A stretch of 64,000 nt of DNA from Spirosoma endbachense (lineage in GTDB: Bacteria; Bacteroidota; Bacteroidia; Cytophagales; Spirosomataceae): assembly GCF_010233585.1 (NCBI RefSeq), contig NZ_CP045997.1:4095715-4159714 (forward strand). The letters are read 5' to 3'. Of the stretch, positions 1 to 64,000 are shown piece by piece. Each line of letters begins with the position of its first letter. Position 1 is the first letter of the stretch. The notes under the pieces are model-generated. The model was not told where the DNA came from. It did not search any database and saw only the letters and a list, made by a program, of their open reading frames with translations. The translations under genes and the position numbers were made by a program.

Positions 1-2304
1 AACAGTTGCTTCATAGCCATTCATAATGGGCATCTGTATATCCATCAGAATGATATCGAAGCGCTGTTTTTTAGCTTCTTCAACGGCCTGTTTACCATCC
101 AGTGCAAGCGTATAGGGCATGTTCCATTTGGTAAGCAGGCTACTGATATACTTCTGATTCATGAGGTTATCCTCTACAACCAGAATATGACAAACCTTTA
201 GTTCGTCAGCCATCGAGGCATCTCCGACAGCGGATGGTGCGGGTTCAGCCAATGCGTCGCCTTTGCGAAATGGGAGCATAAACGTAAACTGGCTGCCCTC
301 TCCCTCCCGGCTCTTGACAGCTATAGTACCGCCCTGAATTTCAACCAGTTCCTTCGTTATAGCAAGGCCCAGGCCGGTTCCTTTGTGCTTATGCCCCTGT
401 GGATTTACCTGCTTAAATTTCTGAAACACTACCTCCAGTTTTTCCTCCGGAATACCTATACCGGTATCAGCGACCGTAAATTCGATCCAGTAATTTGTTT
501 CATCCTGCTTTCTGATCCGGGCCGTAATCTGAATACTTCCTTCCTCGGTAAATTTTTCAGCGTTTCCAACCAGATTCATCAATATCTGGTTTAACATCAC
601 ATCATCCCCAATAAAATTATCGGTGATTCGGGCATCGAGCATCACATCAATGTCGATCGGGCGGCCCTGAATTTTCATTTCAAACACTTTTTGAACAGCC
701 CTGAGCAGGCCCCCCAGATCGAATGGTCGGGCATATACCTCAATTCGGCCGGCTTCTATTTTGGTCATATCCAGCAGATCGGAGATTAGACTATGTAAAA
801 AATCAGCAGATGTTTTCAGAATATCAATGTACTCCCGTTGTTGACGGCTTGGCTGCGTATCAAAGAGCAGGTGCGACATGCCAATAATGGCATTGAGGGG
901 CGTTCTGATCTCATGGCTCATGTTAGCCAGAAACTGCTTTTCAGCCTGCCGGGCATCGTCGGCAATCTGTTTTGCCTTCTCCAGTTCCTCTTCCAGCTGC
1001 TTACGTTCAGTCAGGTCATAGTGAATGCCCATCGAACCAACAATTGATCCCTCTTCGTCCAGAATGGGAACGCCACTGACCAGCACCCAAATGCGGCTAC
1101 CGTCCCGTTTCACAAGCTGTAATTCGTAAGACCCCGCATTTCCCTGCTGCCGCTCGCGTTGCTGCTGGTTAATAACAGTGTTAAATTCGGGAGCAACCAG
1201 AAACTCATCGGCTTTTTTACCAATCAGCTCGTTTTCTGTATAGCCGATCATCTTACAGAACCGCTCGTAAGACCGAATAATCCTCTGGTCATTGTCTACT
1301 TCCAGCAACCCCAGTTCCATGTTATTCATAATCCCCCGGTACTTTTCTTCACTTCGGCGAATACGTTCGCGAGCCAGGTATTTTTCGGTGACATCACTGT
1401 ACTTCCACAAATGCCCCATAAACTCCTCACCGAAGTAAATGGGGACATAATCGCGCTCCAGAATACGGCCATTCACCATCCTGATTTCCTCACCGACCGT
1501 TGCCTGGCGATTCTGAACCAGTTGTTCAATCTGCTGAACAAATCCGTTCGGATCTTCCATCAAATGCTTGAATTGCTCGGCCGATTGGGAATAATCGAGC
1601 CCGATCAATTGCTGCGGACTTTCTTTAACATCAAAAATGTCGCAAAACAACTGATTGACCAGAATGACACGTCGTTGTTCATCTTTAACCAGCACCCCGG
1701 ATTGCAGGCTGGTTATAAGCGTCGAGAGTCGGGTTTGGGTGGTCTGTAATTCTATTTCGGTCTGTTTACGATCGGACACATCGCGCGCTACGGCCACGAG
1801 TTCGCTTATTTCGTTGTTGTTATTAATCGATCGAACCGTCTGACCGATCCAGACAATACGCCCATCTTTGGCAACTACCGGGAACTCAGTATAGGTACTA
1901 TCCAGGCGCTCAAGCAGCATCGTCTGATAAAACTCGACGAGCTGTTTTCGATAGCCAGGCGCTACAAAATCCGTAAAATGCTTACCGACAAACTCCTGTT
2001 CTGTATAGCCCAGCAGCTTTTCAACGACAGAGCTGACAAAGGTAAAAACACCATTGGGCGCAATCTTATAAATGATATCCTGAACGGACTCGATGAGCTG
2101 ACGATAGCGCTGTTCACTCTCACGAAGTTCAGCCAGTTTATCCCGAATCTGTTGTTCAAGATTTTCATTTAAGTGCTTAAGCTGTTCATTCGCATCGTAA
2201 AGCTCCAGCGCTTTTTTTTCTAAAATAACTTCAGCCTGAGTTCGGGCAGCTTTCTCGCGTTCAAAACGCCTTTTAAATAAATCGGCATCACCTGTTTGTG
2301 TCAT
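1..2304 (-). CDS. Multi-PAS hybrid sensor histidine kinase (3' part cut by window edge)
   Basis: I translated the minus strand from an ATG at 2304 and it stays open to the window edge (768 codons). After a short N-terminal coiled coil come at least three PAS/PAC sensor modules (roughly residues 60-430). A HisKA domain follows with the HEIRTPLNAI motif, phospho-acceptor His464. Next is a HATPase_c domain with an N-box (NLVGNAEKF), GIGIP and GTGLGLAI boxes, then a receiver domain with VVEDN and the phospho-acceptor Asp755 in MDIQMP. No membrane segment is seen, so it is a soluble hybrid kinase. Its ATG overlaps the H-NOX stop codon (ATGA), so the two are surely co-translated. H-NOX proteins commonly regulate an adjacent kinase in response to NO; that link is inferred here from context. 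Further C-terminal domains beyond the window (second receiver, Hpt) are possible. Confidence 0.93.
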   Translation of the reverse strand, partial: MTQTGDADLFKRRFEREKAARTQAEVILEKKALELYDANEQLKHLNENLEQQIRDKLAELRESEQRYRQLIESVQDIIYKIAPNGVFTFVSSVVEKLLGYTEQEFVGKHFTDFVAPGYRKQLVEFYQTMLLERLDSTYTEFPVVAKDGRIVWIGQTVRSINNNNEISELVAVARDVSDRKQTEIELQTTQTRLSTLITSLQSGVLVKDEQRRVILVNQLFCDIFDVKESPQQLIGLDYSQSAEQFKHLMEDPNGFVQQIEQLVQNRQATVGEEIRMVNGRILERDYVPIYFGEEFMGHLWKYSDVTEKYLARERIRRSEEKYRGIMNNMELGLLEVDNDQRIIRSYERFCKMIGYTENELIGKKADEFLVAPEFNTVINQQQRERQQGNAGSYELQLVKRDGSRIWVLVSGVPILDEEGSIVGSMGIHYDLTERKQLEEELEKAKQIADDARQAEKQFLANMSHEIRTPLNAIIGMSHLLFDTQPSRQQREYIDILKTSADFLHSLISDLLDMTKIEAGRIEVYARPFDLGGLLRAVQKVFEMKIQGRPIDIDVMLDARITDNFIGDDVMLNQILMNLVGNAEKFTEEGSIQITARIRKQDETNYWIEFTVADTGIGIPEEKLEVVFQKFKQVNPQGHKHKGTGLGLAITKELVEIQGGTIAVKSREGEGSQFTFMLPFRKGDALAEPAPSAVGDASMADELKVCHILVVEDNLMNQKYISSLLTKWNMPYTLALDGKQAVEEAKKQRFDIILMDIQMPIMNGYEATV

Positions 2305-2840
2305 TCCTTCACAATATCAAAAAGTACATGACTACCGTCGTCCGTGAGATTCGTTTTCGTGATGGTTGCCTTTTCGCCAAAATAAGCTAAACAGCCGTCG
2401 ATCAGTCCATACGCAAAATCCGACAGTTTTCGCTCAGACTCATAGTACATACGCAAATGATTCTCGGTTGGTTGTTCGACCGTAAAATGGGGTAATTCAG
2501 CGTCTGGATATATTTTTTTTACTTCCACATGAATATAATGCTGAATGGAATTGAGGAGGCTAAACGCTGAATCAGAACGATCGACGAAAGGCCGGTAACT
2601 TTTTGTGAAGGTAATAAACATGTACCGACCATAGGATCGAAGTAAGTCAGGTACCGGAATGTGCGTGTGTTCGCTTAGCTTACTAACTAATGTGACCATT
2701 TCGAGGTGATCGTAAGTACCGATAGTCGTATAGGTTCCTCCCGAAGGAAGGTCACTCTCTGTCAGTAATTGATCTACTAATTTATAGTCGAACTTCTCCT
2801 CAATCATCTCTAAAAACTCGGTAAATACAATTCCTTTCAT
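2301..2840 (-). CDS. H-NOX heme-based nitric oxide sensor (HNOB domain)
   Basis: A 179-residue protein that matches the single-domain H-NOX length. It has the YxSxR heme-propionate signature (Tyr133, Ser135, Arg137) and a proximal histidine candidate, His104, in YIHVEVKK followed by the typical YPDAELP. Position 142, nine residues after the signature Tyr, is Phe. In O2-binding H-NOX of the Thermoanaerobacter type a distal Tyr sits there, so this one is predicted to prefer NO over O2 (inference from motif spacing). I chose the ATG giving MKGIVFTEF because family members begin this way; four codons upstream there is another ATG. The gene overlaps the hybrid kinase by 4 bp, making a classic H-NOX/kinase pair. 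The region upstream is AT-rich and divergent from the ECF sigma gene. Confidence 0.92.
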   Translation of the reverse strand: MKGIVFTEFLEMIEEKFDYKLVDQLLTESDLPSGGTYTTIGTYDHLEMVTLVSKLSEHTHIPVPDLLRSYGRYMFITFTKSYRPFVDRSDSAFSLLNSIQHYIHVEVKKIYPDAELPHFTVEQPTENHLRMYYESERKLSDFAYGLIDGCLAYFGEKATITKTNLTDDGSHVLFDIVKE

Positions 2841-3082
2841 TGAAATTATCAATTATATATATTGTAATATTAAATAAAATTTTGGTAACAAATATACTAT
2901 TATTCGTATAAAAAGAATCTCTATTAGAAACTGTAAATCTTAATTTCTACCAAAAAACGGGTGAAACATACAGTTCATCGAATTATGGTGCATAAAGCCA
3001 GATAACAGGGACAACTTTACATCGTCAGCAGACAAAAAGTGACATAAATCTCTGTTTCTATTCTTCACACTTGTACAGTATC

Positions 3083-3646
3083 ATGAACCTTAAACTGAAT
3101 GACGAAGAGGTAATCCGGCAATACCTTACCTCAAGTCCTAATGATTGCTTTGAAACCCTTTACAATCGTTACGTCAATAAAGTCTACAATCGGTGTTATT
3201 CTTTAACTAAGGACTCCGAGAAAGCACAGGATTTTACGCACGATATCTTCATCAAGATGTTTTCGTACCTCGATCGTTTTGAAGAACGGTCAACGTTTTC
3301 GACCTGGTTATATTCTATTTCCTATAATTACTGTATGGATCAGCTCCGATTGGGCAATCGGCTGACGATGACGACCCTGGTAGAAGAGGAGGACGAGTCT
3401 GAGGGTCACGCGATAAGCACTGATGAACCTGTTGATCTGGAATACAGCATGCAACAGCTCACCAAGGCAATGAACTCCCTATCGCAGGAAGAAGCGATGA
3501 TTTTACGATTGAAATATCAGGACGACATGGATATCCGGCAAATTGCCAACCTGCTTCAACTGAAGGATAGTGCCGTAAAAATGCGGCTGAAACGCTCACG
3601 CGATAAAGTCAGGCAGTTATGTGGAGCAACCATATTTGCCGATTAA
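3083..3646 (+). CDS. ECF-type RNA polymerase sigma factor (orphan)
   Basis: A 187-residue sigma-70 family protein with region 2 (about 20-90, containing AQDFTHDIFIKMF and TFSTWLYSISYNYCMDQLR) and region 4 (about 125-180, LSQEEAMILRLKYQDDMDIRQIA with a helix-turn-helix). A TTG twelve bases upstream could extend it by four residues, but the ATG giving MNLKLNDEEV is preferred. No anti-sigma factor gene lies next to it: the H-NOX pair is divergent, and the next gene downstream is convergent. It is therefore an orphan ECF, unlike the sigma/FecR pair at 33.7 kb. Whether it is tied to NO signalling is unknown; the shared divergent intergenic region makes it possible. Confidence 0.9.
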   Translation: MNLKLNDEEVIRQYLTSSPNDCFETLYNRYVNKVYNRCYSLTKDSEKAQDFTHDIFIKMFSYLDRFEERSTFSTWLYSISYNYCMDQLRLGNRLTMTTLVEEEDESEGHAISTDEPVDLEYSMQQLTKAMNSLSQEEAMILRLKYQDDMDIRQIANLLQLKDSAVKMRLKRSRDKVRQLCGATIFAD

Positions 3647-3652
3647 TAAAGC

Positions 3653-3705
3653 GTAGAGACGCAGTACCGCATCAGTGGGTCGTATACCTTTACTTGCGTC
3701 TCTAC
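3653..3705. terminator. Inverted repeat between convergent genes (REP-like/terminator)
   Basis: The 11-bp arms GTAGAGACGCA and TGCGTCTCTAC match perfectly and are separated by about 31 bases. The repeat lies between the convergent ECF sigma and dipeptidase genes. Arms of this GTAGAGACGC type occur as dispersed intergenic repeats in several Bacteroidota and cyanobacteria (from memory, not searched). It may act as a bidirectional transcription stop; there is a short A-tract after the right arm but no strong T-run. Confidence 0.5.
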
Positions 3706-3710
3706 AAAAA

Positions 3711-4781
3711 TCAACGCCACACTTTCCTCAAAAAACGGAGCCAGTTACCATGCATAACTTTAGCCACGTCTTCCTCCGTATAGCCACGCTGACGTAATAA
3801 ATCGGGGATTTTCTGGAGATCGGCAATGGTTTCCAAATCGTAGGGGCACTGCTCTTTCCCGAATGCACCATCTAGGTCAGAACCGATACCGATGTGATTG
3901 GCATTGCCAGCAATCTGACAAATGTGATCGAGATGGTCGATCATAACGGCTAACTTACAATTCATACCTTCGGGGGTCGATTGGCCCCGCACCCAGTTAG
4001 GCACCATCATCCAGGCATCCAGCGCTCCGCCAATGACCGCGTCGCGCACGATGAGTTCCCGAATTTGTTCGTCGCTGAACTGACGATTATGGTTAACCAG
4101 GGCGCGGCAGTTATTGTGACTGGCCCAAATCGGCCCATTAAAATAATCCAGTGCCTCCCAGAAACTATCGTCGCACAAATGGGTCGCGTCCAGAATAATA
4201 TTAAAGCGCTCCATCTCGCTGAGTAACGCCTGTCCGGCGGCCCCCATGAAACCCGTTGCGTCCGTACCCTGCGCGTAGCGACCGGGACCATAGTGCGCTG
4301 GCCCGATGGCCCGCAACCCATACGCATACGCCCGCTCTACGTAGGCTGGCGTAATAATCGAATCAGCACCCTCAAGACTCAGAATGTAACCGACTGGTTT
4401 CTGGTCGTTCGGTGTACCGTCACTCCAAAGGGCCAAGTGATTTTCAAGGCTCGTCAGATCGCAGATTTGAACCATTTCGCCCGCTTCTTCCATCGTTTTA
4501 TACCAGATCTGCTGGCCCTGCGTCTGTGCCCAGGCCTGCTCCGGCGATTGCCAGCCCGGCAATGGATTACCGGGTGCAACGAAGCGGGCAATCTGTGTTG
4601 CCACCACCAGGCCAATATTGCCACGACGAAGGTCGGGCAGCGACACAGTCGCCTTCGTCCGATCAGGCTTATCGGTCATACCCTGCTCGCGTTCGCGCAA
4701 TCGCCCGACTGGCTGACGGAGGTCACGATTCCACTCCATCGCGTTCATACTCAGGTCGAGGTGGGCATCAATTGTAAACAT
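3711..4781 (-). CDS. Membrane-dipeptidase-like peptidase, family M19
   Basis: A 356-residue protein of the renal-dipeptidase family (zinc amidohydrolase fold), which hydrolyses dipeptides including ones with a D-residue at the C-terminus. Metal and active-site motifs are visible: DAHLD (His7, Asp9), LEGAD (bridging Glu137), DATH (His201), ASHN (His222) and GSDLDG. I chose the ATG giving MFTIDAHLDLS; a longer upstream frame adds 34 residues with no domain and no signal peptide. No export signal is seen, so it is probably cytoplasmic. It is the last gene of the long locus that starts at SusC, 120 bp after the D-serine-dehydratase-like gene. The pairing suggests that imported D-amino-acid-containing dipeptides are split and the D-residue degraded by the neighbour. 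Confidence 0.9.
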   Translation of the reverse strand: MFTIDAHLDLSMNAMEWNRDLRQPVGRLREREQGMTDKPDRTKATVSLPDLRRGNIGLVVATQIARFVAPGNPLPGWQSPEQAWAQTQGQQIWYKTMEEAGEMVQICDLTSLENHLALWSDGTPNDQKPVGYILSLEGADSIITPAYVERAYAYGLRAIGPAHYGPGRYAQGTDATGFMGAAGQALLSEMERFNIILDATHLCDDSFWEALDYFNGPIWASHNNCRALVNHNRQFSDEQIRELIVRDAVIGGALDAWMMVPNWVRGQSTPEGMNCKLAVMIDHLDHICQIAGNANHIGIGSDLDGAFGKEQCPYDLETIADLQKIPDLLRQRGYTEEDVAKVMHGNWLRFLRKVWR

Positions 4782-4901
4782 TATCTGGAGGAGAAAATGG
4801 GATGGTCGAGTTCGACATAATAAATTCTGTAACTTTCTAACACGCTGACACACAACCCCGTGTATAGGCCACAAAAACGGCAAACCGAATACTGGAAAAT
4901 A

Positions 4902-6017
4902 CTATACGGAAATCATTCGATCTCTGGCAATGGTTAGCCATTCATTCGTAACCGCACCGTTTTCGATGGTATAAGCTCGCTCATAAAGCGCAACCGTTGG
5001 GCAAATATGATTGGGCAATCCATACAGCACGTCACCGATCTGATAAGCATGATCCGATCCCGCTTCAACAACCAGGTGTTCTTCACTCTGGCCAATTGCT
5101 TTCAATTCGGGTGCGTTCAGAAACGTGACGCGTTGCGCCAGATCGCCCTCTGCGGCAACTGATTTATGGCCTATATCCAGGCAAACTTTGGTGGCGTCGG
5201 GCAATGAAATTACCCGTGCCACAACGAGCGCGGCCGTCAGAAACGGTTGTTCAGGTAAGCCGGTCTGGTAGCCTTTGTCCCAATAAATGAACGTACCTGG
5301 GCTACAGTCCACGCCCGGTCTTTTGGCATGAATCGGGAAAGTCGGGCTTCCACCAATAACAATACTGGGTTGTGGAAAACCACGAGCTACCAGCGTGTCG
5401 CTTAGTCGTTGCACTGGCGCAAAGGCGGCATCGCAATCGGCGGTACGAACGGCGAAATCCGGGTTACGAAGGTGACCATCATACGCATGCAATCCGACAG
5501 GCTGAACGCCTTTCAACTGGTCGAGTTCGGCAAAGAGCGTAAGTACCTCGTCTGTTGGTGCGATACCTGTGCGGTTCATTCCCACGTTCAGATCGATATA
5601 AACGGGCACGATCAACCCGGCCGATACGGCCAGTTCTGAAAGCTGACGGCTCGTAATCAGATTATCGACCAGACAGGCAAACTGAATCGTTGGATAGTCT
5701 TTCATCAACACCAGCAGCCGATGCATTTTAGCACCATTGGGTTGATAGGCCAATAGAATATCCGGAGCCCCGCATAGCGCCAGCATTTCGGCTTCGGCAA
5801 TCGTCGCACACTTGAACTTGCGGATACCCGCATCCAGCATCAGTCGGGTTGCTTCACGCGATTTGTGCGTCTTTACGTGTGGTCGCAGCCGGTTAATGTC
5901 GTCAATAGACTTGATCAGCAATGCAATATTTTGTTGCACCCGGTTGGGGTACAGCACCAATGAAGGCGTGTCGAGATGCGAGACATCGTCAATCCAGTAC
6001 CAAGGGGTTTGTTGCAT
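4902..6017 (-). CDS. D-serine dehydratase / D-threonine aldolase-like PLP enzyme (alanine racemase fold)
   Basis: A 371-residue fold-type III PLP enzyme. RPHVKTHK near residue 46 carries the candidate Schiff-base lysine (Lys49), and an SAGLIVPVYIDLNVGMNRTG barrel strand is typical of the family. The C-terminal metal site reads HIC (His337, Cys339). A HxC pair fits the zinc site of eukaryotic-type D-serine dehydratases, while D-threonine aldolases normally have HxD, so dehydratase-like chemistry (D-serine to pyruvate and ammonia through 2-aminoacrylate) is my first guess. No signal peptide. Only 3 bp separate it from the RidA gene upstream, and RidA hydrolyses exactly this kind of enamine/imine product. 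Substrate remains uncertain; D-threonine or 3-hydroxy amino acids are alternatives. Confidence 0.85.
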   Translation of the reverse strand: MQQTPWYWIDDVSHLDTPSLVLYPNRVQQNIALLIKSIDDINRLRPHVKTHKSREATRLMLDAGIRKFKCATIAEAEMLALCGAPDILLAYQPNGAKMHRLLVLMKDYPTIQFACLVDNLITSRQLSELAVSAGLIVPVYIDLNVGMNRTGIAPTDEVLTLFAELDQLKGVQPVGLHAYDGHLRNPDFAVRTADCDAAFAPVQRLSDTLVARGFPQPSIVIGGSPTFPIHAKRPGVDCSPGTFIYWDKGYQTGLPEQPFLTAALVVARVISLPDATKVCLDIGHKSVAAEGDLAQRVTFLNAPELKAIGQSEEHLVVEAGSDHAYQIGDVLYGLPNHICPTVALYERAYTIENGAVTNEWLTIARDRMISV

Positions 6018-6020
6018 CGA

Positions 6021-6497
6021 TCAGGCCAGTTCAAATAATGCCTCGACTTCAACCGGAATATTGTCGGGTAATGACCCCATACCCACGGCCGATCGAACGC
6101 CAATTCCATTCTCTGTTCCCCAGACCTCGGCGAACAATTCGCTACAGCCATTGATGACGTATGGATGACGCTCAAATTCGGCTACACAGTTGACCATGCC
6201 CAACACTTTAATGACGCGTTTCACCCGATCGAGACTACCTAAATGGGTTTTAATTGTCGATAAGATGGCCAATCCTACCTGCCGGGCGGCTAATTTCCCC
6301 TGCTCGATATCCAGATCGGCGCCAATACGGCCAATAATGAGGCTTTTGTCATCCCGAACCGGACCGTGGCCCGATATATACAGGTATTTCCCGTCAATGA
6401 GATACGGCTTATAAACGCCCAGCGGCTGGGGAGCGGGGGGCAACGAGAGACCGGTTTGCGCGAAGGCTATTTCAGGGGTCAATACGTCAGCTTGCAT
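6021..6497 (-). CDS. RidA family (YjgF/YER057c/UK114) enamine/imine deaminase, cytoplasmic copy
   Basis: A 158-residue RidA-fold protein. The signature C-terminal strand GVRSAVGMGSLPDNIPVEVEA contains the arginine (in VRSAVG) that in RidA binds the substrate carboxylate, and KYLYISGHGP corresponds to the usual sGq.p strand. The length is slightly above the 130-residue family norm, like the longer RidA-like subgroup. No signal peptide, so it should be cytoplasmic. It lies 3 bp upstream of the D-serine-dehydratase-like gene, and the two are almost certainly translated together. Expected role: hydrolysis of the reactive 2-aminoacrylate-type intermediate released by the PLP enzyme. A second RidA in the same locus carries a Tat-like leader. 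Confidence 0.9.
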   Translation of the reverse strand: MQADVLTPEIAFAQTGLSLPPAPQPLGVYKPYLIDGKYLYISGHGPVRDDKSLIIGRIGADLDIEQGKLAARQVGLAILSTIKTHLGSLDRVKRVIKVLGMVNCVAEFERHPYVINGCSELFAEVWGTENGIGVRSAVGMGSLPDNIPVEVEALFELA

Positions 6498-6724
6498 AAT
6501 GAATCGAACGAATGTTAAACGAAATGATTGAGGAGAAAGTCCCCCCTTCAGAGAGACAACGGTCAGGACCGGTTTGTATCGTCCAAATTTAAATTAAAAT
6601 ATTCCTTACTTACGCTATGCCACTCAGCGAACATGAAGCGTCGAAGAACCCTGCATTTTAAATTATTGATTTTAAATCAGTTAATCCGTTGGTTTCTCCA
6701 GGCTATTTTATTCAGGAATGCTAC

Positions 6725-8014
6725 TTACGAGCGTGGCTTTTGCGTAACAACAACCGGACTGGCAATACCATCCAGATCATAGACAATTTTCCCCTTTCGA
6801 ATGGTCATTTCACATTCCAGCTTTTGCCTGCCTTCAATCTTATGGCCCGTGTAGTCAAAGAAACCGAAATAACCCGTATCACGCACTTCGAATTTACCAC
6901 CACGAACGTTTAGAATGGCAACATCGGCTACCGAACCGACCGATAAATGACCTAACTCCGGACGTCTGATGGCCTGTGCTGGGTTCCAGGTACTCGCTTT
7001 GATGACACCCGGCAAATCCATTCCCATAGCCATAAATTTCGACATCACATTCAGCATGTCTTTCATGGCATTGTTCATGCTTCCGTTATGAATATCCGTA
7101 CTGATCGTGTTTGGATAAAAGCCACTTTTCAGGGCTGGAATAGCCTGTGAAAACGCGAAACTAAGTCCTCCATAACCTACATCGAAGAGGATTCCCTTCT
7201 TCTTTGCCTCCCAGACGAACGGTTTGATTTGGCTCGTAGACACATCCAGAATGGGCTCACGCGACTTTAATTGCCCGAAGCAGTGGGTGTAAATGTCGCC
7301 CGGTCGAAGGTATTTCAGAAACAGGTCTTCAATGGACAGTGTGGGTGTACTGCCCCCAAAATCAATCATAACAGGCAGATTAGCCAGTTTTCCGGCTTCG
7401 ACAGTACGTTCGGTTGGTGTCCAGTTATAGCCGCTATAGTGCGCCAGCTTGACACCGACTATCCAATCGGGATACTGTTTCGCCAAAGCCGCCGTCTGGC
7501 TGGCATCCATATCATCGATGTTCTGTTCGAACTTTCCGCCCCGCATACCGCTCCCGACAATGTTGAGCATGGCCAGCACGCGCGTTTGCGAACGGTCGAT
7601 CGTTTGTTTTTTGAACGTTTCGAAATCGCGCCAGCCAGCACTACCCGCATCTACGATGGTAGTCACTCCGTTGCGAAACGTAAACCCATCGGGGGGCAGC
7701 GCGTTAGGACCATTGCTGTATGCCTGATCCAGGTTTGTTCCAAAAAAAACGTGGGTATGGATATCGATCAGGCCGGGCGTAACATACAAGCCCCTGGCAT
7801 CGACAACCTGATCAGCCCCTTTGGTGTCCAGATTTTTACCAATCTGGTTGATTTCACCATCCAGTATGGCAATATCCAGTACTTCGTTAAGGTTGTTCTT
7901 AGGGTCAATAACATGCCCCCCCTTGATCACAATACTAGTCGTTTGGGCATAAGCCAGCCTGCCCAACGAGCTGATGATCACAAAAAGTAAAAACTGTATT
8001 TTCTTCACTACCAA
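6725..8014 (-). CDS. Exported amidohydrolase/deacetylase family metallohydrolase
   Basis: A 429-residue amidohydrolase-superfamily protein. Sec signal peptide at residues 1-23 (hydrophobic stretch ending LAYAQ), then KGGHVIDPKNN, the metal-binding GLIDIHTHVF (HxH), a probable metal ligand in VKLAHYSG, a later histidine in IYTHCFGQ, and TDIHNGS with the conserved Asp. This is the dihydroorotase-like/EF_0837-type group often found next to D-glucosaminate-6-phosphate ammonia-lyase-like PLP enzymes, as it is here (50 bp gap). The substrate is probably an N-acyl or cyclic amide derivative of an amino sugar or amino acid (inference). Export to the periplasm is unusual for the group, but the neighbouring PLP enzyme and RidA are also predicted to be exported. 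Confidence 0.87.
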   Translation of the reverse strand: MVVKKIQFLLFVIISSLGRLAYAQTTSIVIKGGHVIDPKNNLNEVLDIAILDGEINQIGKNLDTKGADQVVDARGLYVTPGLIDIHTHVFFGTNLDQAYSNGPNALPPDGFTFRNGVTTIVDAGSAGWRDFETFKKQTIDRSQTRVLAMLNIVGSGMRGGKFEQNIDDMDASQTAALAKQYPDWIVGVKLAHYSGYNWTPTERTVEAGKLANLPVMIDFGGSTPTLSIEDLFLKYLRPGDIYTHCFGQLKSREPILDVSTSQIKPFVWEAKKKGILFDVGYGGLSFAFSQAIPALKSGFYPNTISTDIHNGSMNNAMKDMLNVMSKFMAMGMDLPGVIKASTWNPAQAIRRPELGHLSVGSVADVAILNVRGGKFEVRDTGYFGFFDYTGHKIEGRQKLECEMTIRKGKIVYDLDGIASPVVVTQKPRS

Positions 8015-8064
8015 ATCATTGCGGGATGGAGTACCTATTTTCTGTTAGCTGATACGGATACTGG

Positions 8065-9288
8065 TCAAGCAGCTGCTTTAGAAAGCTCTTCCTTTATCCG
8101 CCTGGCTACGATTTTTTCCTGACCGGGTTTCATCATCCAGACAGTGACCCCTATGTTGCTGGGTCCACCACCACCGACCTCAATCGATGGATCGCCTTTC
8201 CGCAGGGCTTCCTGAAGGTCTTTACCTGTGATACGCAGCTTGCCGGGGTCCCAGGAAATCCGTAGCGTCGGGGTGTGGTTACCGAGTGGGGGCACGTGTA
8301 CCTCGACCTGAACACCATTGACAGTTTTGACCGTATTTTCAATGTGAGCGGTACTTTCTTCCCAGGCTTTCCAAACCTTGTCGTGGTCTTCGTTGATGAA
8401 TTTCTCCAGGGCAACGTACATCCCCAGAATCTCCTCTTTGTTGACTTTCATACCCCGACCGATATTAAACCCGCGAGGTGGCATGTGGAGACGAGCCGCC
8501 GAGATGATATCTTTTTTGCCCATCAGAATACCCGCACTTTGTGGCCCTCTCATGGCTTTGCCGCCCGATATTACCACAAAGCTGAAGCCCATATCGTTGA
8601 AACGCCACAGGTTTTCAACGGGCGGCACATCGGCGGCAATGTCAATGGACGTTGGAATGTTATGTTTTTTGCCCAGCGCAACCCACTCTTCGTGCATAAT
8701 CTTGCCTTTGTCGGCTTCGATGTGCAGAAAGTGCATCAGCGCTGTTTTTTCATTGATGGCCTTTTCAACGTCTTCGGCAGTTTCTACCACTACTATTTTG
8801 CAGCCCGTATTTATCAGCGCATGGTTGTAAACGATATCATGAGCTTTCTGACAGATGACTTCGGTTTTCATACCGGTTCCTTCCAGATGCGGCAATTTCT
8901 CTACTTTTTTCTGGTCCATACCGGTCAGAATACCAGCCAGTCCAAGGGTCATTCCTGCGAAAGCGCCCGACGTTACAACGGCCGCTTCAGCATGTACCAT
9001 CTGTGCGATTTTAGCACCCACTTTATCCTGAATCTCATCGAGAAGGCAAAATTCTTTAGCTCCGCCGTTAATGGCATCCAGCACTTCGTCGTGCATCAGG
9101 GAGCCAGTCATATAGGTCAGTGTACCGGCCGCATTGATAAAGGTTCGCACGCCCAGTTCCTTAAACAGGTCGCGTTTGGGGGTGGCTGGTGCGGTTTCTG
9201 GCGACTGTAACGGAAAACCGCCGACAGCCAATCCGCTCACGAGCGGAACGCTCGACAAACGCTTAATGAGTTTTCGTCTGCTTAACAT
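8065..9288 (-). CDS. Tat-exported SelA-like PLP enzyme (D-glucosaminate-6-P ammonia-lyase-like)
   Basis: A 407-residue fold-type I PLP enzyme of the selenocysteine-synthase-like group that includes D-glucosaminate-6-phosphate ammonia lyase (DgaE). Evidence: FINAAGTLTYMTGS, SIDIAAD (Asp216, likely partner of the PLP nitrogen) and VISGGKAMRGPQ with the probable Schiff-base Lys244. The N-terminus, LSRRKLIKRL followed by a moderately hydrophobic stretch and APATP, fits a twin-arginine signal. Tat transport moves folded, cofactor-loaded enzymes, which makes sense for a PLP protein. It sits between an exported RidA (30 bp upstream) and an exported amidohydrolase (50 bp downstream), so an ammonia-lyase/beta-elimination reaction in the periplasm is inferred. 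The real substrate is unknown; phosphorylated sugars are unlikely outside the cytoplasm. Confidence 0.85.
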   Translation of the reverse strand: MLSRRKLIKRLSSVPLVSGLAVGGFPLQSPETAPATPKRDLFKELGVRTFINAAGTLTYMTGSLMHDEVLDAINGGAKEFCLLDEIQDKVGAKIAQMVHAEAAVVTSGAFAGMTLGLAGILTGMDQKKVEKLPHLEGTGMKTEVICQKAHDIVYNHALINTGCKIVVVETAEDVEKAINEKTALMHFLHIEADKGKIMHEEWVALGKKHNIPTSIDIAADVPPVENLWRFNDMGFSFVVISGGKAMRGPQSAGILMGKKDIISAARLHMPPRGFNIGRGMKVNKEEILGMYVALEKFINEDHDKVWKAWEESTAHIENTVKTVNGVQVEVHVPPLGNHTPTLRISWDPGKLRITGKDLQEALRKGDPSIEVGGGGPSNIGVTVWMMKPGQEKIVARRIKEELSKAAA

Positions 9289-9318
9289 TTGAGTAGAAAA
9301 GAAAGAGGAAGTATGATT

Positions 9319-9792
9319 TTAGATATAGGCAATGCAGTCCATTTCAACCAGTGAATCGCCCGGCACACCGCCATAAACGGCTACCGTTGTACGCACAGGA
9401 GGCTTGCTGCCAAAACGGCCTTTGTAGACTTCATTCATCCCTTTGTAATCGTTCAGATCGTGCAGAAACACACTTACTTTCAGCACTTTTTCCATCGAGG
9501 AGCCTGCCTTGATCAACTCTTTTTCCAATTCTTTGAGAACTTCATCGGTATGGACTTTAATGTCTCCTTCTTTGTGATAGCCTTTACCTGCCACAAATAC
9601 CAGGTTACCAAGTTTGGTTGAGCCCGAAAACAGGGGCACATCGTCCTGAGTCACTACGTTGAAGACTTCTTTGGAAGCTGTTGACTCACTGGCTATTTGT
9701 TCGGTAGACGCTTTGGTCGTTACACCTAGTCCGGCAACCCCGGCAACGGAAGCGAAAAGGCGTTTTAGGATGGATCTGCGTTGTGCTTTCAT
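9319..9792 (-). CDS. RidA family protein with twin-arginine-like leader
   Basis: A 157-residue protein whose first 31 residues form a Tat-like leader (QRRSILKRLF followed by a small-residue hydrophobic region VAGVAGLGV). Residues 40-157 form a full RidA domain with NLVFVAGKGY and the closing PVRTTVAVYGGVPGDSLVEMDCIA, the arginine of VRTTV being the predicted carboxylate-binding residue. It is 30 bp upstream of the SelA-like enzyme and probably cleans up its enamine/imine product in the same compartment. Two RidA paralogues in one operon, one with and one without a leader, mirror the two PLP enzymes. Confidence 0.9.
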   Translation of the reverse strand: MKAQRRSILKRLFASVAGVAGLGVTTKASTEQIASESTASKEVFNVVTQDDVPLFSGSTKLGNLVFVAGKGYHKEGDIKVHTDEVLKELEKELIKAGSSMEKVLKVSVFLHDLNDYKGMNEVYKGRFGSKPPVRTTVAVYGGVPGDSLVEMDCIAYI

Positions 9793-9863
9793 GAGCGAAT
9801 CTGGAGCGTTTATGGAATGATTTACTGTGGTTCTGCGGGTGGCAATTTGGTTACCACTGGCTT

Positions 9864-11510
9864 TTAATCCAGTCTTAACTTACTAATTCTCTGCGTGTTA
9901 CCTTCAATCTTCAGGCCATCCTGATACAGAATGGCCCGGTACTCGATTTCGTCGTACGTTTTGATGTTACTACTTACGATTTCAAGCGTCTTCTCACCGG
10001 GTTGCAGGATTGGATACACATCGGTTTCCGTCCATTTCTGGTTGAACTCCTCATTCAGCGAACTTTGAACGGGCCGATACTCGAAGCCTATCCGGTAGTT
10101 TTTTCCACTACCAGTCTTAGTCAGCTCTGCCGTTAGTTTCAGATTACCATCCGGCGTTTTTTCTGCTTTGACCGTCTTAAAATGAGCGGGCTCGATAGCG
10201 GCCTCGATGTTCTTCAATTTTACCACGATCGGGTTCGGCCATTTGTGATTGTTATAAATTCGCTGAGCCCGAACTACCGAAATCCGGAGTCCCTCGGGGG
10301 TTTGCTCAAAGCGAGCTTTCCCATCATTTGCTGGCTGGTATTCAACAACATTACCCGTTTGGCCCAACACGCTTATTTCCGTTGACTGGGTTGCTTTCAG
10401 TGATTTGAGCAGAAACGTCCGGCGTTCGCCCCGTGGCCAGTCGGGCATATTGGTGAGATAGGCGTAGACCGTATTTTCGTCCTTCTGTTTCGTAAACCAG
10501 ATATCGCCCTCGTTCCGGACAATCCAGGGCCGCACGTTATGGACAGCCTCCTGGTTGATAAAATGCCACGCGCCAATTTCCATCAGCCGCCCCTGTTGGC
10601 CTTCATTCAGATCGCCCCACTGCGTCGGTCCAATGTTGAGCAGGTACGACCCGCCCTTGGCTCGTGATTCGATCAGTATGTTGATCAGTTCGGTTCCGGA
10701 TTTGTAGTGATCGTTGGTGGGTTTGTAACTCCAGTCCGTCCCCATTGTCATGCAGCTCTCCCAGGCAGTCGTTAGTGTTTCACCGGGGAGGTACTGTTCA
10801 GGCGTTTCGAGGACTCCGCGAGTGATCAGGCAGTTTGGCTGGTATTTCCAGACGACAGCTTTCACTTCTTCCCGTAATACGTCGCTGTCGATAAAAAACA
10901 GGTCAACCGGCCCATATTTTGTCATTAGCTCCTGACACTGAGCCTCCACGAACTGTTTGTATTTAGTCTGAAAGGGCAGGGCTTTTTCCCAGTGATCGTC
11001 GCGGGTGATGTCTTTCATGCCATTGCGATACGCAAACGAGAAATCTTCCGGCGAGTAATAAAACCCAACGGCCAATCCCCACTTTCGGCAGGCATCGACA
11101 TACTGACGAACAATGTCTTTTTTGTAGGGCGTGTTCATCACCCCAAAATCAGTGGTTTTGGTATCCCACATACAAAACCCAGCGTGGTGCTTAGTCGTGA
11201 ACATGATGTATTTCATGCCCGCGTTTTTGGCCAGTATTACCAGACGTTCCGGGTCCCAATCCTTTGGATTGAACGTTTTAGGTAATTCATTGATGTATCG
11301 GTCTATGTACTCTGGCGACGCCCCGACCAGCGAATGACTAATGACGATACCCAGCTGCGTATCGACGTTCCAGTGAATGAACATCCCAAAACCCGCATCT
11401 TTCAGCCATTCTTCCCGTTGTGGTTTATTATGATTCGCCCCAGTCTGCGCAAAAAGACTGGTTGCACTTAGCGTAAGAACGAGTAAGGCAATGATTCTTA
11501 AAATTCTCAT
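9864..11510 (-). CDS. Alpha-L-fucosidase-like glycoside hydrolase, family GH29
   Basis: A 548-residue secreted glycosidase. Signal peptide at residues 1-22 from the chosen ATG (MRILRIIALL, cleaved after LFAQ); a seven-codon upstream extension is less likely. GH29 catalytic-barrel motifs are present: WLKDAGFGMFIHWN, AGMKYIMFTTKHHAGFCMWD and GFYYSPEDF. DLFFIDSD holds the likely nucleophile (Asp208), followed by SYLLNIGPTQWGDL and a C-terminal beta-sandwich. It removes alpha-L-fucose from glycans, presumably in the periplasm. Position between the GH20 gene (62 bp) and the RidA gene (71 bp) ties it to the polysaccharide utilisation locus. Some GH29 subfamilies are alpha-1,3/4-specific; specificity cannot be read here. 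Confidence 0.9.
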   Translation of the reverse strand: MRILRIIALLVLTLSATSLFAQTGANHNKPQREEWLKDAGFGMFIHWNVDTQLGIVISHSLVGASPEYIDRYINELPKTFNPKDWDPERLVILAKNAGMKYIMFTTKHHAGFCMWDTKTTDFGVMNTPYKKDIVRQYVDACRKWGLAVGFYYSPEDFSFAYRNGMKDITRDDHWEKALPFQTKYKQFVEAQCQELMTKYGPVDLFFIDSDVLREEVKAVVWKYQPNCLITRGVLETPEQYLPGETLTTAWESCMTMGTDWSYKPTNDHYKSGTELINILIESRAKGGSYLLNIGPTQWGDLNEGQQGRLMEIGAWHFINQEAVHNVRPWIVRNEGDIWFTKQKDENTVYAYLTNMPDWPRGERRTFLLKSLKATQSTEISVLGQTGNVVEYQPANDGKARFEQTPEGLRISVVRAQRIYNNHKWPNPIVVKLKNIEAAIEPAHFKTVKAEKTPDGNLKLTAELTKTGSGKNYRIGFEYRPVQSSLNEEFNQKWTETDVYPILQPGEKTLEIVSSNIKTYDEIEYRAILYQDGLKIEGNTQRISKLRLD

Positions 11511-11572
11511 AAATAACTGAACTATAACCAATTGATCGTTTAGCCTTGCTTAACCAAACGATCGTTAAACAC

Positions 11573-13846
11573 TTACTCAACCCGAAACTCATCGAGCAGT
11601 AGCCAGGCCTTCCCGCCTGCGCCATATTCACCAACCGGAATAACCCCTTTGTTTGAAGCGCGTATTCGCACGTAACGCGCCTGAGTCGGTGGAAATGTGC
11701 CCAGTACCGGATTGATGCCATTGACTGGAAATTGCGTTTGTCGATATACGTCACGAAATGTTACTCCATCTTCCGAAACCGAGAACCGAAGCGTATCGGG
11801 CGCCCACATCCGTTGCCAGTGGTAATTCAGGATGTGAGTACTAATGCTGGAGATGGACTGAATCCGTTGTAAATCAATCTGTATATCAGCATCTTTACCC
11901 TGAAACCCAATCCATTCGCCGGAGTTGTAACGACTTGTACCGGAAACCCCATTGACTGCCACGAGCGGGCTGGAAGGCCGATATCCGCCCATTGGTTCGG
12001 TTGTAAATGTTACGGGTTTGCCAGTCGCTTTGCTGATCGTCAGCGTTTTTTGAAACACCCGGCCTACCTGCCGACTGCCCTGAAATACAGCCGCTTTTAC
12101 GTCGCTGGTCTGCTTAATTGAAAGCGGTTGGGTATAGGCCGGACTGGTCGGTGCCGGAGCCGATCCATTGGTCGTGTAGCGAGTGGTTGAACCAGGTAAT
12201 GTGGTCGAAAGTGTCAACTGTACCGCACCATTGGGGTCAACCGTCACGGTGTCGGTTAGCTCGTCGAAGCAATTGGCGTAGTGGACATTCAGGCGTTTCA
12301 GCATGGGTACCTGTTGCCGTAATCGTCGTAAGAAATCGGAGTAGTTCCGATGCTGCCGTTGGCTCCAGCCGATTTCAGCTACGGCAATAGCCCGCGGGAA
12401 AATCATGTATTCAGCCTGATCCGGGCTAGTCAGATACTCACTCCAGGCCGTACCCTGAACGCCTTTCAGGTAAACGGCTTCCTCCGCACGGAGATCGGCA
12501 GGAACGGGTTCATACCCATAAACCTTGCTTAAGGGTGTATAGCCAGCAGCGGCCAACGGTTCTTCCGGATAGAGCGATTGGTAGTAGTCGAAGTAGACAT
12601 GGCTTTCGGGCGTCATAATGGCATTGTGCTTTTGCCGAATAGCCTCAATACCACCCTCGATCCCACGCCAGCTCATAACTGTAGCTCCCGGAGATAGTCC
12701 CCCTTCCAGAATTTCGTCCCAACCAATCACCTGCCTGCCTTTTTTAGTCAGATGCTGCTCAATCCGTCGAATAAAATAACTCTGTAGTTCGTCTTCGTCT
12801 TTCAGGTGTTCTTTGTGGATACGAGCCTGGCATTTTGAGCAGGTCTTCCAGCGGGTTTTTGGGCATTCGTCGCCACCAATGTGGATATACGTTGATGGAA
12901 ACAGGCTGACAACTTCGTCAAGTACGTTTTCCAGAAATGTAAACGTACTATCATTCCCGGCGCAGAATACCTCATCGAATACACCCCAGAACGTTGCGGC
13001 CTGGTAGGGCCCTCCCGGTTGTCCACTGGGTTTGAGACAGCCGAATTGCGGATAGGCGCTTAACGCTGCCATCGCATGGCCCGGCATTTCAATTTCAGGA
13101 ATGACCGTAACATGGCGTTGGGTTGCATACCGAACAATGTCTTTGATTTCGGCCTGGGTGTAATAGCCACCATAACGCTTTCCATCGAACCGGTGAGGCA
13201 GTTCCTTTTTGTGACCGATGAGGGTTTCGGTCCGGTAAGCGGCTTTCTGCTGTAATTCCGGGTATCGTTTGATCTCGATCCGCCAGCCCTGATCGTCGGT
13301 CAGATGCCAGTGAAACGTATTGAATTTATACAACGCCAGCAGGTCGATGTATTTCTTAATAAACGCAATTGGAAACAGATGACGACTGACATCGAGATGC
13401 ATTCCCCGATACGAAAATCGGGGGTAATCACTGATGTCGCAAGCCGCAAGGTCTGCTGATTTCGATTGAGCAATAAGTTGGGTTAGGGATTGCAAACCGT
13501 AAAATAGACCTGCCTGATCGTGGCCGGTCAGGCTAATTCCCTGAGGCCGAATTTGCAGTGTATAGCCTTCTGGCTGTGTCACCTGAAGGCTATCGATCCG
13601 CAGATCAATGCCTTGTTTTGTCTTTTTCGCAACCAGCGTCAAACCCGTACAGGCCCGAATCTGCGCCTGAGTGATCGCTACTGTCTCTAGCGACACGCCA
13701 GGACCAGCCGAAATTCCTACAGTTTTCGTAAGCAGGAATTCACCTGATTTCAGGCTATAGCTTACCGGCTCAGGGATCAGTCCACTCTGTGCGAGCAGAT
13801 TCCCTGCATTAAGCAATATGATTACTATCGTTAACGAAACGCGCAT
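11573..13846 (-). CDS. Beta-N-acetylhexosaminidase, family GH20, with C-terminal sugar-binding domains
   Basis: A 757-residue protein: signal peptide (1-20, ending LLAQ), GH20b N-terminal domain (about 22-140), and GH20 catalytic barrel (about 143-520). The catalytic pair Asp326-Glu327 sits in IHIGGDECPKTRW, with FHWHLTDDQGWRIEI and VIPEIEMPGHAMAAL as further family blocks. Then come a chitobiase C-terminal-like Ig domain (about 540-610) and an F5/8-type discoidin carbohydrate-binding domain (about 620-757). It would cleave terminal GlcNAc or GalNAc by substrate-assisted catalysis. With the GH29 enzyme it points to an N-glycan, mucin or similar amino-sugar/fucose glycan as substrate. The 175-bp gap to SusD may carry an internal promoter or stem-loop. 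Confidence 0.95.
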   Translation of the reverse strand: MRVSLTIVIILLNAGNLLAQSGLIPEPVSYSLKSGEFLLTKTVGISAGPGVSLETVAITQAQIRACTGLTLVAKKTKQGIDLRIDSLQVTQPEGYTLQIRPQGISLTGHDQAGLFYGLQSLTQLIAQSKSADLAACDISDYPRFSYRGMHLDVSRHLFPIAFIKKYIDLLALYKFNTFHWHLTDDQGWRIEIKRYPELQQKAAYRTETLIGHKKELPHRFDGKRYGGYYTQAEIKDIVRYATQRHVTVIPEIEMPGHAMAALSAYPQFGCLKPSGQPGGPYQAATFWGVFDEVFCAGNDSTFTFLENVLDEVVSLFPSTYIHIGGDECPKTRWKTCSKCQARIHKEHLKDEDELQSYFIRRIEQHLTKKGRQVIGWDEILEGGLSPGATVMSWRGIEGGIEAIRQKHNAIMTPESHVYFDYYQSLYPEEPLAAAGYTPLSKVYGYEPVPADLRAEEAVYLKGVQGTAWSEYLTSPDQAEYMIFPRAIAVAEIGWSQRQHRNYSDFLRRLRQQVPMLKRLNVHYANCFDELTDTVTVDPNGAVQLTLSTTLPGSTTRYTTNGSAPAPTSPAYTQPLSIKQTSDVKAAVFQGSRQVGRVFQKTLTISKATGKPVTFTTEPMGGYRPSSPLVAVNGVSGTSRYNSGEWIGFQGKDADIQIDLQRIQSISSISTHILNYHWQRMWAPDTLRFSVSEDGVTFRDVYRQTQFPVNGINPVLGTFPPTQARYVRIRASNKGVIPVGEYGAGGKAWLLLDEFRVE

Positions 13847-14021
13847 TTATACTTCGTTCATTTCACGGTTAGGAAATTGGCTGGACTCAAGACGGTCCAG
13901 CCAATACTATACATGAGAAAAGGGATTAAATTTTTGTGGATTATCCATTTGCTCACTACTACACCAAATAATTGTCATTAACTATCTTTCGGACTTACGC
14001 CCAGAACCGTGCCTAAACAGA

Positions 14022-15545
14022 CTACTGTTTATCCAGCCAAATCGGGGTAAGGAAATTGTTTTCTCCCTGCCGGGAAACGGCACTATTATAGTTCTCCTTG
14101 TTCAGGTTCTCTTCGGTTGCTGGATAAAGCATCCGGCGAAAGATTTTCCCACCCGTTATATTCCCGACGTAATTATTGGGAATCAATGCCGGATAACCCG
14201 TACGACGCCAGTTCAGAAACACTTCCTGCGAGTTAGGAAAAACCGACACCCAGAATTGCGTATAGATCTGTTCCAGCTGTTTTGCCACCGTAGCGCTGGT
14301 TACCAGAGTATTAGCCGCAGCATAGGTATCAATACTGGCCTGAGGAATTACGCCATCGGCCCCATACAGGGCCCATTGCCGCATGGCTGCCTTTATGGCC
14401 TGATCATACAATGTCGTCGCCGATTTGGCCGAATACCAACCCCGAACCGCGGCTTCTGCCAGGTAGAAATTAACCTCTGCATTGCTCAGAATCAACATGG
14501 GTGAATTCAGCTTCAGAATCGTATTCTGGTTCGGTTCTGAGTAGGTAACAAAATCAGCTGGTTTGGTATTAGGTATGTTGGCAGGCATTCCTTTCTGAAT
14601 GCTCACATCGGTGTTGGGCTTACCGTTCACATAAACGACCGACAAAACAGGGAGCCGTGGATCGTTCGTCTTTTTGAGGTAGTTGATAAACGTGTCGTAG
14701 TATTTACCCCCTTCCGGATTGCTTACACCATCGGCTTTCAGGTAATCGCTGTTCAGCATCCAGTAAGCCAGTGGATTCTGGTTAATGATCTGACCGGAGG
14801 AAAGATAGGTGATCCTGGCCATGTCGGCGTCTTCGGTGATCAGGCTTCCCGCAATGGCTTTTTTCACCCAGGTTTCGGCCTGCGCCATATCGGGTTTCGT
14901 CATGCGCATCCCCATCCGCAACATGAGCGAATAGGCAAACCTTTTCCATTTCGTCGTGTCGCCACCGTAGACCAGATCAGCTGCGCCAAAACTCGATTTC
15001 GCTGGATCGAAGAGAGCAATAGCTTTCTCAAGTTCGCTCAGCATATCGGCGTAAATATCCTTCTGCGCGTCGTAGGTCGGCTTGAATATACTTTTTGTAT
15101 AGCCCAAAGCAGCCTGCGAATACGGAATGTCACCATATAAATCTGTAATCTTGGAAAAGCTGTAAACACGCCATATTTTAGCAATAGCGAGCTTGTTCAC
15201 CATCGCCGGATCTTTTTCCAATCCCCGGATCACCTCCCCTATTTCATTGATTTCGTTCGGATACGCATTGCTGAAAACCGTATAGGGCGCGGTTCCCTGA
15301 TTGAAAATGTATTTTGATCCCCAGCTGGCAACATCATTGTAGCTGGTCGTGTATTGCATGGTTCCCTGTAACCCCGTAATGACGTTCCCAACGGCGTCGT
15401 ACTGTGCTTTGGTGAATACAAAATCCGGGCTTACCGTACTGGATGCATCGGGGTTGATATTGAGCTCTTCCAGCCCCTTGTCGCAACTTTGCAGTGTGCA
15501 GAGTGCCACCAGGCAATAGGTGAATTTATAAAGTCGATTTTTCAT
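14022..15545 (-). CDS. SusD/RagB-like nutrient-binding outer membrane lipoprotein (SusD-like_2 group)
   Basis: A 507-residue lipoprotein. The lipobox LQSC follows a short hydrophobic leader, and the mature start CDKGLEELNINPDASS is typical of the SusD-like_2 subfamily. TPR-type helices follow, with IWRVYSFSKITDLYGDIPYSQA and a C-terminal block ending PIWLDKQ. The ATG giving MKNRLYKFTY is preferred; an upstream ATG overlaps the SusC stop codon by one base (TAATG). It sits on top of the SusC barrel and captures glycan fragments at the cell surface. Transcription is coupled to SusC. Confidence 0.95.
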   Translation of the reverse strand: MKNRLYKFTYCLVALCTLQSCDKGLEELNINPDASSTVSPDFVFTKAQYDAVGNVITGLQGTMQYTTSYNDVASWGSKYIFNQGTAPYTVFSNAYPNEINEIGEVIRGLEKDPAMVNKLAIAKIWRVYSFSKITDLYGDIPYSQAALGYTKSIFKPTYDAQKDIYADMLSELEKAIALFDPAKSSFGAADLVYGGDTTKWKRFAYSLMLRMGMRMTKPDMAQAETWVKKAIAGSLITEDADMARITYLSSGQIINQNPLAYWMLNSDYLKADGVSNPEGGKYYDTFINYLKKTNDPRLPVLSVVYVNGKPNTDVSIQKGMPANIPNTKPADFVTYSEPNQNTILKLNSPMLILSNAEVNFYLAEAAVRGWYSAKSATTLYDQAIKAAMRQWALYGADGVIPQASIDTYAAANTLVTSATVAKQLEQIYTQFWVSVFPNSQEVFLNWRRTGYPALIPNNYVGNITGGKIFRRMLYPATEENLNKENYNSAVSRQGENNFLTPIWLDKQ

Positions 15546-15553
15546 GGGTGTCA

Positions 15554-18500
15554 TTAGAATTTTACGATGAGGTTCACGCCATAGCTACGGGTGCGCGGTA
15601 ATCCTAAGGATTCAAAGCCCTGGTTCGAGCTGTTGGTGAAACTCTGCTCCGGATCGAAGTTGTCGGTCTGTTTGTAGAGGGTCAACAGGTTACGTGCCAC
15701 GAATGAAACACTAGCCGACTGAAGCCGAACAAACTTTAGCGTACTGACCGGGATGCTGTAGCTAAAAATCACCTGACGAAGCTTCACGAAGCTGCCATCA
15801 TGCAGAAACAGGTCCGTGTAGTTTTTGTCGTTGTCGTAATACGTACGCAGGTTTTCTTTGGCAACTTTGTTTGTGTATACATCGCCCTTGGCTGTCACAC
15901 CCGTTACGGTCAGCCCGTTTTCGCGGCCATCCAGCGTCCGTTTCAATTTACCCATGCGGTTGGCATACACCTCCATCACCGAGAATACCTTGTTGCCAAA
16001 TTTGCCATCGAGCAGAATATTCAGCGAGAAATTCTTGTAGCGAAACTCATTCGTCAGACCCATCGTCAGCGGGGGAACGCCTTTCCCTAATTCCTGAAGG
16101 GCCGATTTTTGGGCAAACCCTGTTGTCGGGTCGTACACGATGTTACCATTCGCATCACGAACGCGGGTGGTTCCAACGATTGTGCCATAAGAGCGGCCTT
16201 CGATGGAGTTAATGTAAGCCCAGTTCCCAACCGATGTAGCCATCTGCATCGAACTGATGCCATCGGCCAGTTTAATGACTTTACTGTCGTTATAAGCCAC
16301 GTTGTAACTCAGGTTCCAGCCGAAATTCGACGTCCGGATCGGGTTGACCGTTACCAGCGCTTCGATACCCCGGTTATTGAGTTTCCCAACGTTCAGGTAT
16401 ACGGAGTTGTAACCTGAAGTTGGCGACGTACTGGTTTGAACGATATCGTTCGTGGTGGCCCGGTTATAGTAAGTCAGATCGAGGCCCAGCCGTTTATTTA
16501 AAAACTGCAGGTCGACGCCAACTTCAAACGTGGTCGAAGTCAATGGTTTCAGGTCTGAATTCGTGAGCCCTCCATTCACAACTGTATTGGTGGTTACATT
16601 CTGAAGTGGCTGCCCTGAACTTGGCACCATTGAATAAGTCAGGTTTACCACGTACGGATCAGGAGTAGCACCACCCACCTGCGCCCAGGATGCCCGTACT
16701 TTAGCATAATCAATCAGTCGGGGTAGTTGAATCGCCTGCGACAGCACAAAACTTCCGCCAACGGATGGGTAGAATATCGTGTTATTTTTTGGACTCAACG
16801 TCGAGAACCAGTCCTGCCGCCCGGTCATGGTCAGGAAGGCCACGCCTTTATAGTCGAGGTCAACCGATCCGAATACAGAGTTGGTCCGGGTATGCTGATT
16901 GAGCGGTACGGTACTGGTCGTTGCCAGGTTAGTAGAGCTGTAGAAATAGGGAATCGTGAAGGTCGAACCGAACAAATTCAACTGATTATAATTGAAACTC
17001 CGCTGGTTCATACCAGCCAGTGCCGACAGGCCAAAATGCCCAAATGTTGTATTGTAATTAGCCGTGAGCATCGTATTTGTTTCGCTCACGTCGGTTTTTA
17101 GCTGATTATACTGTCCGTTCGGAATATAGCGGGTTCCGGTTGGCAGGACGTATGTATAATTGTAGTTGTAAAAATCACGGCTAACGGTCCCTTTCGCTGA
17201 CAGGTTTTTCAGGATTTTGTACGTCAGTCCTAACTGGCCGATGAAGCGATTTTTGGTATCGTCCTGCTTATATTTATTGACAACAAAATAACTATTGGAG
17301 GCTATGTCGGCGTCATTCCAGGCTATTTCATTGCCACTGGCGTCATATCCCGGGCTTAACCACCGAATATCGGAGGTATTTCCGATCATGTACGGAGTCC
17401 AGTTAGGATTACCCAGTGCATCGCCAGCGCCCGTCTTATTATGGCCGGTTTCCAGGGTGTATTGAGCCAATGCTTCAATGGCTATTTTTTCGCCAAACGC
17501 ACCATTTATATTCAGGTTGCCGGTTTTACGATTATACGTATTGGTCGGCAGAATCCCTTTTGCGTCCAGATCGGCAACCGAAAAACGATAGTTAACTTTC
17601 TCATTACCACCCGTAAATGCCAGCGTATTGGTAAATGTTTTACCGGTCTGGTAGAAGTTTTTGATGTTATTTTTCTGCGCCGAATACGGATGCGTCAATC
17701 CATCGGCCGCTACGAAATCCGACCCATCGATTTTAGCACCCCAGGACCGCCGTCCCCAGGCAATGCCTTGTGCCTGTGTGGTCGGTTTGGCTGCTCCGTC
17801 GCCCTGGCCATACTCATACTGCCAGTCGGGAAAAACGGCAGCATTTTCCATCGTAAACGTCGAATTATACTCTACGCCGATACCACGCTGCGCTTTCCCT
17901 TTTTTGGTCGTAATCAAAATGACCCCATTCGCTGCTCTGGAGCCATACAATGCCGCAGCAGTACCGCCTTTCAATACGCTGATCGACTCAATATCATCGG
18001 GGTTAATCCCGGCGATTCCATCGCCACGGTCCACGTTCCCCTGGCCACCGTTGGGCGTCGCGCTACCACCCGGAACGGTATTATCGATGGGCATACCATT
18101 AATCACATACAACGGTTGGTTATCACCCGTCAGGGAGCCATTTCCCCGAATGATAATCCGGCTTGAGCCACCCGGCCCCGTTGATAATCCGGTTGCATTG
18201 ACGCCCGCAATTTTACCCGAGAGCGCATTGGCAACGTTGTTTTCCCGAGCCTGGGTAAATTCCGCTCCTTTTACTTCCGTAACCGAATACCCCAGCGCTT
18301 TTTTGTCTTTGGCTATCCCGAGCGCCGTCACAACGACTTCACCGAGTTGTGTGGCATCTTCCTTCAGACCGATATTGACCGTCGAACGTCCTGCCGCACT
18401 AATCTCCTGCGCAACAAATCCGATGTACGAGAAAATTACCGTTGCCTGTGGACTCGATAAATTGATCGAGTAGTTGCCATCGCTGTCGGTCACAGTGCCT

Positions 18501-18667
18501 TTGGTCGATCCTTTTTCAACTATTGTAACGCCCGGTAATGATGCGCCATCACCGGCATTCGTCACTTTACCGGAAATCGTCTGTGCTAAGGTTGGCGCAC
18601 TTAGCACAAGAAGTACCGTTAAGAGCTTGCCCAAACGAGCAAGCCTGGGTAGTAACTTACATTTCAT
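15554..18667 (-). CDS. SusC/RagA-type TonB-linked outer membrane transporter
   Basis: A 1037-residue protein: signal peptide (1-28), carboxypeptidase-regulatory-like domain (about 29-105, SGKVTNAGDGASLPGVTIVE), TonB plug (about 115-225, with SVLKGGTAAALYGSRAANG), then a 22-strand-type barrel ending in the aromatic-terminated SYGVNLIVKF. No STN domain, so unlike the copy at 35.4 kb it is not expected to signal to an anti-sigma factor; the divergent DeoR protein is the likely regulator. It imports oligosaccharides (or peptides) with SusD using TonB energy. First gene of the minus-strand locus; the 334-bp gap to DeoR carries its promoter. Confidence 0.96.
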   Translation of the reverse strand: MKCKLLPRLARLGKLLTVLLVLSAPTLAQTISGKVTNAGDGASLPGVTIVEKGSTKGTVTDSDGNYSINLSSPQATVIFSYIGFVAQEISAAGRSTVNIGLKEDATQLGEVVVTALGIAKDKKALGYSVTEVKGAEFTQARENNVANALSGKIAGVNATGLSTGPGGSSRIIIRGNGSLTGDNQPLYVINGMPIDNTVPGGSATPNGGQGNVDRGDGIAGINPDDIESISVLKGGTAAALYGSRAANGVILITTKKGKAQRGIGVEYNSTFTMENAAVFPDWQYEYGQGDGAAKPTTQAQGIAWGRRSWGAKIDGSDFVAADGLTHPYSAQKNNIKNFYQTGKTFTNTLAFTGGNEKVNYRFSVADLDAKGILPTNTYNRKTGNLNINGAFGEKIAIEALAQYTLETGHNKTGAGDALGNPNWTPYMIGNTSDIRWLSPGYDASGNEIAWNDADIASNSYFVVNKYKQDDTKNRFIGQLGLTYKILKNLSAKGTVSRDFYNYNYTYVLPTGTRYIPNGQYNQLKTDVSETNTMLTANYNTTFGHFGLSALAGMNQRSFNYNQLNLFGSTFTIPYFYSSTNLATTSTVPLNQHTRTNSVFGSVDLDYKGVAFLTMTGRQDWFSTLSPKNNTIFYPSVGGSFVLSQAIQLPRLIDYAKVRASWAQVGGATPDPYVVNLTYSMVPSSGQPLQNVTTNTVVNGGLTNSDLKPLTSTTFEVGVDLQFLNKRLGLDLTYYNRATTNDIVQTSTSPTSGYNSVYLNVGKLNNRGIEALVTVNPIRTSNFGWNLSYNVAYNDSKVIKLADGISSMQMATSVGNWAYINSIEGRSYGTIVGTTRVRDANGNIVYDPTTGFAQKSALQELGKGVPPLTMGLTNEFRYKNFSLNILLDGKFGNKVFSVMEVYANRMGKLKRTLDGRENGLTVTGVTAKGDVYTNKVAKENLRTYYDNDKNYTDLFLHDGSFVKLRQVIFSYSIPVSTLKFVRLQSASVSFVARNLLTLYKQTDNFDPEQSFTNSSNQGFESLGLPRTRSYGVNLIVKF

Positions 18668-18722
18668 AGAGATGCCACATTAATGGTTGACTAGATAGGT
18701 TAATACTGACGAAAGCAACTGC

Positions 18723-18838
18723 TGTTTGCAAATTTTGCAATATTAATCTGCAATTTTTGCGCAATATAGGGAGCTAAAACTAGTATATGCAAACAATATT
18801 TTATTTTTTTGCATCAAATCAACCAATTCTATGCAAAT
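18723..18838. promoter_or_regulatory. Divergent susC/deoR control region with clustered TTGCA motifs
   Basis: The 334-bp gap between the divergent SusC and DeoR genes is very AT-rich. Within about 115 bp I count seven copies of TTGCA/TGCAA in either orientation, including the palindrome TTTGCAAA (18725-18732), TTTTGCAA, CTGCAA, TTGCGCAA, ATGCAAAC, TTTGCATC and ATGCAAAT. On the minus strand TTTG (rc of 18790-18793) followed 21 bases later by TATATTGC (rc of 18761-18768) loosely fits the Bacteroidota -33/-7 promoter for susC. For the regulator, TATTTTTG at 18960-18967 fits TAnnTTTG. The repeats are candidate DeoR operator sites (inference). Confidence 0.45.
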
Positions 18839-19001
18839 GATACGATTTACTTATGTTTTATAGAAGACATTTGAAATATTTACGAACTTCATAGCAAAAA
18901 CTGCGGTAAAGTGTCAGGCTTTTTGTTAAGATATAATACGGATGGGTAAGATTTAGCCCTATTTTTGCTTTTACGTCGAATAACTGATCTCCGATCACTC
19001 T

Positions 19002-19760
19002 ATGTCAATTGCTTTTTTAAAGGACGAGCGTAAAGAATTGATTATAAAGCAGGTAAGCCTTCATACTCGCATGAGTCTGACTGATCTGGCCGCTACACTC
19101 AACGTTTCAGAAGATACCGTTCGGCGCGACATTAACGATTTGTCAGATGAGGGGAAGCTGATAAAAATACGCGGGGGAGCCATGTCGAAGGCTTACCATC
19201 ACTCCTCACAATTGCAGGAAACGTATGCGCATCAAAGCAAAATTACGATTGCCGAGAAAGCCCTGACTCTGCTGCACGATGGCATGCTGATTCTGATGGG
19301 TGGTGGAACCACTATCCGGGAGTTTATCAAAATGATTCCGGCCGATTTAAAAGCAACGTTCATAACGGTGAATCCACTGACAGCGGTTGAACTGCTCGAT
19401 AAACCGAACCTGGAAATCATTATGATTGGTGGCCAAATCTCCCGCTACAGCCAGATGAGCGTTGGTGGTGAAGTCTATCAGCGATTATCCGAATTGAAGG
19501 TAGACCTGTGTATTATGGGTACGAATGCCATCGACCCGAAAGAAGGTCTCACTGACTCAGACTGGGAAACGGTGCAGGCAAAAAAAGCCATGATCCGGGC
19601 TGCTGAGAAAGTGGCCGTACTGGCTATTTCCGAGAAAATGAATAGCGTGATGCGTATGAAAGTAGCTGATCTGGGCCAGATTGATTATCTGGTCACGGAG
19701 CTCTCTGCTGATTCAGTCCAACTAGCACCCTACCGGGCCGGAAAAATCAACGTACTGTAA
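19002..19760 (+). CDS. DeoR/GlpR family transcriptional regulator
   Basis: A 252-residue protein with an N-terminal DeoR helix-turn-helix (about 8-63: MSLTDLAATLNVSEDTVRRDINDL, then IKIRGGA) and a sugar-phosphate-isomerase-like effector domain (about 75-235) with LMGGGTTIREF, TVNPLTAVEL, MIGGQISRYS and GTNAIDPKEGLTDSD. DeoR members usually repress carbohydrate catabolic operons and are released by a sugar phosphate. It is divergent from the SusC-led locus and is its most likely regulator. An amino-sugar or fucose-derived phosphate would be a sensible effector (inference). Confidence 0.92.
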   Translation: MSIAFLKDERKELIIKQVSLHTRMSLTDLAATLNVSEDTVRRDINDLSDEGKLIKIRGGAMSKAYHHSSQLQETYAHQSKITIAEKALTLLHDGMLILMGGGTTIREFIKMIPADLKATFITVNPLTAVELLDKPNLEIIMIGGQISRYSQMSVGGEVYQRLSELKVDLCIMGTNAIDPKEGLTDSDWETVQAKKAMIRAAEKVAVLAISEKMNSVMRMKVADLGQIDYLVTELSADSVQLAPYRAGKINVL

Positions 19761-19928
19761 ATCAATCACATGCGATTAATTTTCGGAAATAATTTAATCG
19801 CATGTCCGTTAAAACATGACTATATGTACAGATAGTTGTCCCATTCGCTCAGGTTTTTAGCCATTTGAGTAACGAGAAAGTTCTAGTTTCAATATCACAT
19901 TGATACTCAACTTAAGCTTCTTTACGTC

Positions 19929-20090
19929 ATGGGCAATTTACTGTACACCATCGCTGTCATTTTAATCATAATCTGGCTGCTGGGCTTTTTAGGGTTTAAT
20001 AGCTTTGGCATGGGCGGCCTGATTCACGTGTTACTGGTTATCGCCATTATTGCCGTTGTGCTCCGACTCATTCAGGGTCGAAGCGTTTGA
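19929..20090 (+). CDS. Lmo0937-family small membrane protein
   Basis: A 53-residue protein found by direct translation. It starts MGNLLYTIAVILIIIWLLGF, has a glycine-rich turn (GFNSFGMGG), and then a second hydrophobic helix (LIHVLLVIAIIAVVLRLI) ending QGRSV. Two transmembrane helices with a short loop and this pattern match the lmo0937 family of tiny membrane proteins widespread in Bacteroidota and Firmicutes; function unknown, often linked to stress. It ends 5 bp before a long perfect hairpin that must be its terminator. Confidence 0.85.
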   Translation: MGNLLYTIAVILIIIWLLGFLGFNSFGMGGLIHVLLVIAIIAVVLRLIQGRSV

Positions 20091-20095
20091 TAGAT

Positions 20096-20166
20096 CACGA
20101 ATAGAATCCTGTAAAAAAAGCCAGCTTCTGTCAGAAGCTGGCTTTTTTTACAGGATTCTATTCGTG
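20096..20166. terminator. Bidirectional terminator: perfect 35-bp inverted repeat with 1-nt loop
   Basis: Arms at 20096-20130 and 20132-20166 are exact reverse complements over all 35 bases, separated by a single T. The core is a standard bidirectional intrinsic terminator (A7-GCCAGCTTCTG / CAGAAGCTGGC-T7). The perfect pairing continues outward past the A/T tracts for 17 more bases (CACGAATAGAATCCTGT and its complement), which ordinary terminators do not need. It separates the plus-strand small membrane protein from the minus-strand gene at 20218-20442. Confidence 0.9.
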
Positions 20167-20217
20167 CTTTTTGTTTAGGGAGAGATCATTCCTGAAATGG
20201 CATGTCGTTGTCGTTTC

Positions 20218-20442
20218 TTAGTCAGCTTTCTCAATCGCCAGCCGTACCAACCTTCCAACCTCATTCCAGTATAAAGCAACATGTCCATCAGACCGCTCTG
20301 CCAGAAGCTTGTACCCATGTTCATTGGCATATTGCCGGCAAGCCGACAGCATATCTAACCCATTTGCGAAAGGAACTACCGTTCGCTTCTCTCCCATTGG
20401 TACATCCTGAGACCAACTCATTGAGATTACCTGATACTTCAT
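20218..20442 (-). CDS. Small hypothetical protein (74 aa)
   Basis: Starts MKYQVISMSWSQDVPMGEK and ends RLAIEKAD, with an ATG start and a mixed alpha/beta composition. It contains SDGHVALYWNEVGRLVRLAIE, typical of a real compact soluble domain, and no signal peptide or membrane segment. It is convergent with the Lmo0937-family gene, and the bidirectional terminator between them supports transcription on this strand. Not recognised as a known family. Confidence 0.6.
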   Translation of the reverse strand: MKYQVISMSWSQDVPMGEKRTVVPFANGLDMLSACRQYANEHGYKLLAERSDGHVALYWNEVGRLVRLAIEKAD

Positions 20443-20728
20443 AACGGTTTCTGATTAATGACTGTCTTCTCAATTAATGACTACAAGTCCAGTATTCTAC
20501 TTGTGTCATCTATTTATGTGTTGACCTTATTAAATGTGAAAGGGTTGTAGCTAACTAATTTTTTTTCGCTCAGGTACCGATCCAACGGATACACAGAACG
20601 GTTGACCCTATCCAGGTAAATTGGTGTAGTCCATAAAACAGTTGGTGTAGCATTATCGACGCCCAGTTACCTGATTTCTACACCTCACCAGTTGCAGTTT
20701 TTCGCGTGGTCTATTCCTGATCTACTTT

Positions 20729-20766
20729 TGTCCGCAAGTGAACAACGGTTGTCCAGATGCGGACAG
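20729..20766. promoter_or_regulatory. Shared 38-bp activator-site element, copy 1 (TGTCC direct repeat plus TGTCC-N6-GGACA)
   Basis: TGTCC at 20729 and 20750 (exactly 21 bp apart); the second is half of the palindrome TGTCC-AGATGC-GGACA (20750-20765). Bases between the boxes (CAAGTG.AC) also agree with the two other copies at 29769 and 50790. It lies 54 bp upstream of a -24/-12-like promoter, a position expected for the enhancer site of a sigma-54 activator. Confidence 0.65.
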
Positions 20767-20819
20767 TAGCAAGTATTGGCACAAAGCGCAACTAACTGAT
20801 AATCAGCAGTTGCCTTACA

Positions 20820-20835
20820 TTGGCACAACCTTTGG
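20820..20835 (+). promoter_or_regulatory. Putative sigma-54 (-24/-12) promoter of the small exported protein gene
   Basis: TTGGCAC-AACCT-TTGG. The -24 part is a full match to the YTGGCAC consensus with the correct 5-base spacer to TTG; the last -12 base is G instead of C. The start codon is 60 bp downstream. It has the same architecture as the promoters at 29869 and 50890. A nearby TATAAT-like string (TCTATAATG) could also serve a vegetative sigma factor. Confidence 0.55.
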
Positions 20836-20895
20836 CTTATCTATAATGAACAGATAAACAACTCAATCTCACAAACACTAAACAACAATACAACC

Positions 20896-21273
20896 ATGTT
20901 ACTACCATTGATGAACAAATTGGCCGCTTCAATTCTGATGAGCACTGCCACCCTCGTAAACCCTACTACGCCAAAAACACTCTCTTTCGATGCAAGTGCC
21001 TATGTAACGATCAACAACCAGATCCGCGTTGCAGTCGTCAAGTCTGCCGACGTCCCCGTTGTTATCCTGCTTCGTAGTTCAGACCATCGGATTGTTTTCC
21101 GTCAGAGCATCGATAAGAAAGCCGAAAAATATGCAGTGAAGCTAAATGTTGATGAGTTGGTCGATGGCAAGTATGAGCTGGAAGTAGCCTCAAAAGAAGG
21201 CAGCATCCGGAAGCAATTGAATCTGTCTTCTCAGCCCGTGCAGCAAGCCAGCCGGGTTGTGGCCATGCAATAA
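20896..21273 (+). CDS. Small exported protein of unknown function (125 aa)
   Basis: The N-terminus MNKLAASILMSTATLVNPTTP (from Met6; Met1 is five codons earlier) looks like a Sec signal peptide. The mature part (about 100 residues) is beta-rich: FDASAYVTINNQIRVAVVKS, VPVVILLRSSDHRIVFRQSI, KYAVKLNVDELVDGKYELEVASKEGS. This reads like one Ig/Fn3-like sandwich, ending in a Gln/Ser-rich tail. Such single-domain exported proteins are common in Spirosoma-like genomes; I know no function. What stands out is the upstream control: the 38-bp activator element and the -24/-12 promoter shared with the two PadR cassettes. A good terminator follows. Confidence 0.75.
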   Translation: MLLPLMNKLAASILMSTATLVNPTTPKTLSFDASAYVTINNQIRVAVVKSADVPVVILLRSSDHRIVFRQSIDKKAEKYAVKLNVDELVDGKYELEVASKEGSIRKQLNLSSQPVQQASRVVAMQ

Positions 21274-21305
21274 GACAGACATTATAGTTCCACCTACACA
21301 TTACC

Positions 21306-21333
21306 CGAAAGCCCGGCACAAGTCGGGCTTTCG
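21306..21333 (+). terminator. Rho-independent terminator
   Basis: CGAAAGCCCG and CGGGCTTTCG pair perfectly over 10 bp with an 8-base loop, 33 bp after the small exported protein gene. The T-run is short. Confidence 0.7.
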
Positions 21334-21775
21334 TATTTAGTCAATGGCTGGTTTGCCAGGTTCAGTTATGATTCTACAGTTCTATACTGAACATTTGGAG
21401 TCGCATTTGACGAGTTATCCTGCTTGTATCGGCTTCCTGCACTTACTGATGGTTGATTAAATCGGTAAAGTTGATGAGGTCGTTACTTTCTTTAACAGCG
21501 TTTAGCGGGTATTGACGTGAGGTCAGGTTCTTCAACCTGGCCTCTGCGGTTTTGAGAAACCTCGTCAATTGGTTTTAAGAAACCGATATCACATCACAGA
21601 AATCAACGCCACAGCGATGGCGATATACCGTATTTCACAAATTAATACGTTGTCAATCGGCCGTGATCTGGCAGTAATGCCAACAACTTAAACTGTGCAT
21701 CATCAATGACTTAGTGAATACCAGACATGCTAACGTTCAGCATCCCGGTTAAGTCGACTTCACCAAAACGTCTAG
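21334..21775. other. Intergenic stretch, no gene seen
   Basis: No convincing coding frame. It holds two near-identical short palindromes of the form GGTTTT(G/A)AGAAACC at 21548-21561 and 21571-21584 (23 bp apart). The rest looks unremarkable and lies downstream of both flanking genes. Confidence 0.5.
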
Positions 21776-23647
21776 TCAGTGGGTGACCTTGTTCGTTAGC
21801 TTTTGAGGTCGGGAATGATAGCGCTTTAGAATAGACATGATCTTATGGTGAATCTGGGTATTCTCATAAACGCCCCGGAAGTCGAGTGAATGAGGGCCGT
21901 AAGCAAACACAGGCACCATTATTCCCGAGTGATCATTGGTACTGAAATGACCATCCACATAACCGCGCTTCAGGTCGCCATCGAGCAAACTCAATCCACC
22001 CGTTTCATGATCTGCGGTGATGATTACGAGTGTTTCGCCATTGGAATCAGCAAAACGCATGGCCTCCCCAATGGTTCGATCGAAATCCAGCATTTCCTGA
22101 ACGACATAGCTCATTTCATTGGCATGACCACCGTAGTCGATCTGAGCGCCTTCAGCCATAATAAAGAAGCCATTCTTATTTTCTTTTAACTCCGTAAGCG
22201 TTTTTTGAAGGCTTTTGACCAGAAAATCCTGGCGACCTTGTTTTATCGGAACGACCGCCTGATCATCGAGCAGCACGAAGGGGCGTTTGAGTCCTTCCAA
22301 TTGGTTAAAGCTCGTACCAATCTGGTATCCTCGCTGACGAAGTGTATCCAATACTTTTTCTTCCTGAAAATACCGATAACCACCACCAATCAGAATTTGC
22401 ACGGGCTCTCTCAAAAAATCGCCCGCAATTTCCCGTTCAAAGGCACGGTCTGGCTGGTGTGCATAAAAAACTGCCGGAGTTGCATCGGTAATCGGTCCCG
22501 CAGAAACAAGGCCACTGACCATGTCCCATTTTTTTATGAGAGTCGGAATGGCAGGCCACTGCCTGCCCGTCGAATCGACACCAATGGCCCGGTTGTTGGT
22601 TTTCTGACCGGTAGCCATGGCCGTTCCTCCGGCGGCCGAATCGGTAATATACGTGTCGGCGGCACTCGTTTTAGAGAACCCGATATTGAGCAGTTTTGCC
22701 AGATTAAGATCTCCCCGGTTAGCCGTGAGTCCGGCATAGATCTGGGCAAGACCCATCCCATCACCAATCAGCAGAATAACATTTTTGACACGACTACGGC
22801 TATCATTGTTGCGGTAAATGGGCTGATAAACCGGGTAGGGTGCAGGATTCTGATATTCGGCGGTTGGGCGTAAACTCAGGAAATGACCAAGCGGAGCGAT
22901 CTGATCGGTATTGATAAAGTCAACTTCCAGATTCATCAGCGTTTTCCAGGTGTTGATGTTATCGGGCGTAGCCCAGAATCGAATCTTCTTCCCCTGACGA
23001 TGAACCTGCTGAATTACTTGCTGAATCCTGACCCGTTCTTTTTTGACAATAAGTCCCTTTCCATTCCAACGGCTGTACTGGGTAAAGCTCTGGCTAATTA
23101 ACCCAATGTGGCCTGCCTGTTCAGGCGTATAATCGACCTCAGGTCGACCATCGAAAAGAATCCAGTCAGGGTATTGCTTAAATTGATCAGGTGCAGGCAC
23201 ATTGCCACTCACGACAACCCGCACCGGACCACCCGTACCAAAAACGTCTGGATAAGCACTCAGCGCCTGTACCAATAGTGGTAAAGACAGCCGAGCCGGT
23301 GTTTTCAGGTCGATCAGCCATTGAAGGCCATAGGTAGCTCCCGGATAAATTTGTCCTTTACCCGACCGGACTTTTTCCACAATTGGCTTGATGTACAAAG
23401 CCTCCAGCGTCCGACTGGCGGTTATATCGGCCGAATCATGGGCCACGTAGAGTTGCCCGTCCCGCCGGTAAACATCCGCTTCAATTGACCCAAATTTCTG
23501 GTCATAAGCCTGCCAGAACGGAATCGTCTGTTCATAGTCGTTATGCGAGTGGGCCTGGGCAGGTGTATAGCGACTAGCTGACTGGGCTCTGCCGTTGGAA
23601 ACGACGAGAGCCCAGAACAGCATCGACAAAAGCAGCGGACTTTTCAT
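21776..23647 (-). CDS. Fusion of a GDPD/PI-PLC-like domain with an alkaline phosphatase
   Basis: A 623-residue exported protein (signal peptide 1-22, ending RAQ). Residues about 28-255 resemble the glycerophosphodiester phosphodiesterase / PI-PLC barrel: AHSHNDYEQ, GSIEADVYRRDGQLYVAHD (Glu57, Asp59, His70), LIDLKT, ending in FINTDQ. Residues about 285-610 are a PhoA-type alkaline phosphatase: VKNVILLIGDGMG (Asp296), TDSAAGGTAMATG with the nucleophile Ser337, EGAQIDYGGHAN, ITADHETGG and the histidine of DHSGIMVPVFAYGP. The fusion could release glycerol phosphate from phosphodiesters and then strip the phosphate in the periplasm. The single catalytic histidine pattern of the first domain is not fully typical, so its activity is less sure than the phosphatase. 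Confidence 0.9.
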   Translation of the reverse strand: MKSPLLLSMLFWALVVSNGRAQSASRYTPAQAHSHNDYEQTIPFWQAYDQKFGSIEADVYRRDGQLYVAHDSADITASRTLEALYIKPIVEKVRSGKGQIYPGATYGLQWLIDLKTPARLSLPLLVQALSAYPDVFGTGGPVRVVVSGNVPAPDQFKQYPDWILFDGRPEVDYTPEQAGHIGLISQSFTQYSRWNGKGLIVKKERVRIQQVIQQVHRQGKKIRFWATPDNINTWKTLMNLEVDFINTDQIAPLGHFLSLRPTAEYQNPAPYPVYQPIYRNNDSRSRVKNVILLIGDGMGLAQIYAGLTANRGDLNLAKLLNIGFSKTSAADTYITDSAAGGTAMATGQKTNNRAIGVDSTGRQWPAIPTLIKKWDMVSGLVSAGPITDATPAVFYAHQPDRAFEREIAGDFLREPVQILIGGGYRYFQEEKVLDTLRQRGYQIGTSFNQLEGLKRPFVLLDDQAVVPIKQGRQDFLVKSLQKTLTELKENKNGFFIMAEGAQIDYGGHANEMSYVVQEMLDFDRTIGEAMRFADSNGETLVIITADHETGGLSLLDGDLKRGYVDGHFSTNDHSGIMVPVFAYGPHSLDFRGVYENTQIHHKIMSILKRYHSRPQKLTNKVTH

Positions 23648-23775
23648 TGAGTGATTAGCAAGCCGTCCTACTGATAAAGCAGTAACGGTCAGAGCGCTTT
23701 CGGTTTACTGAAGCACGGATAAATTTTTCCGGCCTGATTTGCGGCAAACAGGCCGGTATGTGTTTTTATAGTAAA

Positions 23776-24036
23776 CTAAGCCATTACACTTGCATCGGCC
23801 TCGCTCAGTTTCGCCTGTACTGCCCGAGCAAACGATACTTTGTCCGATTTTCGGTATTGTTCCGGAGACAAAGCTCCTGAATCGGGCGTAAAATCATCGG
23901 CAATGTGTAGGCAGGCTGCCCAAACTTCCGGATTTGTAACAATTTTGTACTGGCGAATGGGTGTATCGGCCCCAAACCAAAGCCCGATAATATTACTGAT
24001 AGTTACTTTCATTCGATGAGCCATCGGTACTTGCAT
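23776..24036 (-). CDS. Small hypothetical protein (86 aa)
   Basis: Met9 (MKVTISNIIGLWFGADTP) is a plausible alternative start. The protein is soluble, with an amphipathic C-terminal half (SPEQYRKSDKVSFARAVQAKLSEADASVMA). No known domain recognised. Good composition and its place between other minus-strand genes support it as real. It lies in the same direction as the phosphatase fusion but is separated from it by about 130 bp. Confidence 0.55.
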   Translation of the reverse strand: MQVPMAHRMKVTISNIIGLWFGADTPIRQYKIVTNPEVWAACLHIADDFTPDSGALSPEQYRKSDKVSFARAVQAKLSEADASVMA

Positions 24037-24099
24037 TTATTGAAAAAGATGAAGACGTGATTTGCATTTATTCTCACTTTACCGGCCTTACTTGTACGC

Positions 24100-24375
24100 C
24101 TAGCCGTCGCTGGGCTGCATAAGTCCCGCGAATGGAGAAATTGCGGTCAAATATTCACGGGCAATCTTACGGATCGAATCCAACGCTATTCCATCAATGA
24201 ATTGGCCAGCATGGTCATAGAGCGTAGCCTTGTCGGTCAGACCGTCATAGATGCCCTGTGGCATCAGTTCATGGTCTTCATAACCCCAGAATAAAAAATC
24301 CAGTGCGTCAACTAAGCTCTCAAACCCAAGGCTACGGACGGTTTGCAGTTGATTAAAAACAGCGATAAAGCGCAT
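24100..24375 (-). CDS. Small hypothetical protein (91 aa)
   Basis: Starts MRFIAVFNQLQTVRSLGFESLVDALDF and contains FWGYEDHELMPQGIYDGLTDKATLYDHAG, which reads like a compact soluble alpha/beta protein. No signal peptide or membrane segment. It lies about 60 bp upstream of the 86-residue gene on the same strand, so the two may form a small operon. Not recognised as a known family. Confidence 0.6.
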   Translation of the reverse strand: MRFIAVFNQLQTVRSLGFESLVDALDFLFWGYEDHELMPQGIYDGLTDKATLYDHAGQFIDGIALDSIRKIAREYLTAISPFAGLMQPSDG

Positions 24376-24621
24376 AGTAAATCATCATGTCGTTTACGCA
24401 GCAAAGGTAGCTGGCTCCCAATAAGGCTACGTTAAGCCTATATTATAAAATGGAAAATTCGCCTGAACCACCCGATTTAGATACCGACAGATCAACTTGT
24501 AGCCTCACTTCATTCGGAAGTAAATATGTAGAAAAGCGTCATTTTCATAACAATTTCATAACCAGTTTTGGGGTGACAGCCAGGAATTTGACTAGTCAAA
24601 TCAGGGTAATTACTGCTGGCT

Positions 24622-24768
24622 ATGATTTCCCATTGGATTAACGAGCTGATGAACCTGTTGGCGGGCAACAGCCGCTACGTTCATTACACCCGACTCAGGA
24701 AGCTTGTCTTTATCGGCATTCTATTCCTCTTTTTGGTCATCTCCATCCTGTTGTTCTTTTTCGTGTAG
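24622..24768 (+). CDS. Small membrane protein (48 aa) sharing a motif with 61488-61616
   Basis: Found by direct translation. It starts MISHWINELMNLLAGNSRYV, followed by HYTRLRK and one strongly hydrophobic helix (LVFIGILFLFLVISILLFFFV) to the stop: an N-terminal conserved motif plus a single C-terminal transmembrane anchor. The motif HW(I/L)NEL(M/I)NLL(A/G)GNSRYVHY recurs 37 kb away in another small frame, which argues that both are or were genes. Function unknown. Confidence 0.55.
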   Translation: MISHWINELMNLLAGNSRYVHYTRLRKLVFIGILFLFLVISILLFFFV

Positions 24769-24915
24769 TCTCCCTCAGCAGATAGAGAATATATAGTTGA
24801 AACACTGTTTGCAGTAAGCTGTAGGCATTGCTCTCATTTGGCGATAGCTAGTCTCTGGCTAACCTTTTCTGTCGTGTAGTTATTTACCGTTTACTCAATT
24901 AGCACTATCCGGCAT

Positions 24916-25158
24916 TTGCTTTTGGAGCCAGTACCAATTGGGCAAGATCTTAATAATCCAGTGTCAGTCTGGACGCAAAATTGTTATGTACGATGGGATA
25001 CACACAGCTATACATACCAAAATGTTGGTAACTTCGTATTACCCACATGGATAAGCTTAACCGTTGCGGAAAAAGGAATCCATTATTTCCGGGCTTATAT
25101 CATCCTAAAAGATGGTACTACCCTCTACAGCCGAGTGGGTACGTTTTTGCCCCAGTGA
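24916..25158 (+). CDS. Possible fragment of an exported beta-sandwich protein (80 aa)
   Basis: The frame can only start at TTG. Its C-terminal half, SLTVAEKGIHYFRAYIILKDGTTLYSRVGTF, has the look of the last strands of an Ig/Fn3-like extracellular domain. There is no signal peptide, so if real it is likely a remnant or needs an upstream start that I cannot see. Low confidence. Confidence 0.3.
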   Translation: MLLEPVPIGQDLNNPVSVWTQNCYVRWDTHSYTYQNVGNFVLPTWISLTVAEKGIHYFRAYIILKDGTTLYSRVGTFLPQ

Positions 25159-25223
25159 ATTTCAACAAGTAGATCAACCGAGAATTACATTATATTTACT
25201 ACCTGTTATTTCTGCTTTCTGCT

Positions 25224-25409
25224 ATGACAATCATTATTATCTGTGTCGGAATCGTAGATGCTTTAGTCGGCGCTTTTCTCTTCAAAAGCATGCTCAGTTC
25301 CGATAAATTAGATCATCCAGCCCGGTTTGGCAATTTATTAACCTCCTGTTTAATGCTGAGCAGTGGCATACTTCTGCTTTCACTGATGTTTTGGGGCACT
25401 AGTTTTTAG
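25224..25409 (+). CDS. Small two-helix membrane protein (61 aa)
   Basis: The ATG start gives MTIIIICVGIVDALVGAFLF, a charged middle (SSDKLDHPARFG) and a second hydrophobic helix (LLTSCLMLSSGILLLSLMFWG). The hydrophobic-charged-hydrophobic hairpin pattern is typical of genuine small membrane proteins. No family recognised. Confidence 0.5.
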   Translation: MTIIIICVGIVDALVGAFLFKSMLSSDKLDHPARFGNLLTSCLMLSSGILLLSLMFWGTSF

Positions 25410-25671
25410 GGAGTCACCCGCATTTCTTTGGGTTGATCAGACCAACCGCTTTGACTTACGAATCATCGTTCCAATTCATCGCGGATTGTACCTATCCTAC
25501 TATAAGCAGTACAAGTATTGCCAGTTAAAATCAGGAATACGGGTATTGGCTACTTTTCTGTTATCTACGTGCGGTAGCTATTGCAAATGTAAAGTCTACC
25601 TTTCACTTTCGACTGATATTGACCGGATCGAATTAGTCCATATAACAACCACGCTAAGTAGAGGACAGGTT

Positions 25672-27009
25672 TTAGTCCTTCCACCCTTCTGGCTTGAACG
25701 GTGTTTGTCGGTCACTTTGCAGGCAGGGTGCCAGGGGAGGCCGGTCGGCGTTTGGCCATAAGCGAACCTTGGCTTTTTGTCGCTCGCCCAGATACGGTGG
25801 AGAAGGTTCTAAAGTAGGCTGACGGGCGTTGAGTGCATAGAACAAACCATCACTGACTGATCCGTAGGAGCCATTGGCCCGCGTCGTATCCACTGGCCCA
25901 GTCGCACCATAGGATACACCTTTCGTATCTTTACGATCCAGCCAATAGTGAACCAGCGAAATGGCTGACGCCGAAAAGTAGCCCACTGCCCGACTTTGTG
26001 GTTGATCTGCCTGATACACGTTACCCCCTAAAGCCGAAGGTGGCGTATCGGCCAAGCCACCTGTATGCTGGGTCTGCTCCTGAAAGAGCTTATAATACCG
26101 GTAAGCATCAGCGGTCAGGGATAACTGGCGTACATCGACCAGACCAGGGCCGTTATCATAATAGGGAATCTGAGCCACGCGTTGCTGGATGATAGGTCTG
26201 CCATTGGTGAACTGATCGTCAAATACCAAAATATCATACCCATAAATCAGTTGCCAACACGGCGTCTGGCATCCATAATCATAAATCCAGTTCTCCTTTG
26301 GAACTTCAGGCGCTTCTTCCCCTGCCTTACCCGCCGGGGGACTAAAACAATCTTCATACAGTTCTGTGCCTGTTACAAAGTAATCACGAGCTCTGTAAAC
26401 ATTAGGCAGCACCTTGTATTTTGAGTAAACACCCTGCCGACAGCTATGGCACCAGTACTGACGCTCCCAGAGTTTCCATTCCCAACGGTAATAATTGCGC
26501 TCGCTGCCAGGGTCCTGGCTGTCAATAAATATGTCATGAGCAGCCGTATAGCCGTTTAGTTGTTGCAGGGATAAGCTGGCAGGATTAAAGCGGGCGGTTA
26601 TTCTGTCAATCGGTGCGACGAATGGCATTACCTGCTGGCTGGATACATAGCGGGTTCCGTCGGGGAGGGTAAAGCGAAGTTGATAGGCATGGCCCACCTG
26701 CCCTCTGAAATCGCCAGGCAGTTGATAGCTGCCATCCAGAGTCTCATGACAGGTAATGAGCTGCGAAGAATCGACCATGATGTCCACAGATGCTTTCGTA
26801 ACGGGCACTGTCGTGAATTGCCCGGTTAGTCGATCCGCCTGTGCCTGACTAAGCTTAATAATCTGGGGCTCCGCCAGGTTGGTCAGCGTACCCTCAACCA
26901 GGAGAATTGTCTTTGTCGAAGACAAGGTCGTTTCCTCTGGATCAATACAAGCGATGGGTAAGATGAATACCAGTAAACTCATGAACACATAGGATGCAAC
27001 TGTGCGCAT
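25672..27009 (-). CDS. DUF4249 domain-containing lipoprotein
   Basis: A 445-residue protein with a lipoprotein leader (LLVFILPIAC, Cys21) and the DUF4249 pattern: ILLVEGTLTN near residue 35, SVDIMVDSS, YQLPGDFRGQVGHAYQLRFTLPDGTRYVSS, and a central WEWKLWERQYWCHSC region with several cysteines. The C-terminus is proline/lysine-rich and ends with CLQSDRQTPFKPEGWKD. DUF4249 lipoproteins usually follow a TonB-dependent receptor gene; here none is near on either side. Probably a surface-associated binding partner of an outer membrane transporter encoded elsewhere. Confidence 0.85.
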   Translation of the reverse strand: MRTVASYVFMSLLVFILPIACIDPEETTLSSTKTILLVEGTLTNLAEPQIIKLSQAQADRLTGQFTTVPVTKASVDIMVDSSQLITCHETLDGSYQLPGDFRGQVGHAYQLRFTLPDGTRYVSSQQVMPFVAPIDRITARFNPASLSLQQLNGYTAAHDIFIDSQDPGSERNYYRWEWKLWERQYWCHSCRQGVYSKYKVLPNVYRARDYFVTGTELYEDCFSPPAGKAGEEAPEVPKENWIYDYGCQTPCWQLIYGYDILVFDDQFTNGRPIIQQRVAQIPYYDNGPGLVDVRQLSLTADAYRYYKLFQEQTQHTGGLADTPPSALGGNVYQADQPQSRAVGYFSASAISLVHYWLDRKDTKGVSYGATGPVDTTRANGSYGSVSDGLFYALNARQPTLEPSPPYLGERQKAKVRLWPNADRPPLAPCLQSDRQTPFKPEGWKD

Positions 27010-27348
27010 AACTGGGATTTGGGTAAATGATGAACTGTTGATAAAATCAGTTGAAGGCTCTATTCTACTATTTTAGTTCTCTTTTCAACGAATGGATACC
27101 GCTTCCCGTCACAAAACGATCCTATCAAGTCGCCGTTTCGGGTTCGACATTTGACTTGCTGGCCCAGACCGAATCGTATCCGGTCAATGGGATGACCTAT
27201 TGTCCTCACGATACGGGTTCTGGTGAGTTTATGACCAATAGGGTTACTAGAACCAACCTGTAAGCTGAATAAGAGTAAGTTCACTCAATACTAGGCTTTC
27301 ACTAGAAGACCTGTATTGACCTGGCGAGTTCACCTAACCCTATCTGGC
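27010..27348. other. Intergenic stretch with no supported gene
   Basis: Short frames exist on both strands (about 70-74 codons) that are near-perfect mirror shadows of each other. Neither has a domain, leader or convincing start. It is the divergent promoter region of the DUF4249 and DUF5958 genes. Confidence 0.5.
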
Positions 27349-28110
27349 ATGAGCTTAGCGGAAGAAATAACCCTCTACCAATTCGGGCAAGGGCATCGTG
27401 CGGATGGTGATCTGCTGGATCAATTTAACCAACTCGATGAGCTCAAAAAAATCCAACGAGTCGTGGAGCTATTTGACCTAGTACAGCAATCAAAGCCTGA
27501 CGATACCGACCTGGAGCAGGCCCTGGCAACTAGCCGCTTACCAGCTCCCGCTCTTTCCTATTTAGTCTTCAAGGGCCATCGGCTACAGCGAAGTTTACCA
27601 ATAAGTCTGGCACACGCTGAGCTTGACCGGTCATATCGGTTACTATTACAACTCTTTAAGAAAGTCTATCAACGGCAATTGGAAGCTGAAAAGCAAAATC
27701 CAGCCAACTGGATGTTTTGGGACTTGTCAAACCCTGAAGTTGTGGCGAGTATAGGCACTTTACACCAACAGTTAGTCGAAGAGGTCTATGCCTGTGCTGG
27801 CTATCGAAGCGAATTTGCCAGCCTCTCCAAGCTGAATTATACCCGAAAAAGTACCTGGCTGACCAATCAGGAAGAACTCACTCCCGAGCCTCAGACCCAC
27901 TTTTCGTTTCTGACCTATGAAGAGGTAGTAAACCGATCGATTCCTATGATTGGTGAACCGCAACTTCGTGCCATCTCGCTTCTTTGTAATTCGTTAAACA
28001 AAGCGTTGGCAAAGCAGTATGGGTTAACGACAGAACAGGTGACACGCTTAATCTGGGATGTGGTGGAAAGGCACATGCGCGAGCAGTACAATACAGGGCT
28101 TTTTGACTAA
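27349..28110 (+). CDS. DUF5958-like protein
   Basis: A 253-residue soluble protein from the ATG giving MSLAEEITLYQFGQGHRADG; an upstream TTG-type extension of 11 codons is less likely. The opening block (LYQFGQGH..DGDLLDQFNQLDELKKIQRVVELFDLVQQSKP) resembles the DUF5958 family of Bacteroidota. The rest is mostly helical, with a second helical domain near the C-terminus (MIGEPQLRAISLLCNSLNKALAKQYGLTTEQVTRLIWDVVERHM). Function unknown. Confidence 0.65.
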   Translation: MSLAEEITLYQFGQGHRADGDLLDQFNQLDELKKIQRVVELFDLVQQSKPDDTDLEQALATSRLPAPALSYLVFKGHRLQRSLPISLAHAELDRSYRLLLQLFKKVYQRQLEAEKQNPANWMFWDLSNPEVVASIGTLHQQLVEEVYACAGYRSEFASLSKLNYTRKSTWLTNQEELTPEPQTHFSFLTYEEVVNRSIPMIGEPQLRAISLLCNSLNKALAKQYGLTTEQVTRLIWDVVERHMREQYNTGLFD

Positions 28111-28246
28111 GCCCCTACGTTTTGCCCGAACCGACAGAACAGAATCAATGTACAGCCAGCCAGAGCGGTGATTTCATCAACAAAACGGTCAATGCAACCT
28201 ATAGTTCCTAACTGGCATCTGTAAGAAAATTACATAAAAAGCCTGA

Positions 28247-28957
28247 ATGAGATTCCTCATCGCCTGTGTTGTTCTTTTTCTCGTGCCCAACTGGTCATGG
28301 GCCACCTGGTCGATTATTATCATTGATCCGAAAACAGGAGCAATTGGGATGGCGGGTGCTTCCTGCACCTACAATTGCAGCGGCATTGGTCAACTAATAC
28401 CGGGCCAGGGAGCAATCATTGTTCAGGCAATGAGCAATGCTGACGCCCGACGAAAAGGCGTCGAAATGATACAGGCGGGACACACGCCCCAAGCTATCAT
28501 CCAGGCGCTAAGGAGTCCAGTTTTTACCCCTGAAGAGCAACAATACGCGGTTGTTACGCTAAACCACCTAGCGCAACCCAGCACCTATACAGGATCAGCA
28601 ACGAATTCGTATACGGGAGCGCTTACCATGAAGGGAGTTTCCATCCAGGGAAACACGCTGGCTAGCCAGGACGTATTAGCCGCTGTGATGCAGGCAGTGG
28701 TGAAAGGTCAGAACGAAAACCTGCCGATCGAGGAAATTCTGATGCTCGCATTAGAGGCCGGTTCTACGGCAGGTGGTGATCGGCGGTGTGGCGAGCAACG
28801 AGCTAGCTGTGCGTTCATTCGTATGGCTAAACCCACGGATAAGCGGGGCCGGCCGACTTTATTTCTGGAGTTTTTTGGCCAGCAGCGAAGTGGCCGGAAC
28901 GCCGTCCACCTATTAAGGGGAAAGTACGAAAAGTGGAAGGCCAGACACCGGGTTTAA
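28247..28957 (+). CDS. DUF1028 domain-containing exported protein (Ntn-hydrolase-like)
   Basis: A 236-residue protein: signal peptide (1-19, MRFLIACVVLFLVPNWSWA) directly followed by TWSIIIIDPKTGAIGMAGASC, the usual start of DUF1028, whose members have an Ntn-hydrolase fold. GQLIPGQGAIIVQAMSN, NSYTGALTMKGVSIQGNTLAS and LMLALEAGSTAGGDRRCGEQRASCAFI are further family blocks. The substrate is not known; amide or peptide hydrolysis outside the cytoplasm is inferred from the fold. It stands alone between the DUF5958 gene and a convergent lipoprotein gene. Confidence 0.85.
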   Translation: MRFLIACVVLFLVPNWSWATWSIIIIDPKTGAIGMAGASCTYNCSGIGQLIPGQGAIIVQAMSNADARRKGVEMIQAGHTPQAIIQALRSPVFTPEEQQYAVVTLNHLAQPSTYTGSATNSYTGALTMKGVSIQGNTLASQDVLAAVMQAVVKGQNENLPIEEILMLALEAGSTAGGDRRCGEQRASCAFIRMAKPTDKRGRPTLFLEFFGQQRSGRNAVHLLRGKYEKWKARHRV

Positions 28958-29061
28958 CCGAACCCGTTCAAATCCAAATCAGCGGCTACAATCCCCCTTC
29001 ATGGCTTGAAAACTCCACTGTCCACAGCAATCATACAGCAGAAAATTCATGCTAACAAATC

Positions 29062-29496
29062 CTATTTTGATGCTTCGTAACTCGCAGATCGGGCATTACC
29101 CGTAACCGTCCCTGTAGCAACACGAATCGTTATGGTGCCATTGGTAATGTTGCCACTGGTGCTTCCAGCAGTGAATGTTTCCTGAAAATTAATTGCCTTT
29201 TCTGTTCCGGTAAGCTTTACGCTGCTCATCGCAATGACATTCTTCCCTTCGTTTACACCTATATAGACAAGATTTGTATCCATCGGAATGATTTCTATCG
29301 TGTTCGTACTGCTGGGTGTTACCGTGGTTGTATTACCAGACACTGTAACCGAACTTATCTGATATACCCCTTTTGCCGCAGTTGCTAATTCAGTCGATGT
29401 AGGCCCTATGGTCGAGGCATCATCATTTTTTGAACAACCCCAAATAATCATTAACAGGAAGAATGGTAAAAGTTTATACACAATTTTAGTGTTCAC
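29062..29496 (-). CDS. Hypothetical lipoprotein
   Basis: From a GTG start the protein begins MNTKIVYKLLPFFLLMIIWGC, a good lipoprotein signal with Cys21; the frame is open 20 codons further upstream to an ATG, but that would bury the leader. The mature part is about 120 residues, rich in Thr and Ser with alternating beta pattern (YQISSVTVSGNTTTVTPSS, GTITIRVATGTVTGNARSASYEASK), likely a small beta-sandwich. No family recognised. Convergent with the DUF1028 gene. Confidence 0.7.
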   Translation of the reverse strand: MNTKIVYKLLPFFLLMIIWGCSKNDDASTIGPTSTELATAAKGVYQISSVTVSGNTTTVTPSSTNTIEIIPMDTNLVYIGVNEGKNVIAMSSVKLTGTEKAINFQETFTAGSTSGNITNGTITIRVATGTVTGNARSASYEASK

Positions 29497-29768
29497 GATT
29501 TTAGTCGATTGATTTTGGAATAAAGAATTGCAGATGGGAACTCCAGTGAGTTGCATCTCGATAGGTTAATTCCATTGTCCGGCCAGAGGTAACAAAAAAT
29601 CGCCATTTATTTGGTAGCCTTTGTGTGCAAACCTAATCACCCGAACTCGCTGCCAGCTGGCTGACCTCCACTACATACAGCGTGTTTTTACCCCACTCAA
29701 ACCAGTCTCCGGTTCAACTATATACGGTTATTAAGGGGTACCACGCCCTCTACCTCTTTCGCTTTTGC

Positions 29769-29806
29769 TGTCCACAATAGTACGCTCCCTGTCCGTTTCT
29801 GGACAG
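29769..29806. promoter_or_regulatory. Shared 38-bp activator-site element, copy 2
   Basis: TGTCCACAA at 29769, TGTCC again at 29790 (21 bp apart), the second within the palindrome TGTCC-GTTTCT-GGACA (29790-29805). It lies 63 bp upstream of the -24/-12-like promoter of the PadR/permease cassette. Upstream sequence back to about 29670 is also similar to the copy at 50715-50790, showing duplication of the whole control region. Confidence 0.7.
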
Positions 29807-29868
29807 ACATAGTCCGTTTAATTCCAATAAATATGGTCTCACTTAGCCCAATCGACCTATCATCTGGA

Positions 29869-29884
29869 TTGGCACTGGATTTGT
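29869..29884 (+). promoter_or_regulatory. Putative sigma-54 (-24/-12) promoter of the first PadR/permease cassette
   Basis: TTGGCAC-TGGAT-TTGT: full match to the -24 box, correct spacer, -12 box one base off (TTGT for TTGC). The string is identical in the second cassette at 50890. The start codon is 41 bp downstream. A vegetative promoter overlapping TTTATTATAAC just downstream is the alternative. Confidence 0.6.
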
Positions 29885-29924
29885 TTTGCTTTATTATAAC
29901 TAAGTGTTCTCGTTAACTTAACCA

Positions 29925-30263
29925 ATGAAAAGAACTTTTCTGGGGGAGTTTGAAGAAGTAGTCCTGCTGGTTTTAGCCGCCTGTGCTGACGATGCCTATG
30001 GAGTCGTTATCTGGGAGCAACTTCAGCAGCAGACCGGCCGCAGCATTACCATTAGTGCCGTACACGCCACGCTGTACCGACTCGAAGAAAAGGGCTATTT
30101 ATCCTCGCAGCTGGGTGGTGCCACCGCCGAACGGGGTGGCAGGCGAAAGCGGTACTTTGCCCTGACTGCTTTGGGCAGTAAAGCCCTACTGGAGATTCAG
30201 GCCATGCGTCAACAACTCTGGCAGGCTATTCCGGATGGCAAACTTCAATTGATTGGTCAATAA
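29925..30263 (+). CDS. PadR family transcriptional regulator, cassette 1
   Basis: A 112-residue winged-helix protein of the PadR type: FEEVVLLVLAACADDAYGVVIWEQLQQQTGRSITISAVHATLYRLEEKGYLSSQ spans the helix-turn-helix and wing, with the family RGGRRKRYFALTALG block, and a short C-terminal dimerisation helix. It is 20 bp upstream of a permease-prefix transporter gene, and the stop/start spacing is identical in the second cassette at 50945. In such pairs the regulator probably controls its own operon. Upstream is a sigma-54-like promoter with a palindromic activator site. Confidence 0.9.
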   Translation: MKRTFLGEFEEVVLLVLAACADDAYGVVIWEQLQQQTGRSITISAVHATLYRLEEKGYLSSQLGGATAERGGRRKRYFALTALGSKALLEIQAMRQQLWQAIPDGKLQLIGQ

Positions 30264-30283
30264 CCCAACTCCTGACGCAACCG

Positions 30284-33040
30284 ATGGCTACTAACCAAGA
30301 ACAGACTGGACCACCAGATCGCAGAACGTCGGCCCGGCAGCCACCCCGCTGGGCTGATCGACTCCTGGAACGGTTCGTTTCGCCTTATCTGCTGGAAGAT
30401 GTGCAGGGTGACTTGCAGGAGATTTTTCATAAGCGTGTCGCTCAGGTGGGTATTGCGCAAGCTCGGCGTGAGTATGGCTGGGCCGTCCTGCATTACCTGA
30501 ACCCCTTCTTTGCAAAACCGCACTACCGCACCAACAATCTACCCAAGTATCCTCAATTCTCATCACTCCATCCGATCATGATTCGTAATTATCTAAAAAT
30601 CGCCTGGCGGAATCTCGCCAAGAACCGCGTATTTAGCCTGATTAATATTTTCGGACTTGCCATTGGAATGACTACCTGCCTTCTCATTCTTGAGGTGGTG
30701 AGTTTCCAGCTTAGTTTCGATACGTTTCATACGAACGCTAACCATATTTATCGGGTCGTAAACGACCGCTATCAACAGGGCAAGCTTATTCAGCATGGCA
30801 CCATTACTTATTCGGGCGTTGGAAAAGCAATGAAAGATGATTTTCCGGATGAGGTGTTAACCCACTCCAGGGTGGTCAAGTGGGGAGATATGGTACTTGA
30901 TGTCAATAATACGAAACACAAAGCCAGCAAAATCGCCGTTGATAACTCGTTCCTCTCCATGTTTTCGTTTCCATTATTGGCAGGCGATAAAAAAAGTGTA
31001 TTGGTAGCCCCCAATACAATCGTACTTACAGAACGGCTGGCAAAAAGGATGTTTGGTATAAAAAACAATGATTACCAATCCATTTTAGGAAAAACTGTCA
31101 AAATTGATAATTCGCCCAATCCCTATAAGCTTACCGGTGTCTGTTCGGATATTCCTGAAAATTCGCACTTAGATTTCGATTTTCTGATGTCCTATTCGAG
31201 CCTTTACAGCGGTGGGAATTTCAATTACAAAGAAGCTGACTATAATTTCACCGATTCCGATTTCTGGCATTATATACAACTCAAACCCAACATTGACTAT
31301 CGAGCCGTTCAAGCCAAACTCGACGCGTTTAGTAAACGGCATTTCCAAGGCAACGCCGTATCCGGCAGCGATGAAAAGTTTTATCTGCAACCCCTCAGCG
31401 AAGTGCATCTATATTCAGACTTTGAGTATGAAATCGGTAAGGTTGCTAACGGACAAATGGTTTGGGGCTTGTTTGCCATCGCCGTTTTCATGATAGTAAT
31501 TGCCTGGATTAATTACGTCAATTTGTCTACTGCCAAAGCCGTAGAACGAGCCAAAGAAGTAGGTATACGCAAAGTGGCAGGTTCACAACGTGGCCAACTT
31601 ATCAGGCAGTTTCTGATTGAATCGTTTGGCCTCAATTTGATTGCTCTGATCCTCACCCTGCTGTTTTTGGCTGTCAGTCAAACGGGTTTTAACAGGCTGA
31701 CTAACCTGCCCTTATCGCTGGCTAACCTGTTCAATCAAAGTCTGACAATTCCCTATTTTCCGTTCTATTTACTACTTGCGTTCGGATTGGGCGTAGTGCT
31801 GTCGGGTTATTACCCAGCTTTTATTTTGTCCTCCTTTCAGCCGCTGGCGGTGCTGAAAGGAAAATTTATGACTACTACCAAAGGGATTACTGTGCGAAAG
31901 TCTTTGGTCGTCTTTCAGTTTACGGCCACTATTTTCTTGCTGTTTGCCTCGATCGTGATGTTTCGCCAACTGAAATTCATGAGTGAAAAAGACCTGGGCA
32001 TTCATTTCAGCCAAATTCTTTCGGTTACGGCTCCTTCCCTGGCGTCCAACGATTCGTCGCGGGTAATCCGGGCCGAAACCTTCAAGCAAAGCCTCAAACA
32101 AATCGGTGGGGTGATGGAGGTTGCTTATACCGACCGGGAAATCGGGGGCGATATGGCCCGGACATTTGATGTACAAAACGTAGGGGGCGATAAAAATACC
32201 AAACTGACAATGCGGCATTTTGGCGTGAGTCGAGAGTTTTTATCGGTCTACCAGGTAAAACTACTGGCCGGAAGAAATTTTGTTTTCACGGATTACAATT
32301 ACAAGTTCGATTTGCTTCATAACGTAATTTTAAACCAGAAAGCGATCAAACAACTGGGCTATTCCAAACCTGACGATGCGATTGGGAAACAGCTAAAGCT
32401 GTTTGGGCGAAATTGGGACATTGTGGGGGTAGTTGATAATTTTCATCAAAAAGGGCTACGAAGCGCGGTTGATCCGCTGATTCTAATACCCACCTATAGC
32501 ACTTCTTTTCCGATTTCGGTGAAAGTGGAAACACAAAACCTTGAAGCCACCCTGGCTGCTATTAAGTCAGTTTACAAGTCCTTCTTTCCGCAAGATATAT
32601 TTGGCTACGCGTTTGTTGATGAACGGTTTAATCAACAATACAATAACGACCAACTTTTAGGCGAAGCCCTTTTGTTATTTTCCGGTTTGCTGATTTTCGT
32701 GGCCTGTTTAGGTCTTTTTGGCTTATCTTTTTTCGTGATCAATCAACGGACCAAAGAAATCGGTGTCCGCAAGGTTCTTGGTGCGTCCGTGATGAGTATC
32801 ACCGCTCTGGTGTCGAAAGATTTTCTCAAACTTGTTGTGATTGCGATGGTTATTGCTACCCCAATCGGGTGGTATACCATGCGCCGTTGGTTGAACGACT
32901 TCGCCTACAAAATCGATATCGAATGGTGGATGTTCGGACTGGCAGGCCTGCTGGCGATGGGCATTGCCTTACTAACCGTCAGTTTCCAGAGTATAAAGGC
33001 CGCCTTGCTGAATCCGGTCAAGAGTCTACGTACCGAATAG
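30284..33040 (+). CDS. Permease prefix domain 2-containing ABC transporter permease (MacB/FtsX type), cassette 1
   Basis: A 918-residue membrane protein. Residues about 20-85 form the permease prefix domain 2 (WADRLLERFVSPYLLEDVQGDLQEIF, then YGWAVLHYLNPFF). MIRNYLKIAWRNLAKNRVFSLINIFGLAIGM (about 103-135) starts a MacB-type periplasmic core domain; two FtsX four-helix permease units follow (about 390-530 with EVGIRKVAGSQRGQLIRQFLIES, and 785-918 with EIGVRKVLGASVMSIT). No ATPase gene is adjacent, so an ATPase encoded elsewhere is needed. Such proteins are usually duplicated many times in Spirosoma-like genomes; cargo unknown, possibly lipoproteins or antimicrobial compounds. Paralogue of the protein at 51304. 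Confidence 0.92.
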   Translation: MATNQEQTGPPDRRTSARQPPRWADRLLERFVSPYLLEDVQGDLQEIFHKRVAQVGIAQARREYGWAVLHYLNPFFAKPHYRTNNLPKYPQFSSLHPIMIRNYLKIAWRNLAKNRVFSLINIFGLAIGMTTCLLILEVVSFQLSFDTFHTNANHIYRVVNDRYQQGKLIQHGTITYSGVGKAMKDDFPDEVLTHSRVVKWGDMVLDVNNTKHKASKIAVDNSFLSMFSFPLLAGDKKSVLVAPNTIVLTERLAKRMFGIKNNDYQSILGKTVKIDNSPNPYKLTGVCSDIPENSHLDFDFLMSYSSLYSGGNFNYKEADYNFTDSDFWHYIQLKPNIDYRAVQAKLDAFSKRHFQGNAVSGSDEKFYLQPLSEVHLYSDFEYEIGKVANGQMVWGLFAIAVFMIVIAWINYVNLSTAKAVERAKEVGIRKVAGSQRGQLIRQFLIESFGLNLIALILTLLFLAVSQTGFNRLTNLPLSLANLFNQSLTIPYFPFYLLLAFGLGVVLSGYYPAFILSSFQPLAVLKGKFMTTTKGITVRKSLVVFQFTATIFLLFASIVMFRQLKFMSEKDLGIHFSQILSVTAPSLASNDSSRVIRAETFKQSLKQIGGVMEVAYTDREIGGDMARTFDVQNVGGDKNTKLTMRHFGVSREFLSVYQVKLLAGRNFVFTDYNYKFDLLHNVILNQKAIKQLGYSKPDDAIGKQLKLFGRNWDIVGVVDNFHQKGLRSAVDPLILIPTYSTSFPISVKVETQNLEATLAAIKSVYKSFFPQDIFGYAFVDERFNQQYNNDQLLGEALLLFSGLLIFVACLGLFGLSFFVINQRTKEIGVRKVLGASVMSITALVSKDFLKLVVIAMVIATPIGWYTMRRWLNDFAYKIDIEWWMFGLAGLLAMGIALLTVSFQSIKAALLNPVKSLRTE

Positions 33041-33061
33041 CTATTTATGCATCATCCCTGG

Positions 33062-33088
33062 AAAGCACCGTATGCCCTGCGGTGCTTT
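33062..33088 (+). terminator. Rho-independent terminator of cassette 1
   Basis: AAAGCACCG and CGGTGCTTT pair perfectly over 9 bp with a 9-base loop and a short T-tract, 21 bp after the permease stop. A related hairpin follows the paralogous permease at 53977. Confidence 0.75.
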
Positions 33089-33710
33089 TATTATGGTCTG
33101 CCTTGCAGGAGTTTCCTATCAAACGCAGCTTTTTAAAGAATATAGGCATAAATTTCTCAAGGTCAGTAAAGCCAACCGGGTGAGGCTTTTGCTCGGATAT
33201 GCAAAACGGTTTGAATTTACTTCTTTCACCTTTGAGTAGGATCGCAGGAATTTTATATATATGAAAACAAGCCAACGTATATCTTGTACGTTCGGTATTG
33301 ACTTCCTGGCAAGTACGCTGCTTGAGCGTTTGTACGCCATAGCTGGCTCAGTATGAATTTGTTCGATCATTGCGCATCACTGGTTGGCCGCCTGAGCGAT
33401 TAACCAGGTTAGAATCATACCGGTAACTTAAGGTGGTGGTTCAAATTCAGGGGCCACTATACACATAGACTTAACCTATTTTTTACTAATGAGACCATGA
33501 TTCACTGGGCGGGAATGGAATGCATTTGACCCAAATTGACCATTTCAATACGATTATACAGGCTTTTATCAAGTTATCTTTAAATCAGCCATTTCGAACA
33601 ATCTGCCTGGACCATCTTTCGTCCTTCAGTGACCGCAAAAAAAATAAAAAAATTCTTTAGGGATTGGCTAGGTTAAGTGAACCTTACACAAAATGAAGAA
33701 AATCTTGTAG
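33089..33710. other. Intergenic stretch before the ECF sigma gene, no gene seen
   Basis: About 620 bp without a convincing frame; short minus-strand frames lack domains. The last 120 bp are AT-rich (an A-tract with AAAAAAAATAAAAAAATTC near 33637) and presumably hold the promoter of the ECF sigma gene. Confidence 0.5.
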
Positions 33711-34268
33711 ATGAAGTATCAAAATCTATCTGATGAGTCGCTGGTCGATTTGTTGCAGCAGGATGATCCAACAGCCTTTGAATTAATCTATCAACGGTAT
33801 TGGAGACAGCTCTATGGATTTGTGTTTCAACAACTAGGCTCAAAAGAGGATTGCGAGGAAATCATACATGATCTGATGCTAAGCCTATGGCAAAATCGAG
33901 CCCTGTCCCAGATTCAGAACCTGAAACTCTATTTATTCATTGGGGCTCGAAATCTTGTCAACAAATCTATCAAGTCCCGGATCAACCTCCGTAAATATCT
34001 TGAATACAAGTATTTAAACGATGTTTTTGAAACGGTTGGCCCTAATGAATTCTCAAATATCACCGAGTTACATCAGGCAATTGAGAACGCTGTAAAAAAA
34101 ATGCCAGAGAAGACAGCGACTATCTTTAGGATGAGCAAAATGGACAATATGCCCGTTAAGTACATCGCGTTAAAAATGGAACTGACCGATAAGGCGGTTG
34201 AATATCATATTACAAAGTCCCTAAAAATCTTACGTCAACAACTTCAGAATTTTAATTCCGATAATTAA
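33711..34268 (+). CDS. ECF sigma factor of the SusCD locus (Bacteroidetes type)
   Basis: A 185-residue sigma-70 family protein: region 2 about 15-85 (AFELIYQRYWRQLYGFVFQQLGSKEDCEEIIHDLMLSLW) and region 4 about 125-180 (MPEKTATIFRMSKMDNMPVKYIALKMELTDKAVEYHITKSLKILR). These features fit the FecI-like Bacteroidetes expansion. It is 10 bp from the FecR anti-sigma gene and two genes upstream of an STN-carrying SusC. This gives a trans-envelope signalling cascade: ligand at SusC, FecR in the inner membrane, sigma factor released to transcribe the locus. Confidence 0.94.
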   Translation: MKYQNLSDESLVDLLQQDDPTAFELIYQRYWRQLYGFVFQQLGSKEDCEEIIHDLMLSLWQNRALSQIQNLKLYLFIGARNLVNKSIKSRINLRKYLEYKYLNDVFETVGPNEFSNITELHQAIENAVKKMPEKTATIFRMSKMDNMPVKYIALKMELTDKAVEYHITKSLKILRQQLQNFNSDN

Positions 34269-34278
34269 TAAAAGGTCC

Positions 34279-35280
34279 ATGACTCAACAAGAATTTGATA
34301 AAATTGCCGAAAGCTATTTAGCCGGAAACTGCTCTCCAGATGAGATTTCTCTTTTGCAGGAATGGGCAGATTTGCACTGTACTGCTGACAATCTTACGCT
34401 GGCATTTAAGAATGAGACCGACATCCAGCAAACTGAACGTAAACTTTGGGACCGGATTCAGTCGAATACCGTACCCATAAGGAAATTAAACTGGCTCACA
34501 CGTTCCAGAAACCTTTGGGCAGTAGGCATCGCTGCCAGTTTAATGCTATTCTTTTTCGCTTTCCCTTATCTGTTTCAAAATCAATCAACTGATTCCAAAC
34601 GTGGTATTGAAACCAAAAATGTAGCGGATTCCAGACAGACCACTGTACTACCCGATGGCAGTATTGTTGTTCTGGGCAAAAATGCCAGTATTACAACGGA
34701 TGTGAGTTATGGCAAACAAACCCGTACGGTTTATTTGACTGGAGAAGCCTTCTTTGATGTCAAACATAACACTCAGCTTCCGTTTCTGGTGCATGTGGGC
34801 GAGCTGGTAACGGAGGTCCTTGGTACCAGTTTTTATATTAAACCCCAATTGGCAGGAAAGACAGTTGAAGTGATTGTAAAAACGGGGAAAGTGTCTGTTT
34901 ATACAATCAATCGAAAAGATGCTAAAAAATTGAATGGTGTTATAATAACATCGAATCAAAAAGCATTGTACGACGCTCAAAGTAAAACGATTACACCCAA
35001 TCTGATTGACAATCCCGAGCTAATCAATGCCGCCACCCTACTACCTGTTCTAACATTTAATGAAAAAACGATCGAGACGATACTGCCCTTACTATCAAAG
35101 GCATATGGGGTTGAGATTGTCGTAGCTAATCCAAATTTAAAACAGTGTGTATTCACCGGAAATTTAACTGGCTTACCCATGTACGATCAACTTGAACTTA
35201 TTTGTGGAGCAATTAATGCTCAGCTCGAAGTCAGAGGCACCACCATATTTATCTCCGGGGATGGGTGCTCTACCCAATAG
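34279..35280 (+). CDS. FecR family anti-sigma factor
   Basis: A 333-residue protein: N-terminal cytoplasmic sigma-binding part (about 1-80), one transmembrane helix at about 84-104 (LWAVGIAASLMLFFFAFPYLF), then the periplasmic FecR domain. That domain includes RQTTVLPDGSIVVLGKNASITTD, RTVYLTGEAFFDVKHN, PFLVHVGELVTEVLGTSFYIK and a C-terminal STN-contacting part (FNEKTIETILPLLSKAYGVEIV). It holds the upstream ECF sigma factor until the STN domain of the SusC protein downstream reports substrate. Confidence 0.95.
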   Translation: MTQQEFDKIAESYLAGNCSPDEISLLQEWADLHCTADNLTLAFKNETDIQQTERKLWDRIQSNTVPIRKLNWLTRSRNLWAVGIAASLMLFFFAFPYLFQNQSTDSKRGIETKNVADSRQTTVLPDGSIVVLGKNASITTDVSYGKQTRTVYLTGEAFFDVKHNTQLPFLVHVGELVTEVLGTSFYIKPQLAGKTVEVIVKTGKVSVYTINRKDAKKLNGVIITSNQKALYDAQSKTITPNLIDNPELINAATLLPVLTFNEKTIETILPLLSKAYGVEIVVANPNLKQCVFTGNLTGLPMYDQLELICGAINAQLEVRGTTIFISGDGCSTQ

Positions 35281-35428
35281 CGAACCCATCTAAAGCCCTA
35301 CGTTTCTTACTACTATTTAAGTCGACCATGCATATCGTGGCCGGGCAGGCCCCTTGTTGCCTCAACAACAATCTGAATTTTGTCCAATCGTACTTCTTTT
35401 CCGTCTAAACCTGAAAGTCAGCCAGCTT

Positions 35429-38400
35429 ATGATCAAAAAGTTATCTTTTCCAACTTTATTTTGGAAAATCATGAAAACATCGTTACAGCAGATAATATGC
35501 TGGTTGTTATGCAGTGGATTGGCAATGGCCCATCACGTGTCGGGTCAGGAAATCCTGACTAAACCGATCTCACTTGAGGTTGAGAGCTCAAGCCTAAAAA
35601 GCATTCTGTCGCTAATTGAAGATCAGGCGAAAATCCATTTCGTATACAGCACCAGTAACATTGATGTCAATCAGACGGTAAGCCTGAAAGTAACGAATAC
35701 GAAGCTCGAATCGGTCCTGAATGACCTCTTAAAACCATTGTCGATTAGCTATGGTGTGGTAGGGAATCGGATCATGTTGAAAAGTGACCGAAAAAATACG
35801 AAATCATCCAGCCTCTCAGAACCTGACCCTTCCTTAAAAACAACAGGAAGACTAGTGAATGGCACCGTTATGGACGAAAAAAAATCGGGTTTATCGGGAG
35901 TCAATGTGTTGCTAAAAGGAACACGGTCGGGTACGACAACGGATAAAAATGGAAAATTTAGCATCAACATCGACAACGATAACAGTGTCCTAGTTTTTTC
36001 ATTTGTGGGCTATGGGACGCAGGAAGTCCCCGTTGGGAATCGCGACGATATTGAGGTTTTCCTGGCCGAGGATAATAAAAACCTGACTGAAGTGCTGGTC
36101 GTTGGGTATGGTACGCAGAAAAAGATCAATCAAACGGGAGCCATTGATGTCATTAAGGGCGACGCGTTGATCAACAGACCGACCACTACTCTGTCGCAGA
36201 CAATGCAGGGTAAAACATCGGGTGTTAATTTTTCCGCGGGCTCGTATGGATTCGAACCCGGAGCCGCTTTGGGCATTCAGATCCGTGGACAAGGCGCTCC
36301 ACTTGTGCTGATCGACAATGTAGTAGGTTCACTTAATGGGCTGAATCCAAATGATGTTGAGTCGATTTCTGTATTAAAAGATGCAGCGGCTTCCGCCATT
36401 TATGGCGCCCGTGCCCCTTACGGCGTAGTCCTAATCACAACCAAATCGGGGAGTAACAGCAATAAAATAAACATTGAATTTTCGGCCAGTACAACCAGTA
36501 TTACCCCCTATCGTATGCCGCATTTGGCCGACTCCTATACGACAGCACTGGCTTTAAATGAAGCCGCTGCCAATACGAAAGTACCTGCCATCTATACTAA
36601 TGCAACGATTGAACGGATTCTGGCCTATCAGAAAGACCCAATAAACACGCCGGAAACGGTCCCGAGTGCAGCCAATGCCGCACTTTGGGCAAACCTGTAT
36701 GAAAGTAATGCCAATTATGATTGGTTCAATGTGTACTATGGCAAGGGAAATCGTAACCAGCAAAATATTGCACTGAGCGGTGGTTCGAAGACGTTTAACT
36801 TTTACTTATCCGCTGGTCGGCAGTATGATGGGGGGGTTCTTCAGGTGGCAACCGACAATTACAAGCGCTATAATACCATTGCCAAATTCGAGGCTAACCT
36901 GACAAACTGGCTAAAGCTCTCTTCCAATAGTCGGTATTATACTACGGCACGCCAGGTTCCGGCTTATGACAACCAGGGCAATTACGATTTGTTATTTCAT
37001 CAGGTTGCCCGAACCTTTCCTTCTCAGTACATGAAATCGCCCAATGGTGTCTATTCGATCCAGTCGAAGATTCCCTGGACGAATAACGCCGGTAATGAGA
37101 CTACACGGATCAACGATTTTGTTCAACGTTTTGCTCTCGAACTGACTCCCCTCAAAAACTGGACGGTAAACGCTGATTTTACATACCAACTAACAGCCAG
37201 TGAGTTCACATCGAACAATTTTACGGTATACGAAGATGCTGTCAATGGGACCCCAATTGTGTCGGGCAGTACCGCACCTGCCTACGTTGCCAAAGCGCAG
37301 AATTTGTATCTGTATACTACCTTGAATGCCTTTACGACGTATAAATTCGATATAGCGGATAAACATCATGTGTCTGTTTTGGGGGGCTACCAGCAGGAGA
37401 AATCAAAAACTGCCTATTTATATGCCAAACGGAATAATCTGGTATCTTCAGAAGTTCCCTCGATACGGACATCAACCGGGCCGGTTGATGCCATCGATTC
37501 ACTTGCTCCCTACGGTACACAGGGATTCTTTTCCCGACTTACCTATAATTTTAAAGAACGATACCTGTTCGAGTTTAACTCGCGCTACGACGGTACCTAC
37601 AAATTTGCTCAGGGCAAACGGTGGGGCTTCTTTCCGTCGCTATCGGCTGGCTGGAATATGTCGGAAGAGCGGTTCTGGTCGCCGATTGCCAATGCGATCA
37701 ATAACTTTAAAGTACGCGGATCATGGGGACAACTGGGTAACCAGTTAACGGCGGCTGCTTATCAGGATATTCCACTCATTGGAACCAGTAGCAACCTTGC
37801 GTATATTATCAATGGAGTCAGGCCAAGTTATACGACTCCGCCCAATCTAATAAACCCCGATATTACCTGGGAAACCGTTACGACCTCCAATCTAGGCATC
37901 GACATCGGGCTGCTCAGAAACCGATTACAACTGACCACCGAAGTATATCGTCGGAAAACAACCGATCAGTTAGGCCCTTCACAAGCCTTACCAGCGGTCC
38001 TTGGTGCGACAATCCCCCAATCAAATAACATGGAAACAGCCACCAACGGATGGGAATTCAACTTGACCTGGAATGACCGGATCGGCAAAGATTTTAGCTA
38101 CTCCATAACGGGTATGATGTTCGATTACCTGACAAAAATTACCAAATACAACAACCCGACTAAATTGTTAACGAATCCGTATGCGGGAAAAACACAGGGC
38201 GAAATTTGGGGACTCGTTTCAGAAGGACTTATTCGAACGCAGGAACAGGCCGATCTGATTAACAGGAATGGTACGCAGAAGACAATTTCAGGTCAGGTCT
38301 GGAACACAGGCGATATGCAATACGGCGACTTGAATGCCGATGGCGTGATTAACTACGGGAATAACACCGTCGATAATCCGGGCGATAGAAAAATAATTGG

Positions 38401-38938
38401 GAATAATACCCCTCGCTATCAATTTGGACTAACACTTGCCGCCAAATGGAAAGGATTTGATTTTTCGATGTTCTGGCAAGGCAGTGCCAAACGCGACCTC
38501 GATTTATCTGGCAATTTCCTTTACGGATTCTCCACCACGGTTCAAGGGTCTATTTTCCCAGATCATCTGGATTATTACCGGGATTCGGATGCTACAAAGT
38601 ATGCAGGGTTAGGAAAAAATATGGACGCTTATTTCCCTCGCCCTTACCTCAATGCGGATATGAATAACAAAAACCAGCTTATTCAGACTCGCTACCTGCA
38701 AAACGGGGCCTATGCACGATTGAAGAACATTCAACTGGGCTATACAGTGCCAGCATCCGTTCTTGAAAAAATTAAACTCCGGCAGGTGTATGTCTATCTA
38801 TCGGGCGAAAACCTGATCACCCTTACCAAATTACCCCCTCATTTTGACCCCGAAACGGCAAATGTTGGTGTAAGAGGCAACGGTAAATCGTACTTTTCGC
38901 AACAAGCTTTGACAATGGGCATCAATCTTAAATTTTAA
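35429..38938 (+). CDS. SusC/RagA TonB-linked outer membrane transporter with N-terminal STN domain
   Basis: A 1169-residue protein from the ATG giving MIKKLSFPTLFWKIMKTSL; a 25-codon upstream extension is possible but lacks support. Signal peptide ends near HHVSGQ. The STN (secretin/TonB short N-terminal) domain covers about 45-115 (SSLKSILSLIEDQAKIHFVYST), a carboxypeptidase-regulatory-like domain about 140-215, and the plug about 220-340 (VGYGTQKKINQTGAIDVI, SISVLKDAAASAIYGARAPYGVVLITTKSG), then the barrel ending MGINLKF. The STN domain makes it a signalling transporter acting on the FecR protein. Substrate unknown; the broken sulfatase downstream hints at a sulfated polymer or glycosaminoglycan-like material. 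Confidence 0.95.
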   Translation: MIKKLSFPTLFWKIMKTSLQQIICWLLCSGLAMAHHVSGQEILTKPISLEVESSSLKSILSLIEDQAKIHFVYSTSNIDVNQTVSLKVTNTKLESVLNDLLKPLSISYGVVGNRIMLKSDRKNTKSSSLSEPDPSLKTTGRLVNGTVMDEKKSGLSGVNVLLKGTRSGTTTDKNGKFSINIDNDNSVLVFSFVGYGTQEVPVGNRDDIEVFLAEDNKNLTEVLVVGYGTQKKINQTGAIDVIKGDALINRPTTTLSQTMQGKTSGVNFSAGSYGFEPGAALGIQIRGQGAPLVLIDNVVGSLNGLNPNDVESISVLKDAAASAIYGARAPYGVVLITTKSGSNSNKINIEFSASTTSITPYRMPHLADSYTTALALNEAAANTKVPAIYTNATIERILAYQKDPINTPETVPSAANAALWANLYESNANYDWFNVYYGKGNRNQQNIALSGGSKTFNFYLSAGRQYDGGVLQVATDNYKRYNTIAKFEANLTNWLKLSSNSRYYTTARQVPAYDNQGNYDLLFHQVARTFPSQYMKSPNGVYSIQSKIPWTNNAGNETTRINDFVQRFALELTPLKNWTVNADFTYQLTASEFTSNNFTVYEDAVNGTPIVSGSTAPAYVAKAQNLYLYTTLNAFTTYKFDIADKHHVSVLGGYQQEKSKTAYLYAKRNNLVSSEVPSIRTSTGPVDAIDSLAPYGTQGFFSRLTYNFKERYLFEFNSRYDGTYKFAQGKRWGFFPSLSAGWNMSEERFWSPIANAINNFKVRGSWGQLGNQLTAAAYQDIPLIGTSSNLAYIINGVRPSYTTPPNLINPDITWETVTTSNLGIDIGLLRNRLQLTTEVYRRKTTDQLGPSQALPAVLGATIPQSNNMETATNGWEFNLTWNDRIGKDFSYSITGMMFDYLTKITKYNNPTKLLTNPYAGKTQGEIWGLVSEGLIRTQEQADLINRNGTQKTISGQVWNTGDMQYGDLNADGVINYGNNTVDNPGDRKIIGNNTPRYQFGLTLAAKWKGFDFSMFWQGSAKRDLDLSGNFLYGFSTTVQGSIFPDHLDYYRDSDATKYAGLGKNMDAYFPRPYLNADMNNKNQLIQTRYLQNGAYARLKNIQLGYTVPASVLEKIKLRQVYVYLSGENLITLTKLPPHFDPETANVGVRGNGKSYFSQQALTMGINLKF

Positions 38939-38958
38939 CTCCCTTCGATCCAGGAATT

Positions 38959-40695
38959 ATGAGAAATAAACTTTTTATACTCATCTGTTTAAGTACGATG
39001 GTGGTTTCCTGCGAAGTATTGGATCAACCACCTCTGGATAAAATTTCTAATGATCAGTATTGGAAAACACCGAGCGATCTTGAAAACTACATGTATCAGT
39101 TTTATCCAAGTTTTCCAACGTACAGAAGTATCTCCAATAACGTTCTGGGTACCATCGGCAGGGACGCCGTTCAGGGTTCGGATCATCAGATTACGCAAAC
39201 ACCAGTCAATGCCCTAAACGGCACTCAAAGCATTGTTCTTTCGGGCGGAAACTGGACTTGGGATAACATTCGTGGGGTCAACATTTTTTTCGAAAATTAT
39301 ACGAAGGTTAATGCCCCAGCCGAAAATATCAGGCAATATGTAGGAGAAGCGCATTTTTTTAAGGCATGGTACTATTTTGAAAAAGTACGGCAATATGGCG
39401 ACGTACCCAGCTATAGTACGTCTTTACAACTTGACTCAAAAGAGCTGTATAACCCCAGAACACCCAGAACGGGTGTGGTTGACTCGATCCTATGGCACCT
39501 GGATCAGGCTGTCGATAAGCTGTTCCCGTTAAGTTCGGTCAGTGGAGGAAACAACCGCCTGAGCAAAGAAGCGGCCTTGTTGTTCAAATCCAGAGTGGCA
39601 CTCTTTGAAGGCTCCTGGCAGAAATATCATGCCGGAACTGCATTTGGCAGCATCGGGGGCGATCCTAAAAAATACTTCACCCAGGCAGCACAGGCAGCCG
39701 CCGAGTTGATGAAACCCGGCAAATATAAAGTTGGGATTACCGGAACTAGTGCCGACGATTATTCCAGGCTTTTTTCTTCGACGAACCTGTCTGGCAATAA
39801 TGAGATTATACTCTGGGCCAAATTTGATAAAAATCTGAATACCCTTTCACACAATTTCCAGCAGTCCGTGACTGCCTATACCAATCCGATAAGCGTTACG
39901 TATGAACTTATTCAGAATTACCTAGGAAAAGACGGTAAGTTCTACGATTACGCGGGATTAGCCAAGGTCAAGAAAGGGTCGGCCTTTCTGGATGAAATCG
40001 GCAGCGCTTGTGATCCCAGACTCAAACAGGTTGTATGGGTGCCTGGCCAGACCATGTGGGACAACTCAGCCGGGAAATCGGTATTCTCAAAGCCGTTTTT
40101 AGATCTGTCGAACAGCAGTGGCTTTCAGTTGCACAAAGGAGCTGATCCTAAAGACCCAACAGCTGGAGGAGCTCAGGGTTTTAGCACAGCGTGCGAAACA
40201 GGGGCTGTAATTTTCAGATATGCAGAAGCCTTATTAAACTATGCCGAAGCCAAAAGTGAACTGGGTGAAGTTGTCGATTACAGCGTTTCGCTCAATTTAT
40301 TACGCAAGCGTGCCGGAATGCCGGACTTTACGGTTCAATCAGACCCTAATCGGGCTAAATATGCCAATTTTGGGTACAGTCTTACTGACGAACTGTATGA
40401 AATCCGCCGGGAGCGTGCTGTCGAACTGGCCTGCGAAGGCTTTCGCTATGACGATTGGCGACGTTGGCGAGCTCATGCCCTGTTTACCGGAAAACGTCCG
40501 CTCGGCTTTCCTTTTCTACAGTCCGAATATGCAGCAAACCTAGTTGTACCGACCAATGCTGATGGACTAGTCGATCCATTTAAAACCAATCTGCCCGCTG
40601 GCTATAATTTCAATGCAGGCCGGGATTATCTGGAATCTATTCCTACAAATGAACTAACATTGAATCCTAACCTTAAACAAAATCCGGGCTGGTAG
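38959..40695 (+). CDS. SusD/RagB family nutrient-binding lipoprotein
   Basis: A 578-residue lipoprotein: leader MRNKLFILICLSTMVVSC (lipobox ending at Cys18), then EVLDQPPLDKISNDQYWKTPSDLENYM, the usual SusD opening. Conserved blocks include GEAHFFKAWYYFEKVRQYGDVP, ETGAVIFRYAEALLNYAEAKSELGE and ELYEIRRERAVELACEGFRYDDWRRW. It starts 20 bp after the SusC stop and forms the surface lid of that transporter. Confidence 0.96.
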   Translation: MRNKLFILICLSTMVVSCEVLDQPPLDKISNDQYWKTPSDLENYMYQFYPSFPTYRSISNNVLGTIGRDAVQGSDHQITQTPVNALNGTQSIVLSGGNWTWDNIRGVNIFFENYTKVNAPAENIRQYVGEAHFFKAWYYFEKVRQYGDVPSYSTSLQLDSKELYNPRTPRTGVVDSILWHLDQAVDKLFPLSSVSGGNNRLSKEAALLFKSRVALFEGSWQKYHAGTAFGSIGGDPKKYFTQAAQAAAELMKPGKYKVGITGTSADDYSRLFSSTNLSGNNEIILWAKFDKNLNTLSHNFQQSVTAYTNPISVTYELIQNYLGKDGKFYDYAGLAKVKKGSAFLDEIGSACDPRLKQVVWVPGQTMWDNSAGKSVFSKPFLDLSNSSGFQLHKGADPKDPTAGGAQGFSTACETGAVIFRYAEALLNYAEAKSELGEVVDYSVSLNLLRKRAGMPDFTVQSDPNRAKYANFGYSLTDELYEIRRERAVELACEGFRYDDWRRWRAHALFTGKRPLGFPFLQSEYAANLVVPTNADGLVDPFKTNLPAGYNFNAGRDYLESIPTNELTLNPNLKQNPGW

Positions 40696-40848
40696 TTGCT
40701 TCCATCCTAAACCATAGGTTACTCAGTGAGCAATACGATGTGTTTCTAACATACCCTGAAATGGTAGCTAAGCTTGAAAAATTGTGGAGCAACCCAGTCA
40801 GGAACTGGAAAAGGACATCACAACTATAAAGGTGTAGGAATTGAACAT

Positions 40849-42386
40849 ATGCGATTAAAAATAACCCTTATTGATTGGGCACTATCAACAATCATTATGA
40901 TTGCCAGACTCATTATTTTCCTGACTTTCATTCCATTTCTATGTTTTGCACAAACAAAGAAAAGGCCTAATATCCTCTTTATCATGGCTGACGATCACAC
41001 TTCCCAGGCTTAGGGGATTTATGGTGACATTTTAAAAGATTACGTTAAAAATGACCATATTAAATGGCTGGAGGTCAACGGTGTCGTGCTCAATAATGCG
41101 TTTTGCACCAACTCGATTTGTGTTCCAAGCCGGGCGTCGATTTTGAGCGGGCAATACAGTCATAAAAACGGGGTCTACGATCTTGAAGGCTCTTGCAATC
41201 AGGCGGTTACCAGAAAGCCCTGGTTGGTAAATGGCACCTGGGCAAAGAGCCTTCAGGATTCGACTATTATCTGGACACACCCGGACAAGGACGCTATCGG
41301 GATCCAATTTTGATGACCAAAGCGAATTGGAAGGATGACCAGAACAGCGGGGAAGTGTACAAAGGATATTCCACCGATGTAATCACCGATCAATCCATTG
41401 AGTGGTTGAAGAGTCGAGATAAGACGAAACCTTTCTATCTTTCTACACACTTTAAAGCAACCCACGAGCCATTTGATTACCCGGAGCGGTATACCAGTTA
41501 TCTCGAGAACACCGAAGTCCCCTACCCTTCACACTTTGCTGATAAGGGCGCGGCAACAACTGGCCGGACACATAATGGCTGGCCACTAAATTTACTTGGA
41601 GAACGCTATGAACAAAGTGTTGGCAAGCAGTATCCCGGAAAGGAATTCACTTTAAAGGGGCTAGATTCTTTGGCGGCCCGGAAGAAGATTTACCAAAAGT
41701 TTATCAAGGATTTTTTACGATGTGGTGCCGCTATAGTTGATAACATTGGCCGGTTGATTGACTATCTCAAAAAAACGGGAGAGCTGGAAAACACGATCAT
41801 TATTTATACGAACGACCAGGGCTACTTTCTGGGAGAACATGGTTTTTTTGACAAACGATTTATTTACGAACCCTCGCTTCGAATCCCTTTTGTCATCAGT
41901 TACCCTAAAGAAATAAAAAGCGGGAAGCGACTTGACGATATTATTCTCAATATCGACTTTGCTCCTCTGTTTTTAGATTATGCCGGGATTGATAAGCCAG
42001 CCTCCATGCAGGGCAGGAGTTTTCGAAAGAATTTGCACGGAAAAACGCAGGCTGATTGGCGGAAAGACATGTATTACCGCTATTGGGCAAATGAATCGAG
42101 TAGGCCAGCTCATTTCGGGATACGAACAAATCGGTATAAGCTGGCTCTATTTTATGGACAATCAAGAACGAAAACCGAACGGGATCAAATGAAATATGCC
42201 CCAGGCTAGGAGTTTTACGATTTACAAAAAGATCCGAAAGAAGATCATAATGCGATCAATGACCCTCAGTACAAAACACTAATCATAGCCCTTAAAGAAC
42301 GTCTTCGTGCACTTAAAAATGCAAGTGGTGACGAAGAGGAGGTCAACGAAACGATCAGGAAAATAATCAGGCAGTACTGGCAATAA
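40849..42386 (+). pseudogene. Sulfatase pseudogene (two amber codons and a frameshift)
   Basis: The frame starts with a signal peptide (MIARLIIFLTFIPFLCFAQT) and RPNILFIMADDHTSQA, then hits TAG at 41011. It continues in frame as [13 protein letters not shown] and [27 protein letters not shown], with the CxPSR motif for formylglycine. Near 41185-41193 the frame shifts, with some residues apparently missing, into [23 protein letters not shown]. It runs on through NTIIIYTNDQGYFLGEHGFFDKR to a second TAG at 42207 just before EFYDLQKDPKEDHN, and finally ends at 42384. In sulfatases both TAG positions normally hold tryptophan (QAWGIYG and a W before EFYDL; from memory of the family), so each fits TGG to TAG. 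It is the last catabolic gene of the second SusCD locus and is surely inactive. Confidence 0.9.
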
Positions 42387-42642
42387 AAATAAGGGTTTCT
42401 ATCGACTTCGCATGGTGGATGTGGGTGGTGGATGTATGGCCTTTTCTAAAAATATAGCCTACTAAGATGATCCAGGTTTGACGGATAGTTGAACTGCTTC
42501 AAGTATGGCAATTGAGTTGAAAAATTCATCCTCACGAATCGTTCGTTCATCACACGTTTCACTCAATTGAGCTTCATCTCTTTAGCCTATTGAGCAGGGA
42601 GCTGATAGATTTAGTCACATTTCTTAACAGCTCTGCTTGGTG

Positions 42643-43644
42643 ATGAAGACTAAATTTCTTTTGATGAGTATTTTTTTTGTGGCCTTCGGCTGTAAAAAGC
42701 CCATATCGACGGATGCGGGACAACCGGCACAATGGGGACAGCAACCTGAACTTCCAGTAGTCAATGGCGAAGCCAGGTTCACCCTCGAGGCCCAGGATTA
42801 TTTTGTCAATGTGATGGGGAATACACTTCCCAGAATGCCCATTTTTCCTGCTTTACAACCCAAGACCGGCCTTGTGCGGGGGTATGTCGCCGATCTAAGT
42901 GGCAAACCGCTTCAGGGAGCTACAATTGGCGTTCGATCAACCGCTACCGGTGGCTATTATTCAGGTGTTTCCGCACAGACAGACGCTAAGGGCTACTATG
43001 AGCTGACGGTTCCCTGGGGAGCGGCCGATTTTTATGCGGCTGGCTATACGATTGATTACGGCCAGGGCCGGGTTACGATGAGTCTGTATTCTGCCGATGG
43101 TAAACTGGAAAGCTTTCCCTCCAAAGATGGGCTGGTTAAAAACTTCGTTCTGTTATCGTATGGAGTCTTGAATAAAGACCTGGCAGGTCAGAAACCTAAC
43201 GATCCAACCAATTATGCAGGTGGATCCTTTTATATTACCTACAATGTGGCGGACCCCTCCTCAGTCTATAATCCATCGACCTATATTCCTGACAATGCCG
43301 AAATTCAGGTAACTCTTGTTCCGGATGGGGCGGGTTTGTATGGGGAGAAAAAGACGTTTATCATTACCAAGAAAGCCAGTCAACTGAATTATAACTTTCT
43401 GGTGATGAATGTGCCGGTAGGCAGCTATACCCTTAAAGCCAACTTAAAGAACGGTCCACAACTTCGTCTGGAAGCAGTTGGTCGCTATGCAAGTGTATCC
43501 CCTTATTTTGGCTTAAAACCGATCTCGGCGGTAGGATCGGCCCAGCTTTTGTTTACACCAGACTCACAGTTGAGCAATTCTCTGACGCTACCTAATCGGG
43601 GCAATTGGGGCTCTCTTCAAATCAAGGTGGAACTCCCTCAATAA
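42643..43644 (+). CDS. Lipoprotein with carboxypeptidase-regulatory-like (CNA-B type) domain
   Basis: A 333-residue protein from the ATG giving MKTKFLLMSIFFVAFGC (lipobox Cys17). The middle part has a CarboxypepD_reg-like repeat (TGLVRGYVADLSGKPLQGATIGVRSTATGGYYSG, then QTDAKGYYELTVPWG, about 83-140). The C-terminal half is beta-rich with PVGSYTLKANLKNGPQLRLEAVGRYA. Probably a surface or periplasmic binding protein of the SusCD locus; substrate unknown. It follows the sulfatase pseudogene by about 250 bp. Confidence 0.75.
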   Translation: MKTKFLLMSIFFVAFGCKKPISTDAGQPAQWGQQPELPVVNGEARFTLEAQDYFVNVMGNTLPRMPIFPALQPKTGLVRGYVADLSGKPLQGATIGVRSTATGGYYSGVSAQTDAKGYYELTVPWGAADFYAAGYTIDYGQGRVTMSLYSADGKLESFPSKDGLVKNFVLLSYGVLNKDLAGQKPNDPTNYAGGSFYITYNVADPSSVYNPSTYIPDNAEIQVTLVPDGAGLYGEKKTFIITKKASQLNYNFLVMNVPVGSYTLKANLKNGPQLRLEAVGRYASVSPYFGLKPISAVGSAQLLFTPDSQLSNSLTLPNRGNWGSLQIKVELPQ

Positions 43645-43685
43645 GTGGAAAGCGGGTGGCGTATTGTCATAGAAAAAATAAGCGT

Positions 43686-43935
43686 TTATGACTGCTTTAG
43701 CACCTGTTTCAGAAGTCGCTCTAGCTCGGTTTGCTTTTGCTTAACGACCTGCAACTCATCAGCCTGTTGTTTGTTGGCCTTTTCCAGTTGAATACTGTAT
43801 AACGTTAATTCCTCAATCTTGGCATGACCTGGGATAGCCGAGTTAGGCGTGGTAACCACATAGTTCGACTGAGCCTATAAGCTGCAAGGGAAAACCAGAA
43901 ACAGTGAAAAAATAAAGCATAAAGCATAAGCGCAT
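43686..43935 (-). pseudogene. Remnant of a secreted tail-fibre-like/coiled-coil protein
   Basis: Minus-strand translation gives a signal-peptide-like stretch (FSLFLVFPCSL), a TAG (43875-43877), then AQSNYVVTTPNSAIPG. This opening is typical of long exported tail-fibre-domain proteins of Bacteroidota. It then jumps straight to HAKIEELTLYSIQLEKANKQ and a C-terminal coiled coil ending KQTELERLLKQVLKQS. The long middle part is missing, so this looks like an internal deletion. The amber sits where SLWAQS would be expected, again fitting TGG to TAG. A frameshift is also needed to reach an ATG. Confidence 0.65.
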
Positions 43936-44303
43936 ATGTATGGCAGATTAGAATTAACCGTAGCCAGGGTCAAAACTAGCATCCGTTAGCCCAGCTGTCA
44001 ATTGGATAAATGTATGATACAGGAGGCTAATAGTCCCTGATCAATCCGTTAGGATGTTTTTTCACCAGAGTGGCCATACACGCTCTTCATTAATCGATAC
44101 TACCCATAGAATACAGGCAAATAATAGATAAACTAGTCTAACGGCGTTAGATAGAAAAACTATGCAACTATTTTTCTTATCCTCCAAATCCAGCGCTCGC
44201 TTCTTAATAAACACATTGGGCTACACCTGAAACTCGCGGCCTTTTTGAGGCTAGATTTTCTACGTAGCCTTCAGTGAGTATGATCACCCGATTGATTAAC
44301 TAA
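43936..44303. other. Intergenic stretch, no gene seen
   Basis: About 370 bp between two decaying minus-strand genes, with no supported frame or clear terminator. Confidence 0.45.
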
Positions 44304-44947
44304 TCAGGGTTTAAGTAGCTTCACCTGTTGCCGCTGGGTAGCCGTATTGACCTGCAAGAGCAATAGCCCTTTGCCCGTACCAACTGGCACACTCACCCGT
44401 TCCAATGACCCCGCTTCCTCAAGCCGTTGCTGATGCAGCACTTTGCCCTTCAGGTCCACCAGATTCAATTGTACGGCCTGACCTGTTACACCCTGAATTT
44501 CTACCTCTACGGACTTACCCTCCACGGGATTACCCAGCACCTTGACCTGCAAACCAGTACTTGTTTCGCCCGTACCTAATCGGGCAGGGCTATTACACAT
44601 CGCTAACCAGTTGTAGACATAGCTGGCCGTAGAATTGCCCTGTTGGGCAGTCAGGGTAATACCGGGATTGTCGGTGTACACACGCAAACTATACGGTCCA
44701 GCGGTGGTGGTGGGAAGCATTACATTAACGACTGAAAATGAGATTGAAGCACTCGTCTGGCCACTATAGGTAGGTAAAAACGTTAACTGGCGCTCACTCG
44801 CTGTGATACTCAGACAGCTTACCATTTCTACTTCCTTAATGAAAAACGAACCAGTAGAAGTACAGGCAGCCAAACAGTTATAGGTATAGCTAGTAGATTT
44901 GTCACCTTGTCGTGCCTGTGAAACGATGGATGGGTTATCACTGTATA

Positions 44948-46083
44948 TAGAGTTTAAACAAACTTGGTTTAGGCCAGAACAGGACTTAACTCATAAAGGG
45001 GATTCAGCAACTGCTCAATCCAACTCTTGGCAAACGAATGACTCTGGCTGAGTTCCTCAAAAATGGCTTTGATTTGTACCTGTAAACTGGTGACCGAATC
45101 AATCAAGCCCACTTGTGACAAGCGGTAGCGAATAGATTTCCAGATACGCTCAATGGGATTCAGATTAGGCGAATAGGGAGGCAAGGCCACCAAATAAATA
45201 CCTAACTGCCAGGCAAAACGCTGGACTTGCTGATCCAGATGAGACCGGGCATTATCCCAAATGAGCACAATCCGATGAGCGGTCGGATTGACGGTACGAA
45301 CCGATTGAAGCATGGTTTTGATGGTGTCCGCTTTGCCATTGACCATGAATTCAACAATGCTTTGGCCTTGCAGGGCATAGAAGCCAAACGTGGACTGACT
45401 CACCCGGTTGGTATTAACCGAGCGATGTTTACCCGGCCATAAACTCCACAATCGAGCGCGATTCTGGTGAAGTTGCGGGGCAAATTCATCGGCAAAGCCA
45501 AAGGCCAACTGGCTCAGCGACTCAGCCCGCAAGGTCAGCCCATCCACCGTAGCTCGTAACCGTTGTTGGAGTTGCTCTTGAGCCAGCGGACTTTGGCGGT
45601 AATCCCGAGGTTGGGGCTTGTAGTAGTATAAGTTCATGCGTTTGAGGAGTTGGCGAAGGCCTTGGTGGGAGTAGCTGAAGTGGAAGCTATCCTGGACAAG
45701 TTGGGCGATGCGGGCCAAGGTCCAGAAGTCTTGTTGGCTCAGTAAGTGGCGCAGGTGCTCTTGTTGGCTGACATCCAGTCGGCACCTAGCTCCGCCTGTC
45801 TGTCCTTGGCGATTGGTCAGTCCAGCTTCTTTTTTTTATCGCTCCGGCGACCCGGTCCAGTTGGCTAGCCATTCATACAAAGTGGGTTGGCTGACTCCTG
45901 TCAGTTGAGCAGTTTGTTCGACGGATTGCCCTTGATGGATCAGTTTAAGGGCGAGGGCTTTGAAATCGTCGCTGTATTGGCTCCGATTATTCATAAAGGT
46001 TTGCAACCGAGCGGGTTCATCGACTTGAGGCATACCATAGTATTTTTAGTAGAATCAAATTAACCAAGTTTCCTTAACATCTA
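44948..46083 (-). mobile_element. IS630-family insertion sequence (1136 bp) with TA target duplication
   Basis: Ends read inward TAGAGTTTAAACAAACTTGG on the left and TAGATGTTAAGGAAACTTGG on the right, an imperfect terminal inverted repeat of about 24 bp. TA flanks both sides (44946-44947 and 46084-46085), the normal IS630/mariner target. The boundaries are confirmed by the host gene: deleting the element plus one TA restores an open, repeat-like coding frame across the junction. The transposase is carried on the minus strand. Confidence 0.88.
44969..46033 (-). pseudogene. IS630-family transposase with an in-frame TAA
   Basis: The first part (45836-46033, 65 residues) is a helix-turn-helix domain (FKALALKLIHQGQSVEQTAQLTGVSQPTLYEWLANW). 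After the codon CGA comes TAA (45836-45838), directly followed by six A's. The same frame then continues KKEAGLTNRQGQTGGAR and HLLSQQDFWTLARIAQLV into the catalytic domain (TTG at 45718 onwards). That domain has the DDE residues in GFADEFAPQ, IWDNARSH and NLNPIERIWK. Since both halves share one frame, a -1/+1 programmed shift would not join them; this copy seems inactivated by a stop, unless the catalytic half is made separately. Confidence 0.85.
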
Positions 46084-47092
46084 TAAATGCAGTACGTAAG
46101 GAGGTGGGGATAGCGTAGTAATCAACTCATTGACCACTGAAAAGGAGATAGGTTGGCTACTCTGGCCATTATATTGGGGCGCAAAGCTAACCAGATAATT
46201 ACTTTTTGCCTCATCCAGTGCCTGGCAGTTAAGAGTGTTAATGATAGTAATGGCAAAGTCGCCTGACAGAATTTGCAGGGCTAATGCGACTGAGCTATCT
46301 CCAGTACAATTGCCCACGGTACAGCTAGCTGATAGCGTATAGCTGCCTGGCCTGGGTGGGAAAAGCTATATATATTGCCAGTTGCCAAACCTTCTCCTCC
46401 TTGTGGTAGCCAATTAACGGTTCCAGAGCACCCTGAAGCTGTTACAGATATAGGCTGCTAGGTCGTAATTAGTGCGTTAGGCTCTAGCATAGGAGCGCTG
46501 GTGCAAGGCGTAACAAAGTGTTGCTGATTAGAAAAAGGAGATCCCATAAACCCGCCATCGATGGCCTGAACACCCCAATAGTAAGTCTGGTTAGGGAGTA
46601 AGCCAGTCAAACCATAGCTCGTTGACTGGCTATTACCCAAACGAACTACCCGTCGAAAACCAGTACTTTTATCTGCCAGCGAACTTATTATATTTTGGTC
46701 ACCCGTAGAGATGTGTACATACAGATTGTATTGTAGGCCATCCTGTAGCGTTAGATTATCAGTGGGTTTGCTCCAGGAGAATGTTACCGTCTTTCCATCT
46801 GACGAGAAAGTGTTTGTTAAATTGGTGGACGCTGTAGGGGGCGTATTGCTTGATAGAGTTTGATTATGATAAAGTTTGCCACTGAGCAGCAAATCGAGTC
46901 GTCCATCATTGTCATAATCGCCCCAAGCTGCTGAGCTAAAATTTAAAGCAGGTGGGTCAGAAATTAAAGTAGTAGTTTCAACAAATAACTATGACTGTGC
47001 AACAGTGAAGCTACAATTGAAAGAATGGAAAAGATGACAAATAGTAGGCACCAAATGTGTTGCCCGAATAGACAACAAAAAGATTGATTCAT

Positions 47093-47623
47093 AGTAGTAC
47101 GCTATATAAGTGGTAGAGGATCATTCATTAACACTAATCCATTAGATAGCATCAAACTTGATCAATGTGGTGGAACTTTTCTCGTACTAATACAAGTATA
47201 AGGTTATTTAATCTTAACATACTTGTTGAATCTCATTTTGGCGAAGTGTTGCTGGAGAAATTAGGCAAGCTTCCTTCCCTTAGCTATTGACCAGGTAGTG
47301 ATTAAGCGAGCAAAAACAAAAAAAACACCCAATCTCATCAAAATCCGGACGTTCGTAACAATACCCCTGCTTTTTAGGCAGTTTTACCCTAAAGGCTTAG
47401 ACTCCAGCAACCGGGTGCAATCGCTCGAATAAGTTCTTGCTCAGAAGTTTAGCCCCGTCAGGTATTCATTTTGTCAGCCCTGAACGTATGCCAGGTTTGT
47501 CAGCAAGAGGTCTTATGAACAAGACTACATTCAGCCACTAGACTTTGTGGCCTTTCACTAAATTCAGCTTTTCTCTACTAGTCGTTTTGGTAATTTGTCG
47601 GGCTGATCCGTCTCGCCTACCTC
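47093..47623. other. Intergenic stretch, no gene seen
   Basis: About 530 bp upstream of the DUF4468 gene with no convincing frame on either strand. It may contain degraded sequence of the decay zone and the promoters of both flanking genes. Confidence 0.45.
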
Positions 47624-48241
47624 ATGAAAACAGTCTTGATTTTACTCTGTCTACCTATTTATTTTCCTGGCTATAGCCAGTTGAACCCTGGCCCGGTAAA
47701 AATGCCGATCGATAGTACATCAGGGCATATTCAGTTTCAGCAAGTCGTCTTTCTGGAACCAGATATGAATACGGAGGCAATCATTTGGAAAGCCAAAGTC
47801 TGGGTCGACATAACTTACCCAAGCACAAAGAATCCCATCCAGCAGTATAATTCCAAATCGGGCATCCTCGTTGTAAAAACCCAATTCCCGGTAACCCGAA
47901 CCAGTTATTACCTGGATCAACCAACAACAGAGACTATAACTGTTTACCACACAGTAACCATTGAAGCCAAGCCAGGGCGATACCGGGTAACACTATCCAA
48001 CTACGAAATGGGGGTTGATGGACAACGGACAATCCTGGCCGCCAACCGGGGTACAATGGATCGGGAAGAATATATAGCCATGGTGCGTAAGCAAGCCAGA
48101 GGTACGAGCACGGAGCAGGCTTTTATAAAATCGGTGGTAAAGAATCCCGATTCGGCCATAACCTCAGAAAGGCTATTTATGGCCGATGTCAAACAGCAGA
48201 GCTTAACGCTTCTGAAGATGCTCAAGCGGCATATGCTCTGA
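47624..48241 (+). CDS. DUF4468 (TBP-like fold) domain-containing exported protein
   Basis: A 205-residue protein: signal peptide (1-18, MKTVLILLCLPIYFPGYSQ), then a DUF4468-like domain at about 30-130 with STSGHIQFQQVVFLEPDMNTEAIIWKAKVWV, QYNSKSGILVVKTQF and KPGRYRVTLSNYEM. The C-terminal 70 residues are helical (TMDREEYIAMVRKQARG, TSERLFMADVKQQSLTLLKMLKRHM). This family is common in Bacteroidota as small exported proteins; function unknown. It appears intact inside the decay zone. Confidence 0.8.
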   Translation: MKTVLILLCLPIYFPGYSQLNPGPVKMPIDSTSGHIQFQQVVFLEPDMNTEAIIWKAKVWVDITYPSTKNPIQQYNSKSGILVVKTQFPVTRTSYYLDQPTTETITVYHTVTIEAKPGRYRVTLSNYEMGVDGQRTILAANRGTMDREEYIAMVRKQARGTSTEQAFIKSVVKNPDSAITSERLFMADVKQQSLTLLKMLKRHML

Positions 48242-48302
48242 CCAATCGAGCGTTTTGGGTATGCTACATCCAAACTGTTGGCTCTTACGCACTTTGTGTG
48301 GT

Positions 48303-48628
48303 TCACCACCGATAAAGTACTCGTTGACGCAGTAAGTCGAGGTTGGCTCGCCCGTACATCTGCCGTTTGATCAGTTTAAGTCTGGTTACCTGCCCTTCGG
48401 TTTGTCCGCGCCACGGTGGCCTTCGGCGTTCCGATGAAGCCGAAGGCCACCGTGGCGCGGACAAACTGCTGGAGTAACATGGCCTAACAAGTTTGGCAAC
48501 GGCCTAACCAATCGTTTAATAATTCTGCTTGACGAGCTCGAACCATGGCCGCAAAGTCCTTCACTAAATCAGAGACCTGATCAATAATCGAGTCCTGACA
48601 AACATAGCGATCAGCCGCTTTCAGTCAG
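48303..48628 (-). pseudogene. ISL3-family transposase remnant (C-terminal part)
   Basis: Minus-strand translation gives ADRYVCQDSIIDQVSDLVKDFA then MVRARQAELLNDWLGRCQT, a stop, then after the inverted duplication GQTEGQVTRLKLIKRQMYGR followed by ANLDLLRQRVLYRW. The last block is the strongly conserved C-terminus of ISL3-family transposases. Between the two parts the expected region ending WSNGQ has been replaced by a perfect inverted duplication (48400-48466) that puts GQTEG into another frame. No intact IS ends were recognised. Confidence 0.8.
48400..48466. repeat. Perfect 28-bp inverted repeat inside the ISL3 remnant
   Basis: Arms at 48400-48427 and 48439-48466 are exact reverse complements (GTTTGTCCGCGCCACGGTGG... 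and its complement) with an 11-base loop. The arm is transposase-coding at its outer end (codons for GQT), so it seems to have arisen by inverted duplication of a piece of the transposase gene. There is no T-tract, so it is not a standard terminator. Confidence 0.85.
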
Positions 48629-49413
48629 CCTAGAGTGGGCACATTAAGAAAATTCCGGCCCGATCAGGCCACTTCCCAGGAAATTGCTTCGGCTTTGGTT
48701 GGCGCGGAAGGGTTGACCGGACAGGATCCACAGGAATACTTGCGCAGAACTCTGTACATGCTTTCGCCTGTGTATTATTAATTCAATGCGGTTGATCCAT
48801 TTGAAGTCGAATGGACCAAACAAGGTTGGGCTGGATCGGGGATAAGATAACAACAGCTAGACATAAACAAGCGGGCGCTGAGCTTGAAAGAGCAACAGGC
48901 AAAAAACGCGACTGGACACGGGGCGCTTAGTTCGTGGAATGTGACCACCTCGCCACAAAATGTTGGTACTAAAAATCGCAGGGTCTATCGGGGCCAGTAC
49001 CAGTTACTGTTGTTGACAGCAACATGAGCCCGGCGCAAAAACCCGGCTTCAATTCCCATTTGGGGGTTAATAGCTCGCTTATCATTAATGAGATAATGGA
49101 GGGCTTCCGGGCGCTCGTCGGGTGAAGAACAAAGATACTGGCGAAGCTGGTTGGGAAACGAATCGGCTTGCAACGCTTATCTGACCATTCCCAATCAGGC
49201 AGGTGGATGGGATATGCGTAAAACGAATTTTTCCGGCCTGAACGTGCGAATTGTTAAAGTGGGCGATTTGTATTTTGATGATAGTCGGTCAACGGCAGGT
49301 GAGCAGGCTCCCGATCTTGATCGAGACACCGAACCGGTTCTTTTATCGAATCAGGCAGACAGATTCTTAACGATTGACGGAGATTGGGTTGTTCGATTCG
49401 GGAAAACTACGGA
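48629..49413. other. Degraded stretch with short coding-like fragments
   Basis: No intact gene. Coding-looking pieces on the plus strand include DQATSQEIASALVGAEGLTG continuing to YLRRTLYMLSPVYY (about 48665-48780) and LDINKRALSLKEQQAKNATG continuing to RRVYRGQYQLL (about 48855-49020). A minus-strand 62-codon frame lies at 48985-49173 and a plus-strand frame from 49151. None could be matched to a family; they look like remains of one or more broken genes. This is also where a LytTR response regulator would be expected after the LytS-type kinase, but none is present. Confidence 0.4.
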
Positions 49414-50511
49414 TCACGCCAGAGTTGCTATCAGGCTCAGAGTCACTACAAACTGCCCATGCTCTTCTTGTATTGTCGGGGCCGGTTGCTTGAGCATCTC
49501 ATACTTTCTCAGAATATTATCAAGCCCCACCCCATTGGATAAGACCCGGACGGTTTTGCGCTGTATGTTATTACGCACTTGTAATTGGGGGCCGTCAAGG
49601 GTCAGGATATCAATCTGAAGGGGCTGGTCGGGAAGCACAATATTATGCTTGACGGCGTTTTCGACCAATAATTGTAACGTTAGGGGAGGTAGTTGGAACC
49701 GCTGGTAGTCGCGGTTGATGGTGACCGATAAGTTCAGTCCCGAGCCATGCCGGGTTTTCAACAGGCTGAAATACGAATGAATAAAGTCCAGTTCGGAATC
49801 CAGATCGGTCAGATGGTGGTCATTGGAGCGGAGCAGGTAGCGGTAAACCGTACTCAGTTCTTCGAGAAACTTTCGGGCCTGGGGTGGATCGTCTTCGATC
49901 AGTGAATCCAATACATTGAGGCTATTAAAGAGGAAATGTGGATTCACCTGCTGCTTAAGCGCATCCAGCTGGCTTTGTAGATTCTCGGCTCGTAACTCCT
50001 CTTTTTCTTGTTCCACTCGTTTGAGCTGGCGCTGATAAAGGGATGAATCACGAGCAAAAAACAAGGTTTCATACAGGGCCTGAAAGACGCTAAAGTTGAC
50101 GGCACCCTTCAATAGGTGAAACCCATAAAAACTCAGGTTAAGGCTCATGCCATTAAGGGTGACGCTGGCCGTATGTGTTGCGGGCTGGTATCCCAGCAGG
50201 CTCCCCTGAGCGATCCAATGCCGAAGTGCTCCTACGAGCCAGCTTAGTAGCGTAGTGGCCACACTACCGGCCAAAAAGGTGTAGCCCCACCGTTTTGCCC
50301 GCTGCCATTTTTGCGAGTATTGGGCCCGGAAATAAAAAATGATGGCCCTGATCAGCTGCCAGGTAACAGTAAAGTAAACAAAGTTAATGACAATCCAGGT
50401 CAGGCTTTCCTTGGTCAGGGGTTTCTGGTGCCAGCCATAGATAAAAAAGTTAAGGAAGACCAACAACGGAATACCAATGAGTCGTACCCATTTATCATTA
50501 ATTGTTTTCAA
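49414..50511 (-). CDS. LytS/AlgZ-type sensor histidine kinase (His_kinase family)
   Basis: About 365 residues. The N-terminal half has several transmembrane segments (LIGIPLLVFLNFFIYGW, LTWIVINFVYFTVTWQLI, YTFLAGSVATTLLSWLVG and more), then a coiled coil (RVEQEKEELRAENLQSQLDALK). The His_kinase box QVNPHFLFNSLNVLDSLI follows, with LPPLTLQLLVENAVKHNI (N-box) and a short ATPase domain ending VTLSLIATLA. I prefer a TTG start giving M-KTINDKWVRLIGIP, which matches how family members begin; an ATG 24 codons upstream (50583) also keeps the frame open. These kinases nearly always pair with a LytTR response regulator next door; here the expected site is degraded sequence, so it is an orphan. Confidence 0.87.
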   Translation of the reverse strand: MKTINDKWVRLIGIPLLVFLNFFIYGWHQKPLTKESLTWIVINFVYFTVTWQLIRAIIFYFRAQYSQKWQRAKRWGYTFLAGSVATTLLSWLVGALRHWIAQGSLLGYQPATHTASVTLNGMSLNLSFYGFHLLKGAVNFSVFQALYETLFFARDSSLYQRQLKRVEQEKEELRAENLQSQLDALKQQVNPHFLFNSLNVLDSLIEDDPPQARKFLEELSTVYRYLLRSNDHHLTDLDSELDFIHSYFSLLKTRHGSGLNLSVTINRDYQRFQLPPLTLQLLVENAVKHNIVLPDQPLQIDILTLDGPQLQVRNNIQRKTVRVLSNGVGLDNILRKYEMLKQPAPTIQEEHGQFVVTLSLIATLA

Positions 50512-50789
50512 GCATAAGTGAATTAAGGGCCCTACGTGTACAAATATAGCCAATCCATGAATTGCATGGAGTAACCAAACCATGCAGGGCGATCCGTCCC
50601 ATTCACGGGGTGATTAATCGTATCGGTCCAGGGTTGCCCATCAATCAGGCTCGCTGGTCAATGCCGGACATCGTGAACAGTACCGATTTCAAATCAGACC
50701 TGTTCCGATCAATCATACAGCGTGGTTTACCCCGCTTAAACCGGTCTCCGTTCAACCGTGGACGGCTTTTCCCTGTTCCCTATTCTTAC

Positions 50790-50827
50790 TGTCCACAAGT
50801 GTACGCCAACTGTCCGTTTATGGACAG
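50790..50827. promoter_or_regulatory. Shared 38-bp activator-site element, copy 3
   Basis: TGTCCACAA at 50790 and TGTCC at 50811 (21 bp apart); the second belongs to the palindrome TGTCC-GTTTAT-GGACA (50811-50826). It ends 63 bp before the -24 box of the second PadR/permease cassette, the same distance as in cassette 1. Confidence 0.7.
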
Positions 50828-50889
50828 CCATTACTCAACTATTCAGGACAATTAGGGCCTCATGAAGCCCAATCGCTGTATCACCTAAA

Positions 50890-50905
50890 TTGGCACTGGA
50901 TTTGT
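50890..50905 (+). promoter_or_regulatory. Putative sigma-54 (-24/-12) promoter of the second PadR/permease cassette
   Basis: TTGGCAC-TGGAT-TTGT, identical to the promoter at 29869 and embedded in a roughly 35-bp block that is nearly unchanged between the cassettes. The start codon is 40 bp downstream. Confidence 0.6.
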
Positions 50906-50944
50906 TTTGCTTTATTATAACTAACTGCTTTGAGCACCAATCCG

Positions 50945-51283
50945 ATGAAAAGAAGCTTTCATGGGGGGTTTGAAGAGGTGGTCCTGCTGGTATTGGCTGC
51001 TTGCAGGGAAGAAGCCTATGGCGTCCTTATCTGGAAAATGCTTCAGCAGCAGACCAGTCGGAGAATCACCATCAGTGCCGTTCATGCTCCCTTGTACCGA
51101 CTCGTAGAAAAAGGCTATCGATCCTCGCAGCAGGGTGTAGCTACTGCCGAGCGGGGTGGCAGGCGAAAGCGATTCTTTTTACTAACGGCTTTGGGTAATA
51201 AAGCCCTGCTTGAGATTCTGGCCATGCGTCAGCAGTTGTGGCAGGCAATGCCGGATGGCAAACTTCAATTGATTGGTCAATAA
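50945..51283 (+). CDS. PadR family transcriptional regulator, cassette 2
   Basis: A 112-residue PadR winged-helix protein from the ATG giving MKRSFHGGFEEVVLLVLAAC; an upstream start five codons earlier is less likely given the paralogue's start. It is highly similar to the protein at 29925 across the whole length (same SAVHA.LYRL and RGGRRKRFF blocks). Differences are concentrated in the recognition region (ATLYRLEEKGYLSSQ in cassette 1, APLYRLVEKGYRSSQ here), including a proline in the helix, so DNA specificity or function could have diverged. 20 bp upstream of its permease. Confidence 0.9.
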   Translation: MKRSFHGGFEEVVLLVLAACREEAYGVLIWKMLQQQTSRRITISAVHAPLYRLVEKGYRSSQQGVATAERGGRRKRFFLLTALGNKALLEILAMRQQLWQAMPDGKLQLIGQ

Positions 51284-51303
51284 CCCAGCTTCCGTCTCAA
51301 CCA

Positions 51304-53955
51304 ATGGCTACCAACAAAGAACAGACTGAGCCGCCCCGCTGGGCTGATCGCCTTTTGGAATGGTTCGTTTCGCCCTATCTGGTGGAAGATGTGCAGGGTG
51401 ACTTACAGGAGATTTTCTATAAACGTGTCGCTCAGGTAGGGATTTCGCAAGCCCGGCGTGAGTACGGCTGGGCGGTCCTGCATTACCTAAACCCCTTCTT
51501 TGCCAAACCACACCACCGGACTGGCAACCTAACCCCGTATCCTCAATTTTCATCACTCCATCCCGCTATGATTCGTAACTATTTGACTATCGCCGGGCGT
51601 AACCTGGTTAAGAATCGGGCCTATTCGGTCATCAACATTTTGGGCCTTGCGGTTGGCATGGCTGTCGCCATCTTGATTGGCCTTTGGGTCAATGATGAAT
51701 GGTCAGCGAATAAGCATCACCTCAATTACCAGACGCTTTATCAGCTCAAAATGAATCAAACCATCGATGGGTATCGCAGCACGGGGGACGCCTTGCCTTT
51801 TCCAATAGGTCCGGAATTAAAAGCAAAGTACCCTGATTTTAAGGCGGTCGCCATGTGTGATTGGGGCAGCACCCATTCCCTGATCGTGGGGAATCATAGA
51901 TTCTTAAAAAGTGGCCGCTACATTGGCCCCGACGCCATAACCATGTTTTCCTTAAAGGTACTTAAGGGGGATCAAGAACCGCTAAACGAACCCTACTCAA
52001 TCGTTCTAACCGATCAGGCCGCTCAAACACTTTTTGGGCAACAAGAGCCCATTGGCCAGCTAGTTAAACTGGATAATCAAACCAATCTAAAAGTAACGGC
52101 AATCGTTGCCAAACAACCCCATAATGCTTCCCTACAATTTGATTACCTGCTGCCCTGGGACTTACAGTTAGCTCTCGACAAAGGGCTGAGAGCGTACGTG
52201 ACAAATTGGGATAATAGCTCCTGGGCCTGCTATGTCCAGCTAAAGGAAGGCATCCGCCCAGAAAATACCAATGCGAAACTAAAGGACCTGCTCGTAAACC
52301 ATTTAGCGAATGACCCCAACACCAAAAAAATAAGAAAGCCTGAAGTATTTCTGTTTCCAATGGAAAAGTGGCGGCTTTATTCAAATTTCTCCAATGGAGA
52401 AAACACCGGCGGTTTTATCCAGTATGTGCGATTGTTTAGTCTGTTTGGATTCTTTATTGTAGTTATCGCCTGCATCAATTTTATGAACCTCAGCACGGCT
52501 CGTTCACAAAAACGGGCTAAAGAAGTGGGGGTTCGAAAAGCGGTCGGATCGGGCCGACAGCAACTGATTGGGCAGTTTTTGAGTGAATCCATTTTGATGG
52601 CTAGTCTGGCTCTGGTGCTGGCACTCGGCCTGGTCGGTGTTGGGCTCCCTTTTTTCAATACGCTAACTGAAAAGCAACTGGTATTCCCGCTCGATAATCA
52701 TTTCTTTTGGGGTATATTACTCCTATTTACTGTCTTTACCGGCGTTTTAGCGGGCAGCTATCCCGCCCTGTATTTATCGTCATTCAAACCCGTGACCATT
52801 CTTAAAGGAAGCGTTTTCATTGGGAAGCAGGCCGCTTTACCGCGAAAGATTCTGGTGATTACTCAATTTACCTGTTCGATGGTGCTGATGATCGGGAGCA
52901 TTGTCGTTTATCAGCAAATACAACACGGCAAGAACCGTCCGATTGGTTTTACCAAAAGCGGCCTTATTTCGGTTAGTGCTTCCCCTGATTTACTGACCAA
53001 CTTTAACCCCTTACGGACTGACCTATTGGCTTCCGGAGCCGTGTCTTACATTAGTCAATCGAACACCCCCCCAACCGCTCTCTGGAGTAGTCAGAGCGGC
53101 TGGGAATGGAGTGGATCGAGGCCTGAAGACAAAGCCGTCTCCTTTAAAACCATTGCGACCACGTATGACTACCTTAAAACGATGGGTATTCAGTTCAAGG
53201 CCGGCCGTGATTTTTCCCGAGCCTTTGCCACAGATTCCTCGGGCGTGCTCCTCAACGAAGCTGCCGCCAAGCGAATGGGCCTCAAAGAGCCTCTAGGCGA
53301 GCGGTTAAAATGGGATGGCCAGGAGCGCAGGGTGGTCGGTATAATCCCTGACATCTTGATGGAATCGCCATTTCATCGCGTCTCTCCAATGATCATCGTT
53401 TTTTACAAAGACTGGGTGAATGTACTCTGCCTACGAATCAATCCTGCTCTGTCCCCTTCGGCAGCTCTTGCTAAAATGGGCCCCATTTTTGATAAATATA
53501 ATCCGGGTTATCCCTTCGATTATAAATTTGCGGATACGGAGTACGCCAAAAAATTCAACTATGAAGAACTCATTGGTAATTTTTCAGTCATTGTGACGGT
53601 ATTGACCTTATTAATTACGTGCTTAGGTCTGTTTGGTTTGGCATCCTTCCTGGCTGAACAACGGACTAAAGAGATAGGGATTCGAAAAGTCCTGGGGGCC
53701 AGCGTAGCCAACATATGGGGTATTCTCTCCAAAGACTTCCTTCAATTAGTGCTTATATCGTGTCTGGTCGCATCTCCGATTGCCTATTACGCGTTAGGTC
53801 AATGGCTAAAAGCATATTCGTATAAGATTCAACTTGAGGTTAGTGTATTTATTTTAGTTCTCTTGCTGGCTTTACTGATTACGTTACTAACCATTAGTTA
53901 CCAGAGCATCAAGGCCGCCCTGATGAATCCGGTCAAGAGCCTACGAAGCGAATAA
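51304..53955 (+). CDS. Permease prefix domain 2-containing ABC transporter permease (MacB/FtsX type), cassette 2
   Basis: An 883-residue protein from the ATG giving MATNKEQTEPPRWADRLLEW; a frame upstream overlaps the PadR gene and is not needed. Prefix domain at about 10-75, MacB core starting MIRNYLTIAGRNLVKNRAYSVINILGLAVGM, FtsX units at about 370-500 (KEVGVRKAVGSGRQQLIGQFLSES) and 750-883 (KEIGIRKVLGASVANIW). The prefix domain is almost the same as in cassette 1, but the periplasmic core is strongly diverged, so the two probably handle different cargo or partners. No ATPase gene adjacent. Confidence 0.92.
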   Translation: MATNKEQTEPPRWADRLLEWFVSPYLVEDVQGDLQEIFYKRVAQVGISQARREYGWAVLHYLNPFFAKPHHRTGNLTPYPQFSSLHPAMIRNYLTIAGRNLVKNRAYSVINILGLAVGMAVAILIGLWVNDEWSANKHHLNYQTLYQLKMNQTIDGYRSTGDALPFPIGPELKAKYPDFKAVAMCDWGSTHSLIVGNHRFLKSGRYIGPDAITMFSLKVLKGDQEPLNEPYSIVLTDQAAQTLFGQQEPIGQLVKLDNQTNLKVTAIVAKQPHNASLQFDYLLPWDLQLALDKGLRAYVTNWDNSSWACYVQLKEGIRPENTNAKLKDLLVNHLANDPNTKKIRKPEVFLFPMEKWRLYSNFSNGENTGGFIQYVRLFSLFGFFIVVIACINFMNLSTARSQKRAKEVGVRKAVGSGRQQLIGQFLSESILMASLALVLALGLVGVGLPFFNTLTEKQLVFPLDNHFFWGILLLFTVFTGVLAGSYPALYLSSFKPVTILKGSVFIGKQAALPRKILVITQFTCSMVLMIGSIVVYQQIQHGKNRPIGFTKSGLISVSASPDLLTNFNPLRTDLLASGAVSYISQSNTPPTALWSSQSGWEWSGSRPEDKAVSFKTIATTYDYLKTMGIQFKAGRDFSRAFATDSSGVLLNEAAAKRMGLKEPLGERLKWDGQERRVVGIIPDILMESPFHRVSPMIIVFYKDWVNVLCLRINPALSPSAALAKMGPIFDKYNPGYPFDYKFADTEYAKKFNYEELIGNFSVIVTVLTLLITCLGLFGLASFLAEQRTKEIGIRKVLGASVANIWGILSKDFLQLVLISCLVASPIAYYALGQWLKAYSYKIQLEVSVFILVLLLALLITLLTISYQSIKAALMNPVKSLRSE

Positions 53956-53976
53956 GATTTACTCATCTTACGTCTG

Positions 53977-54004
53977 AAAAGCACCTTATAAACTGTGGTG
54001 TTTT
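53977..54004 (+). terminator. Terminator of cassette 2
   Basis: AAAAGCACC pairs with GGTGTTTT (one G-T pair), loop of about 12 bases, about 20 bp after the permease stop. Related in sequence and position to the terminator of cassette 1. Confidence 0.6.
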
Positions 54005-54170
54005 ATCCTACTGGCAAGAGAGACGTTTCAAACAGGACCCTTTGACAACCACTATGGCCAATAGTTGAACGTGAGTTATCCTTTGAGAGGGCTAATATTA
54101 ATTATCGGTCTATCGATCAGCCATCTGGCCAGACAACAAAATACCCCGCTCAACGTAAAGTCAAACGGGG

Positions 54171-54419
54171 CTACCACTTATTTACATACTGGTATCTCAA
54201 TACCACAATAATCCTTGCCGACACCGCCAGTAGGGATTCGACAAGCGGGGCACCTTCGTATACCTGACCGCATAGGTAGTCGCTTAGGGAATGTAGCCAG
54301 CCCAAATTTATTCGTTGGTACGCCTGATCGACTAGTAGATTAATGCAGGAGCGAGTCGATTGCCTGGAGACAGAAAACTCAGAGTGTAGGCTACTCGCGG
54401 AGAAAAAAAACACAGTCAA
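54171..54419 (-). CDS. Doubtful small ORF (82 aa)
   Basis: A frame with ATG start, MTVFFFSASSLHSEFSVSRQ, no domain, and an unusual composition (Ser, Leu, Tyr rich). The run F-F-F-S comes from an A-tract. It sits between two hairpins downstream of convergent genes and is probably not coding. Confidence 0.2.
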   Translation of the reverse strand: MTVFFFSASSLHSEFSVSRQSTRSCINLLVDQAYQRINLGWLHSLSDYLCGQVYEGAPLVESLLAVSARIIVVLRYQYVNKW

Positions 54420-54421
54420 TT

Positions 54422-54465
54422 ACCCTCAACTGTGGTCTATGACGACACAGCCAACGGTTGAGGGT
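54422..54465 (-). terminator. Hairpin downstream of the exported DJ-1 gene
   Basis: ACCCTCAAC and GTTGAGGGT pair over 9 bp across a loop of about 26 bases, 16 bp after the stop of the minus-strand gene. A T8 run follows about 15 bases later in that direction. Confidence 0.5.
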
Positions 54466-54480
54466 GTTGATTAGTAATGA

Positions 54481-55347
54481 CTATTTATTCTCGGTCGCCA
54501 CTTTACCCGCTTGCTTGACGATTAATCCTTCCTCCGGCTTCCACTTATCATACTCCATGTAGCGAGCTGTTTGGATTGCTACAGCCTGCCCTTTTAATTT
54601 CGCAACTACATGCAGGGCCCCATCAATACCCGCCGATACACCCGCCGTTGTGATGATTTGTCCATTGTCGACAAATCGAGTATTACGCAGAATCTCGGCT
54701 TTAGGCGTTGCCCGTTGCAGCGGCTCAATGTAGGAATGAAACGTAGTGGCCTGCTTACCATCCAGCAGTCCCGCTTTGGCCAGCAGCCCGGCGCCCGTAC
54801 AAACCGACAGCATGACCTCAGCTTGGGTTGCCGAGTTTTTTATCCAGTCAATGAGCGCCTTATTCTCGATGAATGGACCGGTATTACCGCCTGGTAAAAC
54901 CACAATGTCAGGCTTGGGGCAGTCGGTCAGGCTATACGTTGGCGTTATCTTAATGAATCCCTGACTGATGATTGGCTCTTTGGAGAGCGACACCGTGTAG
55001 ACATTGAATCCTTCCGTAGAAGCAAAGACCTCACTGGGGCCCGCAAAATCCAGAATTTCTACGCCATTGTGTATAAAAATGGCCACATTCCGCTTGTTGA
55101 CTTGCTTTAGGATTTGCGCCTGGGAGTCCAGCATGGTATCGTTGGGTTGGACAAGAGGCATGCCACCATCCAGGTCGCTGACGGGCTTTTCGTGCCATTC
55201 AAGATCACATATATTGCCGGAGGGCTCGCCGGAATACGCCATAAGGTTTTCTTTAGGAATCACTTTCTGCGCCAAAAGTGGGCTACCTGCAGCGACCAGC
55301 CAACCGGCAACGAGCAGGTGAAAACGGTAACGGAAGTTGAAGTTCAT
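54481..55347 (-). CDS. Exported DJ-1/PfpI family protein
   Basis: A 288-residue protein from the ATG giving MNFNFRYRFHLLVAGWLVAAG (signal peptide, cleaved near LLAQ); a longer frame upstream overlaps the regulator gene. Residues about 80-265 form the DJ-1/PfpI domain: VAIFIHNGVEILDFAGPSEVFAS, DIVVLPGGNTGPF and the nucleophile-elbow cysteine in MLSVCTGAGLLAKAGLLDG, then TTFHS and ITTAGVSAGIDGALHVVAKLKG. It starts 4 bp after the stop of the GlxA-type regulator gene, so they are one operon. The domain is a paralogue of the sensor half of that regulator. Possible roles: isonitrile hydratase-like or amidase activity outside the cytoplasm (inference). Confidence 0.9.
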   Translation of the reverse strand: MNFNFRYRFHLLVAGWLVAAGSPLLAQKVIPKENLMAYSGEPSGNICDLEWHEKPVSDLDGGMPLVQPNDTMLDSQAQILKQVNKRNVAIFIHNGVEILDFAGPSEVFASTEGFNVYTVSLSKEPIISQGFIKITPTYSLTDCPKPDIVVLPGGNTGPFIENKALIDWIKNSATQAEVMLSVCTGAGLLAKAGLLDGKQATTFHSYIEPLQRATPKAEILRNTRFVDNGQIITTAGVSAGIDGALHVVAKLKGQAVAIQTARYMEYDKWKPEEGLIVKQAGKVATENK

Positions 55348-55351
55348 AGGC

Positions 55352-56320
55352 TTATGAATGGGTTGAAATAAATAATTTGGGGCTGTTTTTAGGTTCGTCT
55401 TTCTGCCAGATTCGGCGTAGCTGGCGGGCATCCTGAAAACCACACTTCTCGGCAATAGCTTCCATGGTCATACCCGGATTATGCCGTAGGGTACGGGCCA
55501 GTTCAAGTCGTAGCAGCGTGGTATAATCATGAATGGAGATCCCAGTCTCTTTCCGAAACGTTCGGGTTAGGTTGCGGGTACTCATACCGGCCACCTCAGC
55601 CAGTTCGTCTAACGTGGCCTTTGTTTTCAGATTGGCAATCAGCCAGTCCTGCAACTGGTGAACAGCCACGTTCATGTGGTTGCGGTAATCGAGGTAAACG
55701 CTTTTCTGTGAATGCTCGGGGCCGCGACGTAAATACACGACTAGCTCGCGGGCTATCTTCGAAGCGAACAGTGGCCCTTGCTGCTCTTCCAGAATCGCCA
55801 GCGCCAGGTCAATACCGGCCGTTATCCCCGCGCTGGTAAAGATGCCGCCATCGTTTACGAATAATCGATCGTGCTGGGTAACGATCCGTGGGTAAGTCGT
55901 TTGCAGTTCGTCAACGCGCTTCCAGTGGGTAGTGCATTTTCGACCATCCAGCAGGCCAGTCTGGGCCACTACAAACGCCCCCGTACAAACGGAGCATATC
56001 AGAACGCCCAGGCGGTGTTGCTTGCGGAGCCAGGCCATGAAATCTTGCTCCGCTCTAAATTCGGCTGATCGGATATAGGCCATGTCCATCCCCGGTATAA
56101 AGATCAGATCGCCGGATTGAGTCTGCACCTCCGTAAAGTGCTGCACAGGCCCCATAGCCAAGCCTGCTGAGCTGGTAATCTGGTTTTGGAAGGAGCAATA
56201 CCGTAATTGATAGGGAGCCCCATACTCAACGGCTTCGTAAAAAACCTGAACTGGTCCCGTCAGATCCAAAACGTGTACATACGGGGGTACAACAAAAATG
56301 ACTTGCTGAATTGGCGACAT
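55352..56320 (-). CDS. GlxA family AraC-type transcriptional regulator with DJ-1/PfpI sensor domain
   Basis: A 322-residue protein: DJ-1/PfpI domain about 5-185 (FVVPPYVHVLDLTGPVQVFYEA, and the conserved cysteine in LICSVCTGAFVVAQTGLLDG), and a C-terminal AraC helix-turn-helix pair about 215-310 (TLDELAEVAGMSTRNLTRTFRKETG, then TMEAIAEKCGFQDARQLRRIW). GlxA-type regulators bind a small ligand in the DJ-1 domain and activate nearby catabolic genes. The only co-transcribed gene is the exported DJ-1 protein, which may act on the same or a related molecule. Confidence 0.94.
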   Translation of the reverse strand: MSPIQQVIFVVPPYVHVLDLTGPVQVFYEAVEYGAPYQLRYCSFQNQITSSAGLAMGPVQHFTEVQTQSGDLIFIPGMDMAYIRSAEFRAEQDFMAWLRKQHRLGVLICSVCTGAFVVAQTGLLDGRKCTTHWKRVDELQTTYPRIVTQHDRLFVNDGGIFTSAGITAGIDLALAILEEQQGPLFASKIARELVVYLRRGPEHSQKSVYLDYRNHMNVAVHQLQDWLIANLKTKATLDELAEVAGMSTRNLTRTFRKETGISIHDYTTLLRLELARTLRHNPGMTMEAIAEKCGFQDARQLRRIWQKDEPKNSPKLFISTHS

Positions 56321-56809
56321 GGGATAGCTGAGTCAGGGCGTAAAAGTAGCGGATACTCGGCGTTCAAACGAGCCAAACATCGGACATTTTGGGCCAAAAA
56401 CTAAACGGCTCGGCTAACCCTCCTGGGTGCCCATTTAAGAGAAGCCGATCAAATTGAGCAAGTTGTTGAATTTTAGCGAATGGGAATTGCGGTGTTGATC
56501 TTTTCTGATCGGTGGACTGTGATGACACAATAGAACGAGTGAATCTTTACAAACCTATTCCCCAGATAGCACCGAGTCTACCTACCCGTTTTGTATTGAT
56601 AAAAGCTATGAGTGCCACCGAACACTAAAACAGCAATTGTCTACCCAAAAAAAAAGTGAGATCTCCAGAAAAATGACAAATAAATGCAAAAAAGCCATGC
56701 TTGATCCGTCTGACCCAGGGCCGTTGCGATTCGTTAGGAGAGGCTATCTTAAACTCCGTTTGTAGCAGCTCCTTCATGTTCAATACTCTCACGACCCATA
56801 ATCGATCAT
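56321..56809. other. Intergenic stretch, no gene seen
   Basis: About 490 bp upstream of the GlxA-type gene and downstream of the beta-barrel gene. No supported frame; a short A-run (AAAAAAAAAGTG near 56647) is the only feature of note. Confidence 0.45.
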
Positions 56810-57541
56810 TTACAATCGACAGCCCAGACTGACAGACAACTGTTGACCTTTTGGGGATGAACCATCCGTATAGATCGTCTGTAAGCCTTGATGATAAATA
56901 ACATCGAGTGTGATCGGCCCCACATGAATGCCGCCCCCACCAAGAGCATTGTAGGTTGACCGACGAAGGGAAGTCCCTCCGGGGGAATTGGGCGGATAAT
57001 CAGCCGAGATTAAAGTCGTTACCTCAGCACCAACCTGGAGGTGTAGACCCGCTTTTTTTCCAAAACGAAGACCCAGATAGGTTGGAAAGACGAGTAGGTT
57101 TTGCTTAATCTCGTCATAATCCGGCCCAGCAGGTGGGATACTTGTCGGGAGTGGATTGGGGAGTAGACTATACGGAGTCGTTAGGTTTCGGTATTCTACC
57201 CCCAGTTGCCAGAACAACGTTCCGCCTGTACGACCGTAGACACCCGCTTGCCAACCTGAGAAACTCGTTTCACTAATGGCTGGATTGGTCTGAGCCCAAT
57301 TTAAGCCCCCATACAAGCCAAAATAACCCGTATTCCACTGTCTTGGTGGTTTGGATGCCGTCAACATTTTCGCCGGGTTCTGACTAGCGTTTCGGGCAAT
57401 CATCTGTAGCCATCGCGCCTTTGGCATATCTCGATTGACAGAGGTCGAATACAATGATTTCGTCTGACAATAGGTGGGTTGATGTACCGCGAAAAGCCGG
57501 GTAGGAAGCAGGCACAAAAAAATCAGGAAAGCTGTCCGCAT
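56810..57541 (-). CDS. Outer membrane beta-barrel-like exported protein
   Basis: A 243-residue protein: signal peptide 1-18 (MRTAFLIFLCLLPTRLFA), a variable linker to about residue 75, then repeated amphipathic strands with aromatic and glycine turns. Examples are NTGYFGLYGGLNWAQTNP, SGWQAGVYGRTGGTLFWQLGVEYRNL, LVFPTYLGLRFGKKAGLHLQVGAEV and THLDVIYHQGLQ-type strands, ending QQLSVSLGCRL. This pattern fits the PorT-like / outer membrane protein beta-barrel families of Bacteroidota. No specific function known. Confidence 0.7.
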   Translation of the reverse strand: MRTAFLIFLCLLPTRLFAVHQPTYCQTKSLYSTSVNRDMPKARWLQMIARNASQNPAKMLTASKPPRQWNTGYFGLYGGLNWAQTNPAISETSFSGWQAGVYGRTGGTLFWQLGVEYRNLTTPYSLLPNPLPTSIPPAGPDYDEIKQNLLVFPTYLGLRFGKKAGLHLQVGAEVTTLISADYPPNSPGGTSLRRSTYNALGGGGIHVGPITLDVIYHQGLQTIYTDGSSPKGQQLSVSLGCRL

Positions 57542-57703
57542 GCGGTTAATTGGTTGATGGATTTAGCCGTATTTTACCCTGATCCCCCATTGCGGGTCTA
57601 GTAAAATCAGTTATGGAAGAGGACTACTTGACAAACCTTATAGCAGCCCGGATGGTATATGGGCATCCCAGGCCATTTAGTGATTAACTAGACCGATTTG
57701 TCC

Positions 57704-57740
57704 CTCTTTCCCAACAAAGGTAGGCTTTGTTGGGAAAGAG
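57704..57740 (-). terminator. Perfect 16-bp hairpin after the GNAT gene
   Basis: CTCTTTCCCAACAAAG and CTTTGTTGGGAAAGAG are exact complements with a 5-base loop, 7 bp past the stop of the GNAT gene. There is no clear T-run, but the location fits a transcription stop. It is one of several unusually long perfect hairpins in this window. Confidence 0.65.
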
Positions 57741-57747
57741 TAAAGTT

Positions 57748-58299
57748 TCAGGCGATATCAGCCCGAATCAATGAGAACAGAATAGCATCCTGCAAGTCAA
57801 TCCCCACCAGCAGACGCTGTCGTAGCAGTCCCTCACGGGTGGCACCGGCTGCCAGGGCCGTTCGTTGGCTGGCCAGGTTATCCGGTACCACTAAAATTTC
57901 AAGGCGGTTCAGTTCAGCCAAATCAGCAAAGGCAGCCAGTGCCAGCTGGCGGGTGGCCTGACTGGCCAGTCCCTGCCCCTGACGCGAAGGACGCACCCAG
58001 TAACCCAGGTTATAAAAACCATGCACCCGATTAGGCTGATTCAAGCCAATGCCTCCGCAAAGTTCTGACGTCCGGGCATCCAGCAGCGCGAAGTTGAAGG
58101 CTGTCCCATCCTGCCAATCCCTCTCGCACTGAGCGATGAACTGCTCACTGTCAGCTACTGCATAATCAGGATGACACCAGCGCGCATAGCGGGTAAACAG
58201 CGGTGAACAGGATGCCCTGGCGGCTTCAAACAACAATGGGATAAACCCCGGCTCATATTTCCGTAATACAACCGGGCCCGCTAAAATTTCAGGTCTCAT
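57748..58299 (-). CDS. GNAT family N-acetyltransferase (RimJ/RimL-like)
   Basis: A 183-residue protein with the acetyltransferase fold: MRPEILAGPVVLRKYEPGFIP start, ALLDARTSELCGGIGLNQ, the strand-loop NLGYWVRPSRQGQGLASQATRQLAL containing the acetyl-CoA-binding (R/Q)xxGx(G/A) loop RQGQGLA, and LEILVVPDNLASQRTALAAGATREGLLRQR. This layout matches the RimJ/RimL-type group that acetylates amino groups of proteins or small molecules; substrate unknown. Stand-alone gene. Confidence 0.9.
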   Translation of the reverse strand: MRPEILAGPVVLRKYEPGFIPLLFEAARASCSPLFTRYARWCHPDYAVADSEQFIAQCERDWQDGTAFNFALLDARTSELCGGIGLNQPNRVHGFYNLGYWVRPSRQGQGLASQATRQLALAAFADLAELNRLEILVVPDNLASQRTALAAGATREGLLRQRLLVGIDLQDAILFSLIRADIA

Positions 58300-58864
58300 A
58301 AAGGGGCCCAGTGAATAGATGGGGCAAGCAGTTCACAGTTGAACAGAACAATTTCATAACCGAAGAAGTCAAAAAAACTGCCAAACTGCCTGCTGATCTA
58401 GAACGGTTATGAAGAGTTTCATAGACAGCGATTGACTAACCTTGAATCGGGTTGTGGTCAATCCGTTATGAATTGCCAAGGTAATGATAAAACCATTTTC
58501 CGTCCATAAAAAAAGCCAGCCAACCGACAATGGGTTGGTCACAAGAGCCTATGGTAAATCCGTTTTGCAGTCCGGGAAGTTATGCTCAAGACAGACCCGG
58601 GTGTAGGCGAGTATGTGATAACAGTCTATCCTTCTGGCTTTTGCGCCATATAATCAAAATAATATATTGATCATCTGTAGATAAATGATCGGGCTTCATT
58701 TTTACATACTTTCACCTAATTTTCTGATTACTACTTCCTTAACTCAATCTACGTATAGAACATTTCTTCTTGATAACTCAATGTTTTTTCTAAGCAGGTA
58801 TTGATTTCTTTAAGTATTATTTGGTAGTCTATCCTGGGTAGGGGCCAGTCTGTATAAACCCACT
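58300..58864. other. Intergenic stretch, no gene seen
   Basis: About 560 bp with no supported frame. A small stem (CCAACC...GGGTTGG near 58518-58537) follows an A-tract. It lies between the GNAT gene start and a pseudogene. Confidence 0.45.
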
Positions 58865-59475
58865 ATGGGTACTGACCGAGCAGTGAGCTTCACCATTCTA
58901 TCGGGGGTGCAGGTCTATGGGGGGTATAACGGTAATGGACCTCACCGGATACGCGCACTAGTTTCCCTTACAGTACGACTTTCTCCGTTAACATCGGCGA
59001 TCAGGCTACCAATACCGACAACGCCTATCATGTAGTTGTCATGACCAACGCTAGTGCCCAAATGCGGCTGGATAGCCTGGTTATTACCCCAGGTAATGCC
59101 AATGGCACTTCTGTCAGTGGCTTTGCCGCTTGAGGAGGCATTTATAATAGAGGGTCACAAGCGGGTAACAGTTGCAACCCAACACTGGCCAACCTGAGCC
59201 TGATCGCCAACTCAGCCACCTCTGGAGGAGGTCTGAATAACTTTGGTACTTTAAACGGCAATAGCAGTCCTGTATTGATCAATGTCAGCTTTCGGGCTAG
59301 CTCTGCTTCACAGCGACCTGTTCGGTGGGTAACTGCACCAGTCCGCAAGCCGCTCCGGTCAGGTTGCAGATCCTACCTGACGCGGATTGACTGGAACGGG
59401 TGAGTGAAGGGGCAAATCCTCTTGCAGCTCCATACTGCTACCGAGCACCAGAAAGTGAGGCTCCTGAAACCAAAG
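58865..59475 (+). pseudogene. Beta-helix/polymorphic-repeat T9SS protein pseudogene
   Basis: The plus strand encodes SFTILSGVQVYGGYNGNGP, then after a frameshift TFSVNIGDQATNTDNAYHVV, LVITPGNANGTSVSGFAA, a TGA, GGIYNRGSQAGNSCNPTLANLSLIANSATSGGGLNNFG and SSPVLINVSF. These are typical of chlamydia-type polymorphic / right-handed beta-helix proteins secreted in Bacteroidota. After a further break it ends with VKGQILLQLHTATEHQKVRLLKP, a T9SS sorting-domain tail almost the same as that of the pseudogene ending at 44304. The normal stop is also lost. Clearly a shrunken remnant. Confidence 0.8.
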
Positions 59476-59480
59476 TGTGT

Positions 59481-59541
59481 ATTAATTTTCAATGAAAACG
59501 CCCGGTCACGAGCTGGCCGGGCGTTTTCATTGAAAATTAAT
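59481..59541 (+). terminator. Terminator-like perfect 25-bp inverted repeat
   Basis: Arms 59481-59505 and 59517-59541 are exact complements around an 11-base loop. The core AAAACGCCCGG / CCGGGCGTTTT is a standard intrinsic terminator, and the perfect pairing extends 14 more bases outward (ATTAATTTTCAATG). It sits right after the sorting-domain end of the beta-helix pseudogene. Confidence 0.85.
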
Positions 59542-59767
59542 CACCTGTATTTCTGCACTTCATACTTTTGGGGCGTCGTTAAATAGAGTGGATATAGATC
59601 AGCCAATGTCTGGTTCCACCTCTGACTGGACGTTTTTGCGAATACGGATCTGATTCATCAGACAACGGCATCTGGTCAAAGGTCTGTCCACTAGCCCACT
59701 AAATGCCTCTTTTGTAGTGATTATGATGAACTGCCTGTTTTGGTCATGTAGTTAACTACCAGCCACT

Positions 59768-59938
59768 ATGACAATAATGACGGGCTGGGCCAACCTTACC
59801 GCTTTCTGCTTGACCCTCTCCCTGCTCTTTTTAGGTCATGCCCTGTTAACCGTTGACCAGTCCGCCCGGCGTTTGCTGCGGGTAAAGATGGGTAGGATTC
59901 TCCTCCTTCTAGCAGTCCTGTTTCACGCCCTGGGGTAG
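59768..59938 (+). CDS. Possible small membrane protein (56 aa)
   Basis: Found by direct translation: MTIMTGWANLTAFCLTLSLL, FLGHALLTVDQSARRLLRVKM, then GRILLLLAVLFHALG. Two hydrophobic helices flank a basic loop (RRLLRVKMGR), following the positive-inside rule. No family recognised; not confirmed by any neighbour. Confidence 0.4.
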   Translation: MTIMTGWANLTAFCLTLSLLFLGHALLTVDQSARRLLRVKMGRILLLLAVLFHALG

Positions 59939-60420
59939 ATGCCAGAGTTGACGGGAAGCAAATAAGTGAACAGTACTAAGCGATCGGTATGGGAACGAGC
60001 CGAGATTCCGTCCTGCCTTCCTGGAGATGACCCGGCATTAGAGAGGTACAAATTCGCCATTCACTTAGCAATCAGGGGTGATTTTTTACCTTTTTGATAC
60101 TAGTCGGCCGAATGGCTTTGTCTATCCCTCGAGCGCTCTTCAAGTCTTCCCGAGGTTAAATGTCATTGGCAAAGCCCATGACTTACTATATTGGCCTGTT
60201 ATGGCCGAACTCGCTTTCAAATGGATCAGGGTATAGGTAATACGGACCATCCTTAAATTCAATCGTTGAGGGGTTACTCACAAATTAACCTGCCTACTTT
60301 GGGCGAAGGAACAACGAGTCGGGTACAGGCTACAGTAGTAGAAAACCTATACCCCCATCGTTCTATTAAAGAACTAACCGGATAGCAGCCACTTGTTACG
60401 ACCCGAACCCATACTGCCTT
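59939..60420. other. Intergenic stretch, no gene seen
   Basis: About 480 bp with no supported frame, upstream of the acidic hypothetical protein gene. Confidence 0.45.
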
Positions 60421-61110
60421 ATGCCCCTAATCGACCTCAACCTAATTAGTAAGCTGGAGTCCCAGACAGACGTTGCCGAGAGTTTTGCCTTGAGTTGTTG
60501 TTATAATACCTCTGACGAATCTAATCTAAGCCCTGAACTTTTCATGGCCTGTATCAAACGGGCTAAACAAGCCAATGCCCTTTTTACGCATCTGGAAGGA
60601 ATATACAAAGCAAGCACTGACTTTGCCTCCGGCAACATTCAGCCCTACATTGAGGAGCATGAACATTATCGGGAAAGTGAAGATGATCCCGAATTTGATC
60701 CATTCGAGGAGCTATACAATCACTTTGAATCCGGTATGATTGATGATCTGCCCCCAACTATCGAGCAGTATCGGGAGCTATTAGACTTTCTTCACAACTT
60801 TGGCGAGTATCGGGAAAGATTGGATCGGGGCTTTACGGAGTCGTTTGGCTTTACGTCGTTGTATGTAATGCCCGACGAGGAGGGTAACGAGACGCTTTTT
60901 CCGCGTGAGGATCTCTCTGAGGACGAGATTAACAGGATTGACGCAAACCGGCAGATTGAAAGTATCAGTATTGAATACTGCCTGGATGGCTATAATGAGT
61001 TCTACACCCAATGCCTGGTACTAATCAAGACTTACCGCATCAGTGGAACGATTGAGACTTGTGCTAAGGACATACTAGCTCTATATTCGCCCTATGCCTA
61101 TTCTGAATAA
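60421..61110 (+). CDS. Acidic hypothetical protein (229 aa)
   Basis: A soluble, strongly acidic protein without leader or membrane helix. It starts MPLIDLNLISKLESQTDVAE and has an Asp/Glu-rich middle (EEHEHYRESEDDPEFDPFEELYNHFESG, about 78-105). A second half has predicted helices and ISIEYCLDGYNEFYTQCLVLIKTYRISG near the end. I do not recognise a family. Coding looks genuine: long frame, ATG start, and a long hairpin after it. Immunity-type and DNA-mimic proteins can be similarly acidic, but nothing here shows that. Confidence 0.7.
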   Translation: MPLIDLNLISKLESQTDVAESFALSCCYNTSDESNLSPELFMACIKRAKQANALFTHLEGIYKASTDFASGNIQPYIEEHEHYRESEDDPEFDPFEELYNHFESGMIDDLPPTIEQYRELLDFLHNFGEYRERLDRGFTESFGFTSLYVMPDEEGNETLFPREDLSEDEINRIDANRQIESISIEYCLDGYNEFYTQCLVLIKTYRISGTIETCAKDILALYSPYAYSE

Positions 61111-61188
61111 GCCATTGATGTACTATTCAACTGCGCTGAAGTGGCTAGGCTCCGCGCCCGCTCCCTCCAGTAATAACCGTTCCGAGTC

Positions 61189-61235
61189 CAGAAATAGTCC
61201 TTTCCGGGTTTAAAAGCCGGAAAGGACTATTTCTG
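61189..61235 (+). terminator. Perfect 19-bp hairpin
   Basis: Arms CAGAAATAGTCCTTTCCGG and CCGGAAAGGACTATTTCTG with a 9-base loop (61208-61216), about 78 bp after the acidic protein gene. No T-run follows directly. It belongs to the set of long perfect hairpins in this window. Confidence 0.6.
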
Positions 61236-61487
61236 CGAACGCCCGGTTTCGCAGTGAGCGGGCGTATTTTTGTATTGAGCCATCCTGAATTGTTGAATGT
61301 AGCGCTTTTCACGAGCTAAAGGGCGTAGTGGTTAAAATTCAACGATACCTAGATACTCATACCTTTAGTAGACCCTTCGAGCGATTTCATCCTGGCGCTA
61401 GAGCCGTTAAACTTCATAATTTAGTAACCGGCAAATCAAAAAAATCTGCCGAATTAGAGGTTTCAAAACCAAGCCATTGCTCCTGGG

Positions 61488-61616
61488 ATGTTTTGTCATT
61501 GGCTGAATGAGCTGATTAACTTACTAGGTGGTAACAGCCGATATGTTCACTATAAAGACCCACATAAAATCCACGGGCCATCCGTTAGAACAGGCCATTT
61601 CAGCGCTTCCAGATAA
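61488..61616 (+). CDS. Small ORF (42 aa) sharing a motif with the gene at 24622
   Basis: Direct translation gives MFCHWLNELINLLGGNSRYV then HYKDPHKIHGPSVRTGHFSASR. The first 22 residues match the small membrane protein at 24622 (HW.NEL.NLL.GNSRYVHY), but the C-terminal transmembrane helix is missing here. It could be a truncated paralogue or a related small protein. Confidence 0.4.
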   Translation: MFCHWLNELINLLGGNSRYVHYKDPHKIHGPSVRTGHFSASR

Positions 61617-61641
61617 GAGTGAGTAAACAACAGCAGACAGA

Positions 61642-62178
61642 ATGAAACTTCACGTATTTGGCGCATCAGGCTCTGGAGTCACTACCTTGGGGCATCGGCT
61701 CAGCCTACTGCTGAACACGCCTTACTTTGATACCGACTCCTACCACTGGGTACCTACCTATCCTCCCTTTACCATCAAGCGACCAGCCCATCAGCGACAC
61801 GCCTGGCTGGTGAGCGATTTAGCCAGGCAAAACAGCTGGATCTTAGGAGGCACCGTCTATAATTGGGGCGATTATTGGCGATCCGCTTTTGATCTGGCAG
61901 TTTACCTATGGATTCCCAAGGCGATTCGTCTGGAACGACTACACCAACGGGAACAGTCAAGAGGGGGGCTCGTGGGCATGGCGGCTGAACAGTCCAAGCT
62001 TTTCCTGGATTGGGCTGCTCAGTATGATGCTGGTGATTTGCCCGGTCGTAGCCGAGCCAGACATGATGCATGGATAGATCAGCTAAATTGTCCTGTGCTT
62101 CGGCTTGAAGGAGACATACGACTCGACGAGCGGGTAGAACTGGTCCAAAATAGAATTTCAAACCTAGATGCCCACTAA
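61642..62178 (+). CDS. P-loop NTPase, adenylate/shikimate kinase-like (FlaR/topology-modulation type)
   Basis: A 178-residue protein with a Walker A loop at the N-terminus (GASGSGVTTLG, residues 7-17), FDTDSYHWVPTYPPFTIKR (the acceptor-substrate region of this group), WILGGTVYNWGDYWRSAFDLAVYLWIP (Walker B-like strand), and a lid region REQSRGG. The usual GxxGxGK(S/T) lysine position reads Val-Thr-Thr (GSGVTT), i.e. the P-loop lysine is replaced by valine. That is known in some members of this adenylate-kinase-like group, but catalytic activity is uncertain. Function unknown. Confidence 0.8.
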   Translation: MKLHVFGASGSGVTTLGHRLSLLLNTPYFDTDSYHWVPTYPPFTIKRPAHQRHAWLVSDLARQNSWILGGTVYNWGDYWRSAFDLAVYLWIPKAIRLERLHQREQSRGGLVGMAAEQSKLFLDWAAQYDAGDLPGRSRARHDAWIDQLNCPVLRLEGDIRLDERVELVQNRISNLDAH

Positions 62179-62540
62179 CCTAAAGCCAGTGGCTGCTGCC
62201 CCGCTCCGTGGTGCGGCACCGGCAGCGCGGTTGCAAAAGTAAATAAGTTGTTCGGTGAGTCGAGAAGTAGTCACTATTTTTGACTAGTTTGAGTCAGAAA
62301 ACGGATGCCAAAAGGCTCATCACTATGCTGGTTCAGACTCTTGCAACAGCCACAGCACTTAAACACCCATTGAAAGTCCAAAGCTGAAGTATAAAAATAA
62401 TAAGTCACTTAAGGGTCATAACCTGTATGCCTTTTCTCAGATCTCTTGTTTAACACAAGTGTGATAAGTTGGGAAACCTATGGCCAGCAGGCGGGTCGTG
62501 CCCATTCCACGATGTTTATTCAGGTAAAAACGAAGAACCG
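62179..62540. other. Intergenic stretch with a GC-rich stem
   Basis: About 360 bp. Near 62192-62226 a GC-rich imperfect stem (GCTGCCCCGC ... GCGGCACCGGCAGC) could end transcription of the P-loop gene. Nothing else supported. Confidence 0.45.
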
Positions 62541-63653
62541 ATGAGTCCTAAACTGCTTTTCTGTCAGGTAATAGTAAGTAGCCTATTTATGGCCTCAACC
62601 ACGTTGGGTCAAGTCCTGAAGCCAGGTTTCGATAAGCAAGAGTATATCGAAACGTTGAAAATTAACCAGAAAACACATATAGCTCTGAATAAGTGGGCCG
62701 AAAATACGGCTGTTCCAGATCCTACCGAGTTCAACTTTGCTTATCGTTCGCCAGTAGTGGCATTTGATAACATTTGGGATTTATGGATCCATCGAGAAAA
62801 GCGTATTGCTATGATTGCCGTACAGGGCAGTATTCCAACAGAAGCTAGCTTTTTGGCCAATTTATATGCGGCAATGATCCCCGCAAAAGGCGAGTTACAA
62901 CTTGACAAAGAGTTTAAGTTTACCTATACCTTGGCTAAAAGTCCGAATGCGGCTGTCCATGTAGGCTGGTTTGTCGCAATGGCCTACCTCTCCAAAACTA
63001 TTGAACATAAAATAGACTCCTGTTACCGATCAGGCATAAAGGACTTCATCTTGACTGGACATAGCCAAGGCGGGGGTATTGCCTTTCTACTAAACTCCTA
63101 TTTAGAAAACTTAAAGGTCGAGGGAAAATTAGCTAATGATATCCGTTTCAAAACATATTGTAGTGCCGGACCCAAACCCGGGAACCTGGCCTATGCTTAC
63201 GAATATGAGACAATGACTAAAGGAGGCTGGGCTTATAATGCCGTCAATTCAGCCGATTGGGTTCCCGATGTTCCCTTCACAGTTCAAACGGTTGCTGATT
63301 TTACATCGGTCAATCCATTCCGAGGTGCAAAAGCCCTGATTAAGAAACAAAAATTTCCGAAGAATCTGTTTTTAAAGCATGTGTACAATAGTATGAGTAA
63401 ACCCAGCGAAAAAGCGAGTAAGAACTACCAGAAGTTTTTAGGGAAAATGATTTCGCAAGCGGTGAAGAAGAACATTCCTGGGTTTATTACCCCGACTTAC
63501 TATAACAGCAATTATTATGTAAGAACAGGTAACACAATCGTATTATTTGCAGATGAAGCCTATTTCAAGCTTTACAACAATGCTCCCGACAACCCCAATA
63601 TCTGGCAGCATCATTTCCCTAAACCCTATCTGTTTCTGGCTGAAAAACTTTAA
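62541..63653 (+). CDS. Exported lipase-like alpha/beta hydrolase (class 3 lipase group)
   Basis: A 370-residue protein from the ATG giving MSPKLLFCQVIVSSLFMAST (signal peptide, cleaved near TTLGQ); 24 upstream codons in frame are not needed. Alpha/beta-hydrolase features: IAMIAVQGSIPTEASFLANLYAA and the nucleophile elbow DFILTGHSQGGGIAFLLNSYL with the serine in GHSQG, followed by RFKTYCSAGPKPGNLAYAYEYE and NAVNSADWVPDVP (the region holding the acid residue in class 3 lipases), and a late histidine (WQHHFPKPYLF or LKHVYNSM). Predicted periplasmic or extracellular ester hydrolase; substrate unknown. Confidence 0.85.
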   Translation: MSPKLLFCQVIVSSLFMASTTLGQVLKPGFDKQEYIETLKINQKTHIALNKWAENTAVPDPTEFNFAYRSPVVAFDNIWDLWIHREKRIAMIAVQGSIPTEASFLANLYAAMIPAKGELQLDKEFKFTYTLAKSPNAAVHVGWFVAMAYLSKTIEHKIDSCYRSGIKDFILTGHSQGGGIAFLLNSYLENLKVEGKLANDIRFKTYCSAGPKPGNLAYAYEYETMTKGGWAYNAVNSADWVPDVPFTVQTVADFTSVNPFRGAKALIKKQKFPKNLFLKHVYNSMSKPSEKASKNYQKFLGKMISQAVKKNIPGFITPTYYNSNYYVRTGNTIVLFADEAYFKLYNNAPDNPNIWQHHFPKPYLFLAEKL

Positions 63654-63890
63654 TCTTTTTTTATTCTTTTCACAAAAAGTTAGCGGCCGTATGCTACGCT
63701 CAAGATGCTACGACGATGCAAACCAGTGCCCCCTTGATCTTTCTCAATCCGGAAAATGATACGATTCGAATCTATTATCAAAAACAATAAACCAAGTTAC
63801 TATAAACATTATGCCTGAGCGGGACTGAAGCCAGCCACTTTTACAACCGATTACGGCAAATACACCCATAGCGCCGTACCCTTGGTCGTG

Positions 63891-64000
63891 TCAATGTGAG
63901 TACTTGGTAAAAACAAAGTCGCGGTCTTTAACGGCCTGGTGGCAAGCAAAGCAGGTGGCGTTCACGGCTACATTGATTGATTGGCCTTGATTAAATTGTG
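63891..64000 (-). CDS. C-terminus of a c-type heme protein (cytochrome P460-like), cut by window edge
   Basis: The minus strand is open from the edge to TGA at 63891 and encodes INVAVNATCFACHQAVKDRD then FVFTKYSH. CFACH is a CxxCH heme-attachment motif. The motif placed close to the C-terminus and followed by (K)DRDFVFTKY is the usual ending of cytochrome P460-family proteins. Only 36 residues are visible. Confidence 0.7.
   Translation of the reverse strand, partial: QFNQGQSINVAVNATCFACHQAVKDRDFVFTKYSH

What the first reader, a model, noticed from the sequence alone, without database searches (positions are those of the whole stretch)
20729..50905. A shared sigma-54-like promoter plus 38-bp activator element controls three separate loci
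Seen: at 20729, 29769 and 50790 the same element occurs, with TGTCC boxes exactly 21 bp apart and the second box inside TGTCC-N6-GGACA. In each case a TTGGCAC-N5-TTG promoter follows 54, 63 and 63 bp downstream of the palindrome, then a gene at 20896, 29925 and 50945. Known: sigma-54 promoters are TGGCAC-N5-TTGC, and NtrC-type activators bind palindromes some 60-150 bp upstream. Inferred: a sigma-54 regulon with a dedicated activator that binds TGTCC-N6-GGACA (with a third half-site one or two helical turns up) and switches on PadR/permease cassettes and a small exported protein. The fixed 21-bp phasing (two helical turns) suggests binding of two dimers on one DNA face. I know of no description of such a regulon for these transporters in this group.
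Basis: partly seen in the sequence, partly recalled or inferred. Interest (0 to 1): 0.85.

Follow-up and report, generated by a model that had tools for sequence, protein, structure and literature searches.

The report
One switch for dozens of permeases
Three gene starts in this Spirosoma-type bacterium carry the same DNA switch, and the same switch sits before dozens of membrane-pump genes that lack their own motor and before one motor gene, which suggests that one sensor system turns on a large set of pumps together.

Summary
TGTCC-N6-GGACA occurs 47 times in this 10.3-Mb Spirosoma-type genome against 8 for the reversed pattern. Palindrome plus TGGCA-N6-TTG promoter gives 28 matches here (control 0) and is present in 73 of 150 family genomes, 362 matches against 1 control match. 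The palindrome-to-promoter gap is quantised: 149 of 150 listed matches fall at 51-55, 62-66 or 73-76 bp. The genome has one RpoN. One NtrC-type response regulator (1282612-1283988) is conserved beside a HlyD-ABC ATPase operon; 18 of 19 HlyD upstream regions read carry the element, exact or degenerate. Targets are mainly duplicated 'orphan' permeases, often with PadR: 79 were read, 43 of them in one ~135-kb array. None has ATPase motifs, and their most conserved segment is the coupling-type motif. Best reading: a sigma-54 two-component regulon that co-induces one HlyD/ATPase pair and dozens of permeases, which may share that ATPase. Regulator binding and sharing are inferred. A 2025 survey reported sigma-54 enrichment for this permease family; the activator, site, phasing and single-ATPase architecture were not found in the papers searched.

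The parts
20729..20744 (+). degenerate upstream activator palindrome (UAS1) of element A, TGTCCGCAAGTGAACA
20750..20765 (+). activator palindrome (UAS2) of element A, TGTCC-N6-GGACA
20797..20805 (+). TGANNNTCA box (TGATAATCA) 24 bp upstream of TGGCA; unknown factor
20820..20834 (+). sigma-54-type promoter TTGGCAC-N5-TTG (gap 55 to TGGCA)
20896..21273 (+). 125-aa putative exported protein; named relatives are from Spirosoma, some labelled DUF3244; three paralogues in this genome also have the element
29769..29784 (+). degenerate palindrome UAS1 of element B, TGTCCACAATAGTACG
29790..29805 (+). palindrome UAS2 of element B
29869..29883 (+). sigma-54-type promoter TTGGCAC-N5-TTG (gap 64 to TGGCA)
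29925..30263 (+). PadR-family regulator, 112 aa (Pfam PadR over cut-off; padR_acidobact below cut-off)
30284..33040 (+). 918-aa duplicated MacB/FtsX-type permease with permease prefix domain 2; no ATPase domain; ADOP-like (below cut-off)
50790..50805 (+). degenerate palindrome UAS1 of element C, TGTCCACAAGTGTACG
50811..50826 (+). palindrome UAS2 of element C
50890..50904 (+). sigma-54-type promoter TTGGCAC-N5-TTG (gap 64 to TGGCA)
50945..51283 (+). PadR-like regulator, 112 aa (Pfam PadR E 8e-5, under its cut-off)
51304..53955 (+). 883-aa duplicated MacB/FtsX-type permease with permease prefix domain 2

Best explanation
The three elements are members of a large sigma-54 regulon. An NtrC-type response regulator (G000 1282612-1283988, with histidine kinase 1278684-1280066 nearby) binds tandem TGT(C/T)C-N6-G(G/A)ACA palindromes 21 bp apart and, through helically phased short loops (gap about 53, 64 or 75 bp), activates RNA polymerase-sigma54 at TGGCA-N6-TTG. 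The targets are one HlyD adaptor + ABC ATPase operon, a ~135-kb array of duplicated MacB/FtsX permeases, about 22 dispersed PadR-permease operons, some permeases without PadR, and a few putative secreted proteins. The product would be an envelope-stress or antimicrobial-compound efflux response in which many substrate-specific permeases are made together with one energising ATPase/adaptor pair. Shown by sequence: the elements, their conservation, phasing and targets, and the lack of ATPase motifs in the permeases. Inferred: that this regulator binds this site, sigma-54 dependence of transcription, the inducing signal, and sharing of the ATPase.
For: 47 palindromes v 8 control in the genome; combined pattern 28 v 0 here, 362 matches in 73 of 150 family genomes v 1 control match; 149 of 150 listed gaps in three bands one helical turn apart; one RpoN; the regulator has Response_reg, Sigma54_activat and HTH_8 domains; of 19 HlyD upstream regions of this locus type that were read, 12 have the exact palindrome and 6 a degenerate one, each with a promoter-like element; also at the orthologous locus of named Larkinella, Dyadobacter and Chitinophaga; of 27 family genomes without a regulator match at 1e-90, 1 has the pattern, of 123 with it 72 (Fisher p 5e-8); degenerate sites with correct spacing at permease operons that lack an exact palindrome; 79 permeases without Walker A or LSGGQ match, KEIGVRKVLGAS the most conserved 12-mer; in 36 genomes of the genus 2-5 such ATPases per genome (E up to 1e-60) while permease-domain candidates range 21-180.
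Against: No transcript or binding data. The activator's sigma-contact loop reads GAFTDA, not GAFTGA; a GAFTDA activator is listed with targets in Desulfovibrio (PMC4641369) but VfmH of Dickeya with GAFTDA gave no sigma-54 in a pull-down (PMC10714721). The base after TTG is C in only 9 of 42 own promoters with at most one mismatch. Of 47 exact palindromes 4 stand alone with no promoter-like element at an allowed gap and 3 have only one with two mismatches. 51 of 123 family genomes with a regulator match have no exact combined pattern. Only 2 of 52 more distant loci (L193-L244) show the relaxed element.
Confidence: 0.83

Rival explanations
1. The palindrome is bound by another protein (one of the other 14 strong sigma-54 activators, or a repressor such as the PadR proteins), and the response regulator beside HlyD is only an ordinary local regulator.
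For: 15 strong Sigma54_activat proteins exist in the genome; PadR genes sit in many of the operons.
Against: Of the 15 strong activators only this one lies within 20 kb of an exact palindrome (places), and the adjacency recurs over many genera. Elements without any PadR gene exist (HlyD operon, small exported proteins, solo permeases), so PadR is not the common binder. The rigid helical phasing to a promoter fits an activator.
Confidence: 0.12
2. The promoter is not sigma-54 type but a housekeeping Bacteroidota promoter (-7 TAnnTTTG, -33 TTTG; recalled consensus), the TTGGCAC match being incidental.
For: 32 of 42 own promoters with at most one mismatch end in TTTG.
Against: Only 2 of these 42 read TAnnTTTG at that place; HlyD-class promoters such as TGGCACGACTATTG have no TTTG; GG and the TTG box at fixed spacing are the constant parts.
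Confidence: 0.05
3. Permeases do not share the HlyD-neighbour ATPase; they act without ATP or with other ATPases, and co-regulation is only a common stress response.
For: No biochemical link; three other ATPases at 53-56% identity exist.
Against: The coupling-type motif is the most conserved segment of 79 permeases, present in the second half of all 79 and in both halves of 72; the core ATPase is a single gene, 93-100% identical over full length, in 34 of 36 genomes of the genus while permease numbers vary several-fold.
Confidence: 0.45
4. The shared elements spread only by duplication of PadR-permease cassettes and carry no common control.
For: Elements B and C precede paralogous operons; three palindromes in the genome share near-identical flanks.
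Against: Unrelated genes (HlyD-ATPase, the 125-aa protein, a PF00144 protein, a DUF4097 protein) have the element with unrelated flanks and other gap classes; the element recurs at orthologous places across genera.
Confidence: 0.03

Closest known systems
sigma-54 control of COG0577 / FtsX-like ABC permeases (PLoS One 2025, PMC12316311; passages read)
   Different: The passages read give no activator, activator site or phasing for it and no PadR-permease operons or arrays; the text does not hold the word Spirosoma.
ADOP (acidobacterial duplicated orphan permease, TIGR03434) with padR_acidobact (TIGR03433)
   Same: Duplicated MacB/FtsX permease without ATPase, PadR gene next door, large paralogous family (family description recalled).
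   Different: Both matches are far below the curated cut-offs (287 of 622 bits; 32 of 102 bits). RAST labels 28 and 33 such genes in two Dyadobacter (PMC11573002, passage read).
Darobactin exporter DarBCD / MacAB-type export
   Same: Separate adaptor, ATPase and permease; the HlyD and ATPase proteins match the DarC and DarD models best among NCBIfam families.
   Different: Below the equivalog cut-offs (199 of 450; 279 of 375); here one pair faces dozens of permeases.
NtrC-family two-component activators (ZraR, NtrC1)
   Same: Receiver, AAA+ and Fis-type HTH; best PDB sequence match ZraR.
   Different: GAFTDA loop; presumed palindrome TGTCC-N6-GGACA.
Shared ABC ATPase MsmK of streptococci (PMC4519317; start of abstract in the listing and passages read)
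   Same: One ATPase serving several separately encoded permease systems.
   Different: Sugar importers with a handful of partners; here exporter-type permeases, dozens, and sharing is only inferred.

Membership tests
sigma-54 (RpoN) regulon | RpoN encoded in the genome | tested here: met
   one Sigma54_AID match over cut-off, 491-aa frame
sigma-54 (RpoN) regulon | -24/-12 element with GG and GC 10 bp apart | tested here: inconclusive
   TGGCA-N6-TTG, so GG-N10-G is met; the base after TTG is C in 9 of 42 own promoters (T 17, A 11, G 5)
sigma-54 (RpoN) regulon | activator-dependent start 11-13 nt after the -12 box | not testable with these tools
   no transcript data
NtrC-type enhancer-binding response regulator | receiver + Sigma54_activat + Fis-type HTH | tested here: met
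NtrC-type enhancer-binding response regulator | exact GAFTGA loop | tested here: not met
   GAFTDA in the activator, in 30 of 30 family loci and 76 of 80 named loci (others 2 GSFTDA, 1 GAYTGA, 1 GAFTGA); GAFTDA is listed among variants that would keep activity (PMC4641369)
NtrC-type enhancer-binding response regulator | binds upstream activator palindromes | not testable with these tools
   only conserved adjacency and spacing
ADOP (TIGR03434) | score over the curated cut-off | tested here: not met
   287 and 271 bits against 622
ADOP (TIGR03434) | two MacB_PCD/FtsX halves, no ATPase domain | tested here: met
permease prefix domain 2 transporters (NF038404) | score over cut-off | tested here: met
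   87.2 and 88.9 bits against 35
PadR | Pfam PadR over gathering score | tested here: inconclusive
   29925-30263: 32.4 v 27, met; 50945-51283: 22.9 v 27, not met, though 81% identical to the first
DarBCD | equivalog cut-offs | tested here: not met

The most novel reading that the evidence does not exclude
A single two-component system and a single ATPase/adaptor pair serve as a common socket for some 80 interchangeable orphan permeases: the bacterium makes the whole permease repertoire on one sigma-54 signal, with PadR proteins trimming individual operons, so that 'orphan' permeases are not orphans but clients of one ATPase.
Probability: 0.4. Interest if true: 0.87.

Novelty: new variant of a known kind. 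Interest (0 to 1): 0.68.

Why it matters
Duplicated orphan permeases form a large paralogous family here (79 read in this genome) with no known energiser. A common switch that also controls one ATPase/adaptor operon gives a concrete, testable answer to what drives them. The three-band spacing in dozens of natural promoters is also a ready data set on how close, helically phased enhancer sites work with sigma-54.

Tried and rejected
IHF between site and promoter: WATCARN4TTR was found in 0 of the spacers of the loci held, though some sequences in the list looked like it by eye; not claimed. Housekeeping promoter reading: rejected. PadR as the common binder: rejected, see rivals. The degenerate scan with up to three mismatches also gave hits with no sensible gene (for example 1333146, 4335626, 9173686, 9214531), so two- and three-mismatch sites are counted apart. 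The first motif scan for GAFTGA used a pattern that missed many loci; it read 14 of the 15 strong own activators (L024 unread), and one search repeated it for the relatives. The permease counts are capped at 62 scored matches per genome, so I used its candidate column, a loose count. One search used the 150 places transcribed from the cut listing, and promoters with two palindromes are counted twice there. The seven genomes not listed without a regulator match were found by elimination. Paper searches without a description of this regulon: (open-licence PMC only).
Full report
What is in the window. Each consists of a degenerate palindrome, 21 bp further a perfect TGTCC-N6-GGACA, and then TTGGCAC-N5-TTG. 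Measured from the palindrome's end to TGGCA the gaps are 55, 64 and 64 bp. The first drives a 125-aa putative exported protein (named relatives are from Spirosoma, some labelled DUF3244); the other two drive PadR plus a ~900-aa permease with two MacB/FtsX halves and permease prefix domain 2. The permeases and PadR resemble ADOP and padR_acidobact but fall below those curated cut-offs.

Genome-wide. The window is part of a 10.33-Mb single-contig genome. Its activator is 91% identical to that of Spirosoma terrae, so the genus is most likely Spirosoma. The palindrome occurs 47 times against 8 for the reversed pattern. The 37-bp tandem form has 23 exact placements at 22 places, one being read on both strands. 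Of the 47 exact palindromes 30 have a perfect TGGCA-N6-TTG at an allowed gap, 9 have one mismatch, 3 have two mismatches, and 5 have none; one of those five is the outer partner of a tandem (gap 84). By a hand estimate (random bases, GG fixed, at most one other mismatch, 18 gaps, both strands) about 0.5 of 47 would be expected with at most one mismatch.

Conservation. The combined pattern (palindrome, 48-78 bp, TGGCA-N6-TTG) was searched in 150 family genomes: 73 have it, 362 matches in all, 334 outside this genome, against 1 match for the reversed control. In a draw of 395 genomes of the phylum 15 have it, against 1 with a control match; 4 of the 15 are of the family, the others scattered. 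Allowed gaps were 48-78, yet of the 150 places listed, 149 fall in 51-55, 62-66 or 73-76 and one at 68. So the site must face the promoter on one side of the helix. Promoters with two palindromes are counted twice in that list.

The activator. One RpoN and 15 strong sigma-54 activators are present. One of them, 1282612-1283988, has receiver, AAA+ and Fis-type HTH domains. It lies 1.9 kb from the palindrome at 1285886, which precedes a HlyD adaptor and an ABC ATPase; a histidine kinase lies near and is directly next to the regulator in many relatives. I read 19 HlyD upstream regions, the own one and 18 of the 20 regions fetched (L131 has no HlyD nearby; L133 was taken from another place). Twelve have the exact palindrome, nine of them with a perfect promoter towards HlyD and three (L124, L125, L130) with one mismatch; six have a degenerate palindrome with a perfect or one-mismatch promoter; in L126 there is nothing in the 330 bp before HlyD, but a degenerate tandem pair with a one-mismatch promoter lies elsewhere in that locus. 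In the named set, 19 of the first 28 loci (L165-L192; Larkinella, Dyadobacter, Chitinophaga and others) show the relaxed element within the locus, but only 2 of the remaining 52 (L193-L244). Loci that read CGTCC, such as L132 and L135, are missed by that scan. A regulator match at E 1e-90 is found in 123 of 150 family genomes; 72 of these and 1 of the 27 others have the combined pattern. Phylogeny, genome size and paralogues confound this test.

A caveat about the activator. Its sigma-contact loop reads GAFTDA, as in 30 of 30 family loci and 76 of 80 named loci. Among the 14 own activators in which a motif was read, three have GAFTDA (1283038, 1498169 and 6114887 by their one search places) and eleven GAFTGA or GSFTGA. 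All three lie within about 5 kb of an ATPase of the same type. One Desulfovibrio GAFTDA activator is listed with target operons (PMC4641369, passages read); Dickeya VfmH with the same loop gave no sigma-54 in a pull-down (PMC10714721, passage read). The neighbour system at 1497761-1502264 has a different HTH (TRMALYRRLGK against SRQALYRRLEK), and the only site-promoter pair found in that stretch reads TGTTC-N6-GAACA, as expected if the HTH sets the half-site.

Targets. Downstream of 1285886 lies a run of about 135 kb (1286-1421 kb) with 43 complete permease ORFs of at least 700 aa, all on one strand, with further exact palindromes at 1296149, 1310559, 1327622, 1347023, 1364382 and 1384800. Outside it 36 complete permeases were read in fetched stretches. 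Of these, 23 stand behind a site plus promoter with at most one mismatch in total, 5 behind one with two or three mismatches, and 8 have none within 900 bp; 5 of the 8 are later genes of runs that start with a site (9714888, 9720232, 10165833, 10168596, 10171269), and 3 have no site (316233, 1499868, 2816806). Two- and three-mismatch sites are less certain, since the same kind of scan gave some senseless hits. PadR is found behind 22 dispersed elements and 3 in the array. Other targets are four copies of the 125-aa protein, two paralogous secreted proteins of which the one scanned is PF00144 (beta-lactamase fold), a DUF4097 protein and two putative secreted proteins without a family.

One ATPase. 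None of the 79 permeases has a Walker A or LSGGQ match, every one has a motif of the type KEIGVRKVLGA in its second half, and 72 have it in both halves. In an alignment of the 79 this is the most conserved 12-residue stretch and the first-half copy the third. That this is the segment that touches the ATPase is recalled from MacB-type structures. The genome has four ATPases of this kind above 50% identity, the core one included. This fits one ATPase/adaptor pair for many permeases, but it is not a proof.

Mechanism proposed. A membrane signal passes from the kinase to the response regulator, which occupies the two palindromes on one DNA face, loops over one of three phased distances, and opens the sigma-54 promoter. 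HlyD, ATPase and permeases are made together; PadR proteins probably tune their own operons. The neighbours in Spirosoma (ArnT-like transferase, fatty acid desaturase, acyltransferase) point to envelope stress as the signal. This paragraph is inference.

Known or new. A 2025 survey (PMC12316311, passages read) reports sigma-54 enrichment for the permease COG, also in Bacteroidia. Two Dyadobacter genomes are reported with 28 and 33 'duplicated orphan permease' genes (PMC11573002, passage read). My ten paper searches gave no description of this activator, site, phasing or single-ATPase arrangement. It is a new variant of a known kind of regulon, with a bold and testable consequence.

Noticed in passing
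G000:C1:1286000-1421600 (L076-L082): A ~135-kb run of 43 duplicated MacB/FtsX permease ORFs on one strand behind one HlyD-ATPase pair.
   Followed up: yes
window 20797-20805 and the spacers of other elements: A TGANNNTCA box lies 23-24 bp before TGGCA in 15 of 31 elements of the short gap class (0.41 expected by shuffling), 1 of 18 in the middle class at another place, 5 of 15 in the long class, whose promoters overlap the short class; its binder is unknown, and orthologous elements are not independent.
   Followed up: partly
L144 (G000:C1:1497761-1502404): Paralogous GAFTDA activator with its own ATPase and permease and a TGTTC-N6-GAACA site 52 bp before a TGGCACGCCCATTG promoter.
   Followed up: partly
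L043 and L046: By eye, a hairpin with a T-run, terminator-like, lies between palindrome and promoter in these array elements.
   Followed up: no
L051 2517-3914 and L053: Two paralogous secreted proteins behind the element; the L051 one is a PF00144 (beta-lactamase-fold) protein.
   Followed up: partly
window 49414-50583: Histidine kinase of the His_kinase (PF06580) type, divergent from element C.
   Followed up: no
window 35354-40695 and 11573-18667: A TonB-plug protein followed by a SusD-family protein (35354-38938, 38959-40695), and a TonB-dependent receptor near a family-20 glycoside hydrolase (15554-18667, 11573-13846).
   Followed up: no
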